Origin: Pleomorphomonas sp. T1.2MG-36
GTDB lineage: Bacteria; Pseudomonadota; Alphaproteobacteria; Rhizobiales; Pleomorphomonadaceae
Reading direction: 5' to 3'
Length of the DNA stretch: 64,000 nt
NCBI RefSeq assembly: GCF_950100655.1
Contig: NZ_CATNLY010000001.1
Location: 248,001-312,000 of the forward strand
The notes under the pieces were generated by a model. That model was not told where the DNA came from and searched no databases. It worked only from the letters and a program-made list of their open reading frames with translations. Made by a program: the position numbers and the translations under genes. Numbering within the stretch: position 1 is the first letter of the stretch; every line of letters starts with the position of its first letter. Below are positions 1-64,000 of the stretch, piece by piece.

Positions 1-848
1 TCTTCACGGTCGACAACCTGATGAACATCACGCGTCAGGTCTCCACCACCGGCATCATCGCCGTCGGCATGACTTTCGTCATCCTGACGGGCGGCATCGA
101 CCTCTCCGTCGGCGCCATCGTGGCGCTTGCCTCGACGCTGATGGCCGGCATGATCGCCAACATGGGATTTCCCTTCTGGGCGGCGGCCCTGGTGGCCATC
201 TTCGGCGGCGCGCTGACGGGAGCCGTGTCGGGCTTCTTCATTGCCCGCTTTGCCCTGCCCCCGATCATCGTCACGCTGGCGATGATGGAAATCCCGCGTG
301 GCCTCGGCCTCATCTACACCAACGGCTACCCGCTGCCGATCGACCGCGAGTTTGGCTTCCTGGGCCGGGAGTACGTCCTTGGCCTGCCGATCCCGACGCT
401 GATCATGCTGATCGTCTTCGCGGCTGCCTATTTCGTGCTGAACCGCCTGCCGATCGGCCGCTACGTCTACGCCGTCGGCGGCAATGAAGACGCGGCCATC
501 CTGTCGGGTATCCGCACCGCCCGCATCAAGCTGATGGTCTACGCCATCTCCGGCTTCACCGCCGCCATCGCCGGCATGATCCAGACCTCGCGTCTCCTGT
601 CCGGCCAGCCCAACTCGGCTATCGGCGTGGAACTCGATGCCATCGCCGCCGTCGTGCTCGGCGGAACGGCGATCACCGGCGGTCGCGGACACATCGTCGG
701 CACCCTGATCGGCGCCCTGTTGCTCGGCGTGCTCAACAACAGCCTCAACATGATCGGCCTGTCGCCTTACAGCCAGCGCGTCGTCAAGGGCGTGATCCTG
801 CTGGTCGCCGTCCTCATCGGCTATCTCCGCAAGCAGAACTCGCGCTGA
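1..848 (+). CDS. RbsC-type sugar ABC transporter permease (5' end cut by window)
   Basis: Inner-membrane permease of the ribose/xylose (RbsC, BPD_transp_2) family, which passes a sugar or polyol delivered by a periplasmic binding protein. The reading frame is open back to base 3, with family-typical residues before the first ATG at 21, so the true start lies outside the window. The visible part carries the GGIDLSVG motif near its N-terminus, several hydrophobic spans, and the conserved GGTAITGGRG loop near residue 215 that contacts the ATPase. A kinase, an epimerase and a dehydrogenase for pentuloses or pentitols follow on the same strand, so the cargo is probably a C5 sugar alcohol or ketose. 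That substrate is inferred from the neighbours. Confidence 0.9.
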   Translation, partial: FTVDNLMNITRQVSTTGIIAVGMTFVILTGGIDLSVGAIVALASTLMAGMIANMGFPFWAAALVAIFGGALTGAVSGFFIARFALPPIIVTLAMMEIPRGLGLIYTNGYPLPIDREFGFLGREYVLGLPIPTLIMLIVFAAAYFVLNRLPIGRYVYAVGGNEDAAILSGIRTARIKLMVYAISGFTAAIAGMIQTSRLLSGQPNSAIGVELDAIAAVVLGGTAITGGRGHIVGTLIGALLLGVLNNSLNMIGLSPYSQRVVKGVILLVAVLIGYLRKQNSR

Positions 849-866
849 TCCGGCATTCACGACCAC

Positions 867-890
867 CCGACCGGGCTCCGGCCCGGTCGG
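867..890 (+). terminator. GC-rich hairpin after the permease gene
   Basis: A perfect 10-bp inverted repeat (CCGACCGGGC / GCCCGGTCGG) with a TCCG tetraloop starts 18 bases after the permease stop codon. No T-run follows. It may be a weak or Rho-assisted terminator, or an mRNA-stabilising hairpin separating transporter and enzyme expression. Confidence 0.45.
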
Positions 891-1065
891 ACAAAGCGGC
901 CAGTCAGTCGCGCGTCCCAGCCCCATCTGACGTCGGCTGACCGCCAACCAAGCCGCCTGAACCGAACGAAAACACCCCAGCGCCGGACCGCCTGTCCGGT
1001 GAACGCCCTCTCCTTGCCCGGCGCCAGCCGGACCAGTCTCGCGTTTCTCCAGAGGACCAAGAGCC

Positions 1066-2559
1066 GTGACCTACTTTCTCGGAATCGACATCGGCGGAAC
1101 CGTCATCAAGAGCGGCCTCTATGACGCCGAGGGACACGAAAAGGCCGTAGCCTCCGAGGTCGACAACGGCGTTGCCGCCCACCTTGGCTGGTCCGAGCGC
1201 GACATGAACGCCATGTGGCGGATCGTCGTCGGAACCATTCGCCGTGTCATCGCCGAGTCCGGAGTTTCCGCCGACGAGGTCGCCGGCGTCAGCTTCTCCG
1301 CCCATGGCAAGGGACTTTACGCGCTCGACGCCGATGGCGAGCCGGTGCGCAACGGCATCATTTCCTCGGACAACCGTTCGCTGTCGATCGTCAAGGACTG
1401 GAAGGCAAAGGGGCTCGACGCGGCGAGCTACCCCTTCGGCTATCAGCAGCTCTGGACAGGCCATCCGGTGTCCCTGCTCGCCTGGATGAAGGCGAACGAA
1501 CCGGACAACTACAGCCGGACGCGCCACGTGCTGATGGCGCATGACTTCATCCGCTACAAGCTGACGGGCGTTTTCGCCGCCGAGGTCACCAACATCTCCG
1601 GCAGCAACCTCTACAACGTCGAGAAGGGCGCCTATGACTCCGCCCTGTTCAAGATGTTCGGCATCGACGAGATGGAAGGCTGCCTGCCGCCGGTCGTCGG
1701 GTCCGAGGAGTGCGTTGCCGGCTTGAATGCCAAGGCGGCCGAGGAAACCGGTCTCAAGACTGGCACGCCGGTGTTCGGCGGTTTCTTCGACGTCGTGTCG
1801 GCGGCGGTCTGCGCCGGTCTCGCCGATCCAAGCTTCGTCAACGTGGTAATGGGCACTTGGACCATCGTCACCTGGACGACCGATCGCATCCTGAAGCCGG
1901 AAGGCGACGCCTGGCCCTACATCTGGGGCCGCTATTGCATGCCCGATCGCTACTTCGTCCACGAAGGCAGCCCGACCTCGGCCGGCAATCTCGAGTGGTT
2001 CGTCCGCACGTTCCTTGGCGGCATGCCCGACTGCTATCGTCAGGCCGACCTGATGATCTCGGCGCTGCCGAAGGCCGGAACCGATATCCAGTTCCTGCCC
2101 TATCTCTTCGCCTCGAACCTTGGCGACGACCTGTCGGCCGGCCTGCATGGCCTCGCCAATGCCCATGGTCTCGGTCAGGTTCTGCAGGCGGTCTACGAGG
2201 GCATCTGCTTCTCCCAGCACGTTCACCTGGAACGGATCGTCAAGCTGTCCGGACGCGACAAGACGCTGCGCCTGACCGGAGGACCGACCCGGTCCAAGCC
2301 GTGGATGCAGATGGTCGCCGACATCTCGGAGATGCCGGTCGAGGTGATGCACGTCGAGCAGTCCGGCTGTCTTGGCGCGGCTATCGCGGCGGCGGTCGGG
2401 ACCGGCGCCCACAAGGGGTTCGAGGAGGCCATGGCCGCCATGTGCCCGTCCGGCGCGCTGATCGAGCCCGACGCCAAGAGCTTCCCCGCCTATCGCGAGA
2501 AATACGCGGCTTTCCGCCGCCTGGCCGAAACCCTGTCCGCCCTGCCGGCCGGACGCTGA
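1066..2559 (+). CDS. lyxK: FGGY-family carbohydrate kinase, LyxK-like (L-xylulose kinase)
   Basis: ATP-dependent sugar kinase of 497 residues, the usual size for the FGGY family. The N-terminus has the phosphate loop GIDIGGT (residues 6-12), the mid region has GGFFDVVSAAVCAG with the expected catalytic Asp, and the C-terminal lobe has the GGPTRSKPWMQM adenosine motif. Long stretches (LWTGHPVSLL, PPVVGS, SAGNLEWF) recall enteric L-xylulose kinase LyxK, so phosphorylation of L-xylulose is the favoured reaction; a related ketopentose remains possible. The start is GTG. The next gene, 25 bp downstream, encodes the epimerase expected to act on the product. Confidence 0.85.
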   Translation: MTYFLGIDIGGTVIKSGLYDAEGHEKAVASEVDNGVAAHLGWSERDMNAMWRIVVGTIRRVIAESGVSADEVAGVSFSAHGKGLYALDADGEPVRNGIISSDNRSLSIVKDWKAKGLDAASYPFGYQQLWTGHPVSLLAWMKANEPDNYSRTRHVLMAHDFIRYKLTGVFAAEVTNISGSNLYNVEKGAYDSALFKMFGIDEMEGCLPPVVGSEECVAGLNAKAAEETGLKTGTPVFGGFFDVVSAAVCAGLADPSFVNVVMGTWTIVTWTTDRILKPEGDAWPYIWGRYCMPDRYFVHEGSPTSAGNLEWFVRTFLGGMPDCYRQADLMISALPKAGTDIQFLPYLFASNLGDDLSAGLHGLANAHGLGQVLQAVYEGICFSQHVHLERIVKLSGRDKTLRLTGGPTRSKPWMQMVADISEMPVEVMHVEQSGCLGAAIAAAVGTGAHKGFEEAMAAMCPSGALIEPDAKSFPAYREKYAAFRRLAETLSALPAGR

Positions 2560-2584
2560 AAGCCAACAAGATCTGGAGGACGAC

Positions 2585-3463
2585 GTGACCCGAGAGGCGT
2601 TGCCCAACCCGCTGGGCATCTACGAGAAGGCGCTGCCGAAGGACCTCGACTGGCCGGCGAGGCTGGCCCTCGCCAAGGCGCTGGATTTCGATTTCGTCGA
2701 AATGTCGATCGACGAAACCGACGAGCGCATGACGCGCCTGAGCTGGTCGAAAGCCGAACGCGCCGCCTTTTGCGCGTCGGTACGCGATCTGAACGTCGCC
2801 GTGCCGAGCGTCTGCTTGTCGGCGCATCGCCGGTTCCCGTTCGGCAGCCGCGATCCTGCGACGCGCGTCAAGGCACGCGACATCATGCGCCGGGCGATCG
2901 ATCTCTGCGTCGACCTTGGCATCCGAACCATTCAGGTGGCCGGCTACGACGTCTACTACGAGGAAGCCGACGTCGGCACCAAGGAGCGGTTCATCGAAGG
3001 GCTCCAGTGGTCGGTGCGCGAGGCGGCCAAGGCGCAGGTGATGCTGGCGGTCGAGATCATGGACACCGCCTTCATCAACTCGATCACCCGTTGGCGCGAG
3101 TACGACCAGCTCATCCACTCGCCCTATTTCTGCGTCTACCCCGACCTCGGCAACCTGACGGCCTGGGGCAATGACGTCGACGCGGAACTCAGGGCCGGCA
3201 TCGACCGCATCGTCGCCATTCACCTCAAGGACACGCGCAAGGTCACGGGCGACTTCCCCGGCCAGTTCCGTGACGTGCCCTTCGGCGACGGCTGCGTCGA
3301 TTTCAAGGCCTGCTTCGCCACGCTGGCCGACCTCGGCTACCGCGGCCCCTTCCTGATGGAGATGTGGACGGAAAAGTCCGACGAGCCGGTGGTGGAAATC
3401 GCCACGGCACGACGCTGGATGATCGAGCAGATGCGCCTCGGCGGCCTGCTCCAAGCCGCATGA
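2585..3463 (+). CDS. ulaE: L-ribulose/L-xylulose-5-phosphate 3-epimerase
   Basis: TIM-barrel sugar-phosphate epimerase of the UlaE/SgbU family (292 aa), which interconverts L-xylulose 5-phosphate and L-ribulose 5-phosphate. Probable metal ligands are visible: Glu in AVEIMDT, Asp in VYPDLGN, His in AIHLKDT and Glu in LMEMWTE. The start is GTG, preceded by the ribosome-binding sequence TGGAGGACGAC. It sits between the LyxK-like kinase and a ribitol-type dehydrogenase, which fits a route from a pentitol through L-xylulose to L-ribulose 5-phosphate. No AraD/UlaF-type 4-epimerase is present in the window to complete the route. Confidence 0.88.
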   Translation: MTREALPNPLGIYEKALPKDLDWPARLALAKALDFDFVEMSIDETDERMTRLSWSKAERAAFCASVRDLNVAVPSVCLSAHRRFPFGSRDPATRVKARDIMRRAIDLCVDLGIRTIQVAGYDVYYEEADVGTKERFIEGLQWSVREAAKAQVMLAVEIMDTAFINSITRWREYDQLIHSPYFCVYPDLGNLTAWGNDVDAELRAGIDRIVAIHLKDTRKVTGDFPGQFRDVPFGDGCVDFKACFATLADLGYRGPFLMEMWTEKSDEPVVEIATARRWMIEQMRLGGLLQAA

Positions 3464-3530
3464 GACGATTTGAGGAAACGCCCAACAAACAAAGTGAATG
3501 TCCGTCGGAGACGGACGAAAGGAGACTGAA

Positions 3531-4259
3531 ATGGCTGTGAGTATCGAAGGTAAGGTTGCCGCCATTACCGGTGGCGCGTCAGGCATCGGCTTGGCATGCG
3601 CCAAGGCCATGGCCGAGGCGGGTGCCCGTGTCGCCGTTGTCGACCGCGACGAGGAAGGTCTCGCCAAGGCCTGCGCCGAGATCGGCGCCAAGGCGTTCCC
3701 GGTTCGCATCGACCTCCTGGACCCCAAGAGCGTCGCCACCATGCTGCCGCAGATCATCGACAAGGCCGGCAAGCTCGACATCCTGCATGCCAACGCCGGT
3801 GCCTATATCGGCGGTGACGCCGCCACCGGCGATCCCGACGCCTGGGATCGCATGCTGAACCTCAACATCAACGCCGCCTTCCGCACCGTTCACGCCGTTC
3901 TGCCCTACATGATCGAACGCAAGCACGGCGACATTCTGATGACCAGCTCTGTTGCCGGCGTGGTTCCGGTGATGGTCGAGCCGATCTACACCGCCTCCAA
4001 GCATGCCGTTCAGGCCTTCGTTCACACGGTGCGGCGCCAGGTGGCCAAGCACGACGTGCGCGTCGGCGCGGTTCAGCCTGGTCCTGTCATCACAGCCCTC
4101 CTCAAGGACTGGGTACCGGAGCGGCTCGCCGCCCTGAAGGCCGCCGGCGGTCTCATCGAGCCCGAGGAAGTTGCCGATGCCGTCATGTTCATGCTGACGC
4201 GCCCGCGCAACGTCATCGTCCGCGATCTGGTGATCCTGCCGGCTCAGTTCGACATCTGA
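3531..4259 (+). CDS. rbtD: SDR oxidoreductase, ribitol 2-dehydrogenase type
   Basis: Short-chain dehydrogenase of 242 aa that uses NAD to oxidise a polyol. It has the Rossmann motif TGGASGIG near residue 12, the NAG motif in [11 protein letters not shown], a catalytic Ser in the SSVAGVVPV stretch and the YTASK active site. Blocks such as [18 protein letters not shown] and RDLVILP resemble Klebsiella ribitol dehydrogenase much more than general SDRs. The ATG at 3531 is chosen because AAAGGAGA lies just upstream; an in-frame start 33 bases earlier has no such site. With the neighbouring kinase and epimerase it probably oxidises ribitol, xylitol or L-arabitol. The exact substrate is inferred. 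Confidence 0.85.
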
Positions 4260-4295
4260 TCCTCCCCAAGAAACGACACCTCCCCCACAAACTGA

Positions 4296-4336
4296 CGGCG
4301 GCGCATCGGCAACGGTTCGCCGCCGCTTCTTGTTGA
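4296..4336 (+). terminator. Rho-independent-like terminator of the pentitol operon
   Basis: An 8-bp perfect inverted repeat (CGGCGGCG at 4296-4303, CGCCGCCG at 4318-4325) is followed by the pyrimidine-rich CTTCTTGTTG. It lies 36 bases after the dehydrogenase stop codon and separates this operon from the OsmC gene. Confidence 0.6.
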
Positions 4337-4413
4337 GGCATTCGTTTCTCGCCACCCACCGGCAATGTGGCTATTCTTGAATGGCGGGCCGGTGCCCGAG
4401 AAGGAGATTTTTC

Positions 4414-4836
4414 ATGTCGCAGGTCCGGGTTCGCCCGATGGGTGCTACCGCCAGTCTCGATCGCAACGGCCACGGCGGCGTCGTCGCTCGCTCGGGCGCC
4501 AGCCTGACGCTGGCGGGCTCGCCGTCGATGGAGGGCTTCAACCCGTTGGAACTGCTGGACGCCTCGTTGGCCGGCTGTCTGGCGCTCAGCGTCCGCATTG
4601 CCGCCCGCAACCTGGGCTTCAACGAGCGCCTGGGGTCGGTCTCGGTGGAAGTGATCGGCGCCAAGGCCAGCGAACCGCCGTCCCGCATTGCCCGCCAAGC
4701 CTGCCGCTTTTCTATCGAGGGCGACTTCAACGACGCGGAGCGGCGGTCCCTCATCGAGGAGGCGCATAAGGTCTGCACCATCGGCAACAGCTATCATGCT
4801 TCGATAGACATCATTGACGGCGAGCCGCTCGCTTGA
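4414..4836 (+). CDS. OsmC/Ohr-family protein
   Basis: Protein of 140 aa with the OsmC fold. Two cysteines typical of the family are present, in SLAGCLAL (about residue 54) and HKVCTIGNS (about residue 119). In OsmC/Ohr these form the thiol peroxidase pair that reduces organic hydroperoxides; this sequence is closer to the less characterised YhfA-like branch, so peroxidase activity is only likely. ATG 4414 is preferred over the upstream ATG 4381 because AAGGAG lies 7 bases before it. It stands alone between two hairpins and is probably monocistronic. Confidence 0.82.
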   Translation: MSQVRVRPMGATASLDRNGHGGVVARSGASLTLAGSPSMEGFNPLELLDASLAGCLALSVRIAARNLGFNERLGSVSVEVIGAKASEPPSRIARQACRFSIEGDFNDAERRSLIEEAHKVCTIGNSYHASIDIIDGEPLA

Positions 4837-4838
4837 GC

Positions 4839-4860
4839 GCGGGCGATTGAGCCCGCTTGT
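4839..4860 (+). terminator. Short hairpin after the OsmC gene
   Basis: GCGGGC (4839-4844) and GCCCGC (4851-4856) form a 6-bp stem with a GATTGA loop, followed by TTGT, directly after the OsmC stop codon. This could be a weak terminator. Confidence 0.4.
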
Positions 4861-5028
4861 CTATGGAAGGCTGTACGAGTAAGTTAATTCGATTATAGCT
4901 CGCTTTGCGCAAACCTGTTTCCTGACTGCCGGCCACTAGAGACGATGCCGACATTCTCATTTCCCCTGCCTCGGCTAGACTGGCCGCCAACAAGGTCGCC
5001 CAGTCGGCCGTCATCCGAGGAGAGAAAC

Positions 5029-6546
5029 ATGACCGCTTTGTCCGCCCGCGCCAACCGAACCCATCGTTCGGTCTTGAAAGCCACAACGGCTGCCATGCTG
5101 CTCCTCATGGGCGTTGCGCCGGCGCTGTCCGCCGAGGGCGGGCCTGACGCCACCATCAGCATCGGCTCGCTCTACGAGCCGCAGAACCTCGACAACACGG
5201 CCGGCGCCGGCCAGGGCATCAACGAAGCCTTCAACGGCAACGTCTACGAAGCGCTGTTCCGCCTCAACGACGACGGTTCCGTGTCGCCCAGCCTCGTCAA
5301 GGACTACAAGGTGTCCGACGATGGCCTCACCTACACCTTCACGCTCCAGCCAGGCGTCACCTTCCATTCCGGCGATCCCCTGACGTCGGCCGACGTCAAG
5401 TGGTCGATCGAGCGCGTGACGTCGGCCGACAGCAAGAGCTCGCGCAAGAACTCTCTGAAGCCGATCGCCTCCATCGAGACGCCCGACGACGCGACCGTGG
5501 TGATCAAGCTTTCCTCGCGTTCGATCTCCCTGCCCTACAATCTCTCCTATGTCTGGGTGATCAACGACGCGGCCAAGGACCTGCAATCCACCGAGGACGG
5601 CACCGGGCCCTATGCGCTCGATGGCTGGCAGCGCGGTTCCCAGCTTGCCGTCAAGCGCTTCGACAAATACTGGGGCCCGAAGCCGGAAAACGGCGAGGTG
5701 GTCTTCAAGTACTTCACCGAAGCGACCGCCCTCAACAACGCCCTGCTGACCGGCGCCGTGGACGTCATAACGTCCGTGCAGAGCCCGGACTCGCTGGCCC
5801 AGTTCAAGGACAATCCGGACTTCACCGTGGCCGAGGGCAAGTCGACCACCAAGCTGCTGTTGGCCTACAACGACCGCGTCGCCCCATTCGACAACGTCAA
5901 GGTGCGCAAGGCGCTGGCCCGCGCCGTCGATGACAAGAAGCTGCTGGAAGCGGTATGGGGCGAGTACGGTTCCCTGATCGGCTCCTTCGTGCCGCCGACC
6001 GATCCTTGGTACGTCGATCTAACCAAGGTCGATGCCTACGATCCCGAAGGCGCCAAGGCGCTCCTCGCCGAGGCCGGCTACCCCGATGGCTTCACCTTCA
6101 CCATCGATACGCCCAACTACGACCCGCATCCGCTCGCCGCGCAGTTCCTGCAGGGTGAGCTTGCCAAGATTGGCGTCAAGGTGAACATCAACGTTATCAC
6201 CGCCAACGAGTGGTACACCAAGATCTACAAGGCGCACGATTTCCAGGCGACCTTGCAGGAGCATGTGAACCACCGGGACATCGTCTTCTACGGCAATCCG
6301 GACTTCTACTGGGGGTACAACAACCCCAAGGTCGTCGATCTGATCAAGGCGTCCGAAGAGGCCAAGACGGTCGACGAGCAGACCGAGAAGCTGAAGGAGG
6401 CCAACATCCAGATCGCCGAGGACGCGGCCAGCAACTGGCTCTACCTCTATCCGCAGATCGTGGTGTCCAAGAAGTCTGTCAGCGGCTATCCCCTCAACGG
6501 TCTCAACTCGCAGTTCTTCGCCTACGGCATCAAGAAGGCGGATTGA
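5029..6546 (+). CDS. ABC transporter substrate-binding protein, family 5 (peptide/nickel type)
   Basis: Periplasmic solute-binding protein of 505 aa, the usual size for the DppA/OppA (SBP_bac_5) family. It starts with a Sec signal peptide: basic residues, the hydrophobic stretch AAMLLLMGVAPALS and a probable cut after ALSA. The family motif region TYTFTLQPGVTFHSGDP follows at about residue 105. ATG 5029 is chosen because GAGGAGAG lies just before it and gives a normal signal peptide; an earlier ATG at 4945 would add an unlikely Pro/Arg-rich extension. It heads a five-gene importer. Dipeptide, oligopeptide or another small ligand cannot be distinguished here. Confidence 0.92.
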   Translation: MTALSARANRTHRSVLKATTAAMLLLMGVAPALSAEGGPDATISIGSLYEPQNLDNTAGAGQGINEAFNGNVYEALFRLNDDGSVSPSLVKDYKVSDDGLTYTFTLQPGVTFHSGDPLTSADVKWSIERVTSADSKSSRKNSLKPIASIETPDDATVVIKLSSRSISLPYNLSYVWVINDAAKDLQSTEDGTGPYALDGWQRGSQLAVKRFDKYWGPKPENGEVVFKYFTEATALNNALLTGAVDVITSVQSPDSLAQFKDNPDFTVAEGKSTTKLLLAYNDRVAPFDNVKVRKALARAVDDKKLLEAVWGEYGSLIGSFVPPTDPWYVDLTKVDAYDPEGAKALLAEAGYPDGFTFTIDTPNYDPHPLAAQFLQGELAKIGVKVNINVITANEWYTKIYKAHDFQATLQEHVNHRDIVFYGNPDFYWGYNNPKVVDLIKASEEAKTVDEQTEKLKEANIQIAEDAASNWLYLYPQIVVSKKSVSGYPLNGLNSQFFAYGIKKAD

Positions 6547-6623
6547 CCCTTCTCTTCGGGCCTCAGGCGCCGGTCGGCGCCGGAATCCGCTGACGCGGCT
6601 TCGTTCAGTCGCTCGACACCCAT

Positions 6624-6650
6624 CGCCGCCCGACCTAATGTCGGGCGGCG
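6624..6650 (+). terminator. Strong intercistronic hairpin after the binding-protein gene
   Basis: A perfect 11-bp inverted repeat (CGCCGCCCGAC / GTCGGGCGGCG) with a CTAAT loop, followed by TTTG. Hairpins here commonly attenuate transcription or protect the upstream mRNA, so that binding protein is made in excess over the membrane components. Confidence 0.65.
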
Positions 6651-6676
6651 TTTGACGCTGTTCCAAAGGTGCCGCC

Positions 6677-7639
6677 ATTCTCGCCTATCTCGTCCGTCGG
6701 ACGGCGATCCTCCTCGTTTCGGTGCTGATCGCCGCCGCTGTCCTGTTCCTGCTGCTGCGCCTTTTGCCGGGAGACCCGGCCAATGCGCTCGTCTCCGTCG
6801 GGGCCGATCCCGAGCAGATCGAGGCCGCCCGTCGTCAGGTCGGATCCGACTTGCCGATCGCGGCGCAATTCGTCCGCTATATCGGTCAGCTCGGCAGCTT
6901 CGATCTCGGAGCCTCCTTCGTGTCCGGCGTGCCTGTCCTTGAGGAAATCGGCCGCCGCCTGACCCTGACGCTGCCGCTCACCGCCCTCGCCTTCAGCTGC
7001 GCCATACTTCTTGCCCTGCCGCTCGGCATTCTCGCTGCGGTCAAGCGCGACCGCTGGTACGGCAACCTCATCTCGGTGATCTCGCAGTTTGGCGTGGCCG
7101 TGCCGGTGTTCTGGATCGGCATCCTCCTGGTCACGGCGTTCGCCGTGAAGCTGCGCCTCTTTCCGTCGAGCGGCTTTCCCACATCAGGCTGGCGCGATCC
7201 GCTCGCGGCCCTGCACCAGCTTGCCCTGCCCATCCTCACCATTGCCCTGGTGATGTCGGCATCGCTCATCCGCTACGTTCGCTCGGCAACTCTCGACGTC
7301 ATCGGCTCCGACTATCTTCGGACCGCCAGGGCGCTGGGTGCCGGCTACGGCGAAGCGCTGATCCGTCACGGCATTCGCAATGGCGCGGTGCCCGTCATCT
7401 CCATTCTCGGCATCGAACTCGCCTCGACGCTGCTCGGCGCAGTCGTGGTCGAGCGCGTCTTCTCGCTGCCCGGCCTCGGCTCCATGCTGCTCAGCGGCAT
7501 CGAGCAGCGCGACTATCCGAGCGTTCAGGGCGTTCTGTTCATCTCGACGCTCCTGGTCCTTCTCGTCGGCTTCGCGGCCGATCTCGCGCAGCGTCTGGTC
7601 GATCCTCGCCTGCGCGGGCCAAGCGGAGGCCGGTCATGA
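6677..7639 (+). CDS. ABC transporter permease, DppB type (probable ATT start)
   Basis: Inner-membrane permease of the DppB/OppB family with about six hydrophobic spans and the conserved C-terminal region around RTARALGAG and RHGIRNGAVPV that contacts the ATPases. The frame is closed by TGA at 6653, and the only ordinary start codon is GTG 6722, which would remove the family-typical N-terminus LAYLVRRTAILLVSVLI. ATT at 6677, preceded by AAAGGTG, restores a normal start (about 320 aa) and is therefore preferred. It overlaps the next permease by four bases, which indicates translational coupling. Confidence 0.88.
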   Translation: MLAYLVRRTAILLVSVLIAAAVLFLLLRLLPGDPANALVSVGADPEQIEAARRQVGSDLPIAAQFVRYIGQLGSFDLGASFVSGVPVLEEIGRRLTLTLPLTALAFSCAILLALPLGILAAVKRDRWYGNLISVISQFGVAVPVFWIGILLVTAFAVKLRLFPSSGFPTSGWRDPLAALHQLALPILTIALVMSASLIRYVRSATLDVIGSDYLRTARALGAGYGEALIRHGIRNGAVPVISILGIELASTLLGAVVVERVFSLPGLGSMLLSGIEQRDYPSVQGVLFISTLLVLLVGFAADLAQRLVDPRLRGPSGGRS

Positions 7640-8487
7640 CCGCCACGGTGCCCGTCCTCGCTCCTCCCACCTCCATGCGGGTCACGCCGACGTTCCTGAT
7701 CGGCGCGACATTGGTCGGCCTTCATGTCGTCGTCGGACTGCTGACGCTCGTCTGGACGCCGTACGATCCGACGGCGATGACGGGTGGCCGCCTCGCCCCG
7801 CCATCTCTTGCCCACTGGGCCGGTACCGACCGGCTCGGCCGCGATCTCTTCACGGAAATCATGGTTGGCGCCCGCATCGCTCTCGCCGTTGGAACCGGTG
7901 CCGTGGCGATCGCCGCGGCCATTGGCGTCACGGTCGGACTTCTGGCGGCTTTCGCATCCCGAGCCGTAGATGACGTGCTGGCCGCGACGCTCGATATCCT
8001 GATCGCCTTTCCGACGCTGCTGCTCGCCATGCTGATCGTGGCGGCAAGCGACGGCGCGAGCCTCGGCACCGCCATCCTCGCCATCGGCATCGCCTCTTCG
8101 TCCATCGTCGCCCGCCTCACCCGCATTCTGGCGCGGCGCGTTCTCGCCATGGACTACATCACGGCGGCCCGCGTGTCGGGAACCGGCTGGCTCGGCATCG
8201 TTCGCATCCACGTGCTGCCCAACATCTGGCCGACGCTGATCGTCAACTTTGCCCTGCAGTTCGGATTGGCTGTCATTGCCGAGGCGTCCCTGTCCTATCT
8301 CGGGCTTGGCGCTCCGCCGCCCAATGCGTCATGGGGACGGCTTCTGCAGGAGGCGCAGGCGACGGTCTACACCGCCCCCTTCGGCGCCATCGCACCCGGC
8401 CTGGCTCTGGTCTCTCTAGTGATCGGCCTCAACCTTTTTGCCGACGGTCTCCGCGACGTCGCCGATCCGACGCGGCGGAGGCGCTGA
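7636..8487 (+). CDS. ABC transporter permease, DppC type
   Basis: Second permease of the peptide-type importer (283 aa). It has the DppC/OppC N-terminal signature: one span, then GTDRLGRDLFTEIMVGARI at about residue 62, then a membrane domain ending in LSYLGLGAPPPNASWG, which is diagnostic for this family. The ATPase-contact loop ITAARVSGTGWLGI is present. The start overlaps the previous stop (ATGA) and the stop overlaps the next start (TGATG), so the genes form one operon. Confidence 0.93.
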   Translation: MTATVPVLAPPTSMRVTPTFLIGATLVGLHVVVGLLTLVWTPYDPTAMTGGRLAPPSLAHWAGTDRLGRDLFTEIMVGARIALAVGTGAVAIAAAIGVTVGLLAAFASRAVDDVLAATLDILIAFPTLLLAMLIVAASDGASLGTAILAIGIASSSIVARLTRILARRVLAMDYITAARVSGTGWLGIVRIHVLPNIWPTLIVNFALQFGLAVIAEASLSYLGLGAPPPNASWGRLLQEAQATVYTAPFGAIAPGLALVSLVIGLNLFADGLRDVADPTRRRR

Positions 8488-9296
8488 TGGACGACCTCCT
8501 CTCAATCGAAAGTCTCTCGATCCGTCATGCCGGTCGCTCTCTGGTCTCCGGCGTGTCGCTATCCGTCGCCGCCGGAGAGCGCGTCGGGTTGATTGGCGAA
8601 AGCGGGTCCGGCAAGTCGCTGACGGCACTCGCGGCCATCGGGCTCCTTCCCGAGGGAATGACCGCTTCGGGGTCGGTAAGACTCGCTGGCCGTCAGGTGA
8701 TCGGCGCCACCGACCGTGAGGTCGTCGGCCTGCGCGGCACGGCCGTCGCCACCATATTCCAGGAACCGCTGACCGCTCTCGATCCGCTGATGCGGATCGG
8801 CGGTCAGATTGCCGAAGTCGTGCGTCGACGTGCCCGCCACGACGGGCGTTCCCTCTCGCGAGCCGACGTCTTTACCGAGGTAACGGGGCTGATGGCTCGC
8901 GTCGCCCTGCCCGATCCCGCTCGTCTTGCGCGCGCCTATCCGCACGAGATGTCCGGCGGTCAGCGCCAGAGGGCGGCCATCGCCATGGCACTGGCCTGTC
9001 GGCCGCACCTGCTCATCGCCGACGAGCCGACCACCGCACTCGATGTCACGACACAGGCCGAAGTGCTGAAGCTATTGGAAAGGCTGGTGCGCGAGGAGAA
9101 CATGGGGCTCCTGTTCATCAGCCACGACCTGCCGGTAGTGGGCACCGCCGTCGATCGCGTGCTGGTTCTGCGAGCCGGCGAACTGGTCGAGGAAGGGCCT
9201 GTCGCCGAGGTGTTCCGTCGGCCGAGCCACCCCTACACCGTCGGTCTCGTCGAGGCGGCGCGCGCCTTCGACCAAGCCATAGGAGCGGCGCTATGA
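8487..9296 (+). CDS. ABC transporter ATPase, DppD type
   Basis: ATPase of the peptide-type importer, 269 aa. Walker A is GESGSGKS (about residue 38), the signature is SGGQRQR, Walker B is LLIADEPTTALD and the switch histidine is in LLFISHDL. It is shorter than stand-alone DppD because it lacks most of the C-terminal oligopeptide extension, but HPYTVGLVEA is kept. It overlaps both neighbouring genes by a few bases. ATG 8487 is the start that matches the family. Confidence 0.92.
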   Translation: MDDLLSIESLSIRHAGRSLVSGVSLSVAAGERVGLIGESGSGKSLTALAAIGLLPEGMTASGSVRLAGRQVIGATDREVVGLRGTAVATIFQEPLTALDPLMRIGGQIAEVVRRRARHDGRSLSRADVFTEVTGLMARVALPDPARLARAYPHEMSGGQRQRAAIAMALACRPHLLIADEPTTALDVTTQAEVLKLLERLVREENMGLLFISHDLPVVGTAVDRVLVLRAGELVEEGPVAEVFRRPSHPYTVGLVEAARAFDQAIGAAL

Positions 9297-10045
9297 GCCT
9301 CGTCGACCTTACCGCCGTATCCTTCGCCTATGGGCGCGGCCGCACCGTGCTCGACGGCGTCGACCTTCGCATAGAGGCCGGCCGAAACCTGGGCATCGTC
9401 GGCGAGAGCGGATCGGGCAAGACCACTCTCCTCCGCCTGCTGCTCGGCCTCGCCCGACCGTCCTCCGGCCGGATCGCCTTTCGCGACGCTGCGCTCGATC
9501 CCGGCGACCGCTCGTTCATGCGCGGCTTCCGGCGGGCCGTCCAGGCCGTGTTCCAGGATCCCTATTCGTCGCTCGACCCACGCCAGAAGATCGCCGACAT
9601 CGTCGCCGAGCCCCTGCGGTCGTTGAAAATAGCCACCGATGTCGACGCTGCGGTCGCCGAGGCCCTGGCCTCCGTCGATCTGCCGCTCGACGCCGCCGGC
9701 CGTTATCCGCACGAGTTCTCCGGCGGTCAGCGTCAGCGCATCGCTATCGCTCGCGCCATCGTCTCGCAACCCGAGCTGGTGCTGGCCGACGAGGTGGTCA
9801 GTGCACTCGACCTGACGACGCGCATCCGCATCGTCGAGCTTCTGAAGGCCCTGTCGGCAAAGACGACCCTGGTGCTGGTCTCGCACGACATCGGCTTCGT
9901 GGCCCTCCTCTGTCAGGATCTCGTCATCCTGGAAAAGGGGCGCATCGTCGAGCAGGGGCCGGCCCGCGACATCCTGTCGGCGCCAAAGCATCCCTACACG
10001 CAGCGCCTACTCGAAAGCACCCCGCGCCTGCCTGAGTTCGCTTGA
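9293..10045 (+). CDS. ABC transporter ATPase, DppF type
   Basis: Second ATPase, 250 aa, expected to pair with the first as a heterodimer. Walker A is GESGSGKTT, the Q-loop region is VFQDPYSSLDPR, the signature is SGGQRQRIA and Walker B is LVLADEVVSALD. The C-terminus carries HPYTQRLLESTPRLPEF, a remnant of the oligopeptide-transporter C-terminal region. Its stop is seven bases from the stop of the convergent response regulator gene, with no clear terminator between them. Confidence 0.92.
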   Translation: MSLVDLTAVSFAYGRGRTVLDGVDLRIEAGRNLGIVGESGSGKTTLLRLLLGLARPSSGRIAFRDAALDPGDRSFMRGFRRAVQAVFQDPYSSLDPRQKIADIVAEPLRSLKIATDVDAAVAEALASVDLPLDAAGRYPHEFSGGQRQRIAIARAIVSQPELVLADEVVSALDLTTRIRIVELLKALSAKTTLVLVSHDIGFVALLCQDLVILEKGRIVEQGPARDILSAPKHPYTQRLLESTPRLPEFA

Positions 10046-10052
10046 CGTCTGG

Positions 10053-11414
10053 TTACTGCGCGTCCCGGTCGCCGTCGACGAGACCGAGGCGCGTCATCTT
10101 GTCGTAGAGGGTCGATTTCGGAACTCGCAGAGCCTGGGCGGTCGGCCCGAGGCTGCCGCCACTGCGACCAAGCGCATCGACGATCATCGCCCGTTCGAAC
10201 GCCGCCACTGCCTCGGTCAGCGACAATGGTTCCACGGCGGGCGCCTCGGCAAACGGCGGGAAGCCCGCCTCGATACCGAGGACGCAGCGGTCGGCCACAT
10301 TGCGCAACTCGCGAACATTGCCGGGCCAGTCGTAGGCCATCAGCGTGCGCAGGCGGGCGTCGTCGAGCGCCGGTACCGGCCGGCCGTGCACGACAGAGGC
10401 CTGTTCGGCGAAATGGGCGAACAGCAGCGGGATGTCCTCGCGCCGATCCCGGAGGGCCGGCAGCGCCAGCGACGCGACGGCGAGCCGGTAGTAGAGGTCG
10501 GACCGGAAGCGCCCTTCGGCCGACATCTTGCCAAGGTCGCCCTTGACGGCCGCGACGATGCGGCAGTCGACGGGAACGGAGGTATTGGAGCCAAGCCGTT
10601 CCAGCGTCCGCTCCTGCAAGACGCGCAGGAGCTTGATCTGAACGCTGGCCGGCGTGGTCTCGACCTCGTCGAGAAACAGCGTGCCGCCACTGGCATGCTC
10701 GATCTTGCCGATGCGGCGCTTCGTCGCGCCGGTGAAGGCGCCGGCCTCGTGGCCGAACAGCTCGCTTTCGACGAGATGCTCTGGCAAGCCGCCGCAATTG
10801 ATCGCCACGAAGTGGCCCTTGCGGCGGGGGCTCTCGTCATGCAGACAGCGGGCGACCAACTCCTTGCCGGTGCCGGTGTCGCCGCTGATCAGCACCGACG
10901 CGTTGGTGCTGGCGATATCGGCGATGACCCGGCGAAGCTTCACCATGGCGGGAGAGCGGCCGATGATGCGCCACTCGAGGCGACCGCCATCGGTGAGCTT
11001 GTGGCGGAGGCGGCGAACTTCGAGCGCCAGCGCCCGTTTCTCGCGCGCCCGGCGGACCACGTCGACCAGATGCTCGGGAGAAAAGGGCTTCTCTATGAAA
11101 TCATAGGCGCCCGCGCGCATCGCCTGAACGGCGAGCGAGACATCCCCGTGGCCGGTGATCAGAATGACGGGCAAGTCGACGTCGGCCGCCTGCATGTCCT
11201 TGAGGAGCGACAGGCCATCGCGGCCGGGCAGACGCACGTCCGAGACGATGACGCCCGGTCGCGCCTCGGCAATCCGCCGCAACGCCTCCTCGACCGACCC
11301 CGTGCCGATGGTCGGCACTCCCTCCAGCTGAAGAGCCTGCTCGCAGCCGAGCAGCACGTCCGGGTCATCCTCGACAATCAGAACCCGCAGGTCGTCGATC
11401 GTAGCCTTCGTCAT
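10053..11414 (-). CDS. dctD: Sigma-54-dependent response regulator, DctD-like
   Basis: NtrC-family activator of 453 aa. The receiver domain has the acidic pair in LIVEDDPD, the phospho-acceptor Asp in VIVSDVRLPG and the Lys in FIEKPF. The AAA+ domain has Walker A GDTGTGKE and the sigma-54 contact loop GAFTGA. The C-terminal Fis-type helix-turn-helix is around LRVPKSTLYDKM. Translation most likely starts at ATG 11414, overlapping the kinase stop by four bases (ATGA). As the last gene of a transporter-kinase-regulator unit it should activate the sigma-54-like promoter at about 14935 in response to a C4 or related carboxylate. Confidence 0.93.
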   Translation of the reverse strand: MTKATIDDLRVLIVEDDPDVLLGCEQALQLEGVPTIGTGSVEEALRRIAEARPGVIVSDVRLPGRDGLSLLKDMQAADVDLPVILITGHGDVSLAVQAMRAGAYDFIEKPFSPEHLVDVVRRAREKRALALEVRRLRHKLTDGGRLEWRIIGRSPAMVKLRRVIADIASTNASVLISGDTGTGKELVARCLHDESPRRKGHFVAINCGGLPEHLVESELFGHEAGAFTGATKRRIGKIEHASGGTLFLDEVETTPASVQIKLLRVLQERTLERLGSNTSVPVDCRIVAAVKGDLGKMSAEGRFRSDLYYRLAVASLALPALRDRREDIPLLFAHFAEQASVVHGRPVPALDDARLRTLMAYDWPGNVRELRNVADRCVLGIEAGFPPFAEAPAVEPLSLTEAVAAFERAMIVDALGRSGGSLGPTAQALRVPKSTLYDKMTRLGLVDGDRDAQ

Positions 11415-13303
11415 GTCGCCTCCCTGGCGCCCGCCGGAACTGTCATCGAGAACACGGCGCCCCGCCCCTCCGCGTTGGAGGCGACGAGCTCGCCGCCGAA
11501 GTCGCGAATGATGCCGGCCGAGATCGTCAGACCCAGGCCGAGACCGACGCCAGGCGCCTTGGTGGTGAAAAAAGGCTCGAACATATGGGTGAGCCGTTCC
11601 GGTGGCAGGCCCGGTCCACTGTCGCGGATATCGATCCGAGCAAAATCGCCCTCGCGCCGGGCCGAGAGAACGATCCGCTGATCCTCTTCGCCTTCCATGG
11701 CATCGACCGCATTGCCGATGAGGTTGAGCAGCACCTGCTCGAAGCGGTTGGCGTCGCACCAGAGGTCGATATCGCCGCCTTCGATGTCGATTGTCACCGC
11801 CACGCCCCCACGCGTCAGGCGATGGTTGAGCAGGAACAGCACGTCGTCAACGAGCTTGCGCAGCCCGATGAGCTGCGGTTCGCCCGACGACTTGCGGGCA
11901 AACGTCTTGAGCTCTCCGGTCAGGTGTCCCATGCGCTCGACAAGCGGACGGACACGTTCGAGATTGCTGCGCACGGTGCCGAACTCGCCACGCTCCAGGA
12001 ATTTCACGGCATTGCCGGATAGCGTCACCAGCGCTGCGAGCGGCTGGTTGAGTTCGTGGGCGATCCCGGCCGAAAGCTGGCCAAGGCTTGCGAGCTTGCT
12101 GGCCTGCACGAGGCCGGATTGGGCGTCGCGCAAAGTACGCTCGGCACGTTCGCGCTCCTCCACCTCGCGCAGCAAACGCTCGTTGGTGGCCGACAGCGCC
12201 GCCGTCCTATCCGCCACCTCGCTCTCAAGATGGTCGTGGGCCTGTTGCAACGCGGCGCGCGCTGCCAGGATCTCGCGAAGATGCCGGCGGCGCTGGCGGT
12301 AGACCGCCAGAAGACCAAGGCACAGCAGACTGCCAAGACCGGCCAGCGCCGCCCAAAGTCGTGCGAGATCGTCCATTTCCGAGAGATTGGTGAAGACCGT
12401 CAGGGTCCAGGGCGTCTCGGGCATCGCACGGCTCTCGGCGAGAAAAAGGCCCTCCGTCGAGAAGCCGCTGTCCGAACCGGTGACGCCCGGCAGACGCACG
12501 ATGCGCGTGCCGCTGTCGAGATCGCGCAAGGTGGAGAGGCCGATCGGCGCGAGCGATCGGTCGTTGTACTGCTGGGCCTCCGCGATCTCCTTGCGGGCCT
12601 TCTCGTCGAGCGCCACCAAGGTGCCATATTTCCAGGCCGGCACCGAGGAGAGCACGACGACGCCGTGCTCGTCGCTGAGGATGGCCGGCGACTCCGCCGA
12701 CGCCCAGGAGCGTTCGAGCTGTTCAAGGCTGACCTTCACCACGCCGATGCCAAGTGTGTTGTTGCCCCGAACAATGGCCGTCGCCAGAAAATAGCCAGGC
12801 TGAAGGTTGGTGGTGCCGATGCCGTAAAAGCGCGACACCCGACCGACGCCGGCATTCTGATAGTAGGGGCGGTAGGAGAGATCGCGGCCGACGAAGCTGT
12901 CCCACTTGTTCCAGTTGCTCGATGCGATCACCCGGCCGGTCTTGTCGAGCAGAAACACGTCGAGCGTGCCGATGCGGTCGTTGAGCGCCTCGAGATAGCT
13001 GTCGACGCGATAACGCTGCGTCGAGTCCTTGGGGTTGTCGAGCAGCGCGAGGATTGTGCCGTCGAGCGCCATCACATACGGATAGCTCGCATACTTGCCG
13101 ATCTCGCGCTCGAAACTCGCCGCATAGAGATCGAGCCGGTGGCCGGCACTGGCGCGGGTCGCCGAAAGCGACAGTTCGAAGACGACACGGTAGGCGACGA
13201 AAGCGACGACGGCCGCAATGGCAAGGGCACCTGCCAACGGCAAGATCGCCGCGAGGCGGAACCGGCGGCGTTTCGGTATGATGCTCTCGGTCTTCTCGGC
13301 CAA
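11411..13303 (-). CDS. dctB: Sensor histidine kinase, DctB-like
   Basis: Membrane sensor kinase of about 630 aa. A first membrane span (around residues 17-38) is followed by a periplasmic dCache-type sensor region of about 260 residues, a second span (LWAALAGLGSLLCLGLLAVY), a coiled coil, the H-box SAGIAHELNQPLAAL, the N-box NLIGNAVDAME and the G-box DSGPGLPPE. This layout is that of DctB, which senses C4-dicarboxylates. TTG 13303 is preferred because GGGAGGAG lies seven bases upstream; ATG 13330 is a longer alternative with little ribosome-binding sequence. It is coupled to dctD by overlap. Confidence 0.92.
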   Translation of the reverse strand: MAEKTESIIPKRRRFRLAAILPLAGALAIAAVVAFVAYRVVFELSLSATRASAGHRLDLYAASFEREIGKYASYPYVMALDGTILALLDNPKDSTQRYRVDSYLEALNDRIGTLDVFLLDKTGRVIASSNWNKWDSFVGRDLSYRPYYQNAGVGRVSRFYGIGTTNLQPGYFLATAIVRGNNTLGIGVVKVSLEQLERSWASAESPAILSDEHGVVVLSSVPAWKYGTLVALDEKARKEIAEAQQYNDRSLAPIGLSTLRDLDSGTRIVRLPGVTGSDSGFSTEGLFLAESRAMPETPWTLTVFTNLSEMDDLARLWAALAGLGSLLCLGLLAVYRQRRRHLREILAARAALQQAHDHLESEVADRTAALSATNERLLREVEERERAERTLRDAQSGLVQASKLASLGQLSAGIAHELNQPLAALVTLSGNAVKFLERGEFGTVRSNLERVRPLVERMGHLTGELKTFARKSSGEPQLIGLRKLVDDVLFLLNHRLTRGGVAVTIDIEGGDIDLWCDANRFEQVLLNLIGNAVDAMEGEEDQRIVLSARREGDFARIDIRDSGPGLPPERLTHMFEPFFTTKAPGVGLGLGLTISAGIIRDFGGELVASNAEGRGAVFSMTVPAGAREAT

Positions 13304-13395
13304 TACGGCTCCTCCCGCCGTCTTCCACATTCCATCGATAGCGCAAGGCCGCCCGGCGGAAAAGCCGGACGGCCATGGCTGGCAAGAACTCGGGA

Positions 13396-14727
13396 TCAGC
13401 CGAGGATCTTCAGGAGGAAGACCGCCAGCACCACCATGGCGGCGCCGCCGATACGGGTGGAGATCTGGGCGAAGGGCATCAGGCCCATGCGGTTCGACGC
13501 CGAGAGGATGGCGACGTCGCCGGTACCGCCGAGACCCGAATGACAGCAGGTGACGATGGCCGCCTCGACTTCATACATCTTGAGCAGCTTGCCGACGAAC
13601 CAGCCCGACGACACCATGGCCAGGACCGTGGCGGCACAGATGGCGAAATAGGCCGGCGTGAAGGCGGCGATCAGATCGTTCCAAGGAACGTAGAGCGTGC
13701 CGAGGCCGACCAAGAGCGGGAAGGTCATGTTGGTGGTCATGAACTTGTACATCTGGTGGGCGCCGGTCTCCATCCGCTCGGGGATGAGCGCCGACACCTT
13801 GAGCAGGGCTGCGCCGATGATCATCAGGATCGGACCGGGAATGCCGGTGAACGGCGACAGGAAAGCGCCGAGGATGAACATGGTGCAGGCCATCAGGAGG
13901 CCGGCGCCCATCAGCGGCAGCTCGATCTTCTTCTCGACGGCCATCTCCTGCAGAAGTTCGTTGTCGTCGCCGGTGCGGACCAGAAGGCCGTTGCCGGAAT
14001 ACTGCGGCTTCTTCTCGCCGATGCGCTTCAGGACGCCCGAGGAGATGATGGCCACCACATTGCCGATCAGGGCCGCCGGGATCAGCGAGGCGATCAGTTC
14101 CGGTTGGGCCGTGCCGAGAATGTCGGCATAGGCGAGCGACAACGGCAGGATGCCCTCGCCGATGCCGCCGGCGACGATCGGCATGACGATGAAGAAGAAG
14201 GTGTGCTTGAACTCGTAGCCAAAGGCCATGCCGACGAGCCCGCCGGCCAGGACGGCGCCGAACGTGCCGACGGCGAGTGGCACGAACATCTTGAGAAAGC
14301 CCTGGATGAGCACCTTGCGGTTCATGCCGAGCATGGAGCCGGTCACCAGACAGGCAATGTAGAGGTAGAGGAAGTTCGACGTCTTCATCACCGCCTTGAT
14401 GGCGTCCGACGTCGCCGGGTTCATGACCTGATAGCCGAGCATGGCCGACGGCACGAACAGGCAAAGGATGGCCGAGCCGCCGATGCTCTTCAGATAGGGA
14501 ATGCGGCCGCCGATTTCTCCAAGCAGGAAGCCCAGCACCATGATGGCGGCAAAGCCGCCGATCATATCGGCCGGCAGCTTGCCGATCACCGAGGCGCCGA
14601 AGACGACGCTGGCAATCGCAAGATAGAGCGGAAGCGGTACCGGGCCGACCTTGTAGGCGGCGATGCGGGACAGAAGGCTGCCGCCCGTCTCCGCCGCGAT
14701 CGCGTCGTTCTGAGTGATGTCCGTCAT
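13396..14727 (-). CDS. 2-hydroxycarboxylate transporter family protein (CitS/MaeN/CimH type)
   Basis: Inner-membrane secondary transporter of 443 aa, the usual length for the 2HCT family, which takes up malate, citrate, lactate or related hydroxy acids with Na+ or H+. The two diagnostic re-entrant-loop motifs are visible: AGGIGEGILP (mid protein) and CCHSGLGGTGDVAIL (C-terminal half). ATG 14727 lies seven bases after AGGAGG; an ATG six bases earlier is too close to that site. It is the first gene of a minus-strand unit with DctB- and DctD-like proteins, so the pair probably controls its synthesis. Citrate versus malate cannot be decided. Confidence 0.9.
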   Translation of the reverse strand: MTDITQNDAIAAETGGSLLSRIAAYKVGPVPLPLYLAIASVVFGASVIGKLPADMIGGFAAIMVLGFLLGEIGGRIPYLKSIGGSAILCLFVPSAMLGYQVMNPATSDAIKAVMKTSNFLYLYIACLVTGSMLGMNRKVLIQGFLKMFVPLAVGTFGAVLAGGLVGMAFGYEFKHTFFFIVMPIVAGGIGEGILPLSLAYADILGTAQPELIASLIPAALIGNVVAIISSGVLKRIGEKKPQYSGNGLLVRTGDDNELLQEMAVEKKIELPLMGAGLLMACTMFILGAFLSPFTGIPGPILMIIGAALLKVSALIPERMETGAHQMYKFMTTNMTFPLLVGLGTLYVPWNDLIAAFTPAYFAICAATVLAMVSSGWFVGKLLKMYEVEAAIVTCCHSGLGGTGDVAILSASNRMGLMPFAQISTRIGGAAMVVLAVFLLKILG

Positions 14728-14927
14728 GTTCATTCCTCCTGCCCCGGCGCATATCGGTCTGTGGCGGGGCCTTGTCTGGGACTGTCCGGCGGTCCGATAT
14801 CTCCGGCGCCGGAATGGCTTCGGTCCGAGGTTTGCGGCTTCCAAAGCCCGCATCCGCCAGCCGATATGCCCCGACCCTCCGTCCTCGTTCCCTCCTCGGA
14901 AGGCGATCGTCGCATGAGAAATGAATG

Positions 14928-14942
14928 GCATCAGGCGTGCCA
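14928..14942 (-). promoter_or_regulatory. Sigma-54-type promoter of the 2HCT-dctB-dctD operon
   Basis: On the minus strand TGGCAC, five bases, then ATGC matches the -24/-12 consensus TGGCAC-N5-TTGC with one mismatch and exact spacing. It lies about 200 bases before the transporter start codon. A sigma-54 activator (DctD-like) is encoded in the operon it would drive. Confidence 0.7.
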
Positions 14943-15004
14943 ATTCGCGCTGCCGGCTAAACGCCTGTTCCATCGATTTAATTTTGGGGGAGAGAGGGCG
15001 GGTG

Positions 15005-15053
15005 GTCCGGATTTCCGGACACGAGCCTCGGTCGACCGTCCGGAAATCCGCAC
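15005..15053 (-). promoter_or_regulatory. Paired palindromic upstream activator sites
   Basis: GTCCGGA-TT-TCCGGAC (15005-15020) is a perfect palindrome, and GTCCGGA-AA-TCCGCAC (15038-15053) is a copy with one mismatched arm base. The copies are 33 bp apart, about three helical turns, and lie about 65-125 bp upstream of the sigma-54-like promoter, where enhancer-binding proteins normally sit. The likely ligand is the DctD-like regulator. The rest of the gene-free stretch 14728-15230 holds the operon leader and the start region of the plus-strand gene at 15231; nothing else was recognised. Confidence 0.65.
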
Positions 15054-15230
15054 GATCCTGAGCGGGCCATATAAGTGATACAACTGATTTTGTTGAAGTT
15101 TTCGACGGCCTCTCCAACGCGAAGCCCGTCCGATGCCCCTCAGGGGACTTACCTCCTCTTGAAACGATATGTAAGCTGGCGCAAACCGCCGGCCGAACGG
15201 ATCGAGGCCTTCGGGAGATAAGGGACCGCC

Positions 15231-16283
15231 ATGAAGACGATCAAGGGACCGGGCATATTCCTCGCGCAGTTCGTGAGCGCCGCGCCGCCCTTCGACAGCC
15301 TCGACGGATTGGCGCGCTGGGCGAGCGGCCTCGGGTACGTCGGGTTGCAGTTGCCGACGACGGCCGGACTTTTCGATCTGGAGAAGGCCGCGACGTCTCA
15401 GACCTATGCCGACGAGCTGAAAGGCCGGTTGGGAGAGGCCGGCGTCGAAATCACCGAGCTCTCAACCCATATCCAGGGGCAGCTCGTCGCCGTCCATCCC
15501 GCCTACGACCAACTGTTCGACGGATTCGCGCCCGAGGCGGTGCGGGGCAATCCCTCTGCCCGTACCGCATGGGCGACCCGCGAGCTGAAGCTCGCCGCCG
15601 AGGCGTCTCGCCGTCTCGGCCTTTCAGCCCATGCGACCTTCTCCGGCGCCCTCGCCTGGCCCTATGTCTATCCATGGCCGCAGCGGCCGGCCGGTCTCGT
15701 CGAGGAGGCCTTCGCCGAGCTTGCCCGCCGCTGGAAACCTATTCTGAACGCGTTTGAAGATGCCGGCGTCGATGCATGTTTCGAGCTGCACCCGGGCGAG
15801 GACCTGCACGACGGTGTGACCTTCGAGCGGTTTCTAACCGCCGTCGGCAACCATCCCCGCGCCAACATCCTCTACGACCCGTCGCATTTCGTGCTGCAGG
15901 CGCTCGACTACCTTGCCTTCCTCGACATCTATCACGAGCGCGTCAAGGCCTTTCACGTCAAGGATGCCGAGCTCAACCCCTCCGGTCGGTCTGGCGTCTA
16001 TGGCGGCTATCAATCGTGGGTGGACCGTCCCGGCCGCTTCCGTTCGCTCGGCGACGGCCAGGTGGACTTCTCGTCGATCTTCTCCAAGATGGCCCAGTAC
16101 GACTTTCCCGGTTGGGCGGTGCTCGAGTGGGAGTGCGCGCTGAAGCATCCCGAGGATGGCGCGGCCGAAGGAGCTCCGTTCATTGCCAACCACATCATCC
16201 GCGTCACCGAACACGCCTTTGACGATTTCGCCCAGAGTGGCGCCGATGCTGCCACAAACCGCCGGCTGCTCGGCATCGGTTGA
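15231..16283 (+). CDS. Sugar phosphate isomerase/epimerase (xylose-isomerase-like TIM barrel)
   Basis: TIM-barrel protein of 350 aa in the AP_endonuc_2 superfamily. Probable metal ligands are Glu in CFELHPGED, Asp and His in LYDPSHFV, His in AFHVKDAE and Glu in VLEWECAL. Such enzymes isomerise or epimerise sugars or keto-sugars and often work with Gfo/Idh/MocA dehydrogenases, as IolE and IolI do with IolG. The next gene encodes such a dehydrogenase nine bases downstream, so the two probably act on successive intermediates. The substrate is unknown. Confidence 0.82.
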   Translation: MKTIKGPGIFLAQFVSAAPPFDSLDGLARWASGLGYVGLQLPTTAGLFDLEKAATSQTYADELKGRLGEAGVEITELSTHIQGQLVAVHPAYDQLFDGFAPEAVRGNPSARTAWATRELKLAAEASRRLGLSAHATFSGALAWPYVYPWPQRPAGLVEEAFAELARRWKPILNAFEDAGVDACFELHPGEDLHDGVTFERFLTAVGNHPRANILYDPSHFVLQALDYLAFLDIYHERVKAFHVKDAELNPSGRSGVYGGYQSWVDRPGRFRSLGDGQVDFSSIFSKMAQYDFPGWAVLEWECALKHPEDGAAEGAPFIANHIIRVTEHAFDDFAQSGADAATNRRLLGIG

Positions 16284-16292
16284 GGACAGGAC

Positions 16293-17423
16293 ATGAGTCA
16301 AACCCGCATCAAACTCGCCATGGTCGGCGGCGGCGCCACGGCCTTCATCGGCGCGGTGCATCGCATCGCCATGCGCTTGGACGACCGCTTCGAGCTGGTG
16401 GCCGGCGCCCTCGACGTCGACGCCGAGCGGGGGCGCGCCTTTGCTGCCACGCTGGGCATTGCCCCGGATCGCGCCTACGCCACCTACCAGGAGCTGATCG
16501 ACAAGGAGGCGTTGCGTCCGGACCGCGTCGACGCGGTGGTGATCGTCACGCCCAACTTCCTGCATTACCCCATCGCCAAGGCGGCGCTGGAAGCTGGGTT
16601 CGACGTGATCTGCGAAAAGCCGATGACCACGACGCTGGACGATGCGAAGGCTCTGGCGGCGCTGGTTCAGTCGACCGGCCGCCGCTTCTTCCTGACCCAT
16701 ACCTATACCGGCTATCCGATGGTGCGACAGGCCCGCGAGATGATCGCCGCCGGGGAGATCGGCAAGCTTCGCCGCGTCGAGGTGGAGTACCTTCAGGACT
16801 GGCTGGCCGCGCCGGTCGAGAACACCGGTGCCGAGGGCGCCGTGTGGCGCACCGACCCCAAGAAGGCTGGCGTCGGCGGCGCCATCGGCGATGTCGGCAC
16901 CCACGCCTGGAATCTTGCCGCCTTCGTCGCCGGCGAAGAGCCGACCCACCTTCTTGCCGAACTGTCGACCCTGGTCGAGGGGCGCCGGGTCGACGACGAC
17001 GCCGCCATCCTCCTGCGCTACGCGTCCGGCGCCAAGGGATCGATCCTGGCGAGCCAGGTGCTGCCCGGCAATGGCAACAACGTATCGTTCCGCATCTACG
17101 GCGACAAGGCCGGCCTCGAATGGTGGCAGGAAAAGCCGGAGGAGCTGTGGTTCACCCGGCTCGGCGAACCGCGCCAGATGATCCGCCGCAACGGCGCAGG
17201 CGCAACCAGCGCCGCCATCGCCGGCAGCCGCGTACCGGCCGCCCACCCCGAGGGCTATCTCGAAGCGTTCGCCAATCTCTACCGCGACGCCGCCGATGTC
17301 CTCTCGGGCAAAGCCGCCAGCACCGTGGTGCCGACAGCCCTCGACGGCGTCAGCGGCTCGAAGTTCGTCGAGGCCTGCCTGAAGTCCAATGCGGCCGGCA
17401 ACGTCTGGACCGAGATCGGTTGA
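16293..17423 (+). CDS. Gfo/Idh/MocA family oxidoreductase
   Basis: NAD(P)-dependent sugar dehydrogenase of 376 aa. The N-terminal Rossmann domain begins with MVGGGATAFIG and contains the diagnostic EKPMTTTL stretch (catalytic Lys of the EKP motif) near residue 109. The C-terminal domain contains GGAIGDVGTHAWNLAAF, with the usual catalytic Asp/His positions. It is cotranscribed with the upstream isomerase (nine-base gap). A 132-base gap with an 11-bp inverted repeat separates it from the nucleoside hydrolase gene. Its substrate cannot be read from the sequence; oxidation of a ring-form sugar at C1 or C3 is typical of relatives. Confidence 0.87.
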   Translation: MSQTRIKLAMVGGGATAFIGAVHRIAMRLDDRFELVAGALDVDAERGRAFAATLGIAPDRAYATYQELIDKEALRPDRVDAVVIVTPNFLHYPIAKAALEAGFDVICEKPMTTTLDDAKALAALVQSTGRRFFLTHTYTGYPMVRQAREMIAAGEIGKLRRVEVEYLQDWLAAPVENTGAEGAVWRTDPKKAGVGGAIGDVGTHAWNLAAFVAGEEPTHLLAELSTLVEGRRVDDDAAILLRYASGAKGSILASQVLPGNGNNVSFRIYGDKAGLEWWQEKPEELWFTRLGEPRQMIRRNGAGATSAAIAGSRVPAAHPEGYLEAFANLYRDAADVLSGKAASTVVPTALDGVSGSKFVEACLKSNAAGNVWTEIG

Positions 17424-17490
17424 CCGCCATTGTTCGCCGAACTGTTGCGGCACAAACAAGATCGGCTCGGATGAACCGATTTCATGAGCA

Positions 17491-17526
17491 TCCGCCGATC
17501 AGGTCGAAACCGGCTTGATCGGCGGA
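17491..17526 (+). repeat. Perfect 11-bp inverted repeat between oxidoreductase and nucleoside hydrolase genes
   Basis: TCCGCCGATCA (17491-17501) and TGATCGGCGGA (17516-17526) are exact reverse complements around a 14-base loop, 30 bases upstream of the next start codon. There is no T-run, so it could be an operator or an intercistronic mRNA hairpin. Confidence 0.55.
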
Positions 17527-17555
17527 CACGTCAGTTTGCGCCAGAAGGAATGGGA

Positions 17556-18527
17556 ATGGTCGACACGGATAACAACCTCGTCATCTTCGACACCGATCCG
17601 GGGATTGACGACGCCATGGCGCTTTTGTTCCTGAAGGCCCAGACAAGTCTGAAACTTGCCGCCATCACCACGGTATTCGGGAACGCCGAAACCGACGTCA
17701 CCACCCGCAACGCCCTTTATCTTGCCCAACGCTTCGGCATCGACGTGCCGGTCTATGCCGGAGCGACCGCGCCGTTGACCATCGGTCGCCGGCCGGCGCC
17801 AACGTTCATTCACGGCGAGGACGGACTGGGAGACACCGCCGTTGCCCAGGGTTTCTCCGCCCGACCGGCCGATGGCCATGCGGCGGACCGGATGGTCGAG
17901 ATCATCAAGGCCAACCCCGGTCAGGTGACGATACTCGCCGTGGCGCCACTGACCAATCTCGCTCTGGCTCTCAAGCGCGATCCGGGCATCGCCGCCTTGG
18001 TGAAGGACGTGGTGATCATGGGCGGCGCCTTCGCCTGGGGTGGGCGGCGCGGCAACGCCACCCCAGTGGCCGAAGCCAACATTCACAACGATCCACACGC
18101 CGCCGATATCGTCTTCACCGCCGCCTGGCCGGTGACGGCCATCGGCCTCGATGTCACCAGTCATTGCGTGGCGTCCCACGACGACGCGGCCCAGTTGGCG
18201 TCCTGCGGCGAGGCTGGCCGCTTCCTCTGGGATATCTCCCGCGGTTATGAAGCGGTCTATCGTCACTATAATCAGGTGGACGGTTGCTGCCTGCACGATG
18301 TGGCGGCGGCCGCGTATCTGGTGGCGCCGGAGCTGTTCAAGCTCCGCTCGGGGGCGGTGCGCGTCCTGACCGAGGGCATCGCCATCGGCCAGTCCATTCA
18401 GAAGCTCGATGGGCACACGTTCGGTCCCAATGCATGGGACGGACACCCATCCAAACTGGTCGCCGCGGACGCCGACTACGCGGGCATCGTCGAGAGCTAC
18501 AAGTCCGCCATTCGCTCGCTCGGCTGA
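17556..18527 (+). CDS. Nucleoside hydrolase (IUNH family)
   Basis: Hydrolase of 323 aa that splits ribonucleosides into base and ribose. The N-terminal calcium-site motif DTDPGIDDAMAL, the NIHNDPHAADIVF motif and the C-terminal calcium Asp in CLHDVAAAAYL are all present, so it should be active. Purine versus pyrimidine preference is not clear. ATG 17556 is chosen because AGAAGGA lies about seven bases upstream; the ATG at 17550 is too close to that site. It sits between a sugar dehydrogenase and a glycerate kinase, suggesting that its ribose (or modified sugar) product is processed by the neighbours. Confidence 0.9.
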   Translation: MVDTDNNLVIFDTDPGIDDAMALLFLKAQTSLKLAAITTVFGNAETDVTTRNALYLAQRFGIDVPVYAGATAPLTIGRRPAPTFIHGEDGLGDTAVAQGFSARPADGHAADRMVEIIKANPGQVTILAVAPLTNLALALKRDPGIAALVKDVVIMGGAFAWGGRRGNATPVAEANIHNDPHAADIVFTAAWPVTAIGLDVTSHCVASHDDAAQLASCGEAGRFLWDISRGYEAVYRHYNQVDGCCLHDVAAAAYLVAPELFKLRSGAVRVLTEGIAIGQSIQKLDGHTFGPNAWDGHPSKLVAADADYAGIVESYKSAIRSLG

Positions 18528-18537
18528 GGATAAGCCC

Positions 18538-19800
18538 ATGTCCCTGGATCCACGCGTGCTCCTCCGCTCCATGTTCGATGCGGCCGTTGCCGCCGCCCAG
18601 CCAGATCGTTGCGTGCCGCCCTTTCTGCCGTCCCGCCCGAAGGGGCGATTGATCGTGCTCGGCGCCGGCAAGGCATCGGCTGCCATGGCGAGGGCCGTGG
18701 AGCGGCATTGGGACGGGCCTGTCGAGGGGCTGGTCGTAACGCGCTACGGCTATGCCGTGCCGACGGAGCGCATCGAGATCGTCGAGGCGGCCCATCCGGT
18801 GCCCGACGCCGCCGGCCTGCGGGCGGCGCAGCGCATATGCGACCTCGCCGCGAGCGCAGGCGCGGACGATACGGTGCTCTGCCTGATATCGGGCGGCGGG
18901 TCGGCCCTGCTGACGCAGCCGCTTGACGGCATCGGCCTTGAAGACAAGCAGGCGATCAACAAGGCCCTGCTGGCCTCCGGAGCGCCGATATCGGAGATGA
19001 ACTGCGTCCGCCGTCATCTGTCAGCGGTGAAGGGCGGCCGCCTCGCCGCCCTCGCCCATCCGGCGAAGGTGGTGACGCTGCTGATTTCCGACGTGCCCGG
19101 CGACAACCCGATCGACATCGCGTCCGGCCCCACCGTCGGCGACCCGACCACGTCGGCCGATGCGCTCGCCATCGTCCGCCGCTATCGCATGGACCTGCCA
19201 GTGGCCGCCAAGGCGCTGCTCGAGGCTGGTGGCGGAGAGACCGTCAAGCCGGACGACCCGCGTCTGTCGCGCAACGAAACGCATATCGTTGCCGCCCCGC
19301 AGGCCTCGCTTGAAGCCGCGGCCGCGGTGGCCCGTGATGCCGGCTTTGCCGTGCATATTCTCGGCGATGCCCTTGAAGGCGAGGCACGTGACGTTGGCGC
19401 GGTGATCGGCGGCATTGCCGGTCAGGTCGCGCGACATGGCCAGCCGTTCACGGCGCCTTGCGTGTTGCTGTCGGGCGGCGAAACCACCGTGACGTTGCGC
19501 GGCAACGGACGCGGGGGACGGAACGTGGAGTTCCTCCTGTCGCTCGGCCTGCATCTGGGTAGGGCTCCGAACATCTGGGCACTGGCCGGCGATACCGATG
19601 GCGTCGACGGCGTCGAGGAGATCGCCGGCGGCTTCCTGGCGCCAGACAGTCTCTCCCGTGCCTGGGCGCTCGGCATCAATCCGCAGGCCGCACTCGACAA
19701 CAATGACGGGCACGGCTTTTTCGGCGCACTCGGCGACGCTGTCGTCACTGGGCCGACGCTGACCAACGTCAACGACTTCCGGGCCATCCTGATCGCCTAG
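18538..19800 (+). CDS. Glycerate 2-kinase, MOFRL/DUF4147 family
   Basis: ATP-dependent glycerate kinase of the TtuD/GckA class (420 aa), producing 2-phosphoglycerate. The N-terminal DUF4147 domain contains the glycine-rich SGGGSALLTQP motif at about residue 121 and KGGRLA with the expected Lys. The C-terminal MOFRL domain contains GDTDGVDGVEEIAGG. It follows the nucleoside hydrolase by ten bases, with TGAGGA as ribosome-binding site. As last gene of the set it may capture glycerate released from degradation of the sugar handled upstream, but it could equally serve a separate route. Confidence 0.88.
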   Translation: MSLDPRVLLRSMFDAAVAAAQPDRCVPPFLPSRPKGRLIVLGAGKASAAMARAVERHWDGPVEGLVVTRYGYAVPTERIEIVEAAHPVPDAAGLRAAQRICDLAASAGADDTVLCLISGGGSALLTQPLDGIGLEDKQAINKALLASGAPISEMNCVRRHLSAVKGGRLAALAHPAKVVTLLISDVPGDNPIDIASGPTVGDPTTSADALAIVRRYRMDLPVAAKALLEAGGGETVKPDDPRLSRNETHIVAAPQASLEAAAAVARDAGFAVHILGDALEGEARDVGAVIGGIAGQVARHGQPFTAPCVLLSGGETTVTLRGNGRGGRNVEFLLSLGLHLGRAPNIWALAGDTDGVDGVEEIAGGFLAPDSLSRAWALGINPQAALDNNDGHGFFGALGDAVVTGPTLTNVNDFRAILIA

Positions 19801-20002
19801 ATCATGTGCGGGAGGAGTCGCCTTCCGGTTGGCTGGCGGTTGCTACTGCGGGCAGGGGTATCGCAAGTTTCTGCACGTTATTAGCGAATATTTCACCGAC
19901 TTATGCACTCATCGTTGGTGTGGCCGCGTCCTGTCGGACGGGAACCGAAGCGCGCCGCCATCATGAGCTGCCGAAAAGGAGCTCCATCGATACGGGGGAT
20001 AG

Positions 20003-21328
20003 GTGCTCTTCGCGATGCCAGTGGCCAGACAATACAGATGGTTGCAGAGCATTCAGAAGCGGATGGGACCCGACAGGTCCGGCGCCGTAAGCGTCATCTT
20101 TGCCCTTGTCATTCTGCCGCTGATGATCGCCGTGGGCGCTGCGGTCGACTATGCCATCGCGGCGCGAACCAAGGAGATGCTCCAGGCAGCCGCCGACGCC
20201 GCGGCGGTTGGCGCCATATCCATGAGTTCGACTGCCGTAAAGCAGGTCATTCAGAGCGGCGTATCCGGCGAGATCAAGGTGGCGGAAGCCGACGCCCTGA
20301 ACATTGCCAACACCAACTTCAGCGGATCGAGGTTTTCAGGCATCACCTCGTCGCAGATTTCAGTGCAATACGTCGGAAACATATTCAGCTCCGACGTGAC
20401 GCTGACGTCGATGGTTCCAACGTATTTTGTGCGCCTGTTCGGCGTGGACAGCGTCACGGTTTCGGTGCGAGCCACTGCGCAGAACAAGCCAGTCTATTAC
20501 TACAATTTCTACGTTCTGATCGACAACAGCCCCTCGATGGGGCTCGGTGCCACGGCGGCCGACATTTCCGCCCTCGAAGCCGTGAACGGCGGTTGCGCCT
20601 TTGCCTGCCATATCACGGGCGCAAGCTACGACACCTACGCGCTTGCCAAGCAGCGGGGCATCACCCTGCGCTATCAGGTGGTGTCGCGCGCCGTGCAATC
20701 GATGATCACCAACGCTGCGGCAAGCCAGCTCGTCTCGAACCAGTACAAGATGGCTGTCTATTCGCTGGGAGCCGATGCGCAGGCGACAAAACTCACCACG
20801 GTTGCCGCGATGTCGTCGTCGCTTTCGTCCGTCGCCACGGCGGCGGCCAGCGTCGACCTGATGACGATTCCCTATCAGAACTACAACAACGACCAGCAAA
20901 CCGATCTGCTCACCGCTCTCACCGATATCAAGAGCATCATAGGCACAAGCGGTAGCGGGCTGTCGGCCTCGGATCCGATCAAGGTCCTGTTTCTGATCAG
21001 CGATGGCGTCGAGGACGCGGAACGGCCGAAGAACTGCAAGGAAAAGCTCACGGGGAACCGTTGTCAGCAGCCGCTCGACACCACGCCCTGCGCCTCGATC
21101 AAGGCCAACGCCGTGAAACTCGCCAGCCTCTACACCACGTATCAGAAGATCCCGAGCAACACCTGGTACACGACATGGATCGCCCCGTTCCAGTCGAAGA
21201 TCGCGACCAACATGAAAACCTGCGCTTCCACCGGTCTCTACGCCGAAGTCGCGCCATCCGGCGACGTCAGCGCCGTTCTTACCCAGTTGTTCGCCAATGT
21301 GGTGAACGAAACGCATCTCACCCATTGA
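20003..21328 (+). CDS. TadG-like protein with von Willebrand A domain
   Basis: Protein of 441 aa with the layout of TadG-type pilus-assembly proteins: a short basic cytoplasmic segment, one TadE-like span (VIFALVILPLMIAVGAAVDY) near residues 33-52, then an extracytoplasmic vWA domain. The metal-site motif DxSxS is seen as DNSPS near residue 174, and ISDGVEDAE near residue 333 matches the later acidic loop. Several cysteines in the C-terminal half may form disulfides. The start is GTG 20003 after GGGGG; ATG 20015 is an alternative. No other tad/flp genes are in the window. It is followed by a DUF4037 gene after 13 bases. Confidence 0.82.
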   Translation: MLFAMPVARQYRWLQSIQKRMGPDRSGAVSVIFALVILPLMIAVGAAVDYAIAARTKEMLQAAADAAAVGAISMSSTAVKQVIQSGVSGEIKVAEADALNIANTNFSGSRFSGITSSQISVQYVGNIFSSDVTLTSMVPTYFVRLFGVDSVTVSVRATAQNKPVYYYNFYVLIDNSPSMGLGATAADISALEAVNGGCAFACHITGASYDTYALAKQRGITLRYQVVSRAVQSMITNAAASQLVSNQYKMAVYSLGADAQATKLTTVAAMSSSLSSVATAAASVDLMTIPYQNYNNDQQTDLLTALTDIKSIIGTSGSGLSASDPIKVLFLISDGVEDAERPKNCKEKLTGNRCQQPLDTTPCASIKANAVKLASLYTTYQKIPSNTWYTTWIAPFQSKIATNMKTCASTGLYAEVAPSGDVSAVLTQLFANVVNETHLTH

Positions 21329-21341
21329 GCCGGAGACAGCG

Positions 21342-22415
21342 ATGAAAGGCATAGAGCTTTCGAGGCTGTTCTACCGCGATCTCGTCCGTCCCTGGCTGGA
21401 CAAGGCGTTTCCGGGCCTCAGGCACGATGCGGGACTCTTCGGTTACGGCTCGGAACTCCTCGGCTTCGACGACGACATGTCGCGTGACCACAACTGGGGT
21501 CCCCGCGTCCAGATCGTGGTCGCTGAAGCCGACTTTGCGGCCCTTGCTCCGGCGATTGTCGACGGTTTCGACGCGATCAAGCCGGCGGTGTTCCTCGGCG
21601 AACCGATCGGCTACCGCTCGCGTCCCCATCCGCCGATCGTCGCCGGCGATGCCTTGGGGCGCTCCGAGCACGGAGTCGAGGTCTTCACCGCCGCCGGCAT
21701 CCTGAGAACGCGCCTGTCCCTCGACCGGCTTTCGTCGCTCGACACCCTGACATGGCTATCCCTGCCCGAGCAAAGGCTGCTGGAGCTGACCGCCGGGGAG
21801 GTCTTCCACAGCGGGCTTGGAGAGCTCTCTCTCCTCAGGGAAACCTTCGCCAACTGCCCGCACGATGTCAGTCTCTACAAGCTCGCGGCCCAATGGCGGC
21901 GCATCGCCGACGAGCAAGCCTTCGTCGGACGAGCCGGCCATGCCGGTGACGACCTGGGATCCCGTGTGATCGCCGCCCGGCTCGTGCGCGACGTCATGCG
22001 CCTGTGCTTCCTGTTGGAACGGCGATACGCGCCCTATCCCAAGTGGTTCGGTTCCGCCTTCGCCCGCCTCGCCGGAGCCAGGGCGCTGGCGCCCCTGCTC
22101 GATGCGACGATCAAGGCCGAAACGTGGGATCAACGACAGATGCCCCTGGCGCAGGCCTACCTCGCCGTAGCCGAAATGCACGGACCGGCCGGCTTCCCGC
22201 TTTCCGTCACACCCAGGATCGGCCCCTTTTTCGGCCGCCCCTTCCTGACGATCAACGCGGAGGACATAAGCAACGGTCTCGCCACCGATATTGCCGATCC
22301 GATTCTTCGCGGACGGCCCGTTATCGGCTCGATAGATCAGATCACCGACGCCACGCCGCCGATCGAAGCGCCGGACCGGGCGCGGCGGATGATTGAAGTC
22401 CTCCATCCAACTTGA
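21342..22415 (+). CDS. DUF4037 domain protein (nucleotidyltransferase-like)
   Basis: Protein of 357 aa. The N-terminal region carries GYGSELLGFDDDMSRDHNWG (residues about 32-51), which resembles the GS...D-x-D active site of nucleotidyltransferases and is characteristic of DUF4037 proteins. The middle and C-terminal parts are helical and rich in Leu and Arg. No reaction is established for this family in what I can recall; transfer of a nucleotide to a small molecule or protein is a guess from the fold. It lies 13 bases after the TadG-like gene and is probably cotranscribed. It converges on the ECF sigma gene with a 21-base gap. Confidence 0.75.
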   Translation: MKGIELSRLFYRDLVRPWLDKAFPGLRHDAGLFGYGSELLGFDDDMSRDHNWGPRVQIVVAEADFAALAPAIVDGFDAIKPAVFLGEPIGYRSRPHPPIVAGDALGRSEHGVEVFTAAGILRTRLSLDRLSSLDTLTWLSLPEQRLLELTAGEVFHSGLGELSLLRETFANCPHDVSLYKLAAQWRRIADEQAFVGRAGHAGDDLGSRVIAARLVRDVMRLCFLLERRYAPYPKWFGSAFARLAGARALAPLLDATIKAETWDQRQMPLAQAYLAVAEMHGPAGFPLSVTPRIGPFFGRPFLTINAEDISNGLATDIADPILRGRPVIGSIDQITDATPPIEAPDRARRMIEVLHPT

Positions 22416-22436
22416 CCCCGCAAACCCTCCCGTCCG

Positions 22437-23309
22437 TCACTGGGCACGAGCTTCGGACAAATGCCGCAGCTTGTCGGGATTGCGCGTCACGTAGATGGCG
22501 ACAACCCGCCCGTCCACGAGGTGCAGAGCGGTGGTCTGCAAGACGCCGCCGGCCTCGATGGTGACGAAGCCGGGCAAACCATCGATCATCGCATAGCGGA
22601 CGAGGTGTGAAGGCTGGACGGCAAAGCCACGGGCCATCTCGGCATGCCGGGCGATCACAGCCTTGAGGCCGATCAGCGGCGCCAGCGAGGCCTCGACTTT
22701 GCCACCGCCATCGGCGATCGCCACGACATCCTCAGTCAGGAGTGCGCGGAGAGCGGTCATGTCGCCACTTCTCGACGCGGTGAAGAACGCCCGCGCCAAC
22801 TCAAGACCGCGATCCTTGTCGACGGCGAACCGCGGGCGAGCCTCTTGGATATGGGCGCGCGCACGACTGGCCAGTTTTCGGCAGGCGGGGGCTTCGCGCC
22901 CCACGATATCGGACACTTGGTCGAACGGCATTCCGAAGATGTCGTGCAATAGAAACGCCGCCCGCTCCAGCGGCGATAGCCGTTCGAGGGCGATCATCAA
23001 GGGCAAGGTGATGTCGTCCGCCGCGTCGCGATCCTCCGGATCGAAGATCGGCTCGGGCAACCAGGGACCGATATAGGTCTCGCGCCGGCGGCGGGCCGAT
23101 TGCAGCTCGTTCAGACAAAGCCGCGTGACGATCTGCCGCAGGAAGGCCGCCGGCTCGCGCACCGACTGACGATCGGCGGCAAGCCAGCGAATGGCTGTCT
23201 CCTGAACGATGTCCTCCGCCTCCGCCAGCGATCCCAGCATGCGATAGGCAATCCGTATCAGGCCTGGACGCAGGCTCGACAAGATACGCTCGGGAGACTC
23301 TTCGCTCAT
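22437..23309 (-). CDS. ECF41-type RNA polymerase sigma factor (SigJ-like)
   Basis: Extracytoplasmic-function sigma factor of 290 aa with region 2 (AYRMLGSLAEAEDIVQETAI), region 4 (LSPLERAAFLLHD) and a C-terminal SnoaL-like extension. Three short motifs characteristic of the ECF41 group are present: WLPEP in the linker, DGGGK, and NPDKL near the C-terminus. In this group the extension replaces an anti-sigma factor and modulates activity. The gene follows a monooxygenase-like gene by 18 bases on the same strand. A promoter of the ECF41 type precedes that gene, which suggests autoregulation. Confidence 0.92.
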   Translation of the reverse strand: MSEESPERILSSLRPGLIRIAYRMLGSLAEAEDIVQETAIRWLAADRQSVREPAAFLRQIVTRLCLNELQSARRRRETYIGPWLPEPIFDPEDRDAADDITLPLMIALERLSPLERAAFLLHDIFGMPFDQVSDIVGREAPACRKLASRARAHIQEARPRFAVDKDRGLELARAFFTASRSGDMTALRALLTEDVVAIADGGGKVEASLAPLIGLKAVIARHAEMARGFAVQPSHLVRYAMIDGLPGFVTIEAGGVLQTTALHLVDGRVVAIYVTRNPDKLRHLSEARAQ

Positions 23310-23327
23310 GATGAGGACGCCTCCGCG

Positions 23328-23669
23328 TCACCTGTCGGCATGGACCGAGTTCACCCTATAGAGCGCGGGCGAGACCGATTTGGCCAGCGCCGAAAATCGC
23401 TGCAAGAGCTCCCTGGTCTCCGGCTTTTTCATGAAGGCTTCAAAATGCTCTTTCGAAGCCCATTGGGCATAGTTCACAACCTTCGTGCCATCGACACTGC
23501 TGTGGACGCTGACGGACAGGAAGCCCGGTTCCTTGCGAATGGCGCTGTCGGTGATCTCGGACAGCAACCGGGCGAGATCCGCCTGGTTGGTTGGCTCGAC
23601 CTCATAAAGATTGATCAGCGTCAGGCATTGGGTTTCGGCGTCGATCGTCGCGATTGGTCCGCGGGGCAT
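23328..23669 (-). CDS. Antibiotic biosynthesis monooxygenase-fold protein
   Basis: Small protein of 113 aa with the dimeric alpha/beta ABM fold; the core NLYEVEPTNQADLARLL, EPGFLSVSVHSSVDG and VVNYAQWASKEHFEAFM are typical. Such proteins oxidise quinol-like compounds or degrade haem, or act only as binding proteins; no specific substrate is visible. ATG 23669 is chosen for its spacing to AGGAG; an ATG two codons earlier is too near. It sits directly behind the ECF41-type promoter and in front of the sigma gene, where ECF41 partners of the carboxymuconolactone decarboxylase/oxidoreductase kind are usual. Confidence 0.8.
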   Translation of the reverse strand: MPRGPIATIDAETQCLTLINLYEVEPTNQADLARLLSEITDSAIRKEPGFLSVSVHSSVDGTKVVNYAQWASKEHFEAFMKKPETRELLQRFSALAKSVSPALYRVNSVHADR

Positions 23670-23702
23670 CTGCATCTCCTGTGCGGGTGTTGCACATGTC
23701 AT

Positions 23703-23729
23703 GACAGGACAGACCAACGGGATGTGACA
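23703..23729 (-). promoter_or_regulatory. ECF41-type promoter
   Basis: On the minus strand TGTCACA, exactly 16 bases, then TGTC matches the ECF41 target consensus TGTCACA-N16-CGTC with one mismatch. It lies about 35 bases upstream of the monooxygenase-like gene, so the sigma factor probably activates its own operon here. Confidence 0.72.
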
Positions 23730-24156
23730 TGGTCCGCTTTTTTGTGCGGCGCGTCGCAGCCTTGCGTCGCGGCAAATCCTTGCCTCCGGAGGTCGGCTCA
23801 GGGGCGGATCGAGCCGGCGATGAAATCAATCAATGGTTGTGATCGCAGTAGATGTCCGGATGCGAGGAAGACTTGCACCAGTTCGGCACACTTGTTGGGT
23901 AAATGATCACCAGAACGCTTCCGCGAGCGCCCTCCGGCCCGAATGTCGTAAACGCCGGCTCAACGCCCTAAGCATTTTTAACGAGGACATCAAAGAACGC
24001 AAACATCGTGTTAACGCCAGCTATGCTGGCAGAAGAAGCTGAAATAACATCTGGTTTAATAGCTTTTTACTTTCAATTTTATCTTTCAAACCACAAGCTT
24101 CGCGCAAGGGTGGCGGTGTTTCCTGCAAGCAATGACAGTGCTTCAGGAGATCAGCG
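23730..24156. other. Gene-free region upstream of flgE
   Basis: This 427-base stretch shows no convincing gene. The half nearest flgE is clearly more AT-rich than its surroundings (poly-T/A runs around 24055-24090), which fits a promoter region. A short hairpin, GCCAGC-TAT-GCTGGC, lies near 24016-24030. The shared flagellar element at 24096-24108 is listed separately. Confidence 0.6.
24096..24108 (+). promoter_or_regulatory. Shared flagellar upstream element (flgE copy)
   Basis: AGCTTCGCGCAAG, 48 bases before the flgE start. The identical 13-mer precedes the flagellin gene, and close variants precede motA, fliF, flgB and the DUF1217 gene. Confidence 0.65.
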
Positions 24157-25452
24157 ATGAGTCTTTACGGTGTCTTGCGCAGCGGCGTTTCCGGAATGAA
24201 CGCCCAGGGCAGCCGGTTGGCCACCACCGCCGACAATATCGCCAATGCCAATACCGTCGGCTACAAGCGCGCCTCCACCGAGTTCTCGTCGATGGTCATC
24301 GGCAATAGCCGCTCGGGCGCCTACCAGCCGGCCGGCGTCACCACCCAGACACGCTATGCCATCGGCGAGGCGGGATCCTATCTGTCGACCACCAGCGGCC
24401 TGGACCTTTCGGTGACCGGTTCCGGCTTCTTCGTCGTGCAGGATGCCGGTGGCACGCCGTATCTGACGAGAGCCGGTTCCTTCGTGGAGCAGACCGACGG
24501 CACATTGAAGAATGCCGGCGGGTTCACCCTGCTCGGTTACGATCTGTCGGCCGGCACGCCCTCCCCCTCGGCCAACAGCCTGACGGGACTGGTTCCGGTC
24601 AACATCAACGCCCTGGGAATGACGGCCTCGCCGACGACCAGTGGCTACATCACCGCCACGCTCAACTCCAATGCGACCGACGTCACGGCCACCGCGCCCC
24701 CGGGGGCGCCGGCCAGCGCCAATACCGCAGCTTCCGTCTACACCAACAAGACGTCGCTGACGACCTATGACAACCTCGGCAACGAGGTGATGCTGGACGT
24801 CTACTTCACCAAGACCGGTTCCAACGAGTGGGAGTATGCGGTGTTCGACCGCGCCGGAGCCACTGCCGGCGGCTTCCCCTACGCCGCAACCGGCACCCCG
24901 GCCGCCGGTCCGCTTCTCGCCTCTGGCACCCTCACCTTCGACGCCACCAACGGCAAGCTCACGACACCTGCGATCGCCTCCTTCTCCGTGCCGAACAATG
25001 GCTCATCGCAGACGATGACGCTGGATCTATCCGCCATGACCCAGCTCGGAACCCAGGAGTTCAACCCGACCGGCGACACCGACGGCAACGCGGCCCAGGC
25101 GGTCGACAGCATCGAGATCAGCGACAAGGGTATCGTCTACGCCATCTTTGGCGACGGCACCCGCAAGGCCACCTTCCAGATCCCGCTCGCCAACGTGCCG
25201 AGCCCGGACAATCTGACGCCCGTCGCCGGCAACGCCTACTCGATCTCCATGGACTCGGGCGATCCCAGCGTCGGCTTCGCCGGCTCGTCGAGCTTCGGCG
25301 TCATCAAGTCCGGCTCGCTGGAGCAGTCCAATGCCGACATGGCGAGCGAGCTCACGGCCATGATCGAAGCACAACGCGGCTACACGGCCAATTCCAAGGT
25401 TTTCCAGACCGGCTCCGACCTGCTCGACGTGCTCGTCAACCTGAAGCGCTGA
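24157..25452 (+). CDS. flgE: Flagellar hook protein FlgE
   Basis: Hook subunit of 431 aa. The N-terminal rod motif is MSLYGVLRSGVSGMNAQGSR with ATTADNIANANTVGYKR. The central hook domains contain DLSVTGSGFFVVQD and YLTRAGSF. The C-terminus has the FlgE ending SNADMASELTAMIEAQRGY, with SKVFQTGSDLLDVLVNLKR. Length and ends match hook proteins of Rhizobiales. It starts the first long flagellar transcription unit, with AGGAGATC as ribosome-binding site, an AT-rich upstream region and the shared 13-bp element. It is exported by the flagellar type III apparatus and polymerises outside the cell. Confidence 0.95.
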   Translation: MSLYGVLRSGVSGMNAQGSRLATTADNIANANTVGYKRASTEFSSMVIGNSRSGAYQPAGVTTQTRYAIGEAGSYLSTTSGLDLSVTGSGFFVVQDAGGTPYLTRAGSFVEQTDGTLKNAGGFTLLGYDLSAGTPSPSANSLTGLVPVNINALGMTASPTTSGYITATLNSNATDVTATAPPGAPASANTAASVYTNKTSLTTYDNLGNEVMLDVYFTKTGSNEWEYAVFDRAGATAGGFPYAATGTPAAGPLLASGTLTFDATNGKLTTPAIASFSVPNNGSSQTMTLDLSAMTQLGTQEFNPTGDTDGNAAQAVDSIEISDKGIVYAIFGDGTRKATFQIPLANVPSPDNLTPVAGNAYSISMDSGDPSVGFAGSSSFGVIKSGSLEQSNADMASELTAMIEAQRGYTANSKVFQTGSDLLDVLVNLKR

Positions 25453-25478
25453 CCTCAAACCACTGGTGGATCCCTCCA

Positions 25479-26924
25479 ATGTCCCTCTCGATGGCCCTCA
25501 ACGTCGCCAATTCCTCTCTGCAGACCTCCGGCGTGCAGACGGCGACGACGTCGCGCAACATCGCCGGCGGCAGGGAGGATTCCTACTCGCGCAAGACGGC
25601 GACCGTCATCACCGGCATCGGCGGAACGGTCCAGGTGGTGTCCATCCAGCGCGCCACCGATACGGCCCTCTACAAGACCATGCTGAAGGCCACGTCGGCC
25701 TCGGCCACGCAGGACGCGTTGCTCGACGGTCTCACCAAGCTGTCCCAGACCATCGGCGATCCCGAGCTCGACCAGAGCCCGGCGGCCAAGCTTGGCGATC
25801 TCAATGACAAGCTGCAGCAATACGCCGCCAACCCCAGCAACACCATCCTCGCCCAGGCCGTGCTGAGTTCGGCCGCCACGCTGACGACCACGCTCAACCA
25901 GGCGACAACGACGGTGCAGGCCACCCGGGCGCTCGCTGACGCCGACATGGGCACGTCGGTGCAACGCATCAACGACCTTCTCGCCAAGATAGACACGCTC
26001 AACACCAGCATCGTTCATGGCACCGTGTCGGGCGCCGACATCACCGACAGCCTGGACAGCCGCGACAACCTGATCTCCCAGCTCTCCGAGGAAATCGGCA
26101 TTTCCGTCGTGACGCGCGACAACAACGACGTCGCCATTTACACCGACGGCGGCGTCGCGCTGTTCGAGACCCATCCACGCGAGGTCACGTTCCAGGCGAC
26201 CAACATTTTCAACGCTTCCACCGTGGGCAACGCCGTCTACGTCGACGGTGTGGCCGTGGTCGGCGGCCCATCATCGATGCCCAGCAGCACCGGCCGCCTC
26301 GCCGGCCTTGCCACCCTGCGCGACGAAGTGGGCACCACCTATCAGAACCAGCTCGACGAGATCGCCCGCGGCTTGATCGAAGCCTTCACGGAAAGCGACC
26401 CATCCGGCACCGGGCCGGACGTCCCCGGACTGTTCACATGGCCGGCGGGAACCATACCGGCCGGCGCCACCATCGAGACAGGCCTCGCCGGTGTTATCAA
26501 GGTCAACTCGGCCGTCGACCCGTCGACTGGCGGTAGCCTCGACCTCATCCGCGACGGCATCACCTACGACTACAACACGACCAACGAGGCCGGCTTCACC
26601 GAGCGGCTGAACACCCTGGTCACCGAACTCGGCGAAGCGCGTGTCTTCGACCCCAACTCCGGTGCCGATCCCACCAACACGCTGGCCGACTACGCTGCCT
26701 CTTCGGCGAGCTGGCTCGAGTTCAACCGACAGCAGGTCGATACCGCATCGACCTACCAGTCGACCATGCTGCAGCGCGCCTCCCAAGCGCTGTCCAACAC
26801 CACCGGCGTCAACCTCGACGACGAGTTGTCGAAGCAGCTCGAAATCGAGCGCACCTTCGCGGCGTCCGCCAAGCTCATCGCTGCGGTCGACAAAATGCTT
26901 CAAGACCTGCTCAACGCCGTCTGA
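25479..26924 (+). CDS. flgK: Hook-filament junction protein FlgK
   Basis: Hook-associated protein 1 of 481 aa. The N-terminus (MALNVANSSLQTSGVQTATT) and the C-terminal coiled region (SNTTGVNLDDELSKQLEIER, ending in KMLQDLLNAV) are typical of FlgK and form the D0 domain. ATG 25479 gives the family N-terminus and lies 26 bases after flgE. In the N-terminal motif the usual N-I-A-N-A is N-I-A-G-G, a small departure. It joins hook and filament together with FlgL encoded next. Confidence 0.92.
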   Translation: MSLSMALNVANSSLQTSGVQTATTSRNIAGGREDSYSRKTATVITGIGGTVQVVSIQRATDTALYKTMLKATSASATQDALLDGLTKLSQTIGDPELDQSPAAKLGDLNDKLQQYAANPSNTILAQAVLSSAATLTTTLNQATTTVQATRALADADMGTSVQRINDLLAKIDTLNTSIVHGTVSGADITDSLDSRDNLISQLSEEIGISVVTRDNNDVAIYTDGGVALFETHPREVTFQATNIFNASTVGNAVYVDGVAVVGGPSSMPSSTGRLAGLATLRDEVGTTYQNQLDEIARGLIEAFTESDPSGTGPDVPGLFTWPAGTIPAGATIETGLAGVIKVNSAVDPSTGGSLDLIRDGITYDYNTTNEAGFTERLNTLVTELGEARVFDPNSGADPTNTLADYAASSASWLEFNRQQVDTASTYQSTMLQRASQALSNTTGVNLDDELSKQLEIERTFAASAKLIAAVDKMLQDLLNAV

Positions 26925-26938
26925 GAGAGGAGTGAGAC

Positions 26939-27994
26939 ATGAAAACCACCTACATCTCGACCCAGGCGGCGTCCACGGCGTCCCGCCTTTCCATCCTGAA
27001 GATGCAGACCGAGCTTGCCAAGAACACCAAGGAGTTGAGCTCCGGTCGGTGGGCCGATGTCGGCCTCGAACTTGGCAACAAGACGGGGCGCACCATTTCT
27101 CTGCGCCAGGACTACCAGAGGCTCGATGCGATCCGCGACACTAACGGACTGGTCGCCTCCCGTCTCGATACCAGCCAGGCGGCGCTCGATGGCGTACTGA
27201 AGAACGCTCAGGACTTCGCGGCCTCGCTGATCGCGGTCCGCTCCGGCAAGGTCGGAGCCGAAGTGATCGCCGACGACGCCAAGAACAATCTGCAATCGCT
27301 GATCGCCTCGCTCAACACATCGATCAATGGCGAGTATCTGTTTGCCGGCATCAACACCGACGTTCGTCCGGTTGCCGACTATTACGCAACGCCGACCTCG
27401 ACGACAAAGGCGGCCTTCGACAGCGAGCTCGCCAGCTACTGCACCAGCGTCGGAGCCGCGACGCCGGGCGACCTTTCGGCCAGCGATCTTGAGGCGTTCA
27501 TCGACGTCAACCTCGCCGGCCTGTTCGACGCCGCGAGCTGGTCCGATCCGGCGACCGGCTGGTCGTCGGCCTCGAGCCAGAACGTCAAGAGCCGCATTTC
27601 GACCTCCGAACTGATCGAAACCTCGGCCAACGCCAACGACGCGGCCTTCCGCAAGCTGGCCATGGCCTACACGATGATCAGCGAACTCGCCGACTCCGGC
27701 CTGTCCGAGAAGGCCTATCAGACCCTGATCGACAAGACCGCGCAGATCGTCGGCGACGCCACCGTGGACGTCACCGTCGTCAAGGCCCGCCTGGGCACCG
27801 CCCAGGAACGGCTCAGCAATGCCAACGGCCGCATCAAGGCGCAGATGGATATCCTCAACCGCAACATCAACAATTTCGAGCAGGTCGATCCCATGGAGGC
27901 TCAGACGCGCATATCCGCGCTGGAGACCCAGCTCGACATGGCGTTTGCCCTGACCAGCCGCATGCAGCAGCTCAGCCTGCTCAACTATCTCTGA
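26939..27994 (+). CDS. flgL: Hook-filament junction protein FlgL
   Basis: Hook-associated protein 3 of 351 aa with flagellin-like ends. The N-terminal segment SILKMQTELAKNTKELSSGR is the heptad region found in flagellins and FlgL, and the C-terminus NNFEQVDPMEAQTRISALE and MQQLSLLNYL is typical. It follows flgK by 14 bases with GAGAGGAG as ribosome-binding site. It is secreted and completes the junction on which flagellin assembles. Confidence 0.92.
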   Translation: MKTTYISTQAASTASRLSILKMQTELAKNTKELSSGRWADVGLELGNKTGRTISLRQDYQRLDAIRDTNGLVASRLDTSQAALDGVLKNAQDFAASLIAVRSGKVGAEVIADDAKNNLQSLIASLNTSINGEYLFAGINTDVRPVADYYATPTSTTKAAFDSELASYCTSVGAATPGDLSASDLEAFIDVNLAGLFDAASWSDPATGWSSASSQNVKSRISTSELIETSANANDAAFRKLAMAYTMISELADSGLSEKAYQTLIDKTAQIVGDATVDVTVVKARLGTAQERLSNANGRIKAQMDILNRNINNFEQVDPMEAQTRISALETQLDMAFALTSRMQQLSLLNYL

Positions 27995-28046
27995 CCCATC
28001 CGGTTCGCCGGGGTCGCTCGTCCCACGTCAACCCGCAGGGTGTTTC

Positions 28047-28394
28047 ATGCATCAGTTTTCCTACGCCGACATCGTCGGCGATGCCGTCAACCTCGCGCGC
28101 CAGCACGAGGCCGAGGCCATGGACCATGCCGTCGAACTGCTCCAACGGGCCAAGGCCAAGGGCAGCCGCTCGCGGGAGGCCACCGACGCCATCCTCTATC
28201 TCCGTCGCCTCTGGAGCTATCTCATCGAAGATCTCGCCAGTCCCGACAACGATCTGCCGGACAGGCTGCGCGCCGATCTCATCTCGATCGGTCTGTGGAT
28301 CATCAAGGAAGCGGAACAGATCCGCCGCAACGAGTCCGAGAACTTCGACGGGCTGATCGAGATCAACGGCATCATCCGGGCGGGTCTCGCATGA
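28047..28394 (+). CDS. flaF: Flagellar biosynthesis regulator FlaF
   Basis: Small cytoplasmic protein of 115 aa. The sequence RAKAKGSRSREATDAILYLR with LWSYLIEDLA and ISIGLWIIKEAE matches FlaF of alphaproteobacteria, which is needed for flagellin synthesis or export and opposes FlbT. It overlaps flbT by four bases (ATGA), so the two antagonistic regulators are translationally coupled. Confidence 0.92.
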   Translation: MHQFSYADIVGDAVNLARQHEAEAMDHAVELLQRAKAKGSRSREATDAILYLRRLWSYLIEDLASPDNDLPDRLRADLISIGLWIIKEAEQIRRNESENFDGLIEINGIIRAGLA

Positions 28395-28798
28395 GCAGCC
28401 GTTCCATGCACATCGGTCTTCGCGCCCGTGAGCGCCTCTACATCAACGGCGCGGTGATCCGCGTCGACCGCAAGGTCTCCATCGAACTCCTGAACGACGT
28501 GAGCTTCCTTCTCGAAGCCCACGTCATGCAGCCCGAAGAGACGACGACGCCGCTGCGCCAGCTCTACTTCGCGGTTCAGATGATCATGATCGACGGAGCC
28601 GACAACCGCAGCGCCCGCTCTATCGCCGCCGGCCTGATCGCCTCGCTCGACCGGACGCTGATCAACCCTGACATCCGCACCGGCCTGCGGGCCGTGGAGG
28701 CTCAACTCGCCGCCGAACGCCCCTTCGACGCCCTCAAAACCATCCGCTCGCTGTTTCCGGTCGAGGCCGGCGTGCTGGGCGGGCTCATCGCCGCCTGA
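28391..28798 (+). CDS. flbT: Flagellin translation regulator FlbT
   Basis: Protein of 135 aa matching FlbT. The core GLRARERLYINGAVIRVDRK and the C-terminal FDALKTIRSLFPVE are characteristic. In Caulobacter and Brucella FlbT binds flagellin mRNA near its 5' leader and alters its stability or translation. The single flagellin gene at 49728 has a leader long enough for such control. FlbT/FlaF replace FliS in this group, and no fliS is present here. Confidence 0.93.
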   Translation: MSSRSMHIGLRARERLYINGAVIRVDRKVSIELLNDVSFLLEAHVMQPEETTTPLRQLYFAVQMIMIDGADNRSARSIAAGLIASLDRTLINPDIRTGLRAVEAQLAAERPFDALKTIRSLFPVEAGVLGGLIAA

Positions 28799-28812
28799 CC
28801 GGGAGACGCACC

Positions 28813-29214
28813 ATGCAAGTCAACACCGCAAACAGCCAGAACTCGGGATCGCCTTCGACCTCGAAAACGTCCGGTTCGGGCGGCTCCCTCGACTATGACT
28901 CCTTCCTGAAGCTGTTCATGGCCGAGATGAAGAACCAGGACCCGACGGCTCCCACCAGTTCGACCGAATACATCGCGCAGTTCGCCACCTTCTCGCAGGT
29001 CGAGCAGTCGATGCAGACGAACACCAAGCTCGATGGTCTCCTGTCCTCGCTCGCGCTGTCGCAGGCCGACGGCATCATCGGCCGCACCTTGACCTCGGAG
29101 GACGGCAGCGTTTCCGGCAAGGTCACCGCGGTCCGCATCGTCAACGGCGGCGCGCTCGCCGATCTCGACTCCGGCAAGTCGGTGGTGCTCGGCCCCGGCG
29201 TGATCATCACCTGA
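28813..29214 (+). CDS. flgD: Hook assembly scaffold FlgD (short form)
   Basis: Hook-capping protein of 133 aa. It has the FlgD N-terminal core: YDSFLKLFMAEMKNQDPTAP, then TEYIAQFATFSQVEQS, and a short beta region (GRTLTSEDGSVSGKVTAV). It lacks the C-terminal Ig/tudor domains of enteric FlgD, as is common in Rhizobiales. It caps the growing hook and leaves on completion. Its stop overlaps the fliQ start (TGATG). Confidence 0.92.
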   Translation: MQVNTANSQNSGSPSTSKTSGSGGSLDYDSFLKLFMAEMKNQDPTAPTSSTEYIAQFATFSQVEQSMQTNTKLDGLLSSLALSQADGIIGRTLTSEDGSVSGKVTAVRIVNGGALADLDSGKSVVLGPGVIIT

Positions 29215-29480
29215 TGAACGAGTTCGACGCTCTCGACCTGGTTCGCGATGCCATCTGGACCATCATCATCGGCTCAGGACCGGCCGTCCTCGCCGCCATG
29301 ACGGTGGGCGTGGTCATCGCGCTTCTTCAGGCGCTGACGCAGGTGCAGGAAATAACGCTGACCTTCATTCCGAAGATCGTCGCCATCCTGCTGACCATCG
29401 TCGCCACCGGCCCGTTCATCGGCGCCCAGATCTACGCTTTCACGGAAATCGTCTACGGCCGGATCGAGAGCGGGTTCTAG
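29214..29480 (+). CDS. fliQ: Flagellar export gate protein FliQ
   Basis: Inner-membrane protein of 88 aa with two hydrophobic helices (about 17-37 and 54-72) and the family motif VIALLQALTQVQEITLTFIPK between them. With FliP and FliR it forms the core of the type III export gate. It sits directly between flgD and flhA, and fliR follows flhA; fliP is 19 kb away in the same cluster. Confidence 0.94.
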   Translation: MNEFDALDLVRDAIWTIIIGSGPAVLAAMTVGVVIALLQALTQVQEITLTFIPKIVAILLTIVATGPFIGAQIYAFTEIVYGRIESGF

Positions 29481-29558
29481 CGATAAGGCAACGGGGCCGA
29501 TGCCCCGTGCCTTCTATCGGTCTTGCCTTGATCCCGGATGCATTCAGGAGCGCACCGC

Positions 29559-31652
29559 ATGTCGAACCTCAGCCTGTCGCCCCCCGCCGGAGCCAAGAGC
29601 GCCTCCGGCTCCCGCGACATCGGCTTCGCCATCGGCATCGTCGCCATTCTGGCCGTGCTGTTCCTGCCGATCCCGCCGATCCTGATCGACACCGGCCTCG
29701 CGCTGTCGATCGCCCTGTCGGTGCTGATCCTGATGGTGGCGCTGTGGATCCAGCGCCCGCTCGATTTCTCCTCCTTTCCGACGATCCTCTTGATCGCCAC
29801 GCTGCTGCGTCTCGCCCTCAACGTGGCGACGACGCGACAGATCCTGTCGGGCGGTCATGTCGGCGACGGGGCGGCCGGCCACATCATCCAGGGCTTTTCG
29901 CGCCTGGTGATGAGCGGCGACTTCGTCATCGGCCTCGTCATCTTCGCCATCCTGATCATCGTCAACTTCGTGGTCATCACCAAGGGCGCCACCCGCATCG
30001 CCGAGGTGGGGGCCCGCTTCACGCTGGATGCCATCCCCGGCAAGCAGATGGCCATCGATGCCGACCTGTCGGCAGGCCTGATCACCGACAAGGAAGCCCA
30101 GCTGCGCCGGCGCGAGCTTGAGGAGGAAAGCACCTTCTTCGGCTCGATGGACGGGGCATCGAAGTTCGTGCGCGGCGACGCCATCGCCGGCATCATCATC
30201 ACCGCCGTCAACATCTTCGGCGGCATCGTCATCGGCTCCACGCGCCACGGCCTGCCGGTATCGGAAGCCGCCGACGCCTTCGTCAAGCTCGCGGTCGGCG
30301 ACGGCCTGGTCACCCAGATTCCCGCTCTGATCGTCTCGCTGGCCGCCGGTCTTCTGGTGTCCAAGGGCGGCACCCGGGGCTCGGCCGAGCAGGCGGTCAT
30401 GGGCCAGCTGGGTGGCTATCCTCGCGCACTCGTCGTGGCGGCCGGTCTGCTGGCCGGCTTGTCGCTGGTGCCCGGCCTGCCCCTCCTGCCCTTCCTCATT
30501 CCGGCTGTCCTGATGGGCTTCGTCGCCCGGGCCATCCCCAAGCGCCGCGCCGAGCGCGCCGCCGCCGAGGCCGCCGAAAAGACGCGTCTCGAGCAGGCGA
30601 CCAAGTCGGAAACCAAGGACTCGGTCAAGGAGCAGCTCCGCACCAACGAGATCGAGCTTTGCCTGGGCAAGCAGATCGCCGCGCGCATGATGAACAATCA
30701 TGGAGAACTGGCCCATCGCGTCGGCAAGATGCGGCGCAAGTTCGCCCAGCAGTACGGCTTCGTGGTTCCCGACATCAAGCTCGGCGACAGCGTGGCCATG
30801 CCGCAGAAGGAGTACCGCATCAAGATCCACGGCACCGTCATCGCCGCCCAGGAAATGCGGCTCGGCGAGGTGATGGTGATCACCGGCGACACGGCCGGCC
30901 CGGACGTTCCCGGCGACGAGACGCGCGAGCCCGCTTTCGGCATGAAGGCCATGTGGGTGTCGCAGGATTACGTGAACGAAGTGACGCGCGAAGGCTACAC
31001 GCCGATCGACAGCATGTCGGTGATGCTCACCCACCTTTCGGAAGTGCTGCGCAACAACCTGCCGCAGCTCCTCTCCTACAAGGACATGCGCATCCTGATC
31101 GACCGCCTCGATCCCGAGTACAAGCGTCTCGTCGACGACATCTGCCCGTCGCAGATTTCCTTTTCCGGTCTTCAGGCGGTGCTGAAACTCTTGCTCGCCG
31201 AGCGCGTATCGATCCGCAATCTTCACCTCATCCTGGAAGCGGTCGCCGAGATCGCCCCCCACGTTCGCCGTGCCGAGCAGATCGCCGAACACGTCCGCAT
31301 GCGCATCGCCCAGCAGATCTGCGGCGACCTCGCCGATGGCGGCACGCTCAAGGTGCTGCGCCTCGGCAACCGCTGGGATCTCACATTCCATCAGGGCCTG
31401 AAGCGCGACGGCAAGGGCGACGTCATCGAGTTCGACATCGATCCGCGCCTCGTCGAGCAGTTCGGCACCGAGGTATCGGAAGCGGTGCGCAGCCGCCTGT
31501 CGCAAGGCCACAGCTTCGCGGTGGTCACCGCGCCCGAGGCGCGACCCTACGTCCGGCTCATCGTCGAACGGCTGTTCCCGTCGCTGCCGGTACTGAGCCA
31601 CGTGGAAATCGCGCGCGGCGTCGAAGTGGAAGCGCTCGGAACCATCTCATGA
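29559..31652 (+). CDS. flhA: Flagellar export gate protein FlhA
   Basis: Export gate component of 697 aa with an eight-span membrane half and a cytoplasmic half (from about residue 335) that docks chaperone-substrate complexes. The FHIPEP family region is clear: [20 protein letters not shown], then AIDADLSAG, then [20 protein letters not shown] 29559 is preferred because AGGAG lies eight bases upstream; ATG 29538 is a longer alternative. The C-terminal [11 protein letters not shown] ending is typical. The gene overlaps fliR by four bases. Confidence 0.95.
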
Positions 31653-32401
31653 CCGCTATCGGTTCGACCACCGTTCTGGCCGTCTGCCTGCTGTTCTGCC
31701 GCATCGGCGGCGTGCTGATGCTGATGGTCGGCGTGTCGAGCGCCCGCGTGCCGATGCAGGTCCGCCTGTTCCTCGCCTTCGGCCTGACGCTTGCGGTCGC
31801 TCCGCTTCTTCTTGGCCAGGCGTCGGCAGCCATCACCGACGATGCTCCGGTGACATTGCTGCGTCTCATCGTTGCCGAGACCTTCACCGGCCTCTTCATC
31901 GGCTTTCTCGGACGCCTGTTCTTTCTGGCCTTGCAGATGCTGTCCCACGCCATGGCGATGACCGTCGGCTTCTCGATGCCCGACACCGCCGTCGAGGATC
32001 AGGAGGCGCTGCCGGCCATGACCACCCTGATCATGCTGACGGCGACGCTGATGTTCTTCCTGACCGATCAGCACGTGAAGGTGCTGGAAGCGGTCATTTC
32101 CTCCTACCGCGTGCTTCCGATCACCGGCGCCTTCGATCCGCAGGGCAGCCTCATCGAAGTGACGGATACGCTTTCGGCCGCCTTCTGGCTGGCGCTGCGC
32201 CTTGCCAACCCCTTCATCATCTACGGCCTGGTGATCAACTTCACCCTCGGCCTCGTCAACAAGATGACGCCTTCCATTCCCGTCTACTTCATCTCGATGC
32301 CCTTCGTGCTGTTTGGGGGCCTGATGCTGTTCTACTTTACCGCTGTCGAGTTCCAGCAGCTGTTCGTACTGGGCTTTGCGGACTGGCTGGCCTCGCAATG
32401 A
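31649..32401 (+). CDS. fliR: Flagellar export gate protein FliR
   Basis: Inner-membrane protein of 250 aa with about six hydrophobic spans, a usual FliR length. The N-terminal stretch [20 protein letters not shown] and the later [17 protein letters not shown] region with [19 protein letters not shown] and [15 protein letters not shown] are characteristic. It is coupled to flhA (ATGA overlap) and to the next small coiled-coil gene in the same way, so the export genes are tightly arranged. Confidence 0.94.
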
Positions 32402-32811
32402 CCGCACCCGCCAGGAAACGCCTCGATGCCATGCGCCGCATCGCCGAGCTTCGCCGGCAGCTCAAGCAGATCGAGGAGCTGCGCCTTGCCCGCGTGATGC
32501 GAGAGGAGGCCGAGATCGACGAGAAATGCGTCGCGCTGATCGCCACGCTCAACGACGATACGCCTCTGCACGGTCTGTTCGCCGGTCATATGGCCGGCCG
32601 CCTCAAGCGTCTCACCGAGCGGCGGACGCTGCTCGAACCGCTGAAGGCGCAACAGATCGCCGCGGTGATGACCGAGGCCCGCCATACGCGCTTCGCCGAG
32701 ACGATGATCGGTCGGCTGGAGACTGGCGTCGCGGCCGAGGAGGAGAAGCGCCAGCTCGAAAGCCTCGTCGAAGGCGCGCTTGCCCGGCGCAATCACGCCA
32801 GCCTCGCTTAA
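32398..32811 (+). CDS. Small charged coiled-coil protein, possibly FliJ-like
   Basis: Soluble protein of 137 aa rich in Arg, Glu and Leu, predicted by eye to be largely helical and coiled-coil (RLDAMRRIAELRRQLKQIEE at the start and MIGRLETGVAAEEEKRQLES near the end). It overlaps fliR by four bases. Small coiled-coil proteins here could act like FliJ, the export ATPase stalk or chaperone-escort protein, and no other FliJ is visible in the cluster. There is no clear sequence match, so this is inferred from size, composition and position. Confidence 0.7.
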   Translation: MTAPARKRLDAMRRIAELRRQLKQIEELRLARVMREEAEIDEKCVALIATLNDDTPLHGLFAGHMAGRLKRLTERRTLLEPLKAQQIAAVMTEARHTRFAETMIGRLETGVAAEEEKRQLESLVEGALARRNHASLA

Positions 32812-32855
32812 GCTCGGCCGGCTAATTTGTTTCGCAACGTTTCCGGAGGACGCTG

Positions 32856-33437
32856 ATGGCCATCTCTCCCCCGTCGGATATCATTCTCGACGTCGCCCGC
32901 GCCGCCGACCCAGAGCGGCTCAAGGTCGCCACCGCCAAGCTTGATCGGTTGGCGGAGACTGCCAGCACGGCCTTCGCCAGCCTGTTGCCAGCCGCATCCG
33001 ATGCGGGCAACGCCCTTGTCGGGCTGGCGAGCGCCACGACCGCGATCGATCCCGCTCCCTCGGCGCCGTTCGACCTTCATCGCGCCCGCCTGCGTCTCCA
33101 GAACGAAACGGCCATGACCGCCGGTATGGACCGAACAGCCGCTGCCGTCGGCGATCGCCGAGCCAAGACGCTGGAGAGCTTCGAGGCGATGGTGCTGAGC
33201 ACCTTCATCGGTTCGATGCTGCCGGAAGGCGCTGAGGATGTCTATGGCTCCGGCACCGCCGGCGACGTCTGGAAATCCATGTTGTCCGACCAGCTCGGTC
33301 GGCAGATGGCCAGGGCCGGTGGCATCGGCATCGCCGACCGCCTCGCCGCCGGACATGTCGCCAACCTCGAGCCTGCCTCGGCCGGCCCCTCGCCGCTCCG
33401 TCTCGCCGCCCTTCTCTCAACCGTCCCACGTATCTGA
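32856..33437 (+). CDS. flgJ: Rod-binding protein, FlgJ N-terminal type
   Basis: Protein of 193 aa. The region FEAMVLSTFIGSMLPEGAED with GSGTAGDVWKSMLSDQLGRQ and MARAGGIGIADRL (residues about 109-168) is the FlgJ rod-binding domain. The muramidase half of enteric FlgJ is absent; a separate lytic transglycosylase gene at 57010 probably supplies the wall-cutting activity. The first 100 residues are low in recognisable features. It is expected to cap or scaffold the rod in the periplasm, though no signal peptide is visible, which fits export through the type III apparatus. Confidence 0.85.
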   Translation: MAISPPSDIILDVARAADPERLKVATAKLDRLAETASTAFASLLPAASDAGNALVGLASATTAIDPAPSAPFDLHRARLRLQNETAMTAGMDRTAAAVGDRRAKTLESFEAMVLSTFIGSMLPEGAEDVYGSGTAGDVWKSMLSDQLGRQMARAGGIGIADRLAAGHVANLEPASAGPSPLRLAALLSTVPRI

Positions 33438-33464
33438 CGTCCGACCCCATTTCGGAGTTTCCTG

Positions 33465-33926
33465 ATGGACGAACCGCTCGCCGCCGTCGCCACCCCATTC
33501 GAACCCGCCGCCTCGACGGCGCTGTCCGCCAATCCCGACACCTGGAGCAATCCCGACGGCAGCACGCCGATCGAGGTTCTTGCCCTTCTCAAGGCCATCG
33601 CCCGCCTGGAACAGGTGGTGGATCAGGAGACACAGTCGCTCAGGGCCGGCGAGACGCCTGCCTTCGAGGACCTCAACTACCGCAAGAGCCATGGTCTCCT
33701 GGAACTGACGCGCGCCATGCGCCTCGTCGATCCCCTGAGCATCGGCGACGATCTTCGCGATCGGCTGGAAAGCTTCCGCGATCAGCTCGAACGCAACAGA
33801 ATGCTGCTCAAGACCCATCTCGACGCCACGCGCGAGATTTCGGCCATCCTGACCGCAGCCATCCGCGATGCCGAGTCAGACGGCACCTACGCACCGCCGC
33901 AGCGCCTTTGGACGTTGCCGCAATGA
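33465..33926 (+). CDS. FlgN-like flagellar chaperone
   Basis: Protein of 153 aa that appears all-helical. The core VLALLKAIARLEQVVDQETQ, with FEDLNYRKSHGLLELTRAMR, resembles FlgN-type chaperones of Rhizobiales that bind FlgK and FlgL before export. The first 40 residues are Ala/Pro-rich and probably disordered. The gene overlaps the next by four bases. The identification rests on length, helical pattern and position among export genes, so it is moderate. Confidence 0.7.
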   Translation: MDEPLAAVATPFEPAASTALSANPDTWSNPDGSTPIEVLALLKAIARLEQVVDQETQSLRAGETPAFEDLNYRKSHGLLELTRAMRLVDPLSIGDDLRDRLESFRDQLERNRMLLKTHLDATREISAILTAAIRDAESDGTYAPPQRLWTLPQ

Positions 33927-34378
33927 GCCGCCTGTTTTTCACGGGCCTTTGGGTCTGCGTCGTCACGCTCCTGTCGGCCTATTGCGCGGCCTGGTGGCTG
34001 GTGAACGGCAGTCTGGCCAAGTCGGCGTCGGAGCCGACTTGGGAGGGGCTGCAATACGTCAAGACCGAGCCGATCAACGTACCGATGATCCGGGGCGGCA
34101 AGCTGATGGGCTATAGCGTCCTGGAGCTGGTGTTCACCGCCGACAGTACCCGTCTCAAGGAAGCTCCGGTGCCGCCGGAGCTGTTCGTCACCGACGAGGC
34201 GTTCCGCACGATCTACGGCGACGACAGCGTCGATCTCGATCATGTCCAGCGTTACGACCTCAAGGCGTTCGCCGACGACATTCGCCAGAAGGTCAACGTT
34301 CGCCTGAAGAGCGACATCGTCCAGGACGTGCTTGTCGATCAGATCAGCTACTTCTCCCGCGATGCGTTGAAGCAGTAA
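33923..34378 (+). CDS. Membrane-anchored protein of unknown function in the flagellar cluster
   Basis: Protein of 151 aa with one N-terminal membrane span (GLWVCVVTLLSAYCAAWWLV, about 8-27) and an extracytoplasmic domain of about 120 residues rich in acidic and beta-forming residues. The layout recalls FliL (short N-terminus, one span, periplasmic domain), but a true fliL is at 48181. ATG 33923 overlaps the chaperone stop. It is the last gene of the flgE unit and is followed by a bidirectional terminator. Possible roles are basal-body or stator support; none can be shown. Confidence 0.7.
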   Translation: MSRLFFTGLWVCVVTLLSAYCAAWWLVNGSLAKSASEPTWEGLQYVKTEPINVPMIRGGKLMGYSVLELVFTADSTRLKEAPVPPELFVTDEAFRTIYGDDSVDLDHVQRYDLKAFADDIRQKVNVRLKSDIVQDVLVDQISYFSRDALKQ

Positions 34379-34405
34379 TCCTGCGCGCCCCGCAACGGTC
34401 CACAT

Positions 34406-34441
34406 AAAAAGGCGGCTCTCCATGTCGGAGGCCGCCTTTTT
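34406..34441. terminator. Bidirectional terminator between convergent flagellar units
   Basis: AAAAAGGCGGC and GCCGCCTTTTT form a long stem, with CTCC/GGAG pairing inside. It is A-rich on one side and T-rich on the other, so it can end both the plus-strand flgE unit and the minus-strand fliI unit. Confidence 0.85.
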
Positions 34442-34460
34442 CGAGGTTATGACTGGCCGA

Positions 34461-35807
34461 TCAACCCGTGGCCGGCGCCGGCTGCATTTTCTCGGCGAGT
34501 TCCCGGAAGGCATCCTGGCTGAGCGGATCCGTCGGGTTTTGGCGGAGGCCATCGTAGATGCGCGGCACCAGCGACACGGCCTGATCGAGCTCGGGGTCCT
34601 GCCCGGCCTGATAGCCCCCCATGAGGCGCAGGTCGCGGGTGTCCTCGAAGCGGGCGATCAGGCTCCGGAGCCGCAGCACCAGATCGCGCTCCTCGCGGCT
34701 CCAGACGTGCTGGGCAAGGCGGGAGATCGATCCAAGCACGTTGACAGCGGGATAGCGGCCTTGATCGGCGATTGCCCGGTCCAGCACGATATGGCCGTCG
34801 AGGGTGCCGCGAATGTTGTCGGCCACGGGATCGTTATGGTCGTCGCCGTCAACGAGAACGGCGAACACCCCGGTGATCGAACCGCCGCCCTCCTCTCCGG
34901 GGCCAGCCCGTTCCAGAAGCTCGGGCAGAGTGGTGAAGACACTCGGCGCATAGCCGCGCGCCACGGCCGGCTCGCCAGCTGCGAGCGCCACGTCACGAGC
35001 CGCATGGGCATATCTGGTCACCGAGTCCACGATCAGCAGCACTTCTTCGCCCCGGTCGCGGAAATACTCGGCGACCGCCATGGCGGTGCGCGGCGCGAGC
35101 CGGCGCATCATCGGGCTCTCGTCCCCGGTTGCCACCACCGTCACCGAGCGGGCGCGGTTGTCGCCGAGGGAGTCGTCGAGAAACTCGCGCACCTCGCGGC
35201 CGCGTTCGCCGACCAGGGCGATGACAACCGTATCGAAGGCGCGGGAGCGGGCAATCATCGACAGCGTCGTCGACTTGCCCACACCCGAGCCGGCAAAGAT
35301 GCCGATGCGCTGTCCGGCGCAGATCGGCGTGAAAAGATCGAAGGCGCGTACGCCGGTGCGGATCGGCTTCTTGACGCGGGCGCGGCGAAGCGCATTGGGC
35401 GGGCGACCGTCCACAGGCACGGCCGCCATGCCGGGCATCAGCGGGCCAAGCCCGTCGACCGGCGCGGCCATGGCGTCGATGACCCGCCCCTTCCATGACG
35501 GATGCGGGGCCAGAACCACCGGCCCGGCGTGCCAGGCAGATGCACCGAGGCCGACATCGAGACGAGGCGCGAACGGCTTGACGGTGACGCCGTCACCATC
35601 GATGCGCAGCACCTCGGCAAGCCGCGCCCCATCCGAGGCGGCGATCTCTACGCGATCGCCAAGGCGAACGTGGCGCGACAGCCCCCGAAGACGGAACGCA
35701 TCGGGAGCGACCTCCGACACGCGCCCGCCGACGCGGATGTAGCCGAGCTCGTGGGCAGCGGTTGCGACACGATCGGCGAGAGTTTCCAGGCCGGGGGATT
35801 TCGTCAC
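34461..35807 (-). CDS. fliI: Flagellum-specific export ATPase FliI
   Basis: ATPase of 448 aa related to the F1 beta subunit, which energises flagellar protein export. Walker A is FAGSGVGKST, the catalytic Glu lies in ALVGERGREV, Walker B is VLLIVDSVTRYAHAARDVAL, and the C-terminal SLIARFEDTRDLRLMGGYQ region is FliI-typical. It is encoded on the minus strand after flgF with a four-base overlap. The C-terminus ends at the shared bidirectional terminator. Confidence 0.95.
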   Translation of the reverse strand: MTKSPGLETLADRVATAAHELGYIRVGGRVSEVAPDAFRLRGLSRHVRLGDRVEIAASDGARLAEVLRIDGDGVTVKPFAPRLDVGLGASAWHAGPVVLAPHPSWKGRVIDAMAAPVDGLGPLMPGMAAVPVDGRPPNALRRARVKKPIRTGVRAFDLFTPICAGQRIGIFAGSGVGKSTTLSMIARSRAFDTVVIALVGERGREVREFLDDSLGDNRARSVTVVATGDESPMMRRLAPRTAMAVAEYFRDRGEEVLLIVDSVTRYAHAARDVALAAGEPAVARGYAPSVFTTLPELLERAGPGEEGGGSITGVFAVLVDGDDHNDPVADNIRGTLDGHIVLDRAIADQGRYPAVNVLGSISRLAQHVWSREERDLVLRLRSLIARFEDTRDLRLMGGYQAGQDPELDQAVSLVPRIYDGLRQNPTDPLSQDAFRELAEKMQPAPATG

Positions 35808-36529
35808 GTGACCTGACCCAGTCTCTTGATGGCGTCCTGCATGGACTGTTCCGACTTGTTCGACGCGGCGGTGACCTGTTCGAAGGCCCGCGTCACCTCG
35901 ATGAGGCGCGTCATCTCCAGCACGGGATTGACATTCGCCTCTTCCACAAAGCCTTGCGCGACGCCCTGGCCGACGAAGTCGACCACGGGAACGGCGGGCC
36001 TGTCGGGGATCACGCCGGAGTTGGTGCCACGCGCCAGCTTCGCCTCGTCGGGGATGGAGAACAGACCGAGGGCACCGATCGCCCGGCCGTTCTGGGAGAT
36101 CATTCCGTCCCGGCCGATCGATAGACGGCCGGAATCGGGATCGACAAGGATCGAGGCCCCGCCCGGATCGAGGATGGGATTGCCCGCGACGGTCTGCAAA
36201 ACGCCGTCGGCTGACACCTGCAGGCGGCCGTCGCGCGTGTAGACGTTGCCGGCGGGGGTTTGAACCGCCAGCCAGCCGTCGCCGTCCACCGCAACGTCGA
36301 GGTCGTTGCCGGTTTCGCGCAGCCCGCCCTTGTCGCTAGAGATAAAGGTCTCGCCCATCGAGGAATAGGCGACGGGATCGGTGCCCGCCCGCGACAGATA
36401 GGTATCGAACTTCACCTCGTCCGCGCGATAGGCGGCCGTGGAAAGGTTGGCGACGTTGCTGGCCAGTGTGTCCAGACGGTTGGCCAGCGCGACCTGCGCC
36501 GACAGCGAGACGTAAAGCGAACTCTGCAC
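35804..36529 (-). CDS. flgF: Proximal rod protein FlgF
   Basis: Rod protein of 241 aa. It has the flagellar rod N-terminal motif LANRLDTLASNVANLSTAAY, the central D1 signature VAVDGDGWLAVQTPAGNVYT with TRDGRLQVSADG, and the C-terminal rod motif NPVLEMTRLIEVTRAFEQV. It is distinguished from FlgG (at 44223) by length and by the ending. It is transcribed with the upstream DUF1217 gene (three-base gap) and the downstream fliI. Confidence 0.92.
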   Translation of the reverse strand: MQSSLYVSLSAQVALANRLDTLASNVANLSTAAYRADEVKFDTYLSRAGTDPVAYSSMGETFISSDKGGLRETGNDLDVAVDGDGWLAVQTPAGNVYTRDGRLQVSADGVLQTVAGNPILDPGGASILVDPDSGRLSIGRDGMISQNGRAIGALGLFSIPDEAKLARGTNSGVIPDRPAVPVVDFVGQGVAQGFVEEANVNPVLEMTRLIEVTRAFEQVTAASNKSEQSMQDAIKRLGQVT

Positions 36530-36532
36530 GGT

Positions 36533-37657
36533 TCAACGGCCTCCAAGCTTCAGCCCTTGCAGGCTCATCAATGTATCGGCGCTCATCACCGCGCTGCTCT
36601 GGCCCCTGATCAGCGTGGCGACGGAGGTCGTCGCCGTGGCGCTGGGGTTGGCGGCCTCCCACATGGCGGTAAAGCGGGTGATGAACTTCTTGAGGTCCTC
36701 GGGCTTCGAAAGACTTTCGATATCGATCCGGCTTTCGATGTACTTCGCCTGGACGTCGATATCGGCGTTGCCGGTCTGGGACGACAGCCCGAGCACCGTT
36801 TGCGCCACCTTGAGCAGAGCGGGATCGGCAAGAATGCTGTAGGCCGAGGTGATGGTCGGCACTTTGCGCTCGAAGTAGAGGGCAAGGCGCACCCCCTCGT
36901 TCTCCTTGCCGGCCTGAGTTTCGATCGTCTGTCGAAGATAGCTCGAGATCGTGCTCTCCACCTGCCCGCTCGTCTGGACCCGGACGGTCCCGTCCGCTGA
37001 AAAGTTGAAGGCGGCGGCGAAATCCCGCCATGCCGACTTGGTCTGGCGGGCGGCGAAGCTGTCGGCATCGTTGGGATCTGAGGTGAGGATGCGCCGGAGA
37101 AACGACTTGGCACTGGCCCCTGTGCCAGGCGGTTCGACGCCGAACGCCGTCGTGGCGTAACCAACGAGACTGTCATCGGCCAGGAAGTCGTCCACCGTCT
37201 TCACGGCCGGCAGGGACTGCTCGTAGGCGAGCGTGCCGAACTTGATCAGCGATTCAGAATCGCCCTGCTCCGCAGCCTTCTCGGCATATCTCGTCTTGAT
37301 GTCGGACAGCGCATCCGGGCTTTGCGCCGACGGGTTCAGGAAGGAAAAGGCCTTGGCAAACTCCTGGTAGCGCTTGTCGACCAGCTTGTTGGCAAAGCTC
37401 TTGGAGTCGGTGAGGTCGCTCTCCAGAACCTTGCGCATGAACGCCTTGGCATACGTCATGTCCTCAAGGCCAAAGGCCTTCATGGCGTATGAGTAGAGAC
37501 GGTGATCGTCGAAGAACTCCTCAAGGCTGGTCACCTTGCCGATATTCTCGCGGTAATATTCGGATGCCCGCTTGACGTCCGGCTGCGCCGCCGTGCGCTT
37601 CAGCGTCGCCGACATGTCGCGCGTGATCATCTGGTAGCTCAGCGGTGCCGACAGCAT
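36533..37657 (-). CDS. DUF1217 flagellar protein with three tandem repeats
   Basis: Protein of 374 aa conserved in Rhizobiales flagellar clusters between flgF and motA. Three repeats of about 75-80 residues are visible at about 33-107, 139-221 and 258-335; each has a [T/A]S-x-E/D-D/A-F/I-L/F-A/D-D start, an A-x-x-A/V-F/L-G middle and a KxF...R-I-L region. There is no signal peptide or membrane span. ATG 37657 follows AGGAGAGAGG; longer in-frame starts give an unlikely extension. The function is not known to me; its position suggests assembly or export of rod or hook parts. Confidence 0.8.
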   Translation of the reverse strand: MLSAPLSYQMITRDMSATLKRTAAQPDVKRASEYYRENIGKVTSLEEFFDDHRLYSYAMKAFGLEDMTYAKAFMRKVLESDLTDSKSFANKLVDKRYQEFAKAFSFLNPSAQSPDALSDIKTRYAEKAAEQGDSESLIKFGTLAYEQSLPAVKTVDDFLADDSLVGYATTAFGVEPPGTGASAKSFLRRILTSDPNDADSFAARQTKSAWRDFAAAFNFSADGTVRVQTSGQVESTISSYLRQTIETQAGKENEGVRLALYFERKVPTITSAYSILADPALLKVAQTVLGLSSQTGNADIDVQAKYIESRIDIESLSKPEDLKKFITRFTAMWEAANPSATATTSVATLIRGQSSAVMSADTLMSLQGLKLGGR

Positions 37658-37698
37658 GACCTCTCTCCTTATCTTGCCTTGAGGAATGCCCGCCGAAC

Positions 37699-37711
37699 CT
37701 TGCTCGTGGCT
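37699..37711 (-). promoter_or_regulatory. Shared flagellar upstream element (DUF1217 copy)
   Basis: On the minus strand AGCCACGAGCAAG, two to three bases away from the other copies, 41 bases before the DUF1217 start. It lies back-to-back with the motA copy 16 bases away. Confidence 0.45.
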
Positions 37712-37727
37712 GGCGAGAGCGTCCCCA

Positions 37728-37740
37728 AGCCTCGCACAAG
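37728..37740 (+). promoter_or_regulatory. Shared flagellar upstream element (motA copy)
   Basis: AGCCTCGCACAAG, two mismatches from the flgE/flagellin version, ending 49 bases before the motA start. This is almost the same distance as at flgE. Confidence 0.6.
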
Positions 37741-37789
37741 CCTCGCCGCCTAGACCGGGCGGCAGGCAACCACGAGAAGGAGCAGGGAC

Positions 37790-38692
37790 TTGGGTAGTTT
37801 GATCGGCTTCATTATCGCGATCGGCTCCTTGCTCGGCGGCTACGCGGCGCTTGGCGGGCATCTCACCGTGCTATGGCAGCCGTGGGAGTTCGTGATCATC
37901 GGCGGCACGGCCCTGGGCATATTCATCGTCGGCAATACGCTGCGCACCGTACGCGATACGGGGCGAGGCGTGCTCGATGCGGTGTTGGGCAACGCGCCCC
38001 GGCGGGAGCACTATCTCGGTGTGCTCGAAGTTCTCTATGCCTTGATGCGCGAGCTTCGGTCGAAGGGCCGCAGCGATGTCGAGAAGCACATCGAGGATCC
38101 GGAGAACTCCGAGATTTTCCGCAAGGTTCCCTTTGTCGCCAAAGACAAGGAAATGCGGGCCTTCATCTGCGATTACTTTCGCCTGATCATCGTCGGAAAT
38201 GCGCGGCCGCACGAGGTCGAGCAGTTGATGGACGAGGAGATCCAGACCATCGCCCACGAGCGGCTGATGCCCTATCTCGCCCTCGGCGCCATCGCAGAGG
38301 CGCTGCCGGCGCTCGGTATCGTCGCCGCCGTGCTCGGCGTCATCAAGGCGATGGGCGCCATCGACCAGTCGCCCCAGATCCTCGGCGCGCTGATCGGCGC
38401 CGCCCTGGTCGGCACCTTCGGCGGCATTTTCCTCTCCTACGGCGTGGTCGCCCCGATCGCCGGCAAGATCAAGGTGACGCGCGAACGCCAGCTCGCCCCC
38501 TACATCCTGATCAAGCAGACGCTGATCGCCTCCATGAACGGCGCCGTGCCCCAGATCGCCCTCGAATACGGGCGCAAGACCATCCCTGCCCACCAGCGGC
38601 CGACCATCGACGACGTCGAGGACGAAGTGATCTCCTCGCCCGCTCAGGCCGCCGCCAAGGCCGGTGAAACTGCCCAGCGGAGTGCCGCCTGA
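37790..38692 (+). CDS. motA: Flagellar motor stator protein MotA
   Basis: Inner-membrane stator protein of 300 aa with four membrane spans (about 1-20, 30-50, 165-190, 200-225). The segment EALPALGIVAAVLGVIKAMG with GALIGAALVGTFGGIFLSYG is the MotA signature. It starts with TTG at 37790, seven bases after AGAAGGAG. It pairs with MotB (53222) as the ion channel. It heads the unit motA-fliM-(39605)-fliN-fliG-flhB and overlaps fliM by one base. Confidence 0.95.
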   Translation: MGSLIGFIIAIGSLLGGYAALGGHLTVLWQPWEFVIIGGTALGIFIVGNTLRTVRDTGRGVLDAVLGNAPRREHYLGVLEVLYALMRELRSKGRSDVEKHIEDPENSEIFRKVPFVAKDKEMRAFICDYFRLIIVGNARPHEVEQLMDEEIQTIAHERLMPYLALGAIAEALPALGIVAAVLGVIKAMGAIDQSPQILGALIGAALVGTFGGIFLSYGVVAPIAGKIKVTRERQLAPYILIKQTLIASMNGAVPQIALEYGRKTIPAHQRPTIDDVEDEVISSPAQAAAKAGETAQRSAA

Positions 38693-39624
38693 TGGCAAGC
38701 CTGCATACCGCCACCCGTCCCGTTTCCGACAAGCTTCTCGATGCGAGCGGCATTTCCGTCGACCGCATTCCGATGCTGCACGTGGCCTTCGACCGTCTGG
38801 CGACGCACTGCGCCGACAGCCTGCGCCAGATGTCGTCGTCTCCGGCCTATTTCTCGCTGTCCAATATCTCGCCGTCGCGCATCGACGACGTGCTGGACGA
38901 CTACGAGGCCAACGCCATCGCCGGCGTCTTCCACGTTCCCGCCTGGGACTCGCGCATTCTCGTCGGCTTTGACCGCGACTTCGTGTTCTCGATGGTCGAG
39001 GTCCTGTTCGGCGCCGACGGCAGCGAACCGCCGATCGACGTCGAGCGTCCGTTCTCCAACATCGAGATCAACATCGCCCAGGCGATCTTCGAGCGGATGG
39101 CCAAGGTGTTGCCGCTCGCTTTCGGCGCTCCCCACGATACCACCTTCAAGTTCGAGCGCATCGAAACCCGGATGGACTTTGCGATCATCGGGCGGCGCAA
39201 CAGCCAGGCTCTGGTGGCCAAGTTTCTTCTGCAGGCGCTCAACCGCGGTGGCGAGATGTTCGTCATCCTGCCGCAGTCGGCACTGAATCCCGTGCGCGAA
39301 ACGCTGGCCAACACCATGGCCGGCGAGGCGGCGCCGCGCGACCCGCGCTGGGCCCGCCAGATCCAGAGCGAGGTGCAACGCACCGAGATGCGCGTCGACG
39401 CCATCCTCGAGGAACGGTTCATCGACCTGTCCGACGTGACCAACTTCGAGGTCGGCCAAGTCATCGAGCTGCAGGCGACGCCGCGCAGCCGCGTCAAGCT
39501 GACCTGCCGCGGCGAACCGCTCTTCTGGTGCCAGCTCGGGCAGAGCAACGGCGTCTACACCATCAAGATCGACGAACACGTCGATGCCGATCAGGAGTTC
39601 CTCAATGACATCCTTTCTCGTTGA
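38692..39624 (+). CDS. fliM: Flagellar motor switch protein FliM
   Basis: Switch protein of 310 aa. The middle CheC-like domain is seen in FSNIEINIAQAIFERMAKVL and the C-terminal SpoA domain in DLSDVTNFEVGQVIELQATP and RSRVKLTCRGEPLFWCQLG. The usual N-terminal CheY-P binding motif (LSQ-x-EIDALL) is not recognisable; the protein begins MASLHTATRPVSDKLLDAS. Rhizobiales FliM proteins are divergent at this end, so this may be a family trait. Its 3' end overlaps the next small gene by 20 bases. Confidence 0.9.
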   Translation: MASLHTATRPVSDKLLDASGISVDRIPMLHVAFDRLATHCADSLRQMSSSPAYFSLSNISPSRIDDVLDDYEANAIAGVFHVPAWDSRILVGFDRDFVFSMVEVLFGADGSEPPIDVERPFSNIEINIAQAIFERMAKVLPLAFGAPHDTTFKFERIETRMDFAIIGRRNSQALVAKFLLQALNRGGEMFVILPQSALNPVRETLANTMAGEAAPRDPRWARQIQSEVQRTEMRVDAILEERFIDLSDVTNFEVGQVIELQATPRSRVKLTCRGEPLFWCQLGQSNGVYTIKIDEHVDADQEFLNDILSR

Positions 39625-39919
39625 AAGCATCTTGCTGATCGCCCTGATCGGCACCATCGCCGGCTTGCTCGTCTTCCGGCGCGAGCTTCGTGAGCTCAAG
39701 TCCAACCAGGCGACCTACGCCACCTCGCTCGACGAGACCGGCGTTGCCCTGATGACGGTCGGCAATGCCATCCGTGAAATCAACATGCAGGGCCTGACGA
39801 CGCTCCAGAACCTGATCGTCGAGATCGAACGAGCCCGAACCATGCTCGACGAGCTGGAGAAGGCCGCCGGCATCCCCGCGACCGAGCCGCTCAGAAGCGG
39901 CGCCCGCGCCGGCCGCTGA
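39605..39919 (+). CDS. Small membrane/coiled-coil protein between fliM and fliN
   Basis: Protein of 104 aa with an N-terminal span (SILLIALIGTIAGLLVFRRE, about 7-26) and a helical cytoplasmic part with heptad-like spacing (TLQNLIVEIERARTMLDELE, about 68-87). Translation from ATG 39605 begins inside the fliM coding region, a 20-base overlap that implies coupling. I do not recognise a family. Position between two switch-complex genes suggests a link between the C-ring and the membrane; FliO was considered but not supported. Confidence 0.7.
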   Translation: MTSFLVESILLIALIGTIAGLLVFRRELRELKSNQATYATSLDETGVALMTVGNAIREINMQGLTTLQNLIVEIERARTMLDELEKAAGIPATEPLRSGARAGR

Positions 39920-39962
39920 CGGACGGCCCGGTTCCCCAGAACTTCAGCAAAAGGACAGGATC

Positions 39963-40409
39963 ATGGCCCGCAGTTCCAAAACCCAGCGCGACATCGACGA
40001 GATCATGGCAGAGATGGACGGCCCGGCCGCTCCGACGCCGGCCGGCGACGTTCTGGAGGCGGTAGCCGTCGAAACCATCATCGACCGGGGCGGTGAAGAC
40101 GAGCCCCGCGAAGAAAGCGGCCCCAGCCTCGAAGACAGTTTCGGCGCCGTGCGCAATCTCGAGGCGGTCATGCGAATCCCCGTCACCATCCAGGTTGTTC
40201 TGGGCTCGGCGATCATGCCGGTGGCCAATCTGATGAAGCTCCGGCGCGGCTCGGCCATTCCGCTCGACCATCGGGTCGGCGAGCCGGTCGACGTCGTGGT
40301 CAACGGCCGCACCGTCGCCCGTGGCGAAGTGGTTGTGGTCGAAGACGATACGTCCCGCTTCGGCATCTCGCTCACCGAGATCGTCGGCGGCAACGCCTCC
40401 AACGCCTGA
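39963..40409 (+). CDS. fliN: Flagellar motor switch protein FliN
   Basis: Switch protein of 148 aa. The C-terminal SpoA domain is clear: NLEAVMRIPVTIQVVLGSAI, MKLRRGSAIPLDHRVGEPVD, VVVNGRTVARGEVVVVED and RFGISLTEIV. The N-terminal 60 residues are acidic and low in complexity, as is usual. It forms the C-ring with FliM and FliG, whose genes flank it. Confidence 0.94.
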   Translation: MARSSKTQRDIDEIMAEMDGPAAPTPAGDVLEAVAVETIIDRGGEDEPREESGPSLEDSFGAVRNLEAVMRIPVTIQVVLGSAIMPVANLMKLRRGSAIPLDHRVGEPVDVVVNGRTVARGEVVVVEDDTSRFGISLTEIVGGNASNA

Positions 40410-40426
40410 ACAGCGGACGGGAGATC

Positions 40427-41458
40427 ATGGCAGCCTCGGCTTCGGCGAAAAAGAACAAGGGCAACCGCCCACTCCAGGGTCCCGACAAGGCGGCGGTGCT
40501 GCTGCTGGCGCTCGGCCAGCCGCTGTCGGGCCGATTGCTCTCCCACTTCGACACCGGCGAAATCAAGCAGGTCACTCGCTCGATCGCCGACCTAGGGGCC
40601 GTGTCGGCCAAGCAGATTTCCGACATCGTCGAAGAGTTCGCCACCCGGTTCACCGGCGGCAATCTCCTCGGCACGGTCAGCGACGTCGAGAAGATGCTGA
40701 CGGGCATCCTGCCGCCCGACCAGGTGTCCGACATCATGTCGGACGTGCTCGGCTACGCCAATCGTTCCATCTGGGATCGGATCTCCTCGGTCTCCGAGGC
40801 GATCTTCGCCAACTATCTCCAGAAGGAGCACCCGCAAACGGCCGCGCTCATCCTGTCGAAGGTCCGCCCGACGTTCGCCGCCCGCACGATGAGCCACCTG
40901 CCCCAGCCGCTGCGCCACGAATTGATGCGCCGCATGCTGAACCTCAAGCCGATCGTCGAGGACACGGTGGCCATCGCCGAACGCACCCTGCACGAGGACT
41001 TCATGCTGAACTTCTCGCGCAACATGGGCGCCGACACCCATGCCCGCATGGCCGACATCCTCAACAAGATGGAGCGGCACGACATGGAGGATGCGCTCGA
41101 AGGCATCAAGAAGGTGAAGCCGGAATCGGCGGAGATGCTGAAGGGCCTGCTGTTCACTTTCGACGACATCATCAACCTGGCGCCGCGTGCCCGTCAGACG
41201 ATCTTCGATCAGATCCCGACCGAGCGGGTGGTGCTCGCGCTCAAGGGAACGGATCTCGACTTCCGCGACGCCATCCTGTCGTCCCTGGCAACGCGTGCGC
41301 GCCGCATCGTCGAGAACGAGCTGGCCACCAGCGAACCCTCGCCGCAACGCGACGTGCTCGAAGCGCGCCGGGTCATCGCCGACCTCGCCCTCGACATGGC
41401 CGGTCGCGGCGAGATCGAGCTCAATTCCGATCAGGATGACGACACCTACATACGCTGA
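40427..41458 (+). CDS. fliG: Flagellar motor switch protein FliG
   Basis: Switch and torque protein of 343 aa, the normal length. The middle domain carries the EHPQTAALILSKVRP motif (about 129-143), and the C-terminal domain carries the charged torque helix region ERVVLALKGTDLDFRDAILS. The gene follows fliN by 17 bases with GGGAGA as ribosome-binding site. It binds the FliF C-terminus and the MotA cytoplasmic loop. Confidence 0.95.
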   Translation: MAASASAKKNKGNRPLQGPDKAAVLLLALGQPLSGRLLSHFDTGEIKQVTRSIADLGAVSAKQISDIVEEFATRFTGGNLLGTVSDVEKMLTGILPPDQVSDIMSDVLGYANRSIWDRISSVSEAIFANYLQKEHPQTAALILSKVRPTFAARTMSHLPQPLRHELMRRMLNLKPIVEDTVAIAERTLHEDFMLNFSRNMGADTHARMADILNKMERHDMEDALEGIKKVKPESAEMLKGLLFTFDDIINLAPRARQTIFDQIPTERVVLALKGTDLDFRDAILSSLATRARRIVENELATSEPSPQRDVLEARRVIADLALDMAGRGEIELNSDQDDDTYIR

Positions 41459-41466
41459 GGTGCGTC

Positions 41467-42567
41467 ATGAGCGACGAGCCGGATCAAGACAGCAAAACCG
41501 AGGAAGCAACCCCCAAGAAAACCCAGGATGCCATCGAAAAGGGCAACATCGCCCAGTCGCGAGAACTGCCCATGCTGTTCTCCCTCGGCGCCATGCTGAT
41601 CGTCATGGTTTGGGTGATCGGCAGCGGTGTCGGCCGACTGGCTGCGACCCTGCGTGGCTTCCTCGACAACCCCGGAGACGTCCGCCTTGAACAAGGACAG
41701 GATGCCGTTCTGCTGCTCGACGCGGTCGGTCTCGAAATGGGTACCTTCCTGGTTCCGACCATCGTCATCTTCGCGGTCGCCGGGTTGGCCGGTTCCTTCG
41801 TTCAGAACGTGCCGCAGGTGGTGTTCGATCGCATCAAGCCCGAACTCAGCCGTCTTTCCATCGCCAAGGGGTGGAAGCGTCTCTTCGGTGTGCAGAGCCT
41901 CGTCGAGTTCGGCAAAGCACTCTTCAAGTTCGGCGCCACGGCCCTCGTGGTGTCTATCATCCTCAAAACCGAACAGCATCGGATGGTGAACGCCATGTTC
42001 TCCGACCCCGGCGCTCTGGTCGACTCCACGGTCGGCATCGCCATCCACCTGCTCTCCGCCGTCTGCATCGCCACGGTGCTTCTGGTGGCCGCCGATCTGA
42101 TCTGGGCGCGCATCCAGTGGCGGCGCAACCTGCGCATGACCAAGCAGGAAGTGAAGGACGAGTTCAAGAACACCGAGGGCGATCCACTCGTCAAAGCGAG
42201 AATGCGGTCGCTCGCCCGCGACCGCATCCGCCATCGCATGATGGCCAGCGTGCCACAGGCAACGCTGGTGCTTGCCAACCCCACCCACTATGCCATTGCG
42301 CTCCGCTACGTCTACGAGGAGGGCGGCGCGCCGGTGGTGCTCGCCAAGGGGCAGGACCTCGTCGCCCTGAAAATCCGCGAGATCGCCGAAGAGAACGGAA
42401 TCCCGGTGGTCGAGGATAAATTGCTAACCAGGGCCATGTACGGTAAGGTAGAACTCGACCAGATGATCCCCGTCGAGTTCTACCGGGCGGTGGCGGAAAT
42501 CATTTATCTGCTTCAGGCTCGGTCGACTGACAGTAACCTGCCTGCCATCGTCAACGGCCACCCATGA
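41467..42567 (+). CDS. flhB: Flagellar export switch protein FlhB
   Basis: Export gate component of 366 aa with four membrane spans and a cytoplasmic domain containing the autocleavage motif NPTH in VLANPTHYAIALRY (about residue 273). The N-terminus KTEEATPKKTQDAIEKGNIA is FlhB-typical. Cleavage at NPTH switches export from rod/hook to filament substrates together with FliK (55836). The gene overlaps the next one by four bases (ATGA). Confidence 0.95.
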   Translation: MSDEPDQDSKTEEATPKKTQDAIEKGNIAQSRELPMLFSLGAMLIVMVWVIGSGVGRLAATLRGFLDNPGDVRLEQGQDAVLLLDAVGLEMGTFLVPTIVIFAVAGLAGSFVQNVPQVVFDRIKPELSRLSIAKGWKRLFGVQSLVEFGKALFKFGATALVVSIILKTEQHRMVNAMFSDPGALVDSTVGIAIHLLSAVCIATVLLVAADLIWARIQWRRNLRMTKQEVKDEFKNTEGDPLVKARMRSLARDRIRHRMMASVPQATLVLANPTHYAIALRYVYEEGGAPVVLAKGQDLVALKIREIAEENGIPVVEDKLLTRAMYGKVELDQMIPVEFYRAVAEIIYLLQARSTDSNLPAIVNGHP

Positions 42568-42995
42568 CGGATACGCGACACGACCACCGTTCAGTTGCCC
42601 GCGAGAAGGCGATCGCCGAAGGCGTCAAGGACGTCGCGGCCGAGTTGCGCCTGATCGACATCGTCAATCTGGTCGTCTACATCCAGCTTGAGAAGCACGG
42701 CAACCTCGACGATCTCGTGGCCTCCTCGGTCGAGCTCTACTTCAAGCCCGATACGCTCCGCTATGGCTGGCGCGCCGCCGTCGATACGGACTGGTCCGGC
42801 CCGACCACGGTGACGCTCGACATGGAGTTCCAGAACCAGGGCGTGACGGTGTTCTTCAGCCTGATCCTGGGCCCGTTGAACGCAGGCATCGAGATTCACT
42901 ATTTCGCCGTCTCGGATTCCTCGGGCGATCCGGAAGAGAACACCCGCCGCCTCGTCGAGGCGATCGTCGACGCGCGCCTGGTTCCGACCGGCTGA
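42564..42995 (+). CDS. Unknown protein coupled to flhB
   Basis: Protein of 143 aa with no signal peptide or membrane span. A helical N-terminal half (AREKAIAEGVKDVAAELRLI, then DIVNLVVYIQLE) is followed by a beta-rich half with repeated aromatic/acid patterns (TVTLDMEFQNQGVTVFFSLI and AGIEIHYFAVSD) and a C-terminal helix. I recognise no family. It is translationally coupled to flhB by ATGA and lies at the end of the motA unit, 81 bases before flgB. A regulatory or assembly role in export is possible. Confidence 0.7.
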   Translation: MTDTRHDHRSVAREKAIAEGVKDVAAELRLIDIVNLVVYIQLEKHGNLDDLVASSVELYFKPDTLRYGWRAAVDTDWSGPTTVTLDMEFQNQGVTVFFSLILGPLNAGIEIHYFAVSDSSGDPEENTRRLVEAIVDARLVPTG

Positions 42996-43020
42996 TCGTT
43001 CGAGGCCGGTCGACGAGGCC

Positions 43021-43033
43021 AGCCTCGGGCAAG
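43021..43033 (+). promoter_or_regulatory. Shared flagellar upstream element (flgB copy)
   Basis: AGCCTCGGGCAAG, 43 bases before the TTG start of flgB, in the gap between the flhB-coupled gene and flgB. Confidence 0.55.
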
Positions 43034-43076
43034 ATTTCGCCCCCATGATCCCTCTCGAACATTCGGAGGGATCGTC

Positions 43077-43457
43077 TTGCAGCCCATCCATCTCTTTTCT
43101 GTCGCTTCCCGGCAAGCCGACTGGCTATCCATCCGCCAGGCGACCGTCGCGCAGAACGTCGCCAACGCCGATACGCCGAAATATCGGGCCGTCGACGTAG
43201 AACCATTTGGCGACGTCCTTTCCCAGACCCGGCTTCAGCTCGCCGCGACCAACCCGGCGCACATGGCGCCCAGCGGTCTCGACGCGGCCAAGGCGGACGT
43301 CCGCCGCGAGGATGCGTGGGAGATCACCCATTCCGGCAACTCGGTCAGTCTCGAACAGGAGATGATCAAGGCCGGCGACATCCACACCACCTTCTCCCTC
43401 AACCGCAGCATCGTCGCCGCCTTCGGCCGCATGCTGACCTCTGCCGTGAAGGGCTGA
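43077..43457 (+). CDS. flgB: Proximal rod protein FlgB
   Basis: Rod protein of 126 aa. The motif SIRQATVAQNVANADTPKYR (about 17-36) and SVSLEQEMIKAGDIHTTFSL near the C-terminus are typical of FlgB. Translation starts at TTG 43077, seven bases after GGAGG; no nearby ATG fits. It opens the rod-ring-export unit flgB-C-fliE-flgG-A-I-motE-flgH-fliL-fliP. Confidence 0.92.
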   Translation: MQPIHLFSVASRQADWLSIRQATVAQNVANADTPKYRAVDVEPFGDVLSQTRLQLAATNPAHMAPSGLDAAKADVRREDAWEITHSGNSVSLEQEMIKAGDIHTTFSLNRSIVAAFGRMLTSAVKG

Positions 43458-43460
43458 CCG

Positions 43461-43877
43461 ATGGACCAGCTAGCCGCCGCGCTCAGGATTTCCGGATCGG
43501 GCATGCAGGCCCAGTCGACGCGCATGCGCGTCGTCTCCGAGAACCTCGCCAATGCCCAATCGACCGGACGGACCCCGGGCGCCGACCCCTATCGCCGCAA
43601 GACGGTGACCTTCGCCGAGGAAATGGATCGCGCCATGGGCGCGCCGACGGTCGTCGTCAAGGACATCGGGTCCGATCGCAGCCCCTTCTCGGTGAGCCAC
43701 GACCCCGGCAACCCGGCCGCCGACACCGACGGCAACGTCAAAATGCCCAACGTCAACGTGCTCATCGAGCTCAGCGACCTTCGCCAGGCCAATCGGTCCT
43801 ACTCGGCCAACGTCGAGGCGATCAGTCAGGCCCGCTCGATGTTGACGATGAACATCGACCTCCTGAGGAACTCGTGA
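43461..43877 (+). CDS. flgC: Proximal rod protein FlgC
   Basis: Rod protein of 138 aa. It has the N-terminal rod motif RISGSGMQAQSTRMRVVSEN, with LANAQSTG, and the C-terminal VNVLIELSDLRQANRSYSAN, which resembles the FlgC/FlgG ending. It lies three bases after flgB, and its stop overlaps the fliE start (TGATG). Confidence 0.93.
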   Translation: MDQLAAALRISGSGMQAQSTRMRVVSENLANAQSTGRTPGADPYRRKTVTFAEEMDRAMGAPTVVVKDIGSDRSPFSVSHDPGNPAADTDGNVKMPNVNVLIELSDLRQANRSYSANVEAISQARSMLTMNIDLLRNS

Positions 43878-44212
43878 TGCTGAACCCCATCTCCTCGCTC
43901 GATTTCAACCTTGATCGGTTGTCGCCGCCGACCGCCGCCCCGGCCGTTCGTACCCCGATGCCCACCGAAACCGCTGCCTCGGCGGTCGCCAAGCCGGTCG
44001 ATTTCATGGATGTGCTCGCCGAAGTCTCAGGCTCGGCCATTGCCGACCTCAGGGCGGGCGAAGCCGCCTCCCTTGCCGGCATGGAGGGCAAGATGAGCGT
44101 GCAGCAGGTCGTCGAGGCGGTGATGTCCGCCGAGAAGTCGCTACAGACCGCCCTCGCCGTTCGCGACAAGGTCGTGTCCGCCTATCAGGAAATCGGCCGC
44201 ATGGCCATTTGA
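43877..44212 (+). CDS. fliE: MS ring-rod junction protein FliE
   Basis: Protein of 111 aa. The C-terminal part ([39 protein letters not shown]) is the conserved FliE region that links the FliF ring to the proximal rod. The N-terminal 50 residues are Pro/Ala-rich. ATG 43877 overlaps the flgC stop. Ten bases separate it from flgG. Confidence 0.92.
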
Positions 44213-44222
44213 GGAGCCAGAG

Positions 44223-45011
44223 ATGAAAGCGCTCGCCATCGCCGCCACCGGCATGACCGCCCAACAGCTCAACGTCGAGGTCATCGCCCACAACATCGCC
44301 AACATCAACACGACCGCCTTCAAGCGTTCGCGTGCCGAGTTCACCGACCTGCTGTACCAGACCCAGCGCATGCAGGGCGTGCCCAACCAGGGCGGTCAGT
44401 CGGTCATTCCCGAAGGGGTTCGGCAAGGGCTCGGCGTCCGCGCCGCCGCCATCCGCAACCTGCATCTGCAGGGCGGCCTGACCCTGACCGGCAACACCTA
44501 CGACATGGCGATCGACGGTCGCGGTTGGTTCCAGGTCGACGGGCCGAACGGCGAAACGCTCTATACCCGAGCCGGGGCCTTCAACAAGAATGCCGACGGC
44601 CAGCTCGTGACGCTGGACGGCTACGCGGTGCAGCCGGCGATCATCGTGCCGACGGACGCCACCGACCTGACGGTCAACGAATCCGGCGAGATCTTCGCCA
44701 CCGTTCCCGGACAGGCGGCGCCGCAGTCGCTCGGCCAACTCTCGCTCGCCAACTTCACCAACGACGTCGGCCTCGAACCGATCGGCGGCAACCTTTACCG
44801 CGAAACGCTCGCCTCGGGCACACCGGTAGCCGGCATCCCCACCGACCCGGGCTTCGGCAAGATCCGCCAGAAGTATCTCGAAGCCTCCAACGTCGATCCC
44901 GTCTCCGAGATCACCGAGCTCATCTCGGCCCAGCGCGCCTACGAGATGAACTCCAAGGTCATCCAGGCGGCCGACTCCATGGCCGGCACCATCTCAAACG
45001 GGCTGCGCTGA
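44223..45011 (+). CDS. flgG: Distal rod protein FlgG
   Basis: Distal rod protein of 262 aa, the normal length. The N-terminus [20 protein letters not shown] with [15 protein letters not shown], the internal [20 protein letters not shown], and the C-terminus [20 protein letters not shown] are diagnostic. GAGGAG precedes the start. It is the main drive-shaft subunit and is followed by the P- and L-ring genes. Confidence 0.95.
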
Positions 45012-45030
45012 CGCCGGAAAGGCCGTTGCC

Positions 45031-45501
45031 ATGAAACGCCTGCTGCTCATTGCCGCCCTTGCCTTCCTGGCTACCGGCCTCCTCGCGCTCCGGCCGGCCG
45101 ACGCCCAGATGGTGTCGACGCTGCCGGTGCCCGGCATCACAATCTATCCCGGCGATCCGATCACCGATGACATGCTGACCGAACGCCGCTTCCGCCTGAC
45201 GCGGGCGTCCCTCGAAGCTGTCGTCGCCGGTCGCGAAATGCTGGTCGGCAAGGTGGCACGGCGCACCCTGCTTCCAGGGCAACCGATTACCGTCAACGCG
45301 GTCGAGAGCGCCAAGTTGGTACGGCGCGGCGTCCCGGTACGTCTCGTGTTCGTCGAAGGCGGACTGACCATCATCACCTACGCCGAGCCGATGCAGTCGG
45401 GCAGCGTCGGCGAGGTGATCCGCGTGCGCAACACCGAGTCCGGCACCGTCATCGTCGGCGTCGTCCAGGCCGATGGCAGTATCGTCGTAGGAAAGAGCTG
45501 A
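45031..45501 (+). CDS. flgA: P-ring chaperone FlgA (short form)
   Basis: Periplasmic protein of 156 aa with a signal peptide (LLLIAALAFLATGLLALRPADA). The SAF domain follows: MLTERRFRLTRASLEAVVAG, then GKVARRTLLPGQPITVNAV, and the C-terminal GEVIRVRNTESGTVIVG. It is shorter than enteric FlgA (about 220 aa) and lacks the N-terminal wing, as in related bacteria. It helps FlgI polymerise into the P ring. Its stop overlaps the flgI start by one base. Confidence 0.93.
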   Translation: MKRLLLIAALAFLATGLLALRPADAQMVSTLPVPGITIYPGDPITDDMLTERRFRLTRASLEAVVAGREMLVGKVARRTLLPGQPITVNAVESAKLVRRGVPVRLVFVEGGLTIITYAEPMQSGSVGEVIRVRNTESGTVIVGVVQADGSIVVGKS

Positions 45502-46838
45502 TGCGCGTCCTTATCGCCGGCCTCGTCGCCGGTCTCGTTGCCTTCCAGCCAGCCGCCGCCCAGGACGGTTCGCGGATGCCGATCACCCTCAACCCGCAGA
45601 CCGGCGAGGTGATGAGCGTCGTCGACGGGCCCCTGCCCTTCGCCGGCCAGGACGGTCCGACGCTTCTGGCCGCCGACATGGCGCCGAACTCGCCTCTGCC
45701 GCCCCCGCCCACCGTCACCTCCGTGGTGCCGCGAACCGGACCGGAACCCAAGGCGCCGAGCACGCCGGACACCATGGTCCATTCCTTGGCGCCGGGGGAC
45801 GTGCGCATCAAGGACATCGCCGCGATCGAAGGTGTCCGCGAGAACCAGCTCGTCGGCTACGGCCTCGTCGTCGGTCTCCAGGGCACCGGTGACACGTTGC
45901 GCAACGCCGCCTTTTCCGAGCAGTCGCTTCAGTCGATGCTGGAGCGCCTCGGCGTCAACGTCCGCGACAGCGCGCTTCGGACACGCAACATCGCCGCGGT
46001 GATCGCCACTGCGGAACTGCCCGCCTTTGCCGGTGCCGGCTCGCGCATCGACGTCAATGTCGCTTCACTTGGCGATGCCAGCTCGCTGCAGGGCGGCACC
46101 CTGATCATCACCCAGTTGGCCGGCGCCGATGGCGAGGTCTATGCCGTGGCGCAAGGGCCGATCGCCGTCACCGGCTACAGCGCCGCCGGCATGGCCGAGA
46201 GCGTCCAGAAGGGTACGCCGACGGCCGGGCGCATTCCGAACGGGGCGCTTATCGAGCGCGAGCTGCAGACAAATCTCGACGGGCTCGGCGCATTGACCTT
46301 CAAACTGCGTAACCCCGATTTCCGCACCGCCATCCGCATCACCGACGCCATCAACAGCTACAGCCGCCGCCGCTACGGTGCCGCGGTCGCCGAGGAGCGC
46401 GACTATCGCACCGTGGCACTGATCAAGCCTCGCGGCATGTCGGCGGCTCGCTTCATCGCCGAGATCGAGGGACTGCCGGTGCGGCCGGATTCGCCGGCTC
46501 GCGTCGTCATCGACGAGCGCTCGGGAACGGTGGTGATGGGCGCCGACGTCCGCATATCGACCGTCGCCATCACTCATGGCAACCTCAGCATCCGTGTCTC
46601 CGAGGCGCCGGTCGCCTCCCAGCCGGCACCGTTCTCGAACGGCGAAACGGTGGTGCTGCCCCGCACCATGGTCGATGCCAGCGAAAGCGGCGGCAACCTC
46701 GCCATCATCGGCGGGACCGACCTTCAGACCCTGGTTCGCGGCCTCAACCAGATCGGCCTCAAGCCGACCGGCGTCATCGCCATCGTCCAGGCCATGAAGA
46801 CCGCCGGCGCGCTCCAGGCCGATCTCGTGGTGCAATGA
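45501..46838 (+). CDS. flgI: Flagellar P-ring protein FlgI
   Basis: P-ring subunit of 445 aa, longer than usual because of about 90 residues after the signal peptide (VLIAGLVAGLVAFQPAAA) that are rich in Pro and Thr. The conserved body starts at VRIKDIAAIEGVRENQLVGY and contains TPTAGRIPNGALIERE-type and NPDFRTAIRITDAIN segments. The C-terminus LVRGLNQIGLKPTGVIAIVQ is diagnostic. The extra N-terminal segment is unusual compared with enteric FlgI (about 365 aa). Confidence 0.94.
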   Translation: MRVLIAGLVAGLVAFQPAAAQDGSRMPITLNPQTGEVMSVVDGPLPFAGQDGPTLLAADMAPNSPLPPPPTVTSVVPRTGPEPKAPSTPDTMVHSLAPGDVRIKDIAAIEGVRENQLVGYGLVVGLQGTGDTLRNAAFSEQSLQSMLERLGVNVRDSALRTRNIAAVIATAELPAFAGAGSRIDVNVASLGDASSLQGGTLIITQLAGADGEVYAVAQGPIAVTGYSAAGMAESVQKGTPTAGRIPNGALIERELQTNLDGLGALTFKLRNPDFRTAIRITDAINSYSRRRYGAAVAEERDYRTVALIKPRGMSAARFIAEIEGLPVRPDSPARVVIDERSGTVVMGADVRISTVAITHGNLSIRVSEAPVASQPAPFSNGETVVLPRTMVDASESGGNLAIIGGTDLQTLVRGLNQIGLKPTGVIAIVQAMKTAGALQADLVVQ

Positions 46839-46925
46839 ATCATGTCCCTGCACGGGATCAGCCCCGCGCAAGTCTGCGGTGCGATCCTTCTCGGCATGAG
46901 TTCAACGACTGAAGAGGTTTTCGGC

Positions 46926-47492
46926 ATGACGTCGATCCGACGGCGCCTTCCGGTTCGCCTGCTCGCGACCGTCGTGGCGGTTCTGTTTTGCCCGATCCTG
47001 ACGCAGGCGGCGGAAACGGAAGCGAAGACGGTGTCGCCGGTCGAAACCGCCGCCACCAGTCACTCCGGCCTCGAAATGCGGGCACTGACCGAAGAGGCGC
47101 GCCAATATTGCGTCAACATTCGCGACGTCGCCGCCGATGCCCGTTACGCCTGGCAGAAGTCGACGTTGGAAGAGCTCGACAAGCGCGTGGAGGAACGGAT
47201 CGCCGCGCTCGAGGAAAAGCGCGCCGAATACGAGAGCTGGCTCAAGAAGCGCGAGGATTTCCTCGCCGCTGCCCGCGACGACATCGTGGCCATCTACGCC
47301 AAGATGCGGCCCGAAGCCGCAGCCGGCCAGCTCACCGCCCTCGATGACGAGATGGCGGCCGCAGTGCTGGCACGGCTCAACGCGCGCGCGTCCAGCGCCA
47401 TTCTCAACGAAATGGACCCTGCCCGCGCCTCTCAGCTCGCCAGCACGCTCGCCGGCATGACCGAACTGTCCGCAAAAGGAGAAACTCCTTGA
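46926..47492 (+). CDS. motE: MotE-like periplasmic protein
   Basis: Protein of 188 aa with a signal peptide (LLATVVAVLFCPILTQAA), a coiled coil (LEELDKRVEERIAALEEKRA) and a C-terminal helical pair (IYAKMRPEAAAGQLTALDDE, ARLNARASSAILNEMDPARA) of the MgtE-N/MotE type. In Sinorhizobium MotE is a periplasmic chaperone for the stator-associated MotC, which is encoded here at 54655. ATG 46926 is chosen because it gives a normal signal peptide; the upstream ATG 46842 adds 28 unlikely residues. It overlaps flgH by four bases. Confidence 0.85.
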   Translation: MTSIRRRLPVRLLATVVAVLFCPILTQAAETEAKTVSPVETAATSHSGLEMRALTEEARQYCVNIRDVAADARYAWQKSTLEELDKRVEERIAALEEKRAEYESWLKKREDFLAAARDDIVAIYAKMRPEAAAGQLTALDDEMAAAVLARLNARASSAILNEMDPARASQLASTLAGMTELSAKGETP

Positions 47493-48172
47493 GGCACGCC
47501 CTGCTTCTCATCGCCGGCTTCGCCCTCGTCGGCTGCAACACGTCCAACGATCTCAACACCGAACCGGCTATGTCGCAGGTTGGCGCGGCGCTGCCCCTCA
47601 ATGCGCTCACCCCCGCGCCCACCATGTTCCGGGATCCCAACTCCACCTACGTCCACGGTGGCGAGGGACTGTTCCGGGATTCCCGTGCCCGTCAGGTCGG
47701 CGACGTCCTCACCGTTCTGATCCAGATGAACGACAAGGCCGCTCTCGACAACTCGTCGGAACGCTCCCGCGTTTCCACTGCCGGGTTCGGTGCCGGTTTC
47801 GGTTTCTCGGTTGCCGGCGAAGGGTCGGACGCCAGCCTCGACGGCAGCGTCAATTCCTCCTCGCGCTCGAAGGGCGCAGGCGCCGTCGAGCGCTCCGAGG
47901 CGATCAAGGTCACCTTGGCGGCGGTCGTCACCAGCGTTCTGCCCAATGGAAATCTGATCATCTCCGGTTCGCAGGAAATGCGCGTCAACTACGAGATGAG
48001 GGTGGTCAACATCCAGGGCATCGTTCGCCAGCGCGACATTTCCGGCACCAACGTCGTGCCCTACGAGAAGATCGCCGAGGCGCGCATTTCCTACGGCGGT
48101 CGCGGCCGATTGACCGAGGTGCAGCAGCCCGGCGTGCTGCACCAGATTTACGATCGCGTGGCTCCATTCTGA
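47489..48172 (+). CDS. flgH: Flagellar L-ring lipoprotein FlgH
   Basis: Outer-membrane L-ring subunit of 227 aa. A lipoprotein signal peptide ends in the lipobox LVGC (Cys at about 16). The body has LFRDSRARQVGDVLTVLIQM, SNGNLIISGSQE-type and VRQRDISGTNVVPYEKIAEA segments typical of FlgH. It starts with TTG 47489, eight bases after AAAGGAG, overlapping the motE stop. Confidence 0.94.
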   Translation: MRHALLLIAGFALVGCNTSNDLNTEPAMSQVGAALPLNALTPAPTMFRDPNSTYVHGGEGLFRDSRARQVGDVLTVLIQMNDKAALDNSSERSRVSTAGFGAGFGFSVAGEGSDASLDGSVNSSSRSKGAGAVERSEAIKVTLAAVVTSVLPNGNLIISGSQEMRVNYEMRVVNIQGIVRQRDISGTNVVPYEKIAEARISYGGRGRLTEVQQPGVLHQIYDRVAPF

Positions 48173-48180
48173 GAGGCAGC

Positions 48181-48705
48181 ATGGCCAAGCTCCCGCTTCC
48201 AGCCGCCCGCGAGGCGACGCCCACCGAGGCCGACACGGAGATGCGCCGGTCGCCGCTGCCCGAACGCGGGGGCGTGCTGAAGCCGGCGTTCTTCCTCACG
48301 GTCCTGGCGGTCGCCGCCGGCCTCGGCCTCGGCGTCCATCTCGTCCGCTATGCGCAGATCGCCGACGCTGGCCAGCAGCAGGACGCCGCCGCCGGTGGCG
48401 AGCACGATCCCCTGACGTCGCGGCTCTATCGCCTGAAGCCGATCGTGACCAATCTGACGGAGCCCGCCGATGTCTGGCTGCGTCTCGACGCCGCGATCGT
48501 CTTCGAAGACGAGATGCCCAACTCCGAAATCGTCTCGGCTGAAATATCCGAAGACCTGCTTGCCTTCCTGAAGACGTTGAAGGTCGGGCAGCTCGAGGGC
48601 GCCACCCAGCTCCAGCACCTCCGCGAAGACCTCCGGGACCGGGTCGCCATCCGTTCGGGCGGCGACGTACGCGATCTCATCATCGAAAGTCTGGTCGTCC
48701 AGTGA
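48181..48705 (+). CDS. fliL: Flagellar stator-associated protein FliL
   Basis: Single-span inner-membrane protein of 174 aa. A 38-residue cytoplasmic N-terminus is followed by the span (AFFLTVLAVAAGLGLGVHLV, about 39-58) and a periplasmic SPFH-like domain with YRLKPIVTNLTEPADVWLRL and the C-terminal LREDLRDRVAIRSGGDVRDL. FliL supports stator function around MotAB. It overlaps fliP by four bases (GTGA). Confidence 0.93.
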   Translation: MAKLPLPAAREATPTEADTEMRRSPLPERGGVLKPAFFLTVLAVAAGLGLGVHLVRYAQIADAGQQQDAAAGGEHDPLTSRLYRLKPIVTNLTEPADVWLRLDAAIVFEDEMPNSEIVSAEISEDLLAFLKTLKVGQLEGATQLQHLREDLRDRVAIRSGGDVRDLIIESLVVQ

Positions 48706-49460
48706 AAAAAATCCTGCTCGCCATCCTGTTGTTGGCTGCCATGGGCACGCCGGCCCTCGCGCAGATTCCCGGTCTTGGCGGCAGCATCCCCGATCTCGGC
48801 TCGCTGATCCCCGCCGGCGAAGGATCGGCCTCCGGCCGCATCGTCCAACTGGTGGCACTCCTGACGGTGCTGTCGGTGGCGCCTGGCCTGCTGATCATGG
48901 TGACGAGCTTCACGCGCATCGTCGTGGCCTTGTCCTTCCTGCGGTCCGGAATCGGCCTGCAGACGACGCCGGCCAATCTCATCCTGATCAGTCTGGCGCT
49001 GTTCATGACCTTCTACGTCATGGCGCCAACCTTCGACCGGGCCTGGAACGATGGCGTGTTGCCGTTGACCCGCAATGAAATCTCCGAGGAAGTGGCCTTC
49101 GAGAAGATCTCCGATCCGTTCCGGGACTTCATGGCCCAGCGCGTCCGCGACAAGGACCTGAAGCTGTTCGACGATCTCGCCGCCGAACATCTCGGCATCA
49201 AGACCGAGAGCGGAGCGACGCCGCTGCGTGTCCTCATACCGGCCTTCATGATCTCGGAACTGCGGCGCGGCTTCGAGATCGGCTTCCTGATCGCACTGCC
49301 CTTCCTGGTCATCGACATGATCGTGGCGACGCTCACCATGTCCATGGGCATGATGATGCTGCCCCCGACCGTGCTGTCGCTGCCCTTCAAGGTATTGTTC
49401 TTCGTGCTGATCGACGGCTGGAACATGCTGGTCGGCGGCCTGGTGCGCTCGTTCTTCTAG
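48702..49460 (+). CDS. fliP: Flagellar export gate protein FliP
   Basis: Export gate protein of 252 aa with a cleavable-type N-terminus (ILLAILLLAAMGTPALA) and four spans. The family motifs LLIMVTSFTRIVVALSFLRS and the C-terminal LPFLVIDMIVATLTMSMGMM with PPTVLSLPFKVLFFVLIDGW are unmistakable. It starts at GTG 48702 and closes the flgB unit. No fliO is visible beside it. Confidence 0.95.
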   Translation: MKKILLAILLLAAMGTPALAQIPGLGGSIPDLGSLIPAGEGSASGRIVQLVALLTVLSVAPGLLIMVTSFTRIVVALSFLRSGIGLQTTPANLILISLALFMTFYVMAPTFDRAWNDGVLPLTRNEISEEVAFEKISDPFRDFMAQRVRDKDLKLFDDLAAEHLGIKTESGATPLRVLIPAFMISELRRGFEIGFLIALPFLVIDMIVATLTMSMGMMMLPPTVLSLPFKVLFFVLIDGWNMLVGGLVRSFF

Positions 49461-49479
49461 CCACCACTCAATACTGCCT

Positions 49480-49515
49480 GCAAAAGCCCGCTTCCTCATC
49501 GGAGCGGGCTTTTGC
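49480..49515 (+). terminator. Rho-independent terminator after fliP
   Basis: GCAAAAGCCCGCTTCC (49480-49495) pairs with GGAGCGGGCTTTTGC (49501-49515) with one bulge. It lies 20 bases after the fliP stop and isolates the flagellin gene from the upstream unit. Confidence 0.82.
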
Positions 49516-49576
49516 ATGTCCTCTTGCCGAAGATCGGCCCGCAAAATCGAGCTTTTGGGAGCCTTCTTGGCAGGTC

Positions 49577-49589
49577 AGCTTCGCGCAAG
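49577..49589 (+). promoter_or_regulatory. Shared flagellar upstream element (flagellin copy)
   Basis: AGCTTCGCGCAAG, identical over 13 bases to the flgE copy and 138 bases before the flagellin start. The longer distance leaves room for a structured leader. Confidence 0.65.
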
Positions 49590-49618
49590 CCTCGTCTGAC
49601 AAGGTAAGGCCATGGCAG

Positions 49619-49638
49619 GTTGGATCGCTCAGCCAACG
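49619..49638 (+). other. Small stem-loop in the probable flagellin leader
   Basis: GTTGG (49619-49623) and CCAAC (49634-49638) can pair around a ten-base loop, about 90 bases before the start codon. It could be part of a leader recognised by FlbT, but a five-pair stem is weak evidence. Confidence 0.3.
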
Positions 49639-49727
49639 AGGAGGATCCAAGGGCATGATGCCGCTCCTGCCATCCCGGTGAAAATCCGGAATGTCCCATC
49701 TCACTCATCCAAAAGGGACATACGAAA

Positions 49728-50738
49728 ATGGCCAGCCTTCTGACCAACGCCGCGGCAATGACCGCCCTCCAGACCCTCGCGTCCACCAACAAGTCGCTCG
49801 ACACGACGCAGAACCGCATTTCGACGGGCATGCGCATCTCGACGGCTTCCGACGGTGCCGCCTACTGGTCGATCGCCACCACCATGCGCTCCGACAACAA
49901 GTCGCTGTCCGCCGTGCAGGACAGCCTTGGTCTCGGCGCCGCCACGGTGGACGTGCAGTACACCGCCCTCGAAGCGACCGTCAAAGAGCTCACCGAGATC
50001 GGCAAGCTGCTCGTCAGTGCCAAGACCCCGGGTGTCAACCGCGGCCAGATCCAGGAAGACATCAAGGCCCGTCTCGGCCAGATGAGCTCCATCGCCTCGT
50101 CGTCGGTGTTCAATAGCGAGAACTGGCTGTCGATCGACTCCGCCGCCGGTGACTTCAACAAGGACAAGTCGGTCGTCGCCTCCTTCTCGCGCGTCGGCGA
50201 CGCGATCTCGATCGAGACGATCAAGGTCGACGTGAACGAGATCAAGCTCTACGACGCCAACACCGCTGCGGCGCTTCCGACGCCGGCCACCGCGCCGACG
50301 GCTGCAGCCCCCGGTGCCGTCAAGATGGACGGTCGCGGCCTGTTCGACGCCAGTTGGCAGGTCTGGAACGACAATCTCGCCACGCCGGGCGTCGTTTCCC
50401 TGTCGATCAAGGATCTCGATATTTCGTCCCTGACCGACTCCGCCGACCATCAGGCGACACTGTCGTCCTACATCGAGATCGTCGATGCCGCCCTCAGCAA
50501 GCTGACCGACGGCGCCTCGAACCTCGGTGCCGTCAAGAACCGCATCGACACGCAGAAGGACTTCGTCCAGGCGCTGACCGATGCCATCGGCCGCGGTATC
50601 GGCCAGCTCGTCGATGCCGACATGAACGCCGAGTCGACCCGCCTCCAGGCCCTGCAGACCCAGCAGCAGCTCGGCATTCAGGCGCTGTCGATCGCCAACT
50701 CCAACAGCCAGAACATCCTGTCGCTGTTCCGCGGCTGA
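49728..50738 (+). CDS. Flagellin
   Basis: Filament subunit of 336 aa. The N-terminal D0/D1 region (MASLLTNAAAMTALQTLAST, LDTTQNRISTGMRISTASDG) and the C-terminal D0/D1 region (QALTDAIGRGIGQLVDADMN, QQLGIQALSIANSNSQNILS) are Rhizobiales-type. The short variable middle contains an Ala/Pro/Thr stretch (about residues 182-202). It is the only flagellin gene in the window, whereas relatives often carry several. It has its own upstream element, leader and terminator, and is probably subject to FlbT/FlaF control. Confidence 0.95.
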   Translation: MASLLTNAAAMTALQTLASTNKSLDTTQNRISTGMRISTASDGAAYWSIATTMRSDNKSLSAVQDSLGLGAATVDVQYTALEATVKELTEIGKLLVSAKTPGVNRGQIQEDIKARLGQMSSIASSSVFNSENWLSIDSAAGDFNKDKSVVASFSRVGDAISIETIKVDVNEIKLYDANTAAALPTPATAPTAAAPGAVKMDGRGLFDASWQVWNDNLATPGVVSLSIKDLDISSLTDSADHQATLSSYIEIVDAALSKLTDGASNLGAVKNRIDTQKDFVQALTDAIGRGIGQLVDADMNAESTRLQALQTQQQLGIQALSIANSNSQNILSLFRG

Positions 50739-50770
50739 GCGAACACCACCCGCTCGAAGCCGTATGGAAG

Positions 50771-50797
50771 CCACGCCCTCCGGGGCGTGGTTTTTTT
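50771..50797 (+). terminator. Rho-independent terminator of the flagellin gene
   Basis: CCACGCCC / GGGCGTGG stem with a TCCG loop, followed directly by seven T. It lies 32 bases after the stop codon and is the most canonical terminator in the window. Confidence 0.93.
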
Positions 50798-50828
50798 CTT
50801 GGCGGCGGTGCCCGCCTCGCTGGCGGCA

Positions 50829-50841
50829 ATGCTCGCACAAG
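50829..50841 (+). promoter_or_regulatory. Shared flagellar upstream element (fliF copy)
   Basis: ATGCTCGCACAAG; its last ten bases are identical to the motA copy. It ends 87 bases before fliF and lies just after the flagellin terminator. Confidence 0.55.
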
Positions 50842-50928
50842 TTTCCCGACCGACACTTGGCGGCAAGACGCACCCGGACCGCCCGCCGGCTCCGACCCTG
50901 ACGCAACGGACCGCATCGAGATCGACAG

Positions 50929-52593
50929 ATGACCGCTCGCGAACATGCCGAAACCCTATGGCTCAATCTTCTCGACCTCGGTCCGCGGCGGCTAGCCGCC
51001 CTGGCCATGGTCGCCGTCACCATGATGGCGCTGATCGCCGGCTCGGCCTATTACCTCAGCCGCCCGCAATACACGGTGCTCTATACCGGCCTCGAGAACG
51101 GCGACGCCTCGCGCATCGGCTCCGCGCTGACGGATGCGGGCATCTCCTTCGACGTCAGCGCCGACGGCGCCACCGTCTACGTAACCCCGGCCCAGACCGC
51201 GCAGGCGCGCATGCTGCTGGCCGAAAAGGGGCTGCCGCGCAGCGCGGCGGCGGGCTACGAGCTCTTCAACGAACTCGGTTCGCTCGGCCTCACCTCCTTC
51301 ATGCAGGAAGTGACACGGGTGCGCGCCCTCGAAGGCGAGCTTGCCCGCACCATCCAGACCATGAAGGGCGTCAAGGCGGCGCGCGTCCATATCGTTCTGC
51401 CCGATCGAGGCTCGTTCCGCCGCGACCAGCAGCCGCCATCGGCCTCGGTGATCATCCGCACCGACGTGCCGGAGGATGTTCGCATGGCCGAGGCGATCCG
51501 CCAGCTGGTCGCCGGCGGCGTGCCGGGCCTCGGTGTCGACCGCATCACGGTTCTCGATACGGAAGGCACCGTCTTGGCATCGGGCGAGGACGCAACCACG
51601 CTGCCGGGCAGCAAGACCAACCGCCTCGAGCGGACCGTGGCCACCGGCATCGAGGCCAACATCCGCCACGCGCTGACGCCGTATCTCGGCTCCGAGAACT
51701 TCCAGATCAGCGTTGCCGCCGAACTCAACACCGACCGGACCCGCACCAATCAGACGCTGTTCGACCCGGATTCCCGTGTCGAGCGGTCGATACGTACCGT
51801 GCGCGAAAGCGGCAACTCGCAGAATTCCAGCCAGGACGCGCCGACCACGGTCGAGCAGAACCTGCCGGAGGAGACGGTGCAGTCGGCCGATGCCGGAGAG
51901 CGCTCCAGCGAGGAGAACCAGCGCCGCGAAGAGCTGACCAACTACGAGATATCGACCACCACCAAGGAGGTGATCAGCGACGGCTATCAGGTGAAGTCGA
52001 TGTCGGTCGCGCTCATCGTCAACCGCGCGCGCATCGCCCAGTCGCTTGGCGAGAATCCCACCGCAGAGGCGATCGAGGCGCGGGTGACGGAAATGCGCAA
52101 CCTCGCCGCCTCGGCCGCCGGCCTCAATGAGGGGCGCGGCGATCGCATCCAGGTGACCGCCGTCGATTTCTCCGACACCTATGCCAACATGCAGCCGGTC
52201 CCCCCGTTGACCCTCAAAGACGTGCTGCTGCGCCAGGCCGGCACCGTGGTCAACGCCGTGGTCATCCTAACGGTCGCCCTGCTTCTCATCTGGTTCGGTC
52301 TCAGACCTGCGATGAACGCCCTGCTGCCGCGCCTCGAAGCGAAGGCCGAGGATAAGGAGGCGACCATCGCGCTGGCCGATGCCACGGCCGAAGCCGCCAC
52401 CGCCCTGCCCGGCGTCGGTCAGACGGCGCTGCCGACCGGCGAAGGCGCCGGGGCTATGCAGCACCTGATCGAGGATATGAACGCCCGCATGCGCAACTCG
52501 CCGCTCAAGGTGCTCGAACAACTGGTCGAGATGGACGAGGAGCAGGCCGCCAGCATTCTGCGGCAATGGATGGATGAAGAGGAGGCCGCCTGA
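50929..52593 (+). CDS. fliF: Flagellar MS-ring protein FliF
   Basis: MS-ring protein of 554 aa with two spans (about 26-46 and 442-462) around a periplasmic domain. The ring-building motif region YTVLYTGLENGDASRIGSAL and FNELGSLGLTSFMQEVTRVR, with TIQTMKGVKAARVHIVLPD, is diagnostic. The C-terminal VLEQLVEMDEEQAASILRQW is the FliG-binding tail. It opens the last flagellar unit and overlaps the FliH-like gene by one base. Confidence 0.95.
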   Translation: MTAREHAETLWLNLLDLGPRRLAALAMVAVTMMALIAGSAYYLSRPQYTVLYTGLENGDASRIGSALTDAGISFDVSADGATVYVTPAQTAQARMLLAEKGLPRSAAAGYELFNELGSLGLTSFMQEVTRVRALEGELARTIQTMKGVKAARVHIVLPDRGSFRRDQQPPSASVIIRTDVPEDVRMAEAIRQLVAGGVPGLGVDRITVLDTEGTVLASGEDATTLPGSKTNRLERTVATGIEANIRHALTPYLGSENFQISVAAELNTDRTRTNQTLFDPDSRVERSIRTVRESGNSQNSSQDAPTTVEQNLPEETVQSADAGERSSEENQRREELTNYEISTTTKEVISDGYQVKSMSVALIVNRARIAQSLGENPTAEAIEARVTEMRNLAASAAGLNEGRGDRIQVTAVDFSDTYANMQPVPPLTLKDVLLRQAGTVVNAVVILTVALLLIWFGLRPAMNALLPRLEAKAEDKEATIALADATAEAATALPGVGQTALPTGEGAGAMQHLIEDMNARMRNSPLKVLEQLVEMDEEQAASILRQWMDEEEAA

Positions 52594-53216
52594 TGCTTCG
52601 CTCCGCCATCGACGTGCTCGCCGTTTTTGATCTCGACCGGCCCGATCCTCCCCCCGTGGCACTGGAGGCGGAACCCCCGATCGAACCGCTTGGCTATTCC
52701 GTGGCCGAGGAGATCGAGCGCCATGTAGCCGAGGCTATAGCGACCGTGCGCGCCGAGGAGCGCGCGGATGCCGAGTGGCAATTGACCGAAGCCCTGGCCG
52801 AACAGGCAAGATCGCTCCGTGCCGAGCACGAGGCCGCGCGCAAGGCGTGGGTCGAGGATGAGGCCGACCGGATCGCCACGGCGATCGATGCGCGATTTGC
52901 CGAGCTTGGCGAGCGGCTCGGCGTCGCGGCCGCCCGCGCGCTCAGGCCGTTCCTCGTCGAGCGCCTCGTCGACCGGTCGGTCGAGGATCTCGCCAACTGC
53001 GTCGGGCGGCTCATGACCGACGGCACCGCTCCCCCCATCGAGATCAGCGGGCCTGTCGATCTGCTCGATCGGCTTGCCGAAAAGCTCGGCGGGCACGCCG
53101 CCGCCATATCCTTTCATCCAGGCGACCAGGCCGACATCGTCGTGACGGCGGGCGAAACCCTGATCGAGACCCGCCTTCGGGAATGGGTCGCCCGCCTCTT
53201 GCACAGTGAAGAGTGA
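52593..53216 (+). CDS. fliH: FliH-like export ATPase regulator
   Basis: Protein of 207 aa. A Pro-rich N-terminus is followed by a long helical region with frequent Ala/Glu/Arg (VAEAIATVRAEERADAEWQL, RSLRAEHEAARKAWVEDEAD) and a C-terminal alpha/beta domain (PFLVERLVDRSVEDLANCVG, VVTAGETLIETRLREWVARL). This layout is that of FliH/YscL, the FliI stator. Sequence conservation is low, but the place next to fliF is right. Confidence 0.8.
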   Translation: MLRSAIDVLAVFDLDRPDPPPVALEAEPPIEPLGYSVAEEIERHVAEAIATVRAEERADAEWQLTEALAEQARSLRAEHEAARKAWVEDEADRIATAIDARFAELGERLGVAAARALRPFLVERLVDRSVEDLANCVGRLMTDGTAPPIEISGPVDLLDRLAEKLGGHAAAISFHPGDQADIVVTAGETLIETRLREWVARLLHSEE

Positions 53217-53221
53217 GCGCC

Positions 53222-54658
53222 ATGAGTGCCGAGCCCCCGGAAATCATCTTTGTTCGCCGGTCGCTGCATCGAAGAACCGAGGCGCCTCAGCACGGGGTCT
53301 GGAAGATCGCCTATGCCGATTTCATGACGGCCATGATGGCCTTTTTCCTGGTCATGTGGCTGCTGAACGCAACCGACCAGAAGACGCATGAGGCGGTTGC
53401 CAGCTATTTCAACCCGATCAAGCTCGCCGAGGCCACCGTCGACAAGAAGGGGCTGCGCGATCCGCTCGAAACGGAGAAGGAAGGCGCCCCCGACGGCAAG
53501 GACCAGCGGTCGGCGACGGAAAGCGTCGATGAAAGCTTGGAAGGCTACAGCCAGACGCTCGACAAGCCCCAGGAGCGCAAACCTCGCTACTCGGAAGCCG
53601 CGCTGTTTGAAGACCCCTACGCCGTTCTCGCCGCGCTGGTGGCCGGTTCGGAACCCGATCAGTCCGCCGATAATGTCGGCGCCTTCGAGACGCTCGGCCA
53701 GTCGGGAGAGCCCGGTCTCAACGGTGGCGACGCCCAGCGCGATCCCTTCGATCCGGTCTACTGGAAAATGTCGCGCACACCGGCGCCCGGAGAGGGTGAG
53801 GAAACCGGCGGCACCGATATCGTCGGCGACAAAGTCCAAGGCGAGCCGATCACGGCCCAATCCGGCGTGACCATCCCTGAAACCGCGGCAAAGGCGGATA
53901 TCAAGAACGCCACTGCCCCCCTGCCCGCCGGCAAGCCGCCGGTCGATAAACCGGTCCAAAGCCCCGGCGTCGCGACCGCAGCGTCGGCTTCACCCGCCGC
54001 TCCGCCGCCCACAACCGAAACCGCCAATAATGCTCCATTGATCGTGGCACCAGCGGCCCCGGACCAGAAGCCCCCCCAAACCGTCAGCGGACCGGAAAAG
54101 ACCACTACCGGCGGACCCGAACCGTCGATCGCTGCGGATCCTCAGAAGCAGGTCGTCGCCAGACCTGGCAGGTCGGCCGAGATCGCACAGGCCAAGACGG
54201 CCGTAGATGCCAAGGCGCTCGACCGCGATATTCACACGGCCGTCAGCAACATCGGCCCCACGCCCGACATCGAGGTGACCGAGGCGCCAGAAGGCTTGCT
54301 GGTAACGCTGATGGACGAACGCAAGTTCGGCATGTTCGCCGTCGGTTCCGCCGAGCCCGAGCCCGAACTGATCCGGACCATCGACGCCATCGGCAAGCTG
54401 ATCGGCGAGCGCCCCGGCAAGATCGTTGTGCGTGGTCACACCGACGCACGCCCGTTCCGCAGCAAGGACTACGACAACTGGCGCCTGTCCACCGCCCGCG
54501 CCCATATGGCCTACTACATGCTGGTGCGTGGCGGCGTTCCGGAAACCCGTTTCGAAAAGATCGAAGGCTATGCCGACCACTGGCTCAAGAACGCCAGCGA
54601 TCCCGAGGCGCCGGAGAACCGCCGCATCGAAATCCTGATCCGGGAGATGCCGACGTGA
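53222..54658 (+). CDS. motB: Flagellar motor stator protein MotB
   Basis: Stator protein of 478 aa. One N-terminal span contains the plug and channel region WKIAYADFMTAMMAFFLVMW, with the conserved Asp of IAYADF that carries ions. A long low-complexity Pro/Ala linker (about 60-325) is followed by an OmpA-like peptidoglycan-binding domain with KIVVRGHTDARPF and ENRRIEILI. The linker is much longer than in enteric MotB (308 aa), as in Sinorhizobium. ATG 53222 is chosen; GTG 53213 is an alternative. Confidence 0.93.
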   Translation: MSAEPPEIIFVRRSLHRRTEAPQHGVWKIAYADFMTAMMAFFLVMWLLNATDQKTHEAVASYFNPIKLAEATVDKKGLRDPLETEKEGAPDGKDQRSATESVDESLEGYSQTLDKPQERKPRYSEAALFEDPYAVLAALVAGSEPDQSADNVGAFETLGQSGEPGLNGGDAQRDPFDPVYWKMSRTPAPGEGEETGGTDIVGDKVQGEPITAQSGVTIPETAAKADIKNATAPLPAGKPPVDKPVQSPGVATAASASPAAPPPTTETANNAPLIVAPAAPDQKPPQTVSGPEKTTTGGPEPSIAADPQKQVVARPGRSAEIAQAKTAVDAKALDRDIHTAVSNIGPTPDIEVTEAPEGLLVTLMDERKFGMFAVGSAEPEPELIRTIDAIGKLIGERPGKIVVRGHTDARPFRSKDYDNWRLSTARAHMAYYMLVRGGVPETRFEKIEGYADHWLKNASDPEAPENRRIEILIREMPT

Positions 54659-55839
54659 TCCGCCGCATTCTCCTTCTCGTCGCACTGCTGGCAGCTGAAC
54701 CGCTTATTGCCGCCGAGGCGAGGCCCGATGGCATACCGCCGTTCGAGATGGTGCGCACGCTGCAAACCTTGCAGGCGCAGATCGCCGGGGGTAATGCCGC
54801 CGCCGTCGCCGCGCAGCGCGAGCTGCTCGCGGTCATGGGGAAAACGTTTCTCGCTGCCGGTCCCGCCGTCTGGCAGGATGGGCGCAATGCACGCGCCGCC
54901 GTCACGTATACGCTTTCCGGCGGAAGCCCGCGGTTGATGCGAAGCCTCCTCGCGCTCAATCCGCCCATTGCCGTGGATGCCGATCTGGCCACGGGAGCGC
55001 TGGCCTACATCGAAAACCGGGAAGACGAGGCCCGCAAGCGCCTGTCGCCCCTCGACGCCCGCGCGCTGCCGATGTCGCTCGGCGGACAGGTGGCGCTGGT
55101 CCAGGCTGGTCTCGTTGCCCGGGAGGATCTTCCCAAGGCCATTCGCTTGCTCGACGATGCCCGCCTGTTGATGCCGGGTACGCTAGTCGAAGAGGCGGCC
55201 TTGCGGCGCGAGGTGTTTCTCGTCGCCCAGACCGGCAATCTCGATCGCTTCGAGTTCCTTTCGCAGCAGTATCTCCGCCGCTTCGGCACCTCGATCTATG
55301 CCGAGGACTTCCGGCAGCGCTTTGCGACCGCCATTGCCCGGCTCGGCATCGCCGACGGCGACGATCGCTTCCCCCGCCTGGAAGCCATCCTGAAATCCTC
55401 CGATCCGGAGAACCAGCGAGCGCTGTTCCTGCAGCTCGCCCAGGCGGCCGTCGTGCATGGCAAGCTCTCCACGGCCCGGTCGGCAGCAGCCGACGCGGCA
55501 GCGCTCGCTCCCCTCGGCGGCGGCGATGCCATGCGCGCCGGCCTATACGATTCCGCCGCCTCGATCGGCCCCGGCAAGGACATTGGTGTGGTGCGAAAGC
55601 GCCTCGCCGCTCTCAACCGCCGCCAACTCGGCCGCCGGGACGTCGACCTTCTCGACGCCGCCATCGCGGTTGCCGATGCCGTTGGCGACCTGCCGGCAAC
55701 AACCGCGCCTCTCGAACCTGTTTCCGTCGTTGCCGCCGACACCAAACGCGGCGACGCGTGGGTGACCGGGACCATGCGCGCCGCAGAAGCTGGCCTTTCC
55801 ACCGCCGATGCCCTCCTTGATAAGGCGAACAGCCCATGA
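54655..55839 (+). CDS. motC: Chemotaxis/motility protein MotC
   Basis: Periplasmic protein of 394 aa with a signal peptide (IRRILLLVALLAAEPLIAAE). The helical body (FEMVRTLQTLQAQIAGGNAA, YTLSGGSPRLMRSLLALNPP) matches MotC of Rhizobiales, which binds MotB and is needed for motor rotation. It starts at GTG 54655, overlapping the motB stop by four bases. MotE (46926) is its proposed chaperone. Confidence 0.9.
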   Translation: MIRRILLLVALLAAEPLIAAEARPDGIPPFEMVRTLQTLQAQIAGGNAAAVAAQRELLAVMGKTFLAAGPAVWQDGRNARAAVTYTLSGGSPRLMRSLLALNPPIAVDADLATGALAYIENREDEARKRLSPLDARALPMSLGGQVALVQAGLVAREDLPKAIRLLDDARLLMPGTLVEEAALRREVFLVAQTGNLDRFEFLSQQYLRRFGTSIYAEDFRQRFATAIARLGIADGDDRFPRLEAILKSSDPENQRALFLQLAQAAVVHGKLSTARSAAADAAALAPLGGGDAMRAGLYDSAASIGPGKDIGVVRKRLAALNRRQLGRRDVDLLDAAIAVADAVGDLPATTAPLEPVSVVAADTKRGDAWVTGTMRAAEAGLSTADALLDKANSP

Positions 55840-57056
55840 CCAGGATCGATACGCCGCTCGCCCAGCCCGCCGCGGACAAGCTGGTCGACAAGCCCATGGG
55901 CAAGACCCCGGCAAAAGACGGAGACGGTCGACAGGCCGCCTTCCGATCGCTGCTGCGACAACTCGGCGGCCAGACTGACGCCTCAAACGGCGACGCGGGC
56001 AAGGAAGCGAAGCCCGCTCCGGGTACTGCTTTGCGCGCGCCTTCGCCTCTTCGCCACCGCACCCCATCCAAGGAAGACAAGACGACGGCCGCGTCGGCGG
56101 ACGCCGTTGCAGCCATGCCCGCTGTCGAACCGACCACGACCGACGAGCCGGCGCTCGACTGGCAGGCCATTCTCGGCACCGGCGAACGACAAGGACAATC
56201 CCCCGTGGCTGTGGATCTCTCGGTATTGGTTGCCTCCCGCGCGCCGGAAACGGAGGTTCCGGCCACACCATCGGGAAGGCCATCCCATGCGACCGATCGC
56301 ACTGATCGCCAGTCAGGCGTGGCGCTGCCTTCGAATACGGCCCTCAACCTTGCCCTTGTGGATACGGCCAGTCCGGCGCCGGCCGAAGGGAGCGATCCAT
56401 TTGCCGCGCTGTCGTCTCTGCTCGACCGGGCGACCGACACATCTGCCGATCCCGAAACCCCAGATGTCGCTCCCATAAAGATGTCGGTGGTCACGCGCGA
56501 AACGCATTTCGAACCGGTGGCGCGCCTATCTCCGGTGCAGCAGATCGCAACCGCGATCGGCGACGATCTCGCAACCCTCGCCGAGCCCCCCAAGGGAGAC
56601 GTTGCATCGCAACCGACCGAGCCGAGCCGCCATTCCGCTGGGCCGCTCAAGGTGTTGCACGTCAAGCTCGAGCCGGAGGATCTTGGCGCCGTCGTCCTCA
56701 AGATGCGGCTTGTCGACAAATCGCTGGAGCTGGAGGTGGTCGCATCCCGCCAAGAGACCGCCGACCTCCTCGCCAAGGACAGGGATATGCTCACCCGGGC
56801 GCTGCGCGGTTCGGGCTACACCGCCGACGTCGTGGCCATCACCACCTCGACGGCGCCGGATGGCGGTCAGATGGCCGGCGATCGGTCCGGCGGCCAGACG
56901 CCATCCGGCCATGCCGGGGCACAGGCCGGCGACAATCGGAACCAGAACAATGCCGAAGGTGGCGGCCAGCGGCCATCATCTCGTCCGCAACCGACGCAAG
57001 GAGCGGCCCATGAAGAAAGCGGCGCTGGCCATTCTGGCGGCGATCTCTACCTTTAG
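55836..57056 (+). CDS. fliK: Hook-length control protein FliK (MotD type)
   Basis: Protein of 406 aa. A long low-complexity N-terminal part (Pro/Thr/Ala/Asp) is followed by the Flg_hook domain (about 265-340): LHVKLEPEDLGAVVLKMRLV, then SLELEVVASRQETADLLAKD and LTRALRGSGY. In Sinorhizobium the gene at this place, first called motD, acts as the hook-length ruler that triggers FlhB cleavage. The last 70 residues are Gly/Gln-rich. Its end overlaps the next gene by 47 bases. Confidence 0.88.
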   Translation: MTRIDTPLAQPAADKLVDKPMGKTPAKDGDGRQAAFRSLLRQLGGQTDASNGDAGKEAKPAPGTALRAPSPLRHRTPSKEDKTTAASADAVAAMPAVEPTTTDEPALDWQAILGTGERQGQSPVAVDLSVLVASRAPETEVPATPSGRPSHATDRTDRQSGVALPSNTALNLALVDTASPAPAEGSDPFAALSSLLDRATDTSADPETPDVAPIKMSVVTRETHFEPVARLSPVQQIATAIGDDLATLAEPPKGDVASQPTEPSRHSAGPLKVLHVKLEPEDLGAVVLKMRLVDKSLELEVVASRQETADLLAKDRDMLTRALRGSGYTADVVAITTSTAPDGGQMAGDRSGGQTPSGHAGAQAGDNRNQNNAEGGGQRPSSRPQPTQGAAHEESGAGHSGGDLYL

Positions 57057-57585
57057 CTCCGTCGGTCGCGCGCCGGCCGAGGAACTGACCATCTGCGAGC
57101 GTGAGATGCGGGCGGCGGCCGACGAGTATGGCATCCCGCTCGGGGTGCTCTACGCAGTCGGCATGACGGAGAGCGGTGGCAAAAAAGGGTTGCAGCCGCT
57201 GGCGATGAACATTGCCGGCAAACCTTATGTGGCGCCCAGCCTCGCCGAGGGCCTTGCCCGCTTCGAGCAGGAGCGGGCACGCGGCGTCAAGCTCATCGAC
57301 CTCGGCTGCATGCAGATCAACCACCACTATCACGGCGAACGCTTCGCCTCGGTGGCCGAGATGTTCGATCCGCACAAGAACGTTCAATATGCCGCCCGCT
57401 TCCTCAACGAGCTGCGGGCCCGCCACGACACGTGGACGATGGCCGTTGCCCGCTACCACGCCGGCCCGAACAACAATCCGGCGCAGAAGCGCTACGTCTG
57501 CCTGGTCATCGGCAACATGGTGAGAAGCGGCTTCGGTGCGTGGACACCGAACTCGGCGGCCTTTTGCGGCCACAAGGCCAGTTAG
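57010..57585 (+). CDS. Lytic transglycosylase (flagellum-associated)
   Basis: Peptidoglycan-cutting enzyme of 191 aa with a signal peptide (MKKAALAILAAISTFSSVGR, cut near APAEE) and a soluble lytic transglycosylase domain. The catalytic Glu is in GMTESGGKKG (about residue 58), followed by IDLGCMQINHHYH and AVARYHAGPNNNP typical of the fold. ATG 57010 lies six bases after AAGGAG, inside the end of fliK. FlgJ here lacks a muramidase domain, so this enzyme probably opens the wall for the rod. Confidence 0.9.
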   Translation: MKKAALAILAAISTFSSVGRAPAEELTICEREMRAAADEYGIPLGVLYAVGMTESGGKKGLQPLAMNIAGKPYVAPSLAEGLARFEQERARGVKLIDLGCMQINHHYHGERFASVAEMFDPHKNVQYAARFLNELRARHDTWTMAVARYHAGPNNNPAQKRYVCLVIGNMVRSGFGAWTPNSAAFCGHKAS

Positions 57586-57909
57586 TCCAGAACATCCTCT
57601 ATATATGCAAATATACAGATCTCAAGCTTCTCGGGGCTTGACCAACAAGCCAATCGGCGTATACATGAATCCCATTGTGAATAGAAAATGAACTTCATCG
57701 ACAATACTGCATAATTTTATGGAATTTTTCGATATTTAATAGCGCTCTTTGTCATACAAATCGATTGGTAGCGTTTCCATATACATAAACACATTTCCAG
57801 AAGCGCATTAGACACATATAGCAAATTGTTGACCAATCTCCACTTCTCAACCTAGCTTATCCCCGACGTTGATCTTTACCACCAGGTCGATTGACGGGGA
57901 ATGTGAGCT
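57586..57909 (+). promoter_or_regulatory. AT-rich region upstream of the regulator gene ftcR
   Basis: This 324-base gene-free stretch is strongly AT-rich compared with the rest of the window. A possible sigma-70 promoter is TTGACC (57829-57834), 17 bases, CTAGCT (57852-57857), resembling the rhizobial CTTGAC/CTATAT pattern. The shared flagellar 13-mer is absent, which fits ftcR acting above the other flagellar genes. Confidence 0.5.
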
Positions 57910-58584
57910 ATGTTCGTCATCATTGATGACCGGAAGATTGTAACTTCCGGCTATGCGTCAGGGTTTGAACGAGAAGGGGTTTCCTCGATCGGGTTTCGAT
58001 CGCCGGAGTTCCGAGACTGGATGGGGGCCGCGCCTGACAGCGACCTGTTAACCATTGAGGGCTTTTTGCTGGGCAGTTGCGAAGATCGTCAGTCGGTGCC
58101 GAAAATCATCCGTGAGAGATGCGGCGCTCCTCTGATTGCCTTCAGCGACGTTCCCAGCCTCGAGCAGACGTTGAATCTGTTTGCCGTCGGCGTCGATGAC
58201 GTCGTTCGGCAGCCGGTGCACGTCCGCGAAATCATCGCCCGGGCCGGCGCCATCCAGCGCCGGGCCGGCGGCCAGACCGACGATTGCCGGATCATCGGGT
58301 CGATGCGCGTCTTCTTCGACGGACGCGACCCGGAAGTGAACGGCGAACCCTTCGTGCTGCCGCGCCGCGAGCGCCGAATTCTTGAGTACTTGGTGCGAAA
58401 CCAAAATAAACGCGTCACCAAGGAGAAGATCTTCGGCTTCGTCTACGGCTTCTGCAACGAAGAGGTCGAAGAGAGCGTTATCGAGAGTCACATCAGCAAG
58501 CTTCGCAAGAAGCTGCGGGCACGCCTGGGCTTCGATCCCATCGATTCCAAGCGTTACGTCGGCTACATGCTCGAAAACGGCTAA
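57910..58584 (+). CDS. ftcR: Flagellar transcriptional regulator FtcR/Rem
   Basis: OmpR-like regulator of 224 aa, the flagellar master activator type of Brucella (FtcR) and Sinorhizobium (Rem). A receiver-like domain (1-115) is followed by a winged helix (about 130-222) with LPRRERRILEYLVRNQNKRV and SHISKLRKKLRARLGF. In the receiver the acidic pair is kept (IIDD, residues 6-7), but the phospho-acceptor Asp is Glu50 and the switch Lys is Gln101, so ordinary phosphorylation is unlikely. No histidine kinase lies nearby. Confidence 0.92.
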   Translation: MFVIIDDRKIVTSGYASGFEREGVSSIGFRSPEFRDWMGAAPDSDLLTIEGFLLGSCEDRQSVPKIIRERCGAPLIAFSDVPSLEQTLNLFAVGVDDVVRQPVHVREIIARAGAIQRRAGGQTDDCRIIGSMRVFFDGRDPEVNGEPFVLPRRERRILEYLVRNQNKRVTKEKIFGFVYGFCNEEVEESVIESHISKLRKKLRARLGFDPIDSKRYVGYMLENG

Positions 58585-58599
58585 GCGAACCCAAAAAAA

Positions 58600-58633
58600 G
58601 TGGCGGCGGTTCGCAACGGATCGCCGCCGCCAC
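58600..58633 (-). terminator. GC hairpin after ftcR with T-run facing the minus strand
   Basis: GTGGCGGCGG (58600-58609) pairs with CCGCCGCCAC (58624-58633). Seven A lie just before it on the plus strand, so the T-run follows the stem only for minus-strand transcripts. For ftcR itself it is a hairpin without a T-run. Confidence 0.55.
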
Positions 58634-58648
58634 AGCGAATGGATCTTA

Positions 58649-58693
58649 GAGCACCCTCCGCTCCTGCTGGTTCAGCCTGATCGGAGGGTGCTC
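58649..58693. repeat. 12-bp perfect inverted repeat downstream of ftcR
   Basis: GAGCACCCTCCG (58649-58660) and CGGAGGGTGCTC (58682-58693) are exact reverse complements with a 21-base loop. The GAGC...GCTC ends resemble small palindromic repeats dispersed in Rhizobiales genomes; only one copy was noticed in this window. Confidence 0.5.
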
Positions 58694-58818
58694 AACGTAT
58701 TGATCCAGTGGGTTTTCTCGTCGTCCTTACGATTCCGTCGGGTCGGGAAGGCCCTACACTCCCATACCCCGTAATCCCCTTTGTTGTGCCTCTACGGGGA
58801 TCTGCTAAGTCTCGCGGT

Positions 58819-59481
58819 ATGAGTAACTGTCGCGGATTTCACAGGTGGCACCATCGGGTGCGTGACGCGGAGCAACACGTCGTGTTCCCCGACGGCTGTC
58901 GAGACGTGCTGATCCTGCGCGGGCCCGAGGGAACCAGAGACGTCGTTCTCACGGAGTTCGACTTCGGACCCCGTCCAGCCAAGTTGCGCCCGGGAACCGA
59001 GATCGTCGGCTATCGCTTGAGGCCCGGCGCCGATGTGTCCCGACGCGTTGTCGAGGCGGTCGCCGCCAACCCCGACCTGGTCGAGGCGATCCTTGGCGAG
59101 GCGTGCGGTGGGTGGAACGACCTCGACGACGCCATCGCTGCACTCACCCTGCCGGGAGCAACGGTGGCGGCGGTGTCTCGAGACCTTGGCGTCTCGATCC
59201 GAACGATGCAGAGGCACTTTCTGTCCCGAAGCCTGCCTCCACCCGATTTCTGGCGGTTGTTGGCGCGGTCTCGTCAAGCGGCGAGATTGCTTGATGTCGC
59301 ATCGCCGCTTGCCGAGGTCGCCGCCGAATGCGGCTTCAGTGATCAGGCCCACATGACGCGCGATTTCATGCGGTGGTTCGGGCTTACGCCGGCGCAGGTG
59401 CGCGGAAGTGCGCCATTGCTGAACGTCTTGAGTCAGCCGGCGCTGGGCAACTGGACCGGCGAGCAAATCTCGACGAGATAG
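58819..59481 (+). CDS. AraC-family transcriptional regulator
   Basis: Regulator of 220 aa. The N-terminal half (VVFPDGCRDVLILRGPEG, about 16-33) looks like the DUF6597 sensor domain often found before AraC helix-turn-helix domains. The C-terminal half carries two helix-turn-helix motifs (VAAVSRDLGVSIRTMQRHFL and LAEVAAECGFSDQAHMTRDF with RWFGLTPAQVR). ATG 58819 gives the domain start. The last 49 bases overlap the convergent VOC gene. The effector is unknown. Confidence 0.85.
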   Translation: MSNCRGFHRWHHRVRDAEQHVVFPDGCRDVLILRGPEGTRDVVLTEFDFGPRPAKLRPGTEIVGYRLRPGADVSRRVVEAVAANPDLVEAILGEACGGWNDLDDAIAALTLPGATVAAVSRDLGVSIRTMQRHFLSRSLPPPDFWRLLARSRQAARLLDVASPLAEVAAECGFSDQAHMTRDFMRWFGLTPAQVRGSAPLLNVLSQPALGNWTGEQISTR

Positions 59482-59828
59482 CCATTGGGGTCCGAGACAT
59501 AGGACGTCGTCTGTCCCCAAGGCTCGTTGCGAACCTCCTGTACTGGCTTTGCCCCAGCCGCTACCGCCCGGTCGAAAGCGGCACTCACGTCGTCGGTTTC
59601 GAAAGCGATCTCGAAGACGGGCGCTTGGGCGGACGGCTTGCCGGGCGTCTTGCCGAGTTGGGTCATCAGTGTGACCGAGGAGAAGGCGAGCTTAGTCTCG
59701 CCAGTCGCGAGCTCGCCATAATCGCCGGACTCGTGCAGGAATAGTCGCTTCAGTGCGAAGGCGCGCTCGTAAAAAGCCAGCGTGGCGGCAACGTCGGCGA
59801 CGTAGAGGATTGTGTATCTCAGGATCAT
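59433..59828 (-). CDS. VOC-superfamily (glyoxalase/dioxygenase-like) protein
   Basis: Protein of 131 aa with the paired beta-alpha-beta-beta-beta fold of the VOC superfamily: LRYTILYVADVAATLAFYER at the start and WGQTTSYVSDPNGYLVEICS at the end, with Glu in LVEIC as likely metal ligand. The first-module metal His is Tyr or Thr, so metal binding may be incomplete. Members act as glyoxalases, dioxygenases or resistance proteins; nothing here decides. The 3' end overlaps the AraC gene, which could regulate it. Confidence 0.85.
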   Translation of the reverse strand: MILRYTILYVADVAATLAFYERAFALKRLFLHESGDYGELATGETKLAFSSVTLMTQLGKTPGKPSAQAPVFEIAFETDDVSAAFDRAVAAGAKPVQEVRNEPWGQTTSYVSDPNGYLVEICSPVQLPSAG

Positions 59829-59964
59829 GTCGACTCTCCGAAAGCAGGTCTCAGAGGATTATCTGACGTCAGAGAGGCCTCGCGTCTTGAACAATCACGA
59901 CACACGATCAGCCTGAGCATAATCTCCATCCGCTCGATGGCCCGCGAGCGCATGAACGCTCGGG

Positions 59965-60906
59965 TTATGCTTGGGAACGCCTGATCGCCTGCGGTGGCTG
60001 CCCGAAACGTCTCACGAAGGCCCTGCGCATCCGTTCCGGATCTCGAAAGCCCACGGTCATAGCTATCTGCTCGATCGGTTCGGACGAGCTTTCGACCCGC
60101 TCCCGTGCGGCTTCCAATCTGAGACGTTCGACCGCCTTTGCGGGACTGGTCCCAACCACGTCCAGAAAGGCGCGAGAGAAGTTGCGCGGGCTCATGGCCA
60201 TGCGTTCGGCGAGTTGCTCCACCGTCAGCCTCTCCGAGAGGTTGGCCCGAATCCAGTCGAGCAGCGGCGAGAAAGCGGTGGTATCGCCGCCCAAATCTGC
60301 GAGTGCCGAGAACTGTGATTGCCCTCCGGGGCGACGATAGTAGACCACCATTTCCCGAGCCACCTGGCGGGCGACCTTTTCGCCCAGATCGTCGGCGATC
60401 AGTGCGAGGGCAAGATCGATGCCGGCGCTGATTCCGGCCGATGTCCAGATATCGCCATCGCGAATGTGAATGCGATCAACCTCGACATCGACGGCAGGAA
60501 AGAGCTGCTGAAGCAGTTGGGCCCGACGCCAATGGGTCGTCACGCGCTTGCCATTGAGCAACCCCGCCGCGGCCAGCGGAAATGCACCGGAGCATACGCT
60601 GCACATCCGCCGAGCTTCCGCAGCGCAGGCCCGCAGGAAAGCGATCGTCTCGGGACAGCGCATCGCGTCGCGGCAGCCATTGCCGCCGGAAACGATCAGC
60701 GTATCCAGCGGCGGGCCCTCGGCCACGGCCACACTGCCCATCGCGGCGCCGGACGAGCTCGCGACCGGCCCGCCCTTGATCGACAGGAGCGTCAGTCGAT
60801 AGACGTCCGGCTTCACCCGCGCGGCAATTTCGAACGCGGTGATCGGCCCGGCGGCATCGAGAAGCTGAAAGTCCTCGTAGAGAAAGATGCCGATGTTTCT
60901 GGTCAT
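59965..60906 (-). CDS. GlxA-like AraC regulator with DJ-1/PfpI domain
   Basis: Regulator of 313 aa. An N-terminal class I glutamine-amidotransferase/DJ-1-like domain (about 1-185) has the nucleophile-elbow Cys in SVCSGAFPLAAAGLLNG, and a C-terminal AraC domain (about 215-310) has VEQLAERMAMSPRNFSRAF and IEQIAMTVGFRDPERMRRAF with RRFGQPPQAIR. ATG 60906 starts the domain; an earlier in-frame start adds 17 unlikely residues. It is divergent from a second DJ-1-fold gene 81 bases away, which it probably controls. Confidence 0.9.
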   Translation of the reverse strand: MTRNIGIFLYEDFQLLDAAGPITAFEIAARVKPDVYRLTLLSIKGGPVASSSGAAMGSVAVAEGPPLDTLIVSGGNGCRDAMRCPETIAFLRACAAEARRMCSVCSGAFPLAAAGLLNGKRVTTHWRRAQLLQQLFPAVDVEVDRIHIRDGDIWTSAGISAGIDLALALIADDLGEKVARQVAREMVVYYRRPGGQSQFSALADLGGDTTAFSPLLDWIRANLSERLTVEQLAERMAMSPRNFSRAFLDVVGTSPAKAVERLRLEAARERVESSSEPIEQIAMTVGFRDPERMRRAFVRRFGQPPQAIRRSQA

Positions 60907-60987
60907 GGCTGAAAACGAGGGATCCTTGTCATTTCTGCAAGTTGCTCGCTTGGGCATGATGGAGCAAGCAGAAAAGGGGAGTCACCC

Positions 60988-61689
60988 ATGGCCGCGTCGT
61001 CGTTTCGGATCGTCTTCGCCGTCTATCCCGGCATGACCCAGCTCGATTTTACCGGACCGCATCAGTTTCTCTCGCGCCTGCCAGGCAGCGAGGTGGTCAT
61101 CGGCAGCCCTGCGGGCGGAGATGTGCCGAGCGAAGGGCTGATCTTTGCGGCGACCCGACCGCTTGCCGACATTCCATCCTGCGATCTGATCTGTGTGCCC
61201 GGGGGCGTCAACGCCACGACCGTTGCGTTGGATGACGCGTTCATCCGCGATGTCAGGCGCTTGGCGCTCGGAGCGCGTTACGTCACGTCGGTATGTACGG
61301 GATCTCTGATCCTCGGCGCGGCTGGATTACTGAAGGGGCGGAGCGCAGCTTGCCATTGGGCATGGCGGCATTTGCTGCCGCTGTATGGCGCGATCGCCGA
61401 CGAAGGCCGCGTTGTCCGCGACGGGAACGTGATCACCGGCGGAGGAGTAACGGCGGGCATCGATTTCGCGCTCACCGTATTGGCCGAGATCGCCGGCGCA
61501 GACGTAGCCCAAATGGTCCAGCTCGGGCTTGAGTATGCGCCGGCGCCGCCGTTTGACGCCGGTCACCCGGATCGTGCACCGGCCGCGATCCTTGCCGCCT
61601 ATCGCCAGCGAATGGCCGGGCTGTTGCCTGTTCGGGAAGCCGAGGCCCGCGCCGCCGTCGAACGTCTCGACACCTGGGCGATAGAGTAA
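60988..61689 (+). CDS. DJ-1/PfpI family protein, isonitrile hydratase-like
   Basis: Protein of 233 aa. The segments FAVYPGMTQLDFTGPHQFLS, LICVPGGVNAT, VTSVCTGSLILGAAGLLKGR and ITGGGVTAGIDFALTVLAEI match the isonitrile hydratase (InhA) type of DJ-1 family, with Cys in VCTGSL as nucleophile. Hydration of isonitriles to N-formamides is the reaction of the namesake; the real substrate here is unproven. It starts after AAGGGGAG and is divergent from the GlxA-like regulator. Confidence 0.87.
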   Translation: MAASSFRIVFAVYPGMTQLDFTGPHQFLSRLPGSEVVIGSPAGGDVPSEGLIFAATRPLADIPSCDLICVPGGVNATTVALDDAFIRDVRRLALGARYVTSVCTGSLILGAAGLLKGRSAACHWAWRHLLPLYGAIADEGRVVRDGNVITGGGVTAGIDFALTVLAEIAGADVAQMVQLGLEYAPAPPFDAGHPDRAPAAILAAYRQRMAGLLPVREAEARAAVERLDTWAIE

Positions 61690-61992
61690 GGCGACGATCG
61701 TCGCCAACCAGCTACTGCCTCACACGCAGGCGGATTGTCGGTTCGCCAATACCGTAGTGCCGAGCGAGTTTTCGGGCTTTACGGATGCGAGAGGACATAA
61801 CGCCCAGTTTCGTACGGGCTTGATGTCACAATCGGCAACGCGATTGGCATGCGCCCTCACCTCTACAACCTCTCGGCTGTAGTTGTTGCCTTGCCTGATT
61901 CTCGTGCGTCGACTGAAACCATCCGCAAATATACTGTAGAAAATACAACCTTAAGATTGTACCCCTAAATCCTCGCCGTGGAGGTCAACGTG
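61690..61992. other. Gene-free region before the small membrane-protein gene
   Basis: About 300 bases with no convincing gene. GC content falls toward the right end, where TACAACCTTAAGATTGTA (61944-61961) forms an 18-bp near-perfect palindrome 31 bases before the next start codon, a possible operator. Confidence 0.5.
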
Positions 61993-62352
61993 ATGGATTT
62001 CAGGGGCTATATTTTCGAAAACTACTTTATGTTCAACATGATCGTATTTACGATCGGTGTGCTCTGTCTGGCATTGATTGCAAGTTACCACATCCTTGCG
62101 AGCCTGCTAATTGCCCTTCCTTTGATGGTCCTTATCAGCACGATAACCACTGCTGCGTATATGATAGTGTTCACCAACGGTCGAGCAATAGATCTATTCT
62201 TTAATGATCCTGAAGGGGGGCGAGATTATTTGCTGGAGTCCGGAATTGAATTTGGCTTGACGGGTATTGTTCTAGCCCCAACGCTATTCCTTCTATTTTG
62301 GTTTTTCGGGAGAAAAGGAGACAAATCGAATAAGGAAGTTGACCAAAGTTGA
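61993..62352 (+). CDS. Small AT-rich membrane protein of unknown function
   Basis: Protein of 119 aa with about three membrane spans: FNMIVFTIGVLCLALIASYH, LLIALPLMVLISTITTAAYM and GIVLAPTLFLLFWFFG, with a charged loop (NDPEGGRDYLLESGIEF) and a Lys-rich C-terminus. Codon use is clearly more AT-rich than elsewhere in the window, which suggests recent arrival. ATG 61993 follows GGAGG by eight bases. I recognise no family. It stands alone beside tRNA-Ser; a toxin-like or phage-derived role cannot be excluded. Confidence 0.65.
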   Translation: MDFRGYIFENYFMFNMIVFTIGVLCLALIASYHILASLLIALPLMVLISTITTAAYMIVFTNGRAIDLFFNDPEGGRDYLLESGIEFGLTGIVLAPTLFLLFWFFGRKGDKSNKEVDQS

Positions 62353-62528
62353 CCGGCTAAAGCCGAATGCTTGGTAGCATCTACGCTGCCGCCTGGGAAA
62401 CTCCGGTCAGTAAACCATCTCGCTGCAACTCCGGCGGTTGTAGCGCGAGCGGTTTGTCAGAGACCACCGCCCTGAAATCCAACAAGCCGCGTCGAAAACA
62501 CAGCTCCCATCACAACGTCAGTTGGATT

Positions 62529-62618
62529 TGGCGGACGGAGTGAGATTCGAACTCACGGAGGGCTTACACCCTCGGCGGTTTTCAAGACCGCTGCCTTAAA
62601 CCACTCGGCCATCCGTCC
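62529..62618 (-). tRNA. tRNA-Ser (anticodon UGA)
   Basis: The minus strand folds as a class II tRNA: acceptor stem GGACGGA / TCCGTCC, D-arm GGCCGAGTGGTTTAAGGC, anticodon arm with loop CTTGAAA (anticodon TGA), a long variable arm (CGAGGGTGTAAGCCCTC) and T-arm GTGAGTTCGAATCTCAC. The 3' CCA is encoded. The long variable arm and UGA anticodon identify tRNA-Ser. Confidence 0.95.
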
Positions 62619-62669
62619 ATGCCGGCGCGCGACCATGTCGACTTTTCACCGTCTTGGCAAGGGGTTCGC

Positions 62670-63152
62670 TCACTCTCGCGAGCGAAGAAGCCTTGCCTTT
62701 TCCCGGTTCCAGTCGCGTTCCTTGGTCGCCTGCCGCTTGTCGTGCAGCTTCTTGCCTTCGGCCACCGAAATCTCGCACTTGGCCATGCCGCGCTCGTTGA
62801 AATAGAGGCGAAGCGGCACGATGGTCATGCCCTGGCGCTGGATCGAGACGATCAGCCGGTCGATCTGCTTGCGATGCAGCAGAAGCTTCCGGGGGCGGCG
62901 CAGCTCGTGATTGAATCGGTTGCCCTGAAGATATTCCGGGATATGGGCGTTGTAGAGGTAGACCTCGCTGCCCGCGACGCCGACATAGGCTTCGCCGAGA
63001 TTGATGCGCCCGGCACGCAGGCTTTTCACCTCCGTGCCGAGCAGCATGATTCCCGCCTCCAGCTTTTCGCCGAGCGCATAGTGATAGCGCGCCGCCCTGT
63101 TATCGGCGACGACCTTCCGGTTCGGATCGGCCTTTTTCTTCTTCTGCGCCAT
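62670..63152 (-). CDS. smpB: SsrA-binding protein SmpB
   Basis: tmRNA-binding protein of 160 aa needed for trans-translation. The core [20 protein letters not shown] and [20 protein letters not shown], with [11 protein letters not shown], and the basic C-terminal tail [20 protein letters not shown] are diagnostic. ATG 63152 is taken as start; GTG 63155 directly before it is possible. It follows dapA by 13 bases on the same strand. Confidence 0.95.
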
Positions 63153-63165
63153 CACCTGGTGCCCA

Positions 63166-64000
63166 TCAGCTCAAGAGGCCGGCATGCTCGAGCGCCTTGC
63201 GCAGCGCCGTTTCTGTCGACGGCGCCACCGGCACCAGCGGCAGACGCAGCTCATTCTGCATCTTGCCGATCAGCGACAAGGCGTATTTGGCGCCCTGCGG
63301 ATTCGGCTCGATGAACAGCGCATGGTGCAGCGGATAGAGCTTGTCCTGGATCGACAGCGCCTTGGCGAAGTCGCCCGCCAGACAGGCGTTCTGGAACTCC
63401 GCGCAGAGACGCGGCGCTATGTTGGCCGTCACCGAAATGCAGCCATGGCCGCCGTGCGCCATGAACGCCAGCGCGGTGCCGTCCTCGCCGGACAACTGGA
63501 TGAAGCCGGGGCCCATCGCCTGCCGCTGCGCGGACACGCGCTCGACTTTCGCCGTGGCATCCTTGACGCCGACGATGTTCCTGAGCTCGTTGAGTCGGGC
63601 CATCGTCTCCACCGACATGTCGATCACCGACCGGCCGGGGATGTTGTAGATGAAGATCGGCAGGCCGACGGCGTCGTTGATCGCCTTGAAGTGCCGGTAA
63701 AGGCCCTCCTGGTTCGGCTTGTTGTAGTAGGGCGTGACGACGAGAAGCGCGTTCGCCCCGGCCTTTTCGGCAAACTGGGCGAGATCGATCGCCTCGGCCG
63801 TGTTGTTCGAGCCGGCACCGGCTATCACCGGCACGCGCCCCGATGCGACCTTGACGCAGGCCTCGACCACCCGTTTGTGCTCGTCATGGCTCAGCGTCGG
63901 GCTTTCGCCCGTGGTTCCCACCGGAACCAGGCCATGACTACCTTCCGTGACTTGCCAATCGACGAAAGCCTCGAAGGCCTTCCAGTCGATGGCGCCGTCG
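63166..64000 (-). CDS. dapA: 4-hydroxy-tetrahydrodipicolinate synthase DapA (5' end cut by window)
   Basis: Lysine/diaminopimelate biosynthesis enzyme joining pyruvate and aspartate semialdehyde. The frame stays open to the window end, and residues before the first internal Met match the family, so the start lies outside. The GTTGESPTL motif, the catalytic Tyr in FIYNIPGRS and the Schiff-base Lys in VGVKDAT are present. It is followed by smpB in an arrangement common in Rhizobiales. Confidence 0.95.

Follow-up and report, generated by a model that had tools for sequence, protein, structure and literature searches.

A bipartite promoter element of flagellar operons in Pleomorphomonas and its predicted recognition by FtcR

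Architecture of the element

What recognizes the short sequence that recurs ahead of the flagellar genes of Pleomorphomonas sp. T1.2MG-36, and how much of the surrounding DNA belongs to it? We analysed a 64,000-nt stretch of contig NZ_CATNLY010000001.1 (positions 248,001–312,000, forward strand; hereafter the window), to which all coordinates below refer. The original prediction had described a 13-bp element before six flagellar transcription units and had taken it for a site used by FtcR or by a flagellar form of RNA polymerase. All six 13-mers are present at their assigned positions and strands; those before flgE (24096) and flagellin (49577) are identical, as claimed, and the interval from the end of the 13-mer to the start codon does range from 41 nt (DUF1217, ATG at 37657) to 138 nt (flagellin). 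While the recurrence of the element was borne out, its boundary was not, as the 13-mer is too short and forms part of a promoter of about 31 bp. The count also had to be raised: two more sites, at 46860 (motE) and 32800 (flgJ), bring the total to eight, all conserved and each ahead of a different gene set.

The ~31-bp promoter consists of two half-sites, arranged as an 11-bp direct repeat (CARGCYTcg-N2-CAAGNYTcg), and a weak −10 element (TAnnnT), whose A is conserved in 33 of 34 sites from elsewhere. The self-match at a shift of 11 was 0.48 for the eight window sites and 0.46 for 34 others, as compared with 0.16–0.32 at the remaining shifts between 3 and 16. An inverted-repeat reading was rejected: its best dyad centre (0.46, all sites) equalled the direct repeat at shift 11 with fewer columns, and we prefer the direct repeat because it covers both half-sites. 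Direct repeats of 11 bp are used by regulators of the OmpR/PhoB family, and the element has the tandem half-sites of that operator type.

Two scoring models were applied to the sites. One was a matrix trained on Pleomorphomonas, with which a score of at least 12 upstream of a gene was counted as a match. The other, profile R1, was derived from 51 sites in other genera and is not fully independent, because those sites were located with the Pleomorphomonas matrix. In the genome-wide R1 scan (5.2 Mb), scoring covered 150 of the 1874 first-look candidates, and 12 matches were listed. The FtcR-type box and −10 of the putative flgE operon (24094..24124, plus strand; 13-mer 24096–24108; matrix score 30.0) occur in 6/6 aligned genus sequences, the window counted, and rank fifth among the R1 matches listed (genome-wide E 0.125). 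The box and −10 (TAGACC) of the putative motA-fliM-fliN-fliG-flhB operon (37726..37756, plus; 13-mer 37728; score 31.5; 6/6 genus sequences) show the clearest direct repeat, AAGCCTCGCAC followed by AAGCCTCGCCG, and are the best genome-wide R1 match among those listed (E 0.0025). On the minus strand, the box of the putative orf38/DUF1217-flgF-fliI operon, in which flgF- and fliI-like domains were identified, lies at 37683..37713 (13-mer 37711 to 37699; score 28.8; 6/6 genus sequences); it is missing from the R1 matches listed genome-wide and reached 7.6 bits in the window scan. The flgB operon box (43019..43049, plus; 13-mer 43021; score 30.5) is kept in 8/8 aligned genus sequences, the window counted, and ranks third with R1. 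The box of the putative fliF-...-motB-...-fliK operon (50827..50857, plus; 13-mer 50829; score 28.0; R1 rank 11 of 12) appears in all 11 rows of its site list, which comprise CPCC 101076 and 10 genus sequences, the window counted.

The flagellin gene has its box and −10 (CAAGGT) at 49575..49605 (plus; score 25.9; R1 rank 2). They are followed by a conserved and structured leader (49612..49727, plus), which gave no Rfam match; its first position, 35 nt after the start of the 13-mer, is the predicted transcription start. In 19 of 21 box-bearing flagellins, the distance between the 13-mer start and the leader is 35 or 36 nt. As for the two new sites, the motE-like gene (conserved start ATG 46926) is preceded by a box at 46858..46888 (plus; 13-mer 46860; score 21.7) that is present in 9/9 aligned genus sequences, the window counted, and ranks fourth among the R1 matches listed. 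The box of the flgJ-like gene, a CTTAAG variant (32798..32828, plus; score 17.6), has its 13-mer start 56 nt before ATG 32856. Its core is identical in 6/6 genus sequences, again with the window counted, and the Phyllobacterium zundukense homologue has a box 61 nt upstream; it reached 7.8 bits in the window scan with R1 and is missing from the matches listed genome-wide.

Position and conservation of the sites

Identity of the 13-mers, or near-identity, is no evidence by itself, because the plus strand of the window contains 392 identical 13-mer pairs and because matches with up to three mismatches number 30 in the window, against 37.45 expected from shuffles, which is chance level. We therefore discarded identity as an argument; the evidence for the element is its position and its conservation. 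The family AGCYTCGSRCAAG occurs 57 times across the 11 Pleomorphomonas genomes that have this flagellar cluster. Judged by coordinate and spacing, the cluster accounts for at least 40 of these, and the other 17 at most compare with 15 matches to a reversed-pattern control; three Pleomorphomonas genomes without the cluster gave 5 matches and 4 controls. Four of the five AGCYTCGSRCAAG matches in the genome studied here coincide with sites of the original prediction; those before fliF and DUF1217 lie outside the strict pattern. Among 16 genome-wide pattern matches, the 12 outside the window were set aside, 11 of these lying inside a mechanically called ORF of at least 150 aa, a weak sign of coding because the DNA is GC-rich. 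The top five of the 12 R1 matches listed are sites of this cluster, with modest E-values (0.0025 at best among them) and with two of the eight sites outside the list. Six of the 12 lie outside the cluster, five within mechanically called ORFs and one (C52:294052) between two likely genes.

Sites upstream of the same genes are kept in the aligned Pleomorphomonas sequences, and conservation extends to families whose flanking sequence is unrelated. Across 21 sets from other genera, a score of at least 12 was reached upstream of 48 of 66 first genes and of none of 163 inner genes; when 500 matrices with permuted columns were applied to the same 66, the mean was 0.1 and the maximum 4. The enrichment before flagellar operons that the original prediction had proposed to look for was found in other genera: over all collected non-genus loci, with L123 left out, the element precedes 62 of 83 first genes and 0 of 197 inner genes. 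By gene, the 62 comprise flgB (20/20), fliF (18/21), motA (8/9), flgE (6/10), orf38 (1/1) and flagellin (9/22); flagellins make up 13 of the 21 first-gene upstreams below 12. Shinella and Phyllobacterium zundukense again have boxes before flagellar operons, as does S. meliloti. Matches of at least 12 away from operon starts were a 17.1 inside an ORF on C52, a minus-strand 12.5 between flagellins of S. meliloti, and four of 13.5–18.5, three of them from Shinella and the fourth from P. zundukense. All 11 upstreams of a distant FliF type scored 10.1 or less. This genome has a second flagellar locus, at whose recognized genes the element was not found; the stretches around that locus gave one match, elsewhere.

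The predicted binder and alternative explanations

The flagella of rhizobia and of Brucella, and lateral flagella, have known master regulators in Rem, FtcR and LafR. The window encodes FtcR at 57910..58584 (plus), an OmpR-type DNA-binding protein with a degenerate receiver: Pfam Trans_reg_C matched at 53.8 bits, and no receiver-domain match was obtained. It thus has the winged-helix domain of proteins that bind OmpR/PhoB-type operators. Its sequence relatives in the PDB include 1kgs and 2oqr, and it shares 59% identity with the response regulator that adjoins flgE in S. meliloti. All 19 genomes that have this FliF type, and the site before their operons, encode a homologue (E < 1e-50), as does 1 of the 41 without that FliF type, a 33% partial match in G024 being left uncounted. 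No box precedes ftcR itself in any of 15 loci; the original prediction had likewise seen none in the window, where the best matrix score within 57586–57909 on either strand was 0.8.

Between its two proposals, the evidence favours an FtcR-type operator over a polymerase form. We consider it probable (about 0.8), on sequence grounds, that the element serves the FtcR/Rem/LafR flagellar regulon as its operator-promoter, with FtcR as the predicted binder. Most likely, the site would be the operator of FtcR (Rem/LafR), an orphan OmpR-type activator, overlapping the −35 region of a weak σ70-type promoter. Two FtcR winged-helix domains would sit head to tail on the 11-bp direct repeat, whose half-sites have their centres near −33 and −22. 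Bound FtcR would stand in for a proper −35 box and recruit the housekeeping RNA polymerase to the weak −10 (TAnnnT), with its near-invariant A at −11, so that transcription would start 35–36 nt downstream of the position at which the 13-mer begins. In this way, a single regulator may switch on the eight box-carrying operons of the cluster, flagellin included, while ftcR would be driven from elsewhere.

The nearly fixed spacing to a −10-like element could also point to a dedicated sigma factor, FliA-like or of the ECF form, for which the element would be the core promoter and not an activator site, and flgE is adjoined by an ECF sigma gene (22437–23309, minus) whose product has a SnoaL-like domain. 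However, an 11-bp direct repeat is no sigma signature, and we regard this explanation as improbable. A relaxed σ28 pattern (core of the TAAA-N15-GCCGATAA type) matched 0/47 genus upstreams. A portion of the ECF gene lies beside flgE in two of five other genus stretches, its absence from three being weak evidence because only ~1.1–1.2 kb upstream of flgE was covered, and it is in no distant cluster collected; the cluster comparison does not support a role for it. A CtrA-controlled promoter (TTAA-N7-TTAA) was likewise rejected for the genus upstreams (0/47 exact; 1/47 relaxed, a flgE upstream); the relaxed pattern matched 4/18 flagellin upstreams of other genera.

Another DNA-binding protein that co-occurs with the cluster might occupy the repeat, given that FtcR binding is itself deduced from sequence and that in Pleomorphomonas the box is found together with the cluster as a whole, so that any cluster gene would correlate with it; we regard this as unlikely. 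The cluster proteins scanned (part of the ORFs) included no further DNA-binding regulator besides the ECF sigma gene product, and FtcR homologues persist where the cluster order differs or where ftcR and fliF sit on different contigs. Finally, the 13-mer counts in the window would fit a similarity that arose by chance, or one that neighbouring sequences share by descent and that has no function. This is very improbable in view of the inner-gene and permuted-matrix controls, the genome-wide ranking and the conservation across families with unrelated flanks.

Comparison with known regulatory systems

Pho boxes and other OmpR/PhoB tandem repeats have an 11-bp period and two half-sites overlapping the −35 region. 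The element resembles the Pho box in these respects, but its half-site sequence is unlike, and its −10 lies ~5 bp, about half a helical turn, nearer to the second half-site.

Another close system is the class II Rem regulon of Sinorhizobium and Agrobacterium, with its 59% identical regulator and with S. meliloti boxes before the same genes: we found them before fliF, flgB, flgE, motA, orf38 and the motB operon. According to the available text of PMC8429497 and PMC9812332, S. meliloti Rem activates class II genes, orf38 and fliM among them. Set against the class list of PMC8429497, the scan placed sites before operons reported as Rem-activated (orf38, motA-fliM and structural operons). The systems differ at flagellin. 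The Pleomorphomonas flagellin has a box, and the CtrA pattern occurs in 0/10 of its upstream rows, whereas none of the four S. meliloti flagellins has a box, and flaA, flaC and flaD were assigned CtrA motifs in the portions seen of PMC3616915. The same portions describe a de novo search of 482 S. meliloti start upstreams that gave three motifs, none of them this element by description.

Brucella melitensis FtcR shares its name and family with the regulator studied here and, in the available part of PMC9456535, binds upstream of fliF. The ChIP-seq motif given there, TGTGGGCA, is unlike the element, and its reported places include the region upstream of ftcR, which has no box here; it matched 0/66 and 0/47 flagellar upstreams, all of them from outside Brucella. 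LafR, a Rem homologue, controls the second, lateral flagellar system of Bradyrhizobium (PMC8429497 and PMC5996035, as far as available). The literature searched, in its accessible parts, yielded no published LafR site and no Rem, FtcR or LafR recognition DNA that fits flagellar promoters, its sole box being that of PMC9456535.

The element is a candidate operator with predicted start sites, and suggests which operons belong to the regulon. We lean slightly towards a broader reading, in which all Hyphomicrobiales that have this type of flagellum would have inherited one bipartite element, tandem FtcR/Rem/LafR half-sites with a −10 at fixed spacing, as their class II flagellar promoter; the printed Brucella motif would therefore not be the true operator. 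Flagellin would have been plugged in directly in Pleomorphomonas, Microvirga and Xanthobacteraceae, but would be under CtrA or other control in Sinorhizobium, Shinella and Phyllobacterium. The element brings out lineage differences in flagellin control, and it conflicts with the published TGTGGGCA.

The shared element and its extent

The window (G000:C1:248001–312000 of the 5.2-Mb genome) carries a flagellar cluster with flgE, flgK, flgL, flaF, flbT, flgD, flhA, fliR, a flgJ-like gene, orf38 (DUF1217), flgF- and fliI-like genes, motA, fliM, fliN, fliG, flhB, flgB, flgC, flgG, flgA, flgI, a motE-like gene, flgH, fliL, fliP, flagellin, fliF, motB, fliK and ftcR. The nearest relatives of its FliF, 90–96% identical, belong to Pleomorphomonas species and MAGs. 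This FliF type was found in 11 of 14 Pleomorphomonas genomes, and the same three that lack it also lack ftcR. A second, more distant FliF is encoded on contig C52 with fliG and flhA homologues nearby; to label this locus polar would be an assumption. An ECF sigma factor gene with a SnoaL-like C-terminal domain (22437–23309, minus strand) adjoins flgE and was seen in two of five other Pleomorphomonas stretches.

The original prediction was a 13-bp element before flgE (24096), flagellin (49577), motA (37728), fliF (50829), flgB (43021) and, on the minus strand, orf38 (37711–37699), and all six sites were found at these positions. Identity of the 13-mers is weak evidence by itself, because matches with up to three mismatches number 30 in the window versus 37.45 expected, and 392 identical 13-mer pairs occur on one strand. 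Scoring the motif across this and related genomes, as had been proposed, was informative with the degenerate family AGCYTCGSRCAAG. Its 57 matches in 11 cluster-bearing genomes included at least 40 within the cluster and at most 17 outside it, versus 15 for a reversed control pattern (matches were assigned manually, using their contig, position and spacing, with three unassigned G008 matches counted outside). The three cluster-less genomes had 5 matches versus 4 controls.

The 13-bp boundary itself was too short, as the conserved element runs past it. Two half-sites start at index −2 and 9 (index 0 being the first base of the 13-mer); self-similarity at a shift of 11 was 0.48 for the eight window sites described below and 0.46 for 34 hand-picked sites of other genera, and did not exceed 0.32 at any other shift from 3 to 16. 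Index 24 is a near-invariant A, with T common at index 23 (19/34) and 28 (21/34), so that columns 23–28 would represent a TAnnnT −10. Within the genus, each site keeps a fixed place before the start codon, which lies, counted from the first base of the 13-mer, at 61 nt for flgE, 62 for motA, 54 for orf38, 56–57 for flgB, 96–100 for fliF (76 in CPCC 101076) and 150–153 for flagellin. An AT-rich, partly conserved stretch (TTTTACTTTCAATTTTA, 24040–24095), unseen at other boxes, lies directly upstream of the flgE box and is possibly an UP-like element or a second regulator's site.

A 31-column matrix built from the six promoters, omitting the CPCC 101076 flagellin row, which a simple search had misplaced, gave eight positions in the window scoring at least 17.6, the next best being 11.0. 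Of the two added boxes, one (46860) lies in the gap that separates flgI from the motE-like gene, whose ATG is at 46926, and the other (32800) precedes the flgJ-like gene's ATG by 56 nt; they are kept in 9/9 and 6/6 aligned genus sequences, respectively, the window included. Thus, as far as gene order shows, every gene set of the cluster except ftcR opens with a box. The lack of a site before ftcR, noted at the outset, held in the window and at 14 other loci tested.

Occurrence in other genera and across the genome

In 21 sets from other genera, a score of at least 12 was reached by 48 of 66 upstream regions (260 bp) of first genes and by 0 of 163 inner-gene upstreams. When 500 column-permuted matrices were applied to the same 66 regions, the mean was 0.1 and the maximum 4. 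Widening the test to all non-genus cluster loci examined, minus a Microvirga lotononidis locus (L123), with the best-matching flagellin of each locus, gave 62/83 first-gene versus 0/197 inner-gene upstreams; 13 of the 21 first-gene misses were flagellins. Because several sets are species of one genus, the sets are not all independent.

The Shinella and P. zundukense clusters, added later, have boxes scoring at least 12 before fliF, flgE, flgB, motA and orf38, with extra ones at the head of the motB operon (Shinella) and at flgJ and flhA (P. zundukense); three Shinella matches at this threshold (27012, 14234 and 15102) and one in P. zundukense (36483) are without explanation. S. meliloti CP090106.1 (labelled pSymB, 3.7 Mb) has eight matches of at least 12, of which six precede fliF, motA, orf38, flgB, flgE and the gene before motB; of the other two, one lies in the flhB 3′ end and one between flagellin genes, on the minus strand. 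The flhB match (locus L094, 15955, minus strand) includes a −10, and very similar ones occur in Shinella (L122, 11452, minus) and G041 (L087, 15815, plus), which suggests an internal promoter for the following gene.

We also searched the whole genome with a profile, R1, of 51 sites from other genera, whose independence is limited because the sites were located with the Pleomorphomonas matrix. With 150 of 1874 first-look candidates scored, the top five of 12 matches were the motA, flagellin, flgB, motE and flgE boxes of the cluster; the fliF box ranked eleventh, and the orf38 and flgJ boxes were not among the 12 listed. The remaining six lay outside the cluster, five of them within mechanical ORFs. 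Around the distant FliF genes (~60 kb on C52, containing few recognised flagellar genes, and 40 kb in a cluster-less relative), a single match exceeded 12; it scored 17.1 and lies within an ORF at ~C52:331750, with no recognised flagellar gene in that stretch. Upstreams of 11 distant-type fliF genes all scored 10.1 or less.

The predicted flagellin start site and the leader

At the flagellin gene, the inferred −10 predicts a transcription start at 49612, the A of AUGGCAGG, which is also the start of the conserved leader and of the closing helix in its predicted fold. Among 21 flagellins with a box, the leader starts 35 nt (12 genes) or 36 nt (7 genes) from the 13-mer start and was not found in 2, which supports the predicted placement. 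The leader (49612–49727) is strongly conserved across 26 aligned sequences, including box-less S. meliloti flagellins, and combines GGCATGATGCCG with a CCGG hairpin and, over the likely ribosome-binding site, a UGUCCC/GGGACA stem. It had no match in Rfam, it shows little covariation, as the stems are almost invariant, and the fold predicted from one sequence is unremarkable (z −1.55). We regard it as a candidate FlbT target. In S. meliloti, the same GGCATGATGCCG...CCGGT core occurs upstream of a globin-coupled sensor protein gene, ahead of che genes (L094, ~2505–2560), as if chemoreceptor and flagellin mRNAs had a common leader element.

The predicted binder and known systems

Among 60 genomes, the window FliF type (at least 40% identity over most of the protein) was found in 19, and FtcR (E <1e-50) in the same 19 and one other. 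One FtcR homologue, at G035:C5:438159, is in a genome with no FliF detected. An orphan ftcR-like gene on a Microvirga lotononidis plasmid (L123, 20001) has no recognised flagellar genes within 20 kb, and the best box match in 40 kb of that locus scores 12.9. FtcR has an OmpR-type DNA-binding domain, and OmpR/PhoB proteins bind tandem 11-bp repeats across the −35 region. It reads IEG, and its S. meliloti homologue VEA, near what we take to be the usual phosphoacceptor position of response regulators. One paper describes Rem as a response regulator that lacks the aspartate and is active without phosphorylation (PMC9812332), and a review reports that it activates class II genes, fliM and orf38 among them (PMC8429497). 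Taken together, the sequence comparisons indicate an operator-promoter that is real and conserved, and its best explanation, as a putative FtcR/Rem/LafR site, is probable (about 0.82); this value was lowered from 0.83 because the C52 control has few recognised flagellar genes and because of the unexplained Shinella matches.

Flagellin control seems to vary between lineages. Of 31 flagellin genes examined in other genera, 12 carry a box scoring at least 12, with none in S. meliloti (0/4) or Phyllobacterium (0/2); the box of a G053 flagellin, outside the 31, scores 28.3. Pleomorphomonas flagellins have the box and no CtrA pattern (0/10 upstream rows), whereas flaA, flaC and flaD of S. meliloti, without the box, are listed with CtrA motifs in PMC3616915. 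The B. melitensis ChIP-seq study (PMC9456535) reports the FtcR motif TGTGGGCA in 118 of 363 peaks and binding of FtcR to its own promoter. In contrast, the window has no box before ftcR, and TGTGGGCA was absent from the flagellar upstreams tested (0/66 and 0/47, none of them from Brucella). Either Brucella FtcR differs or TGTGGGCA reflects something else. The box is a new putative operator for a kind of regulator that is already known.
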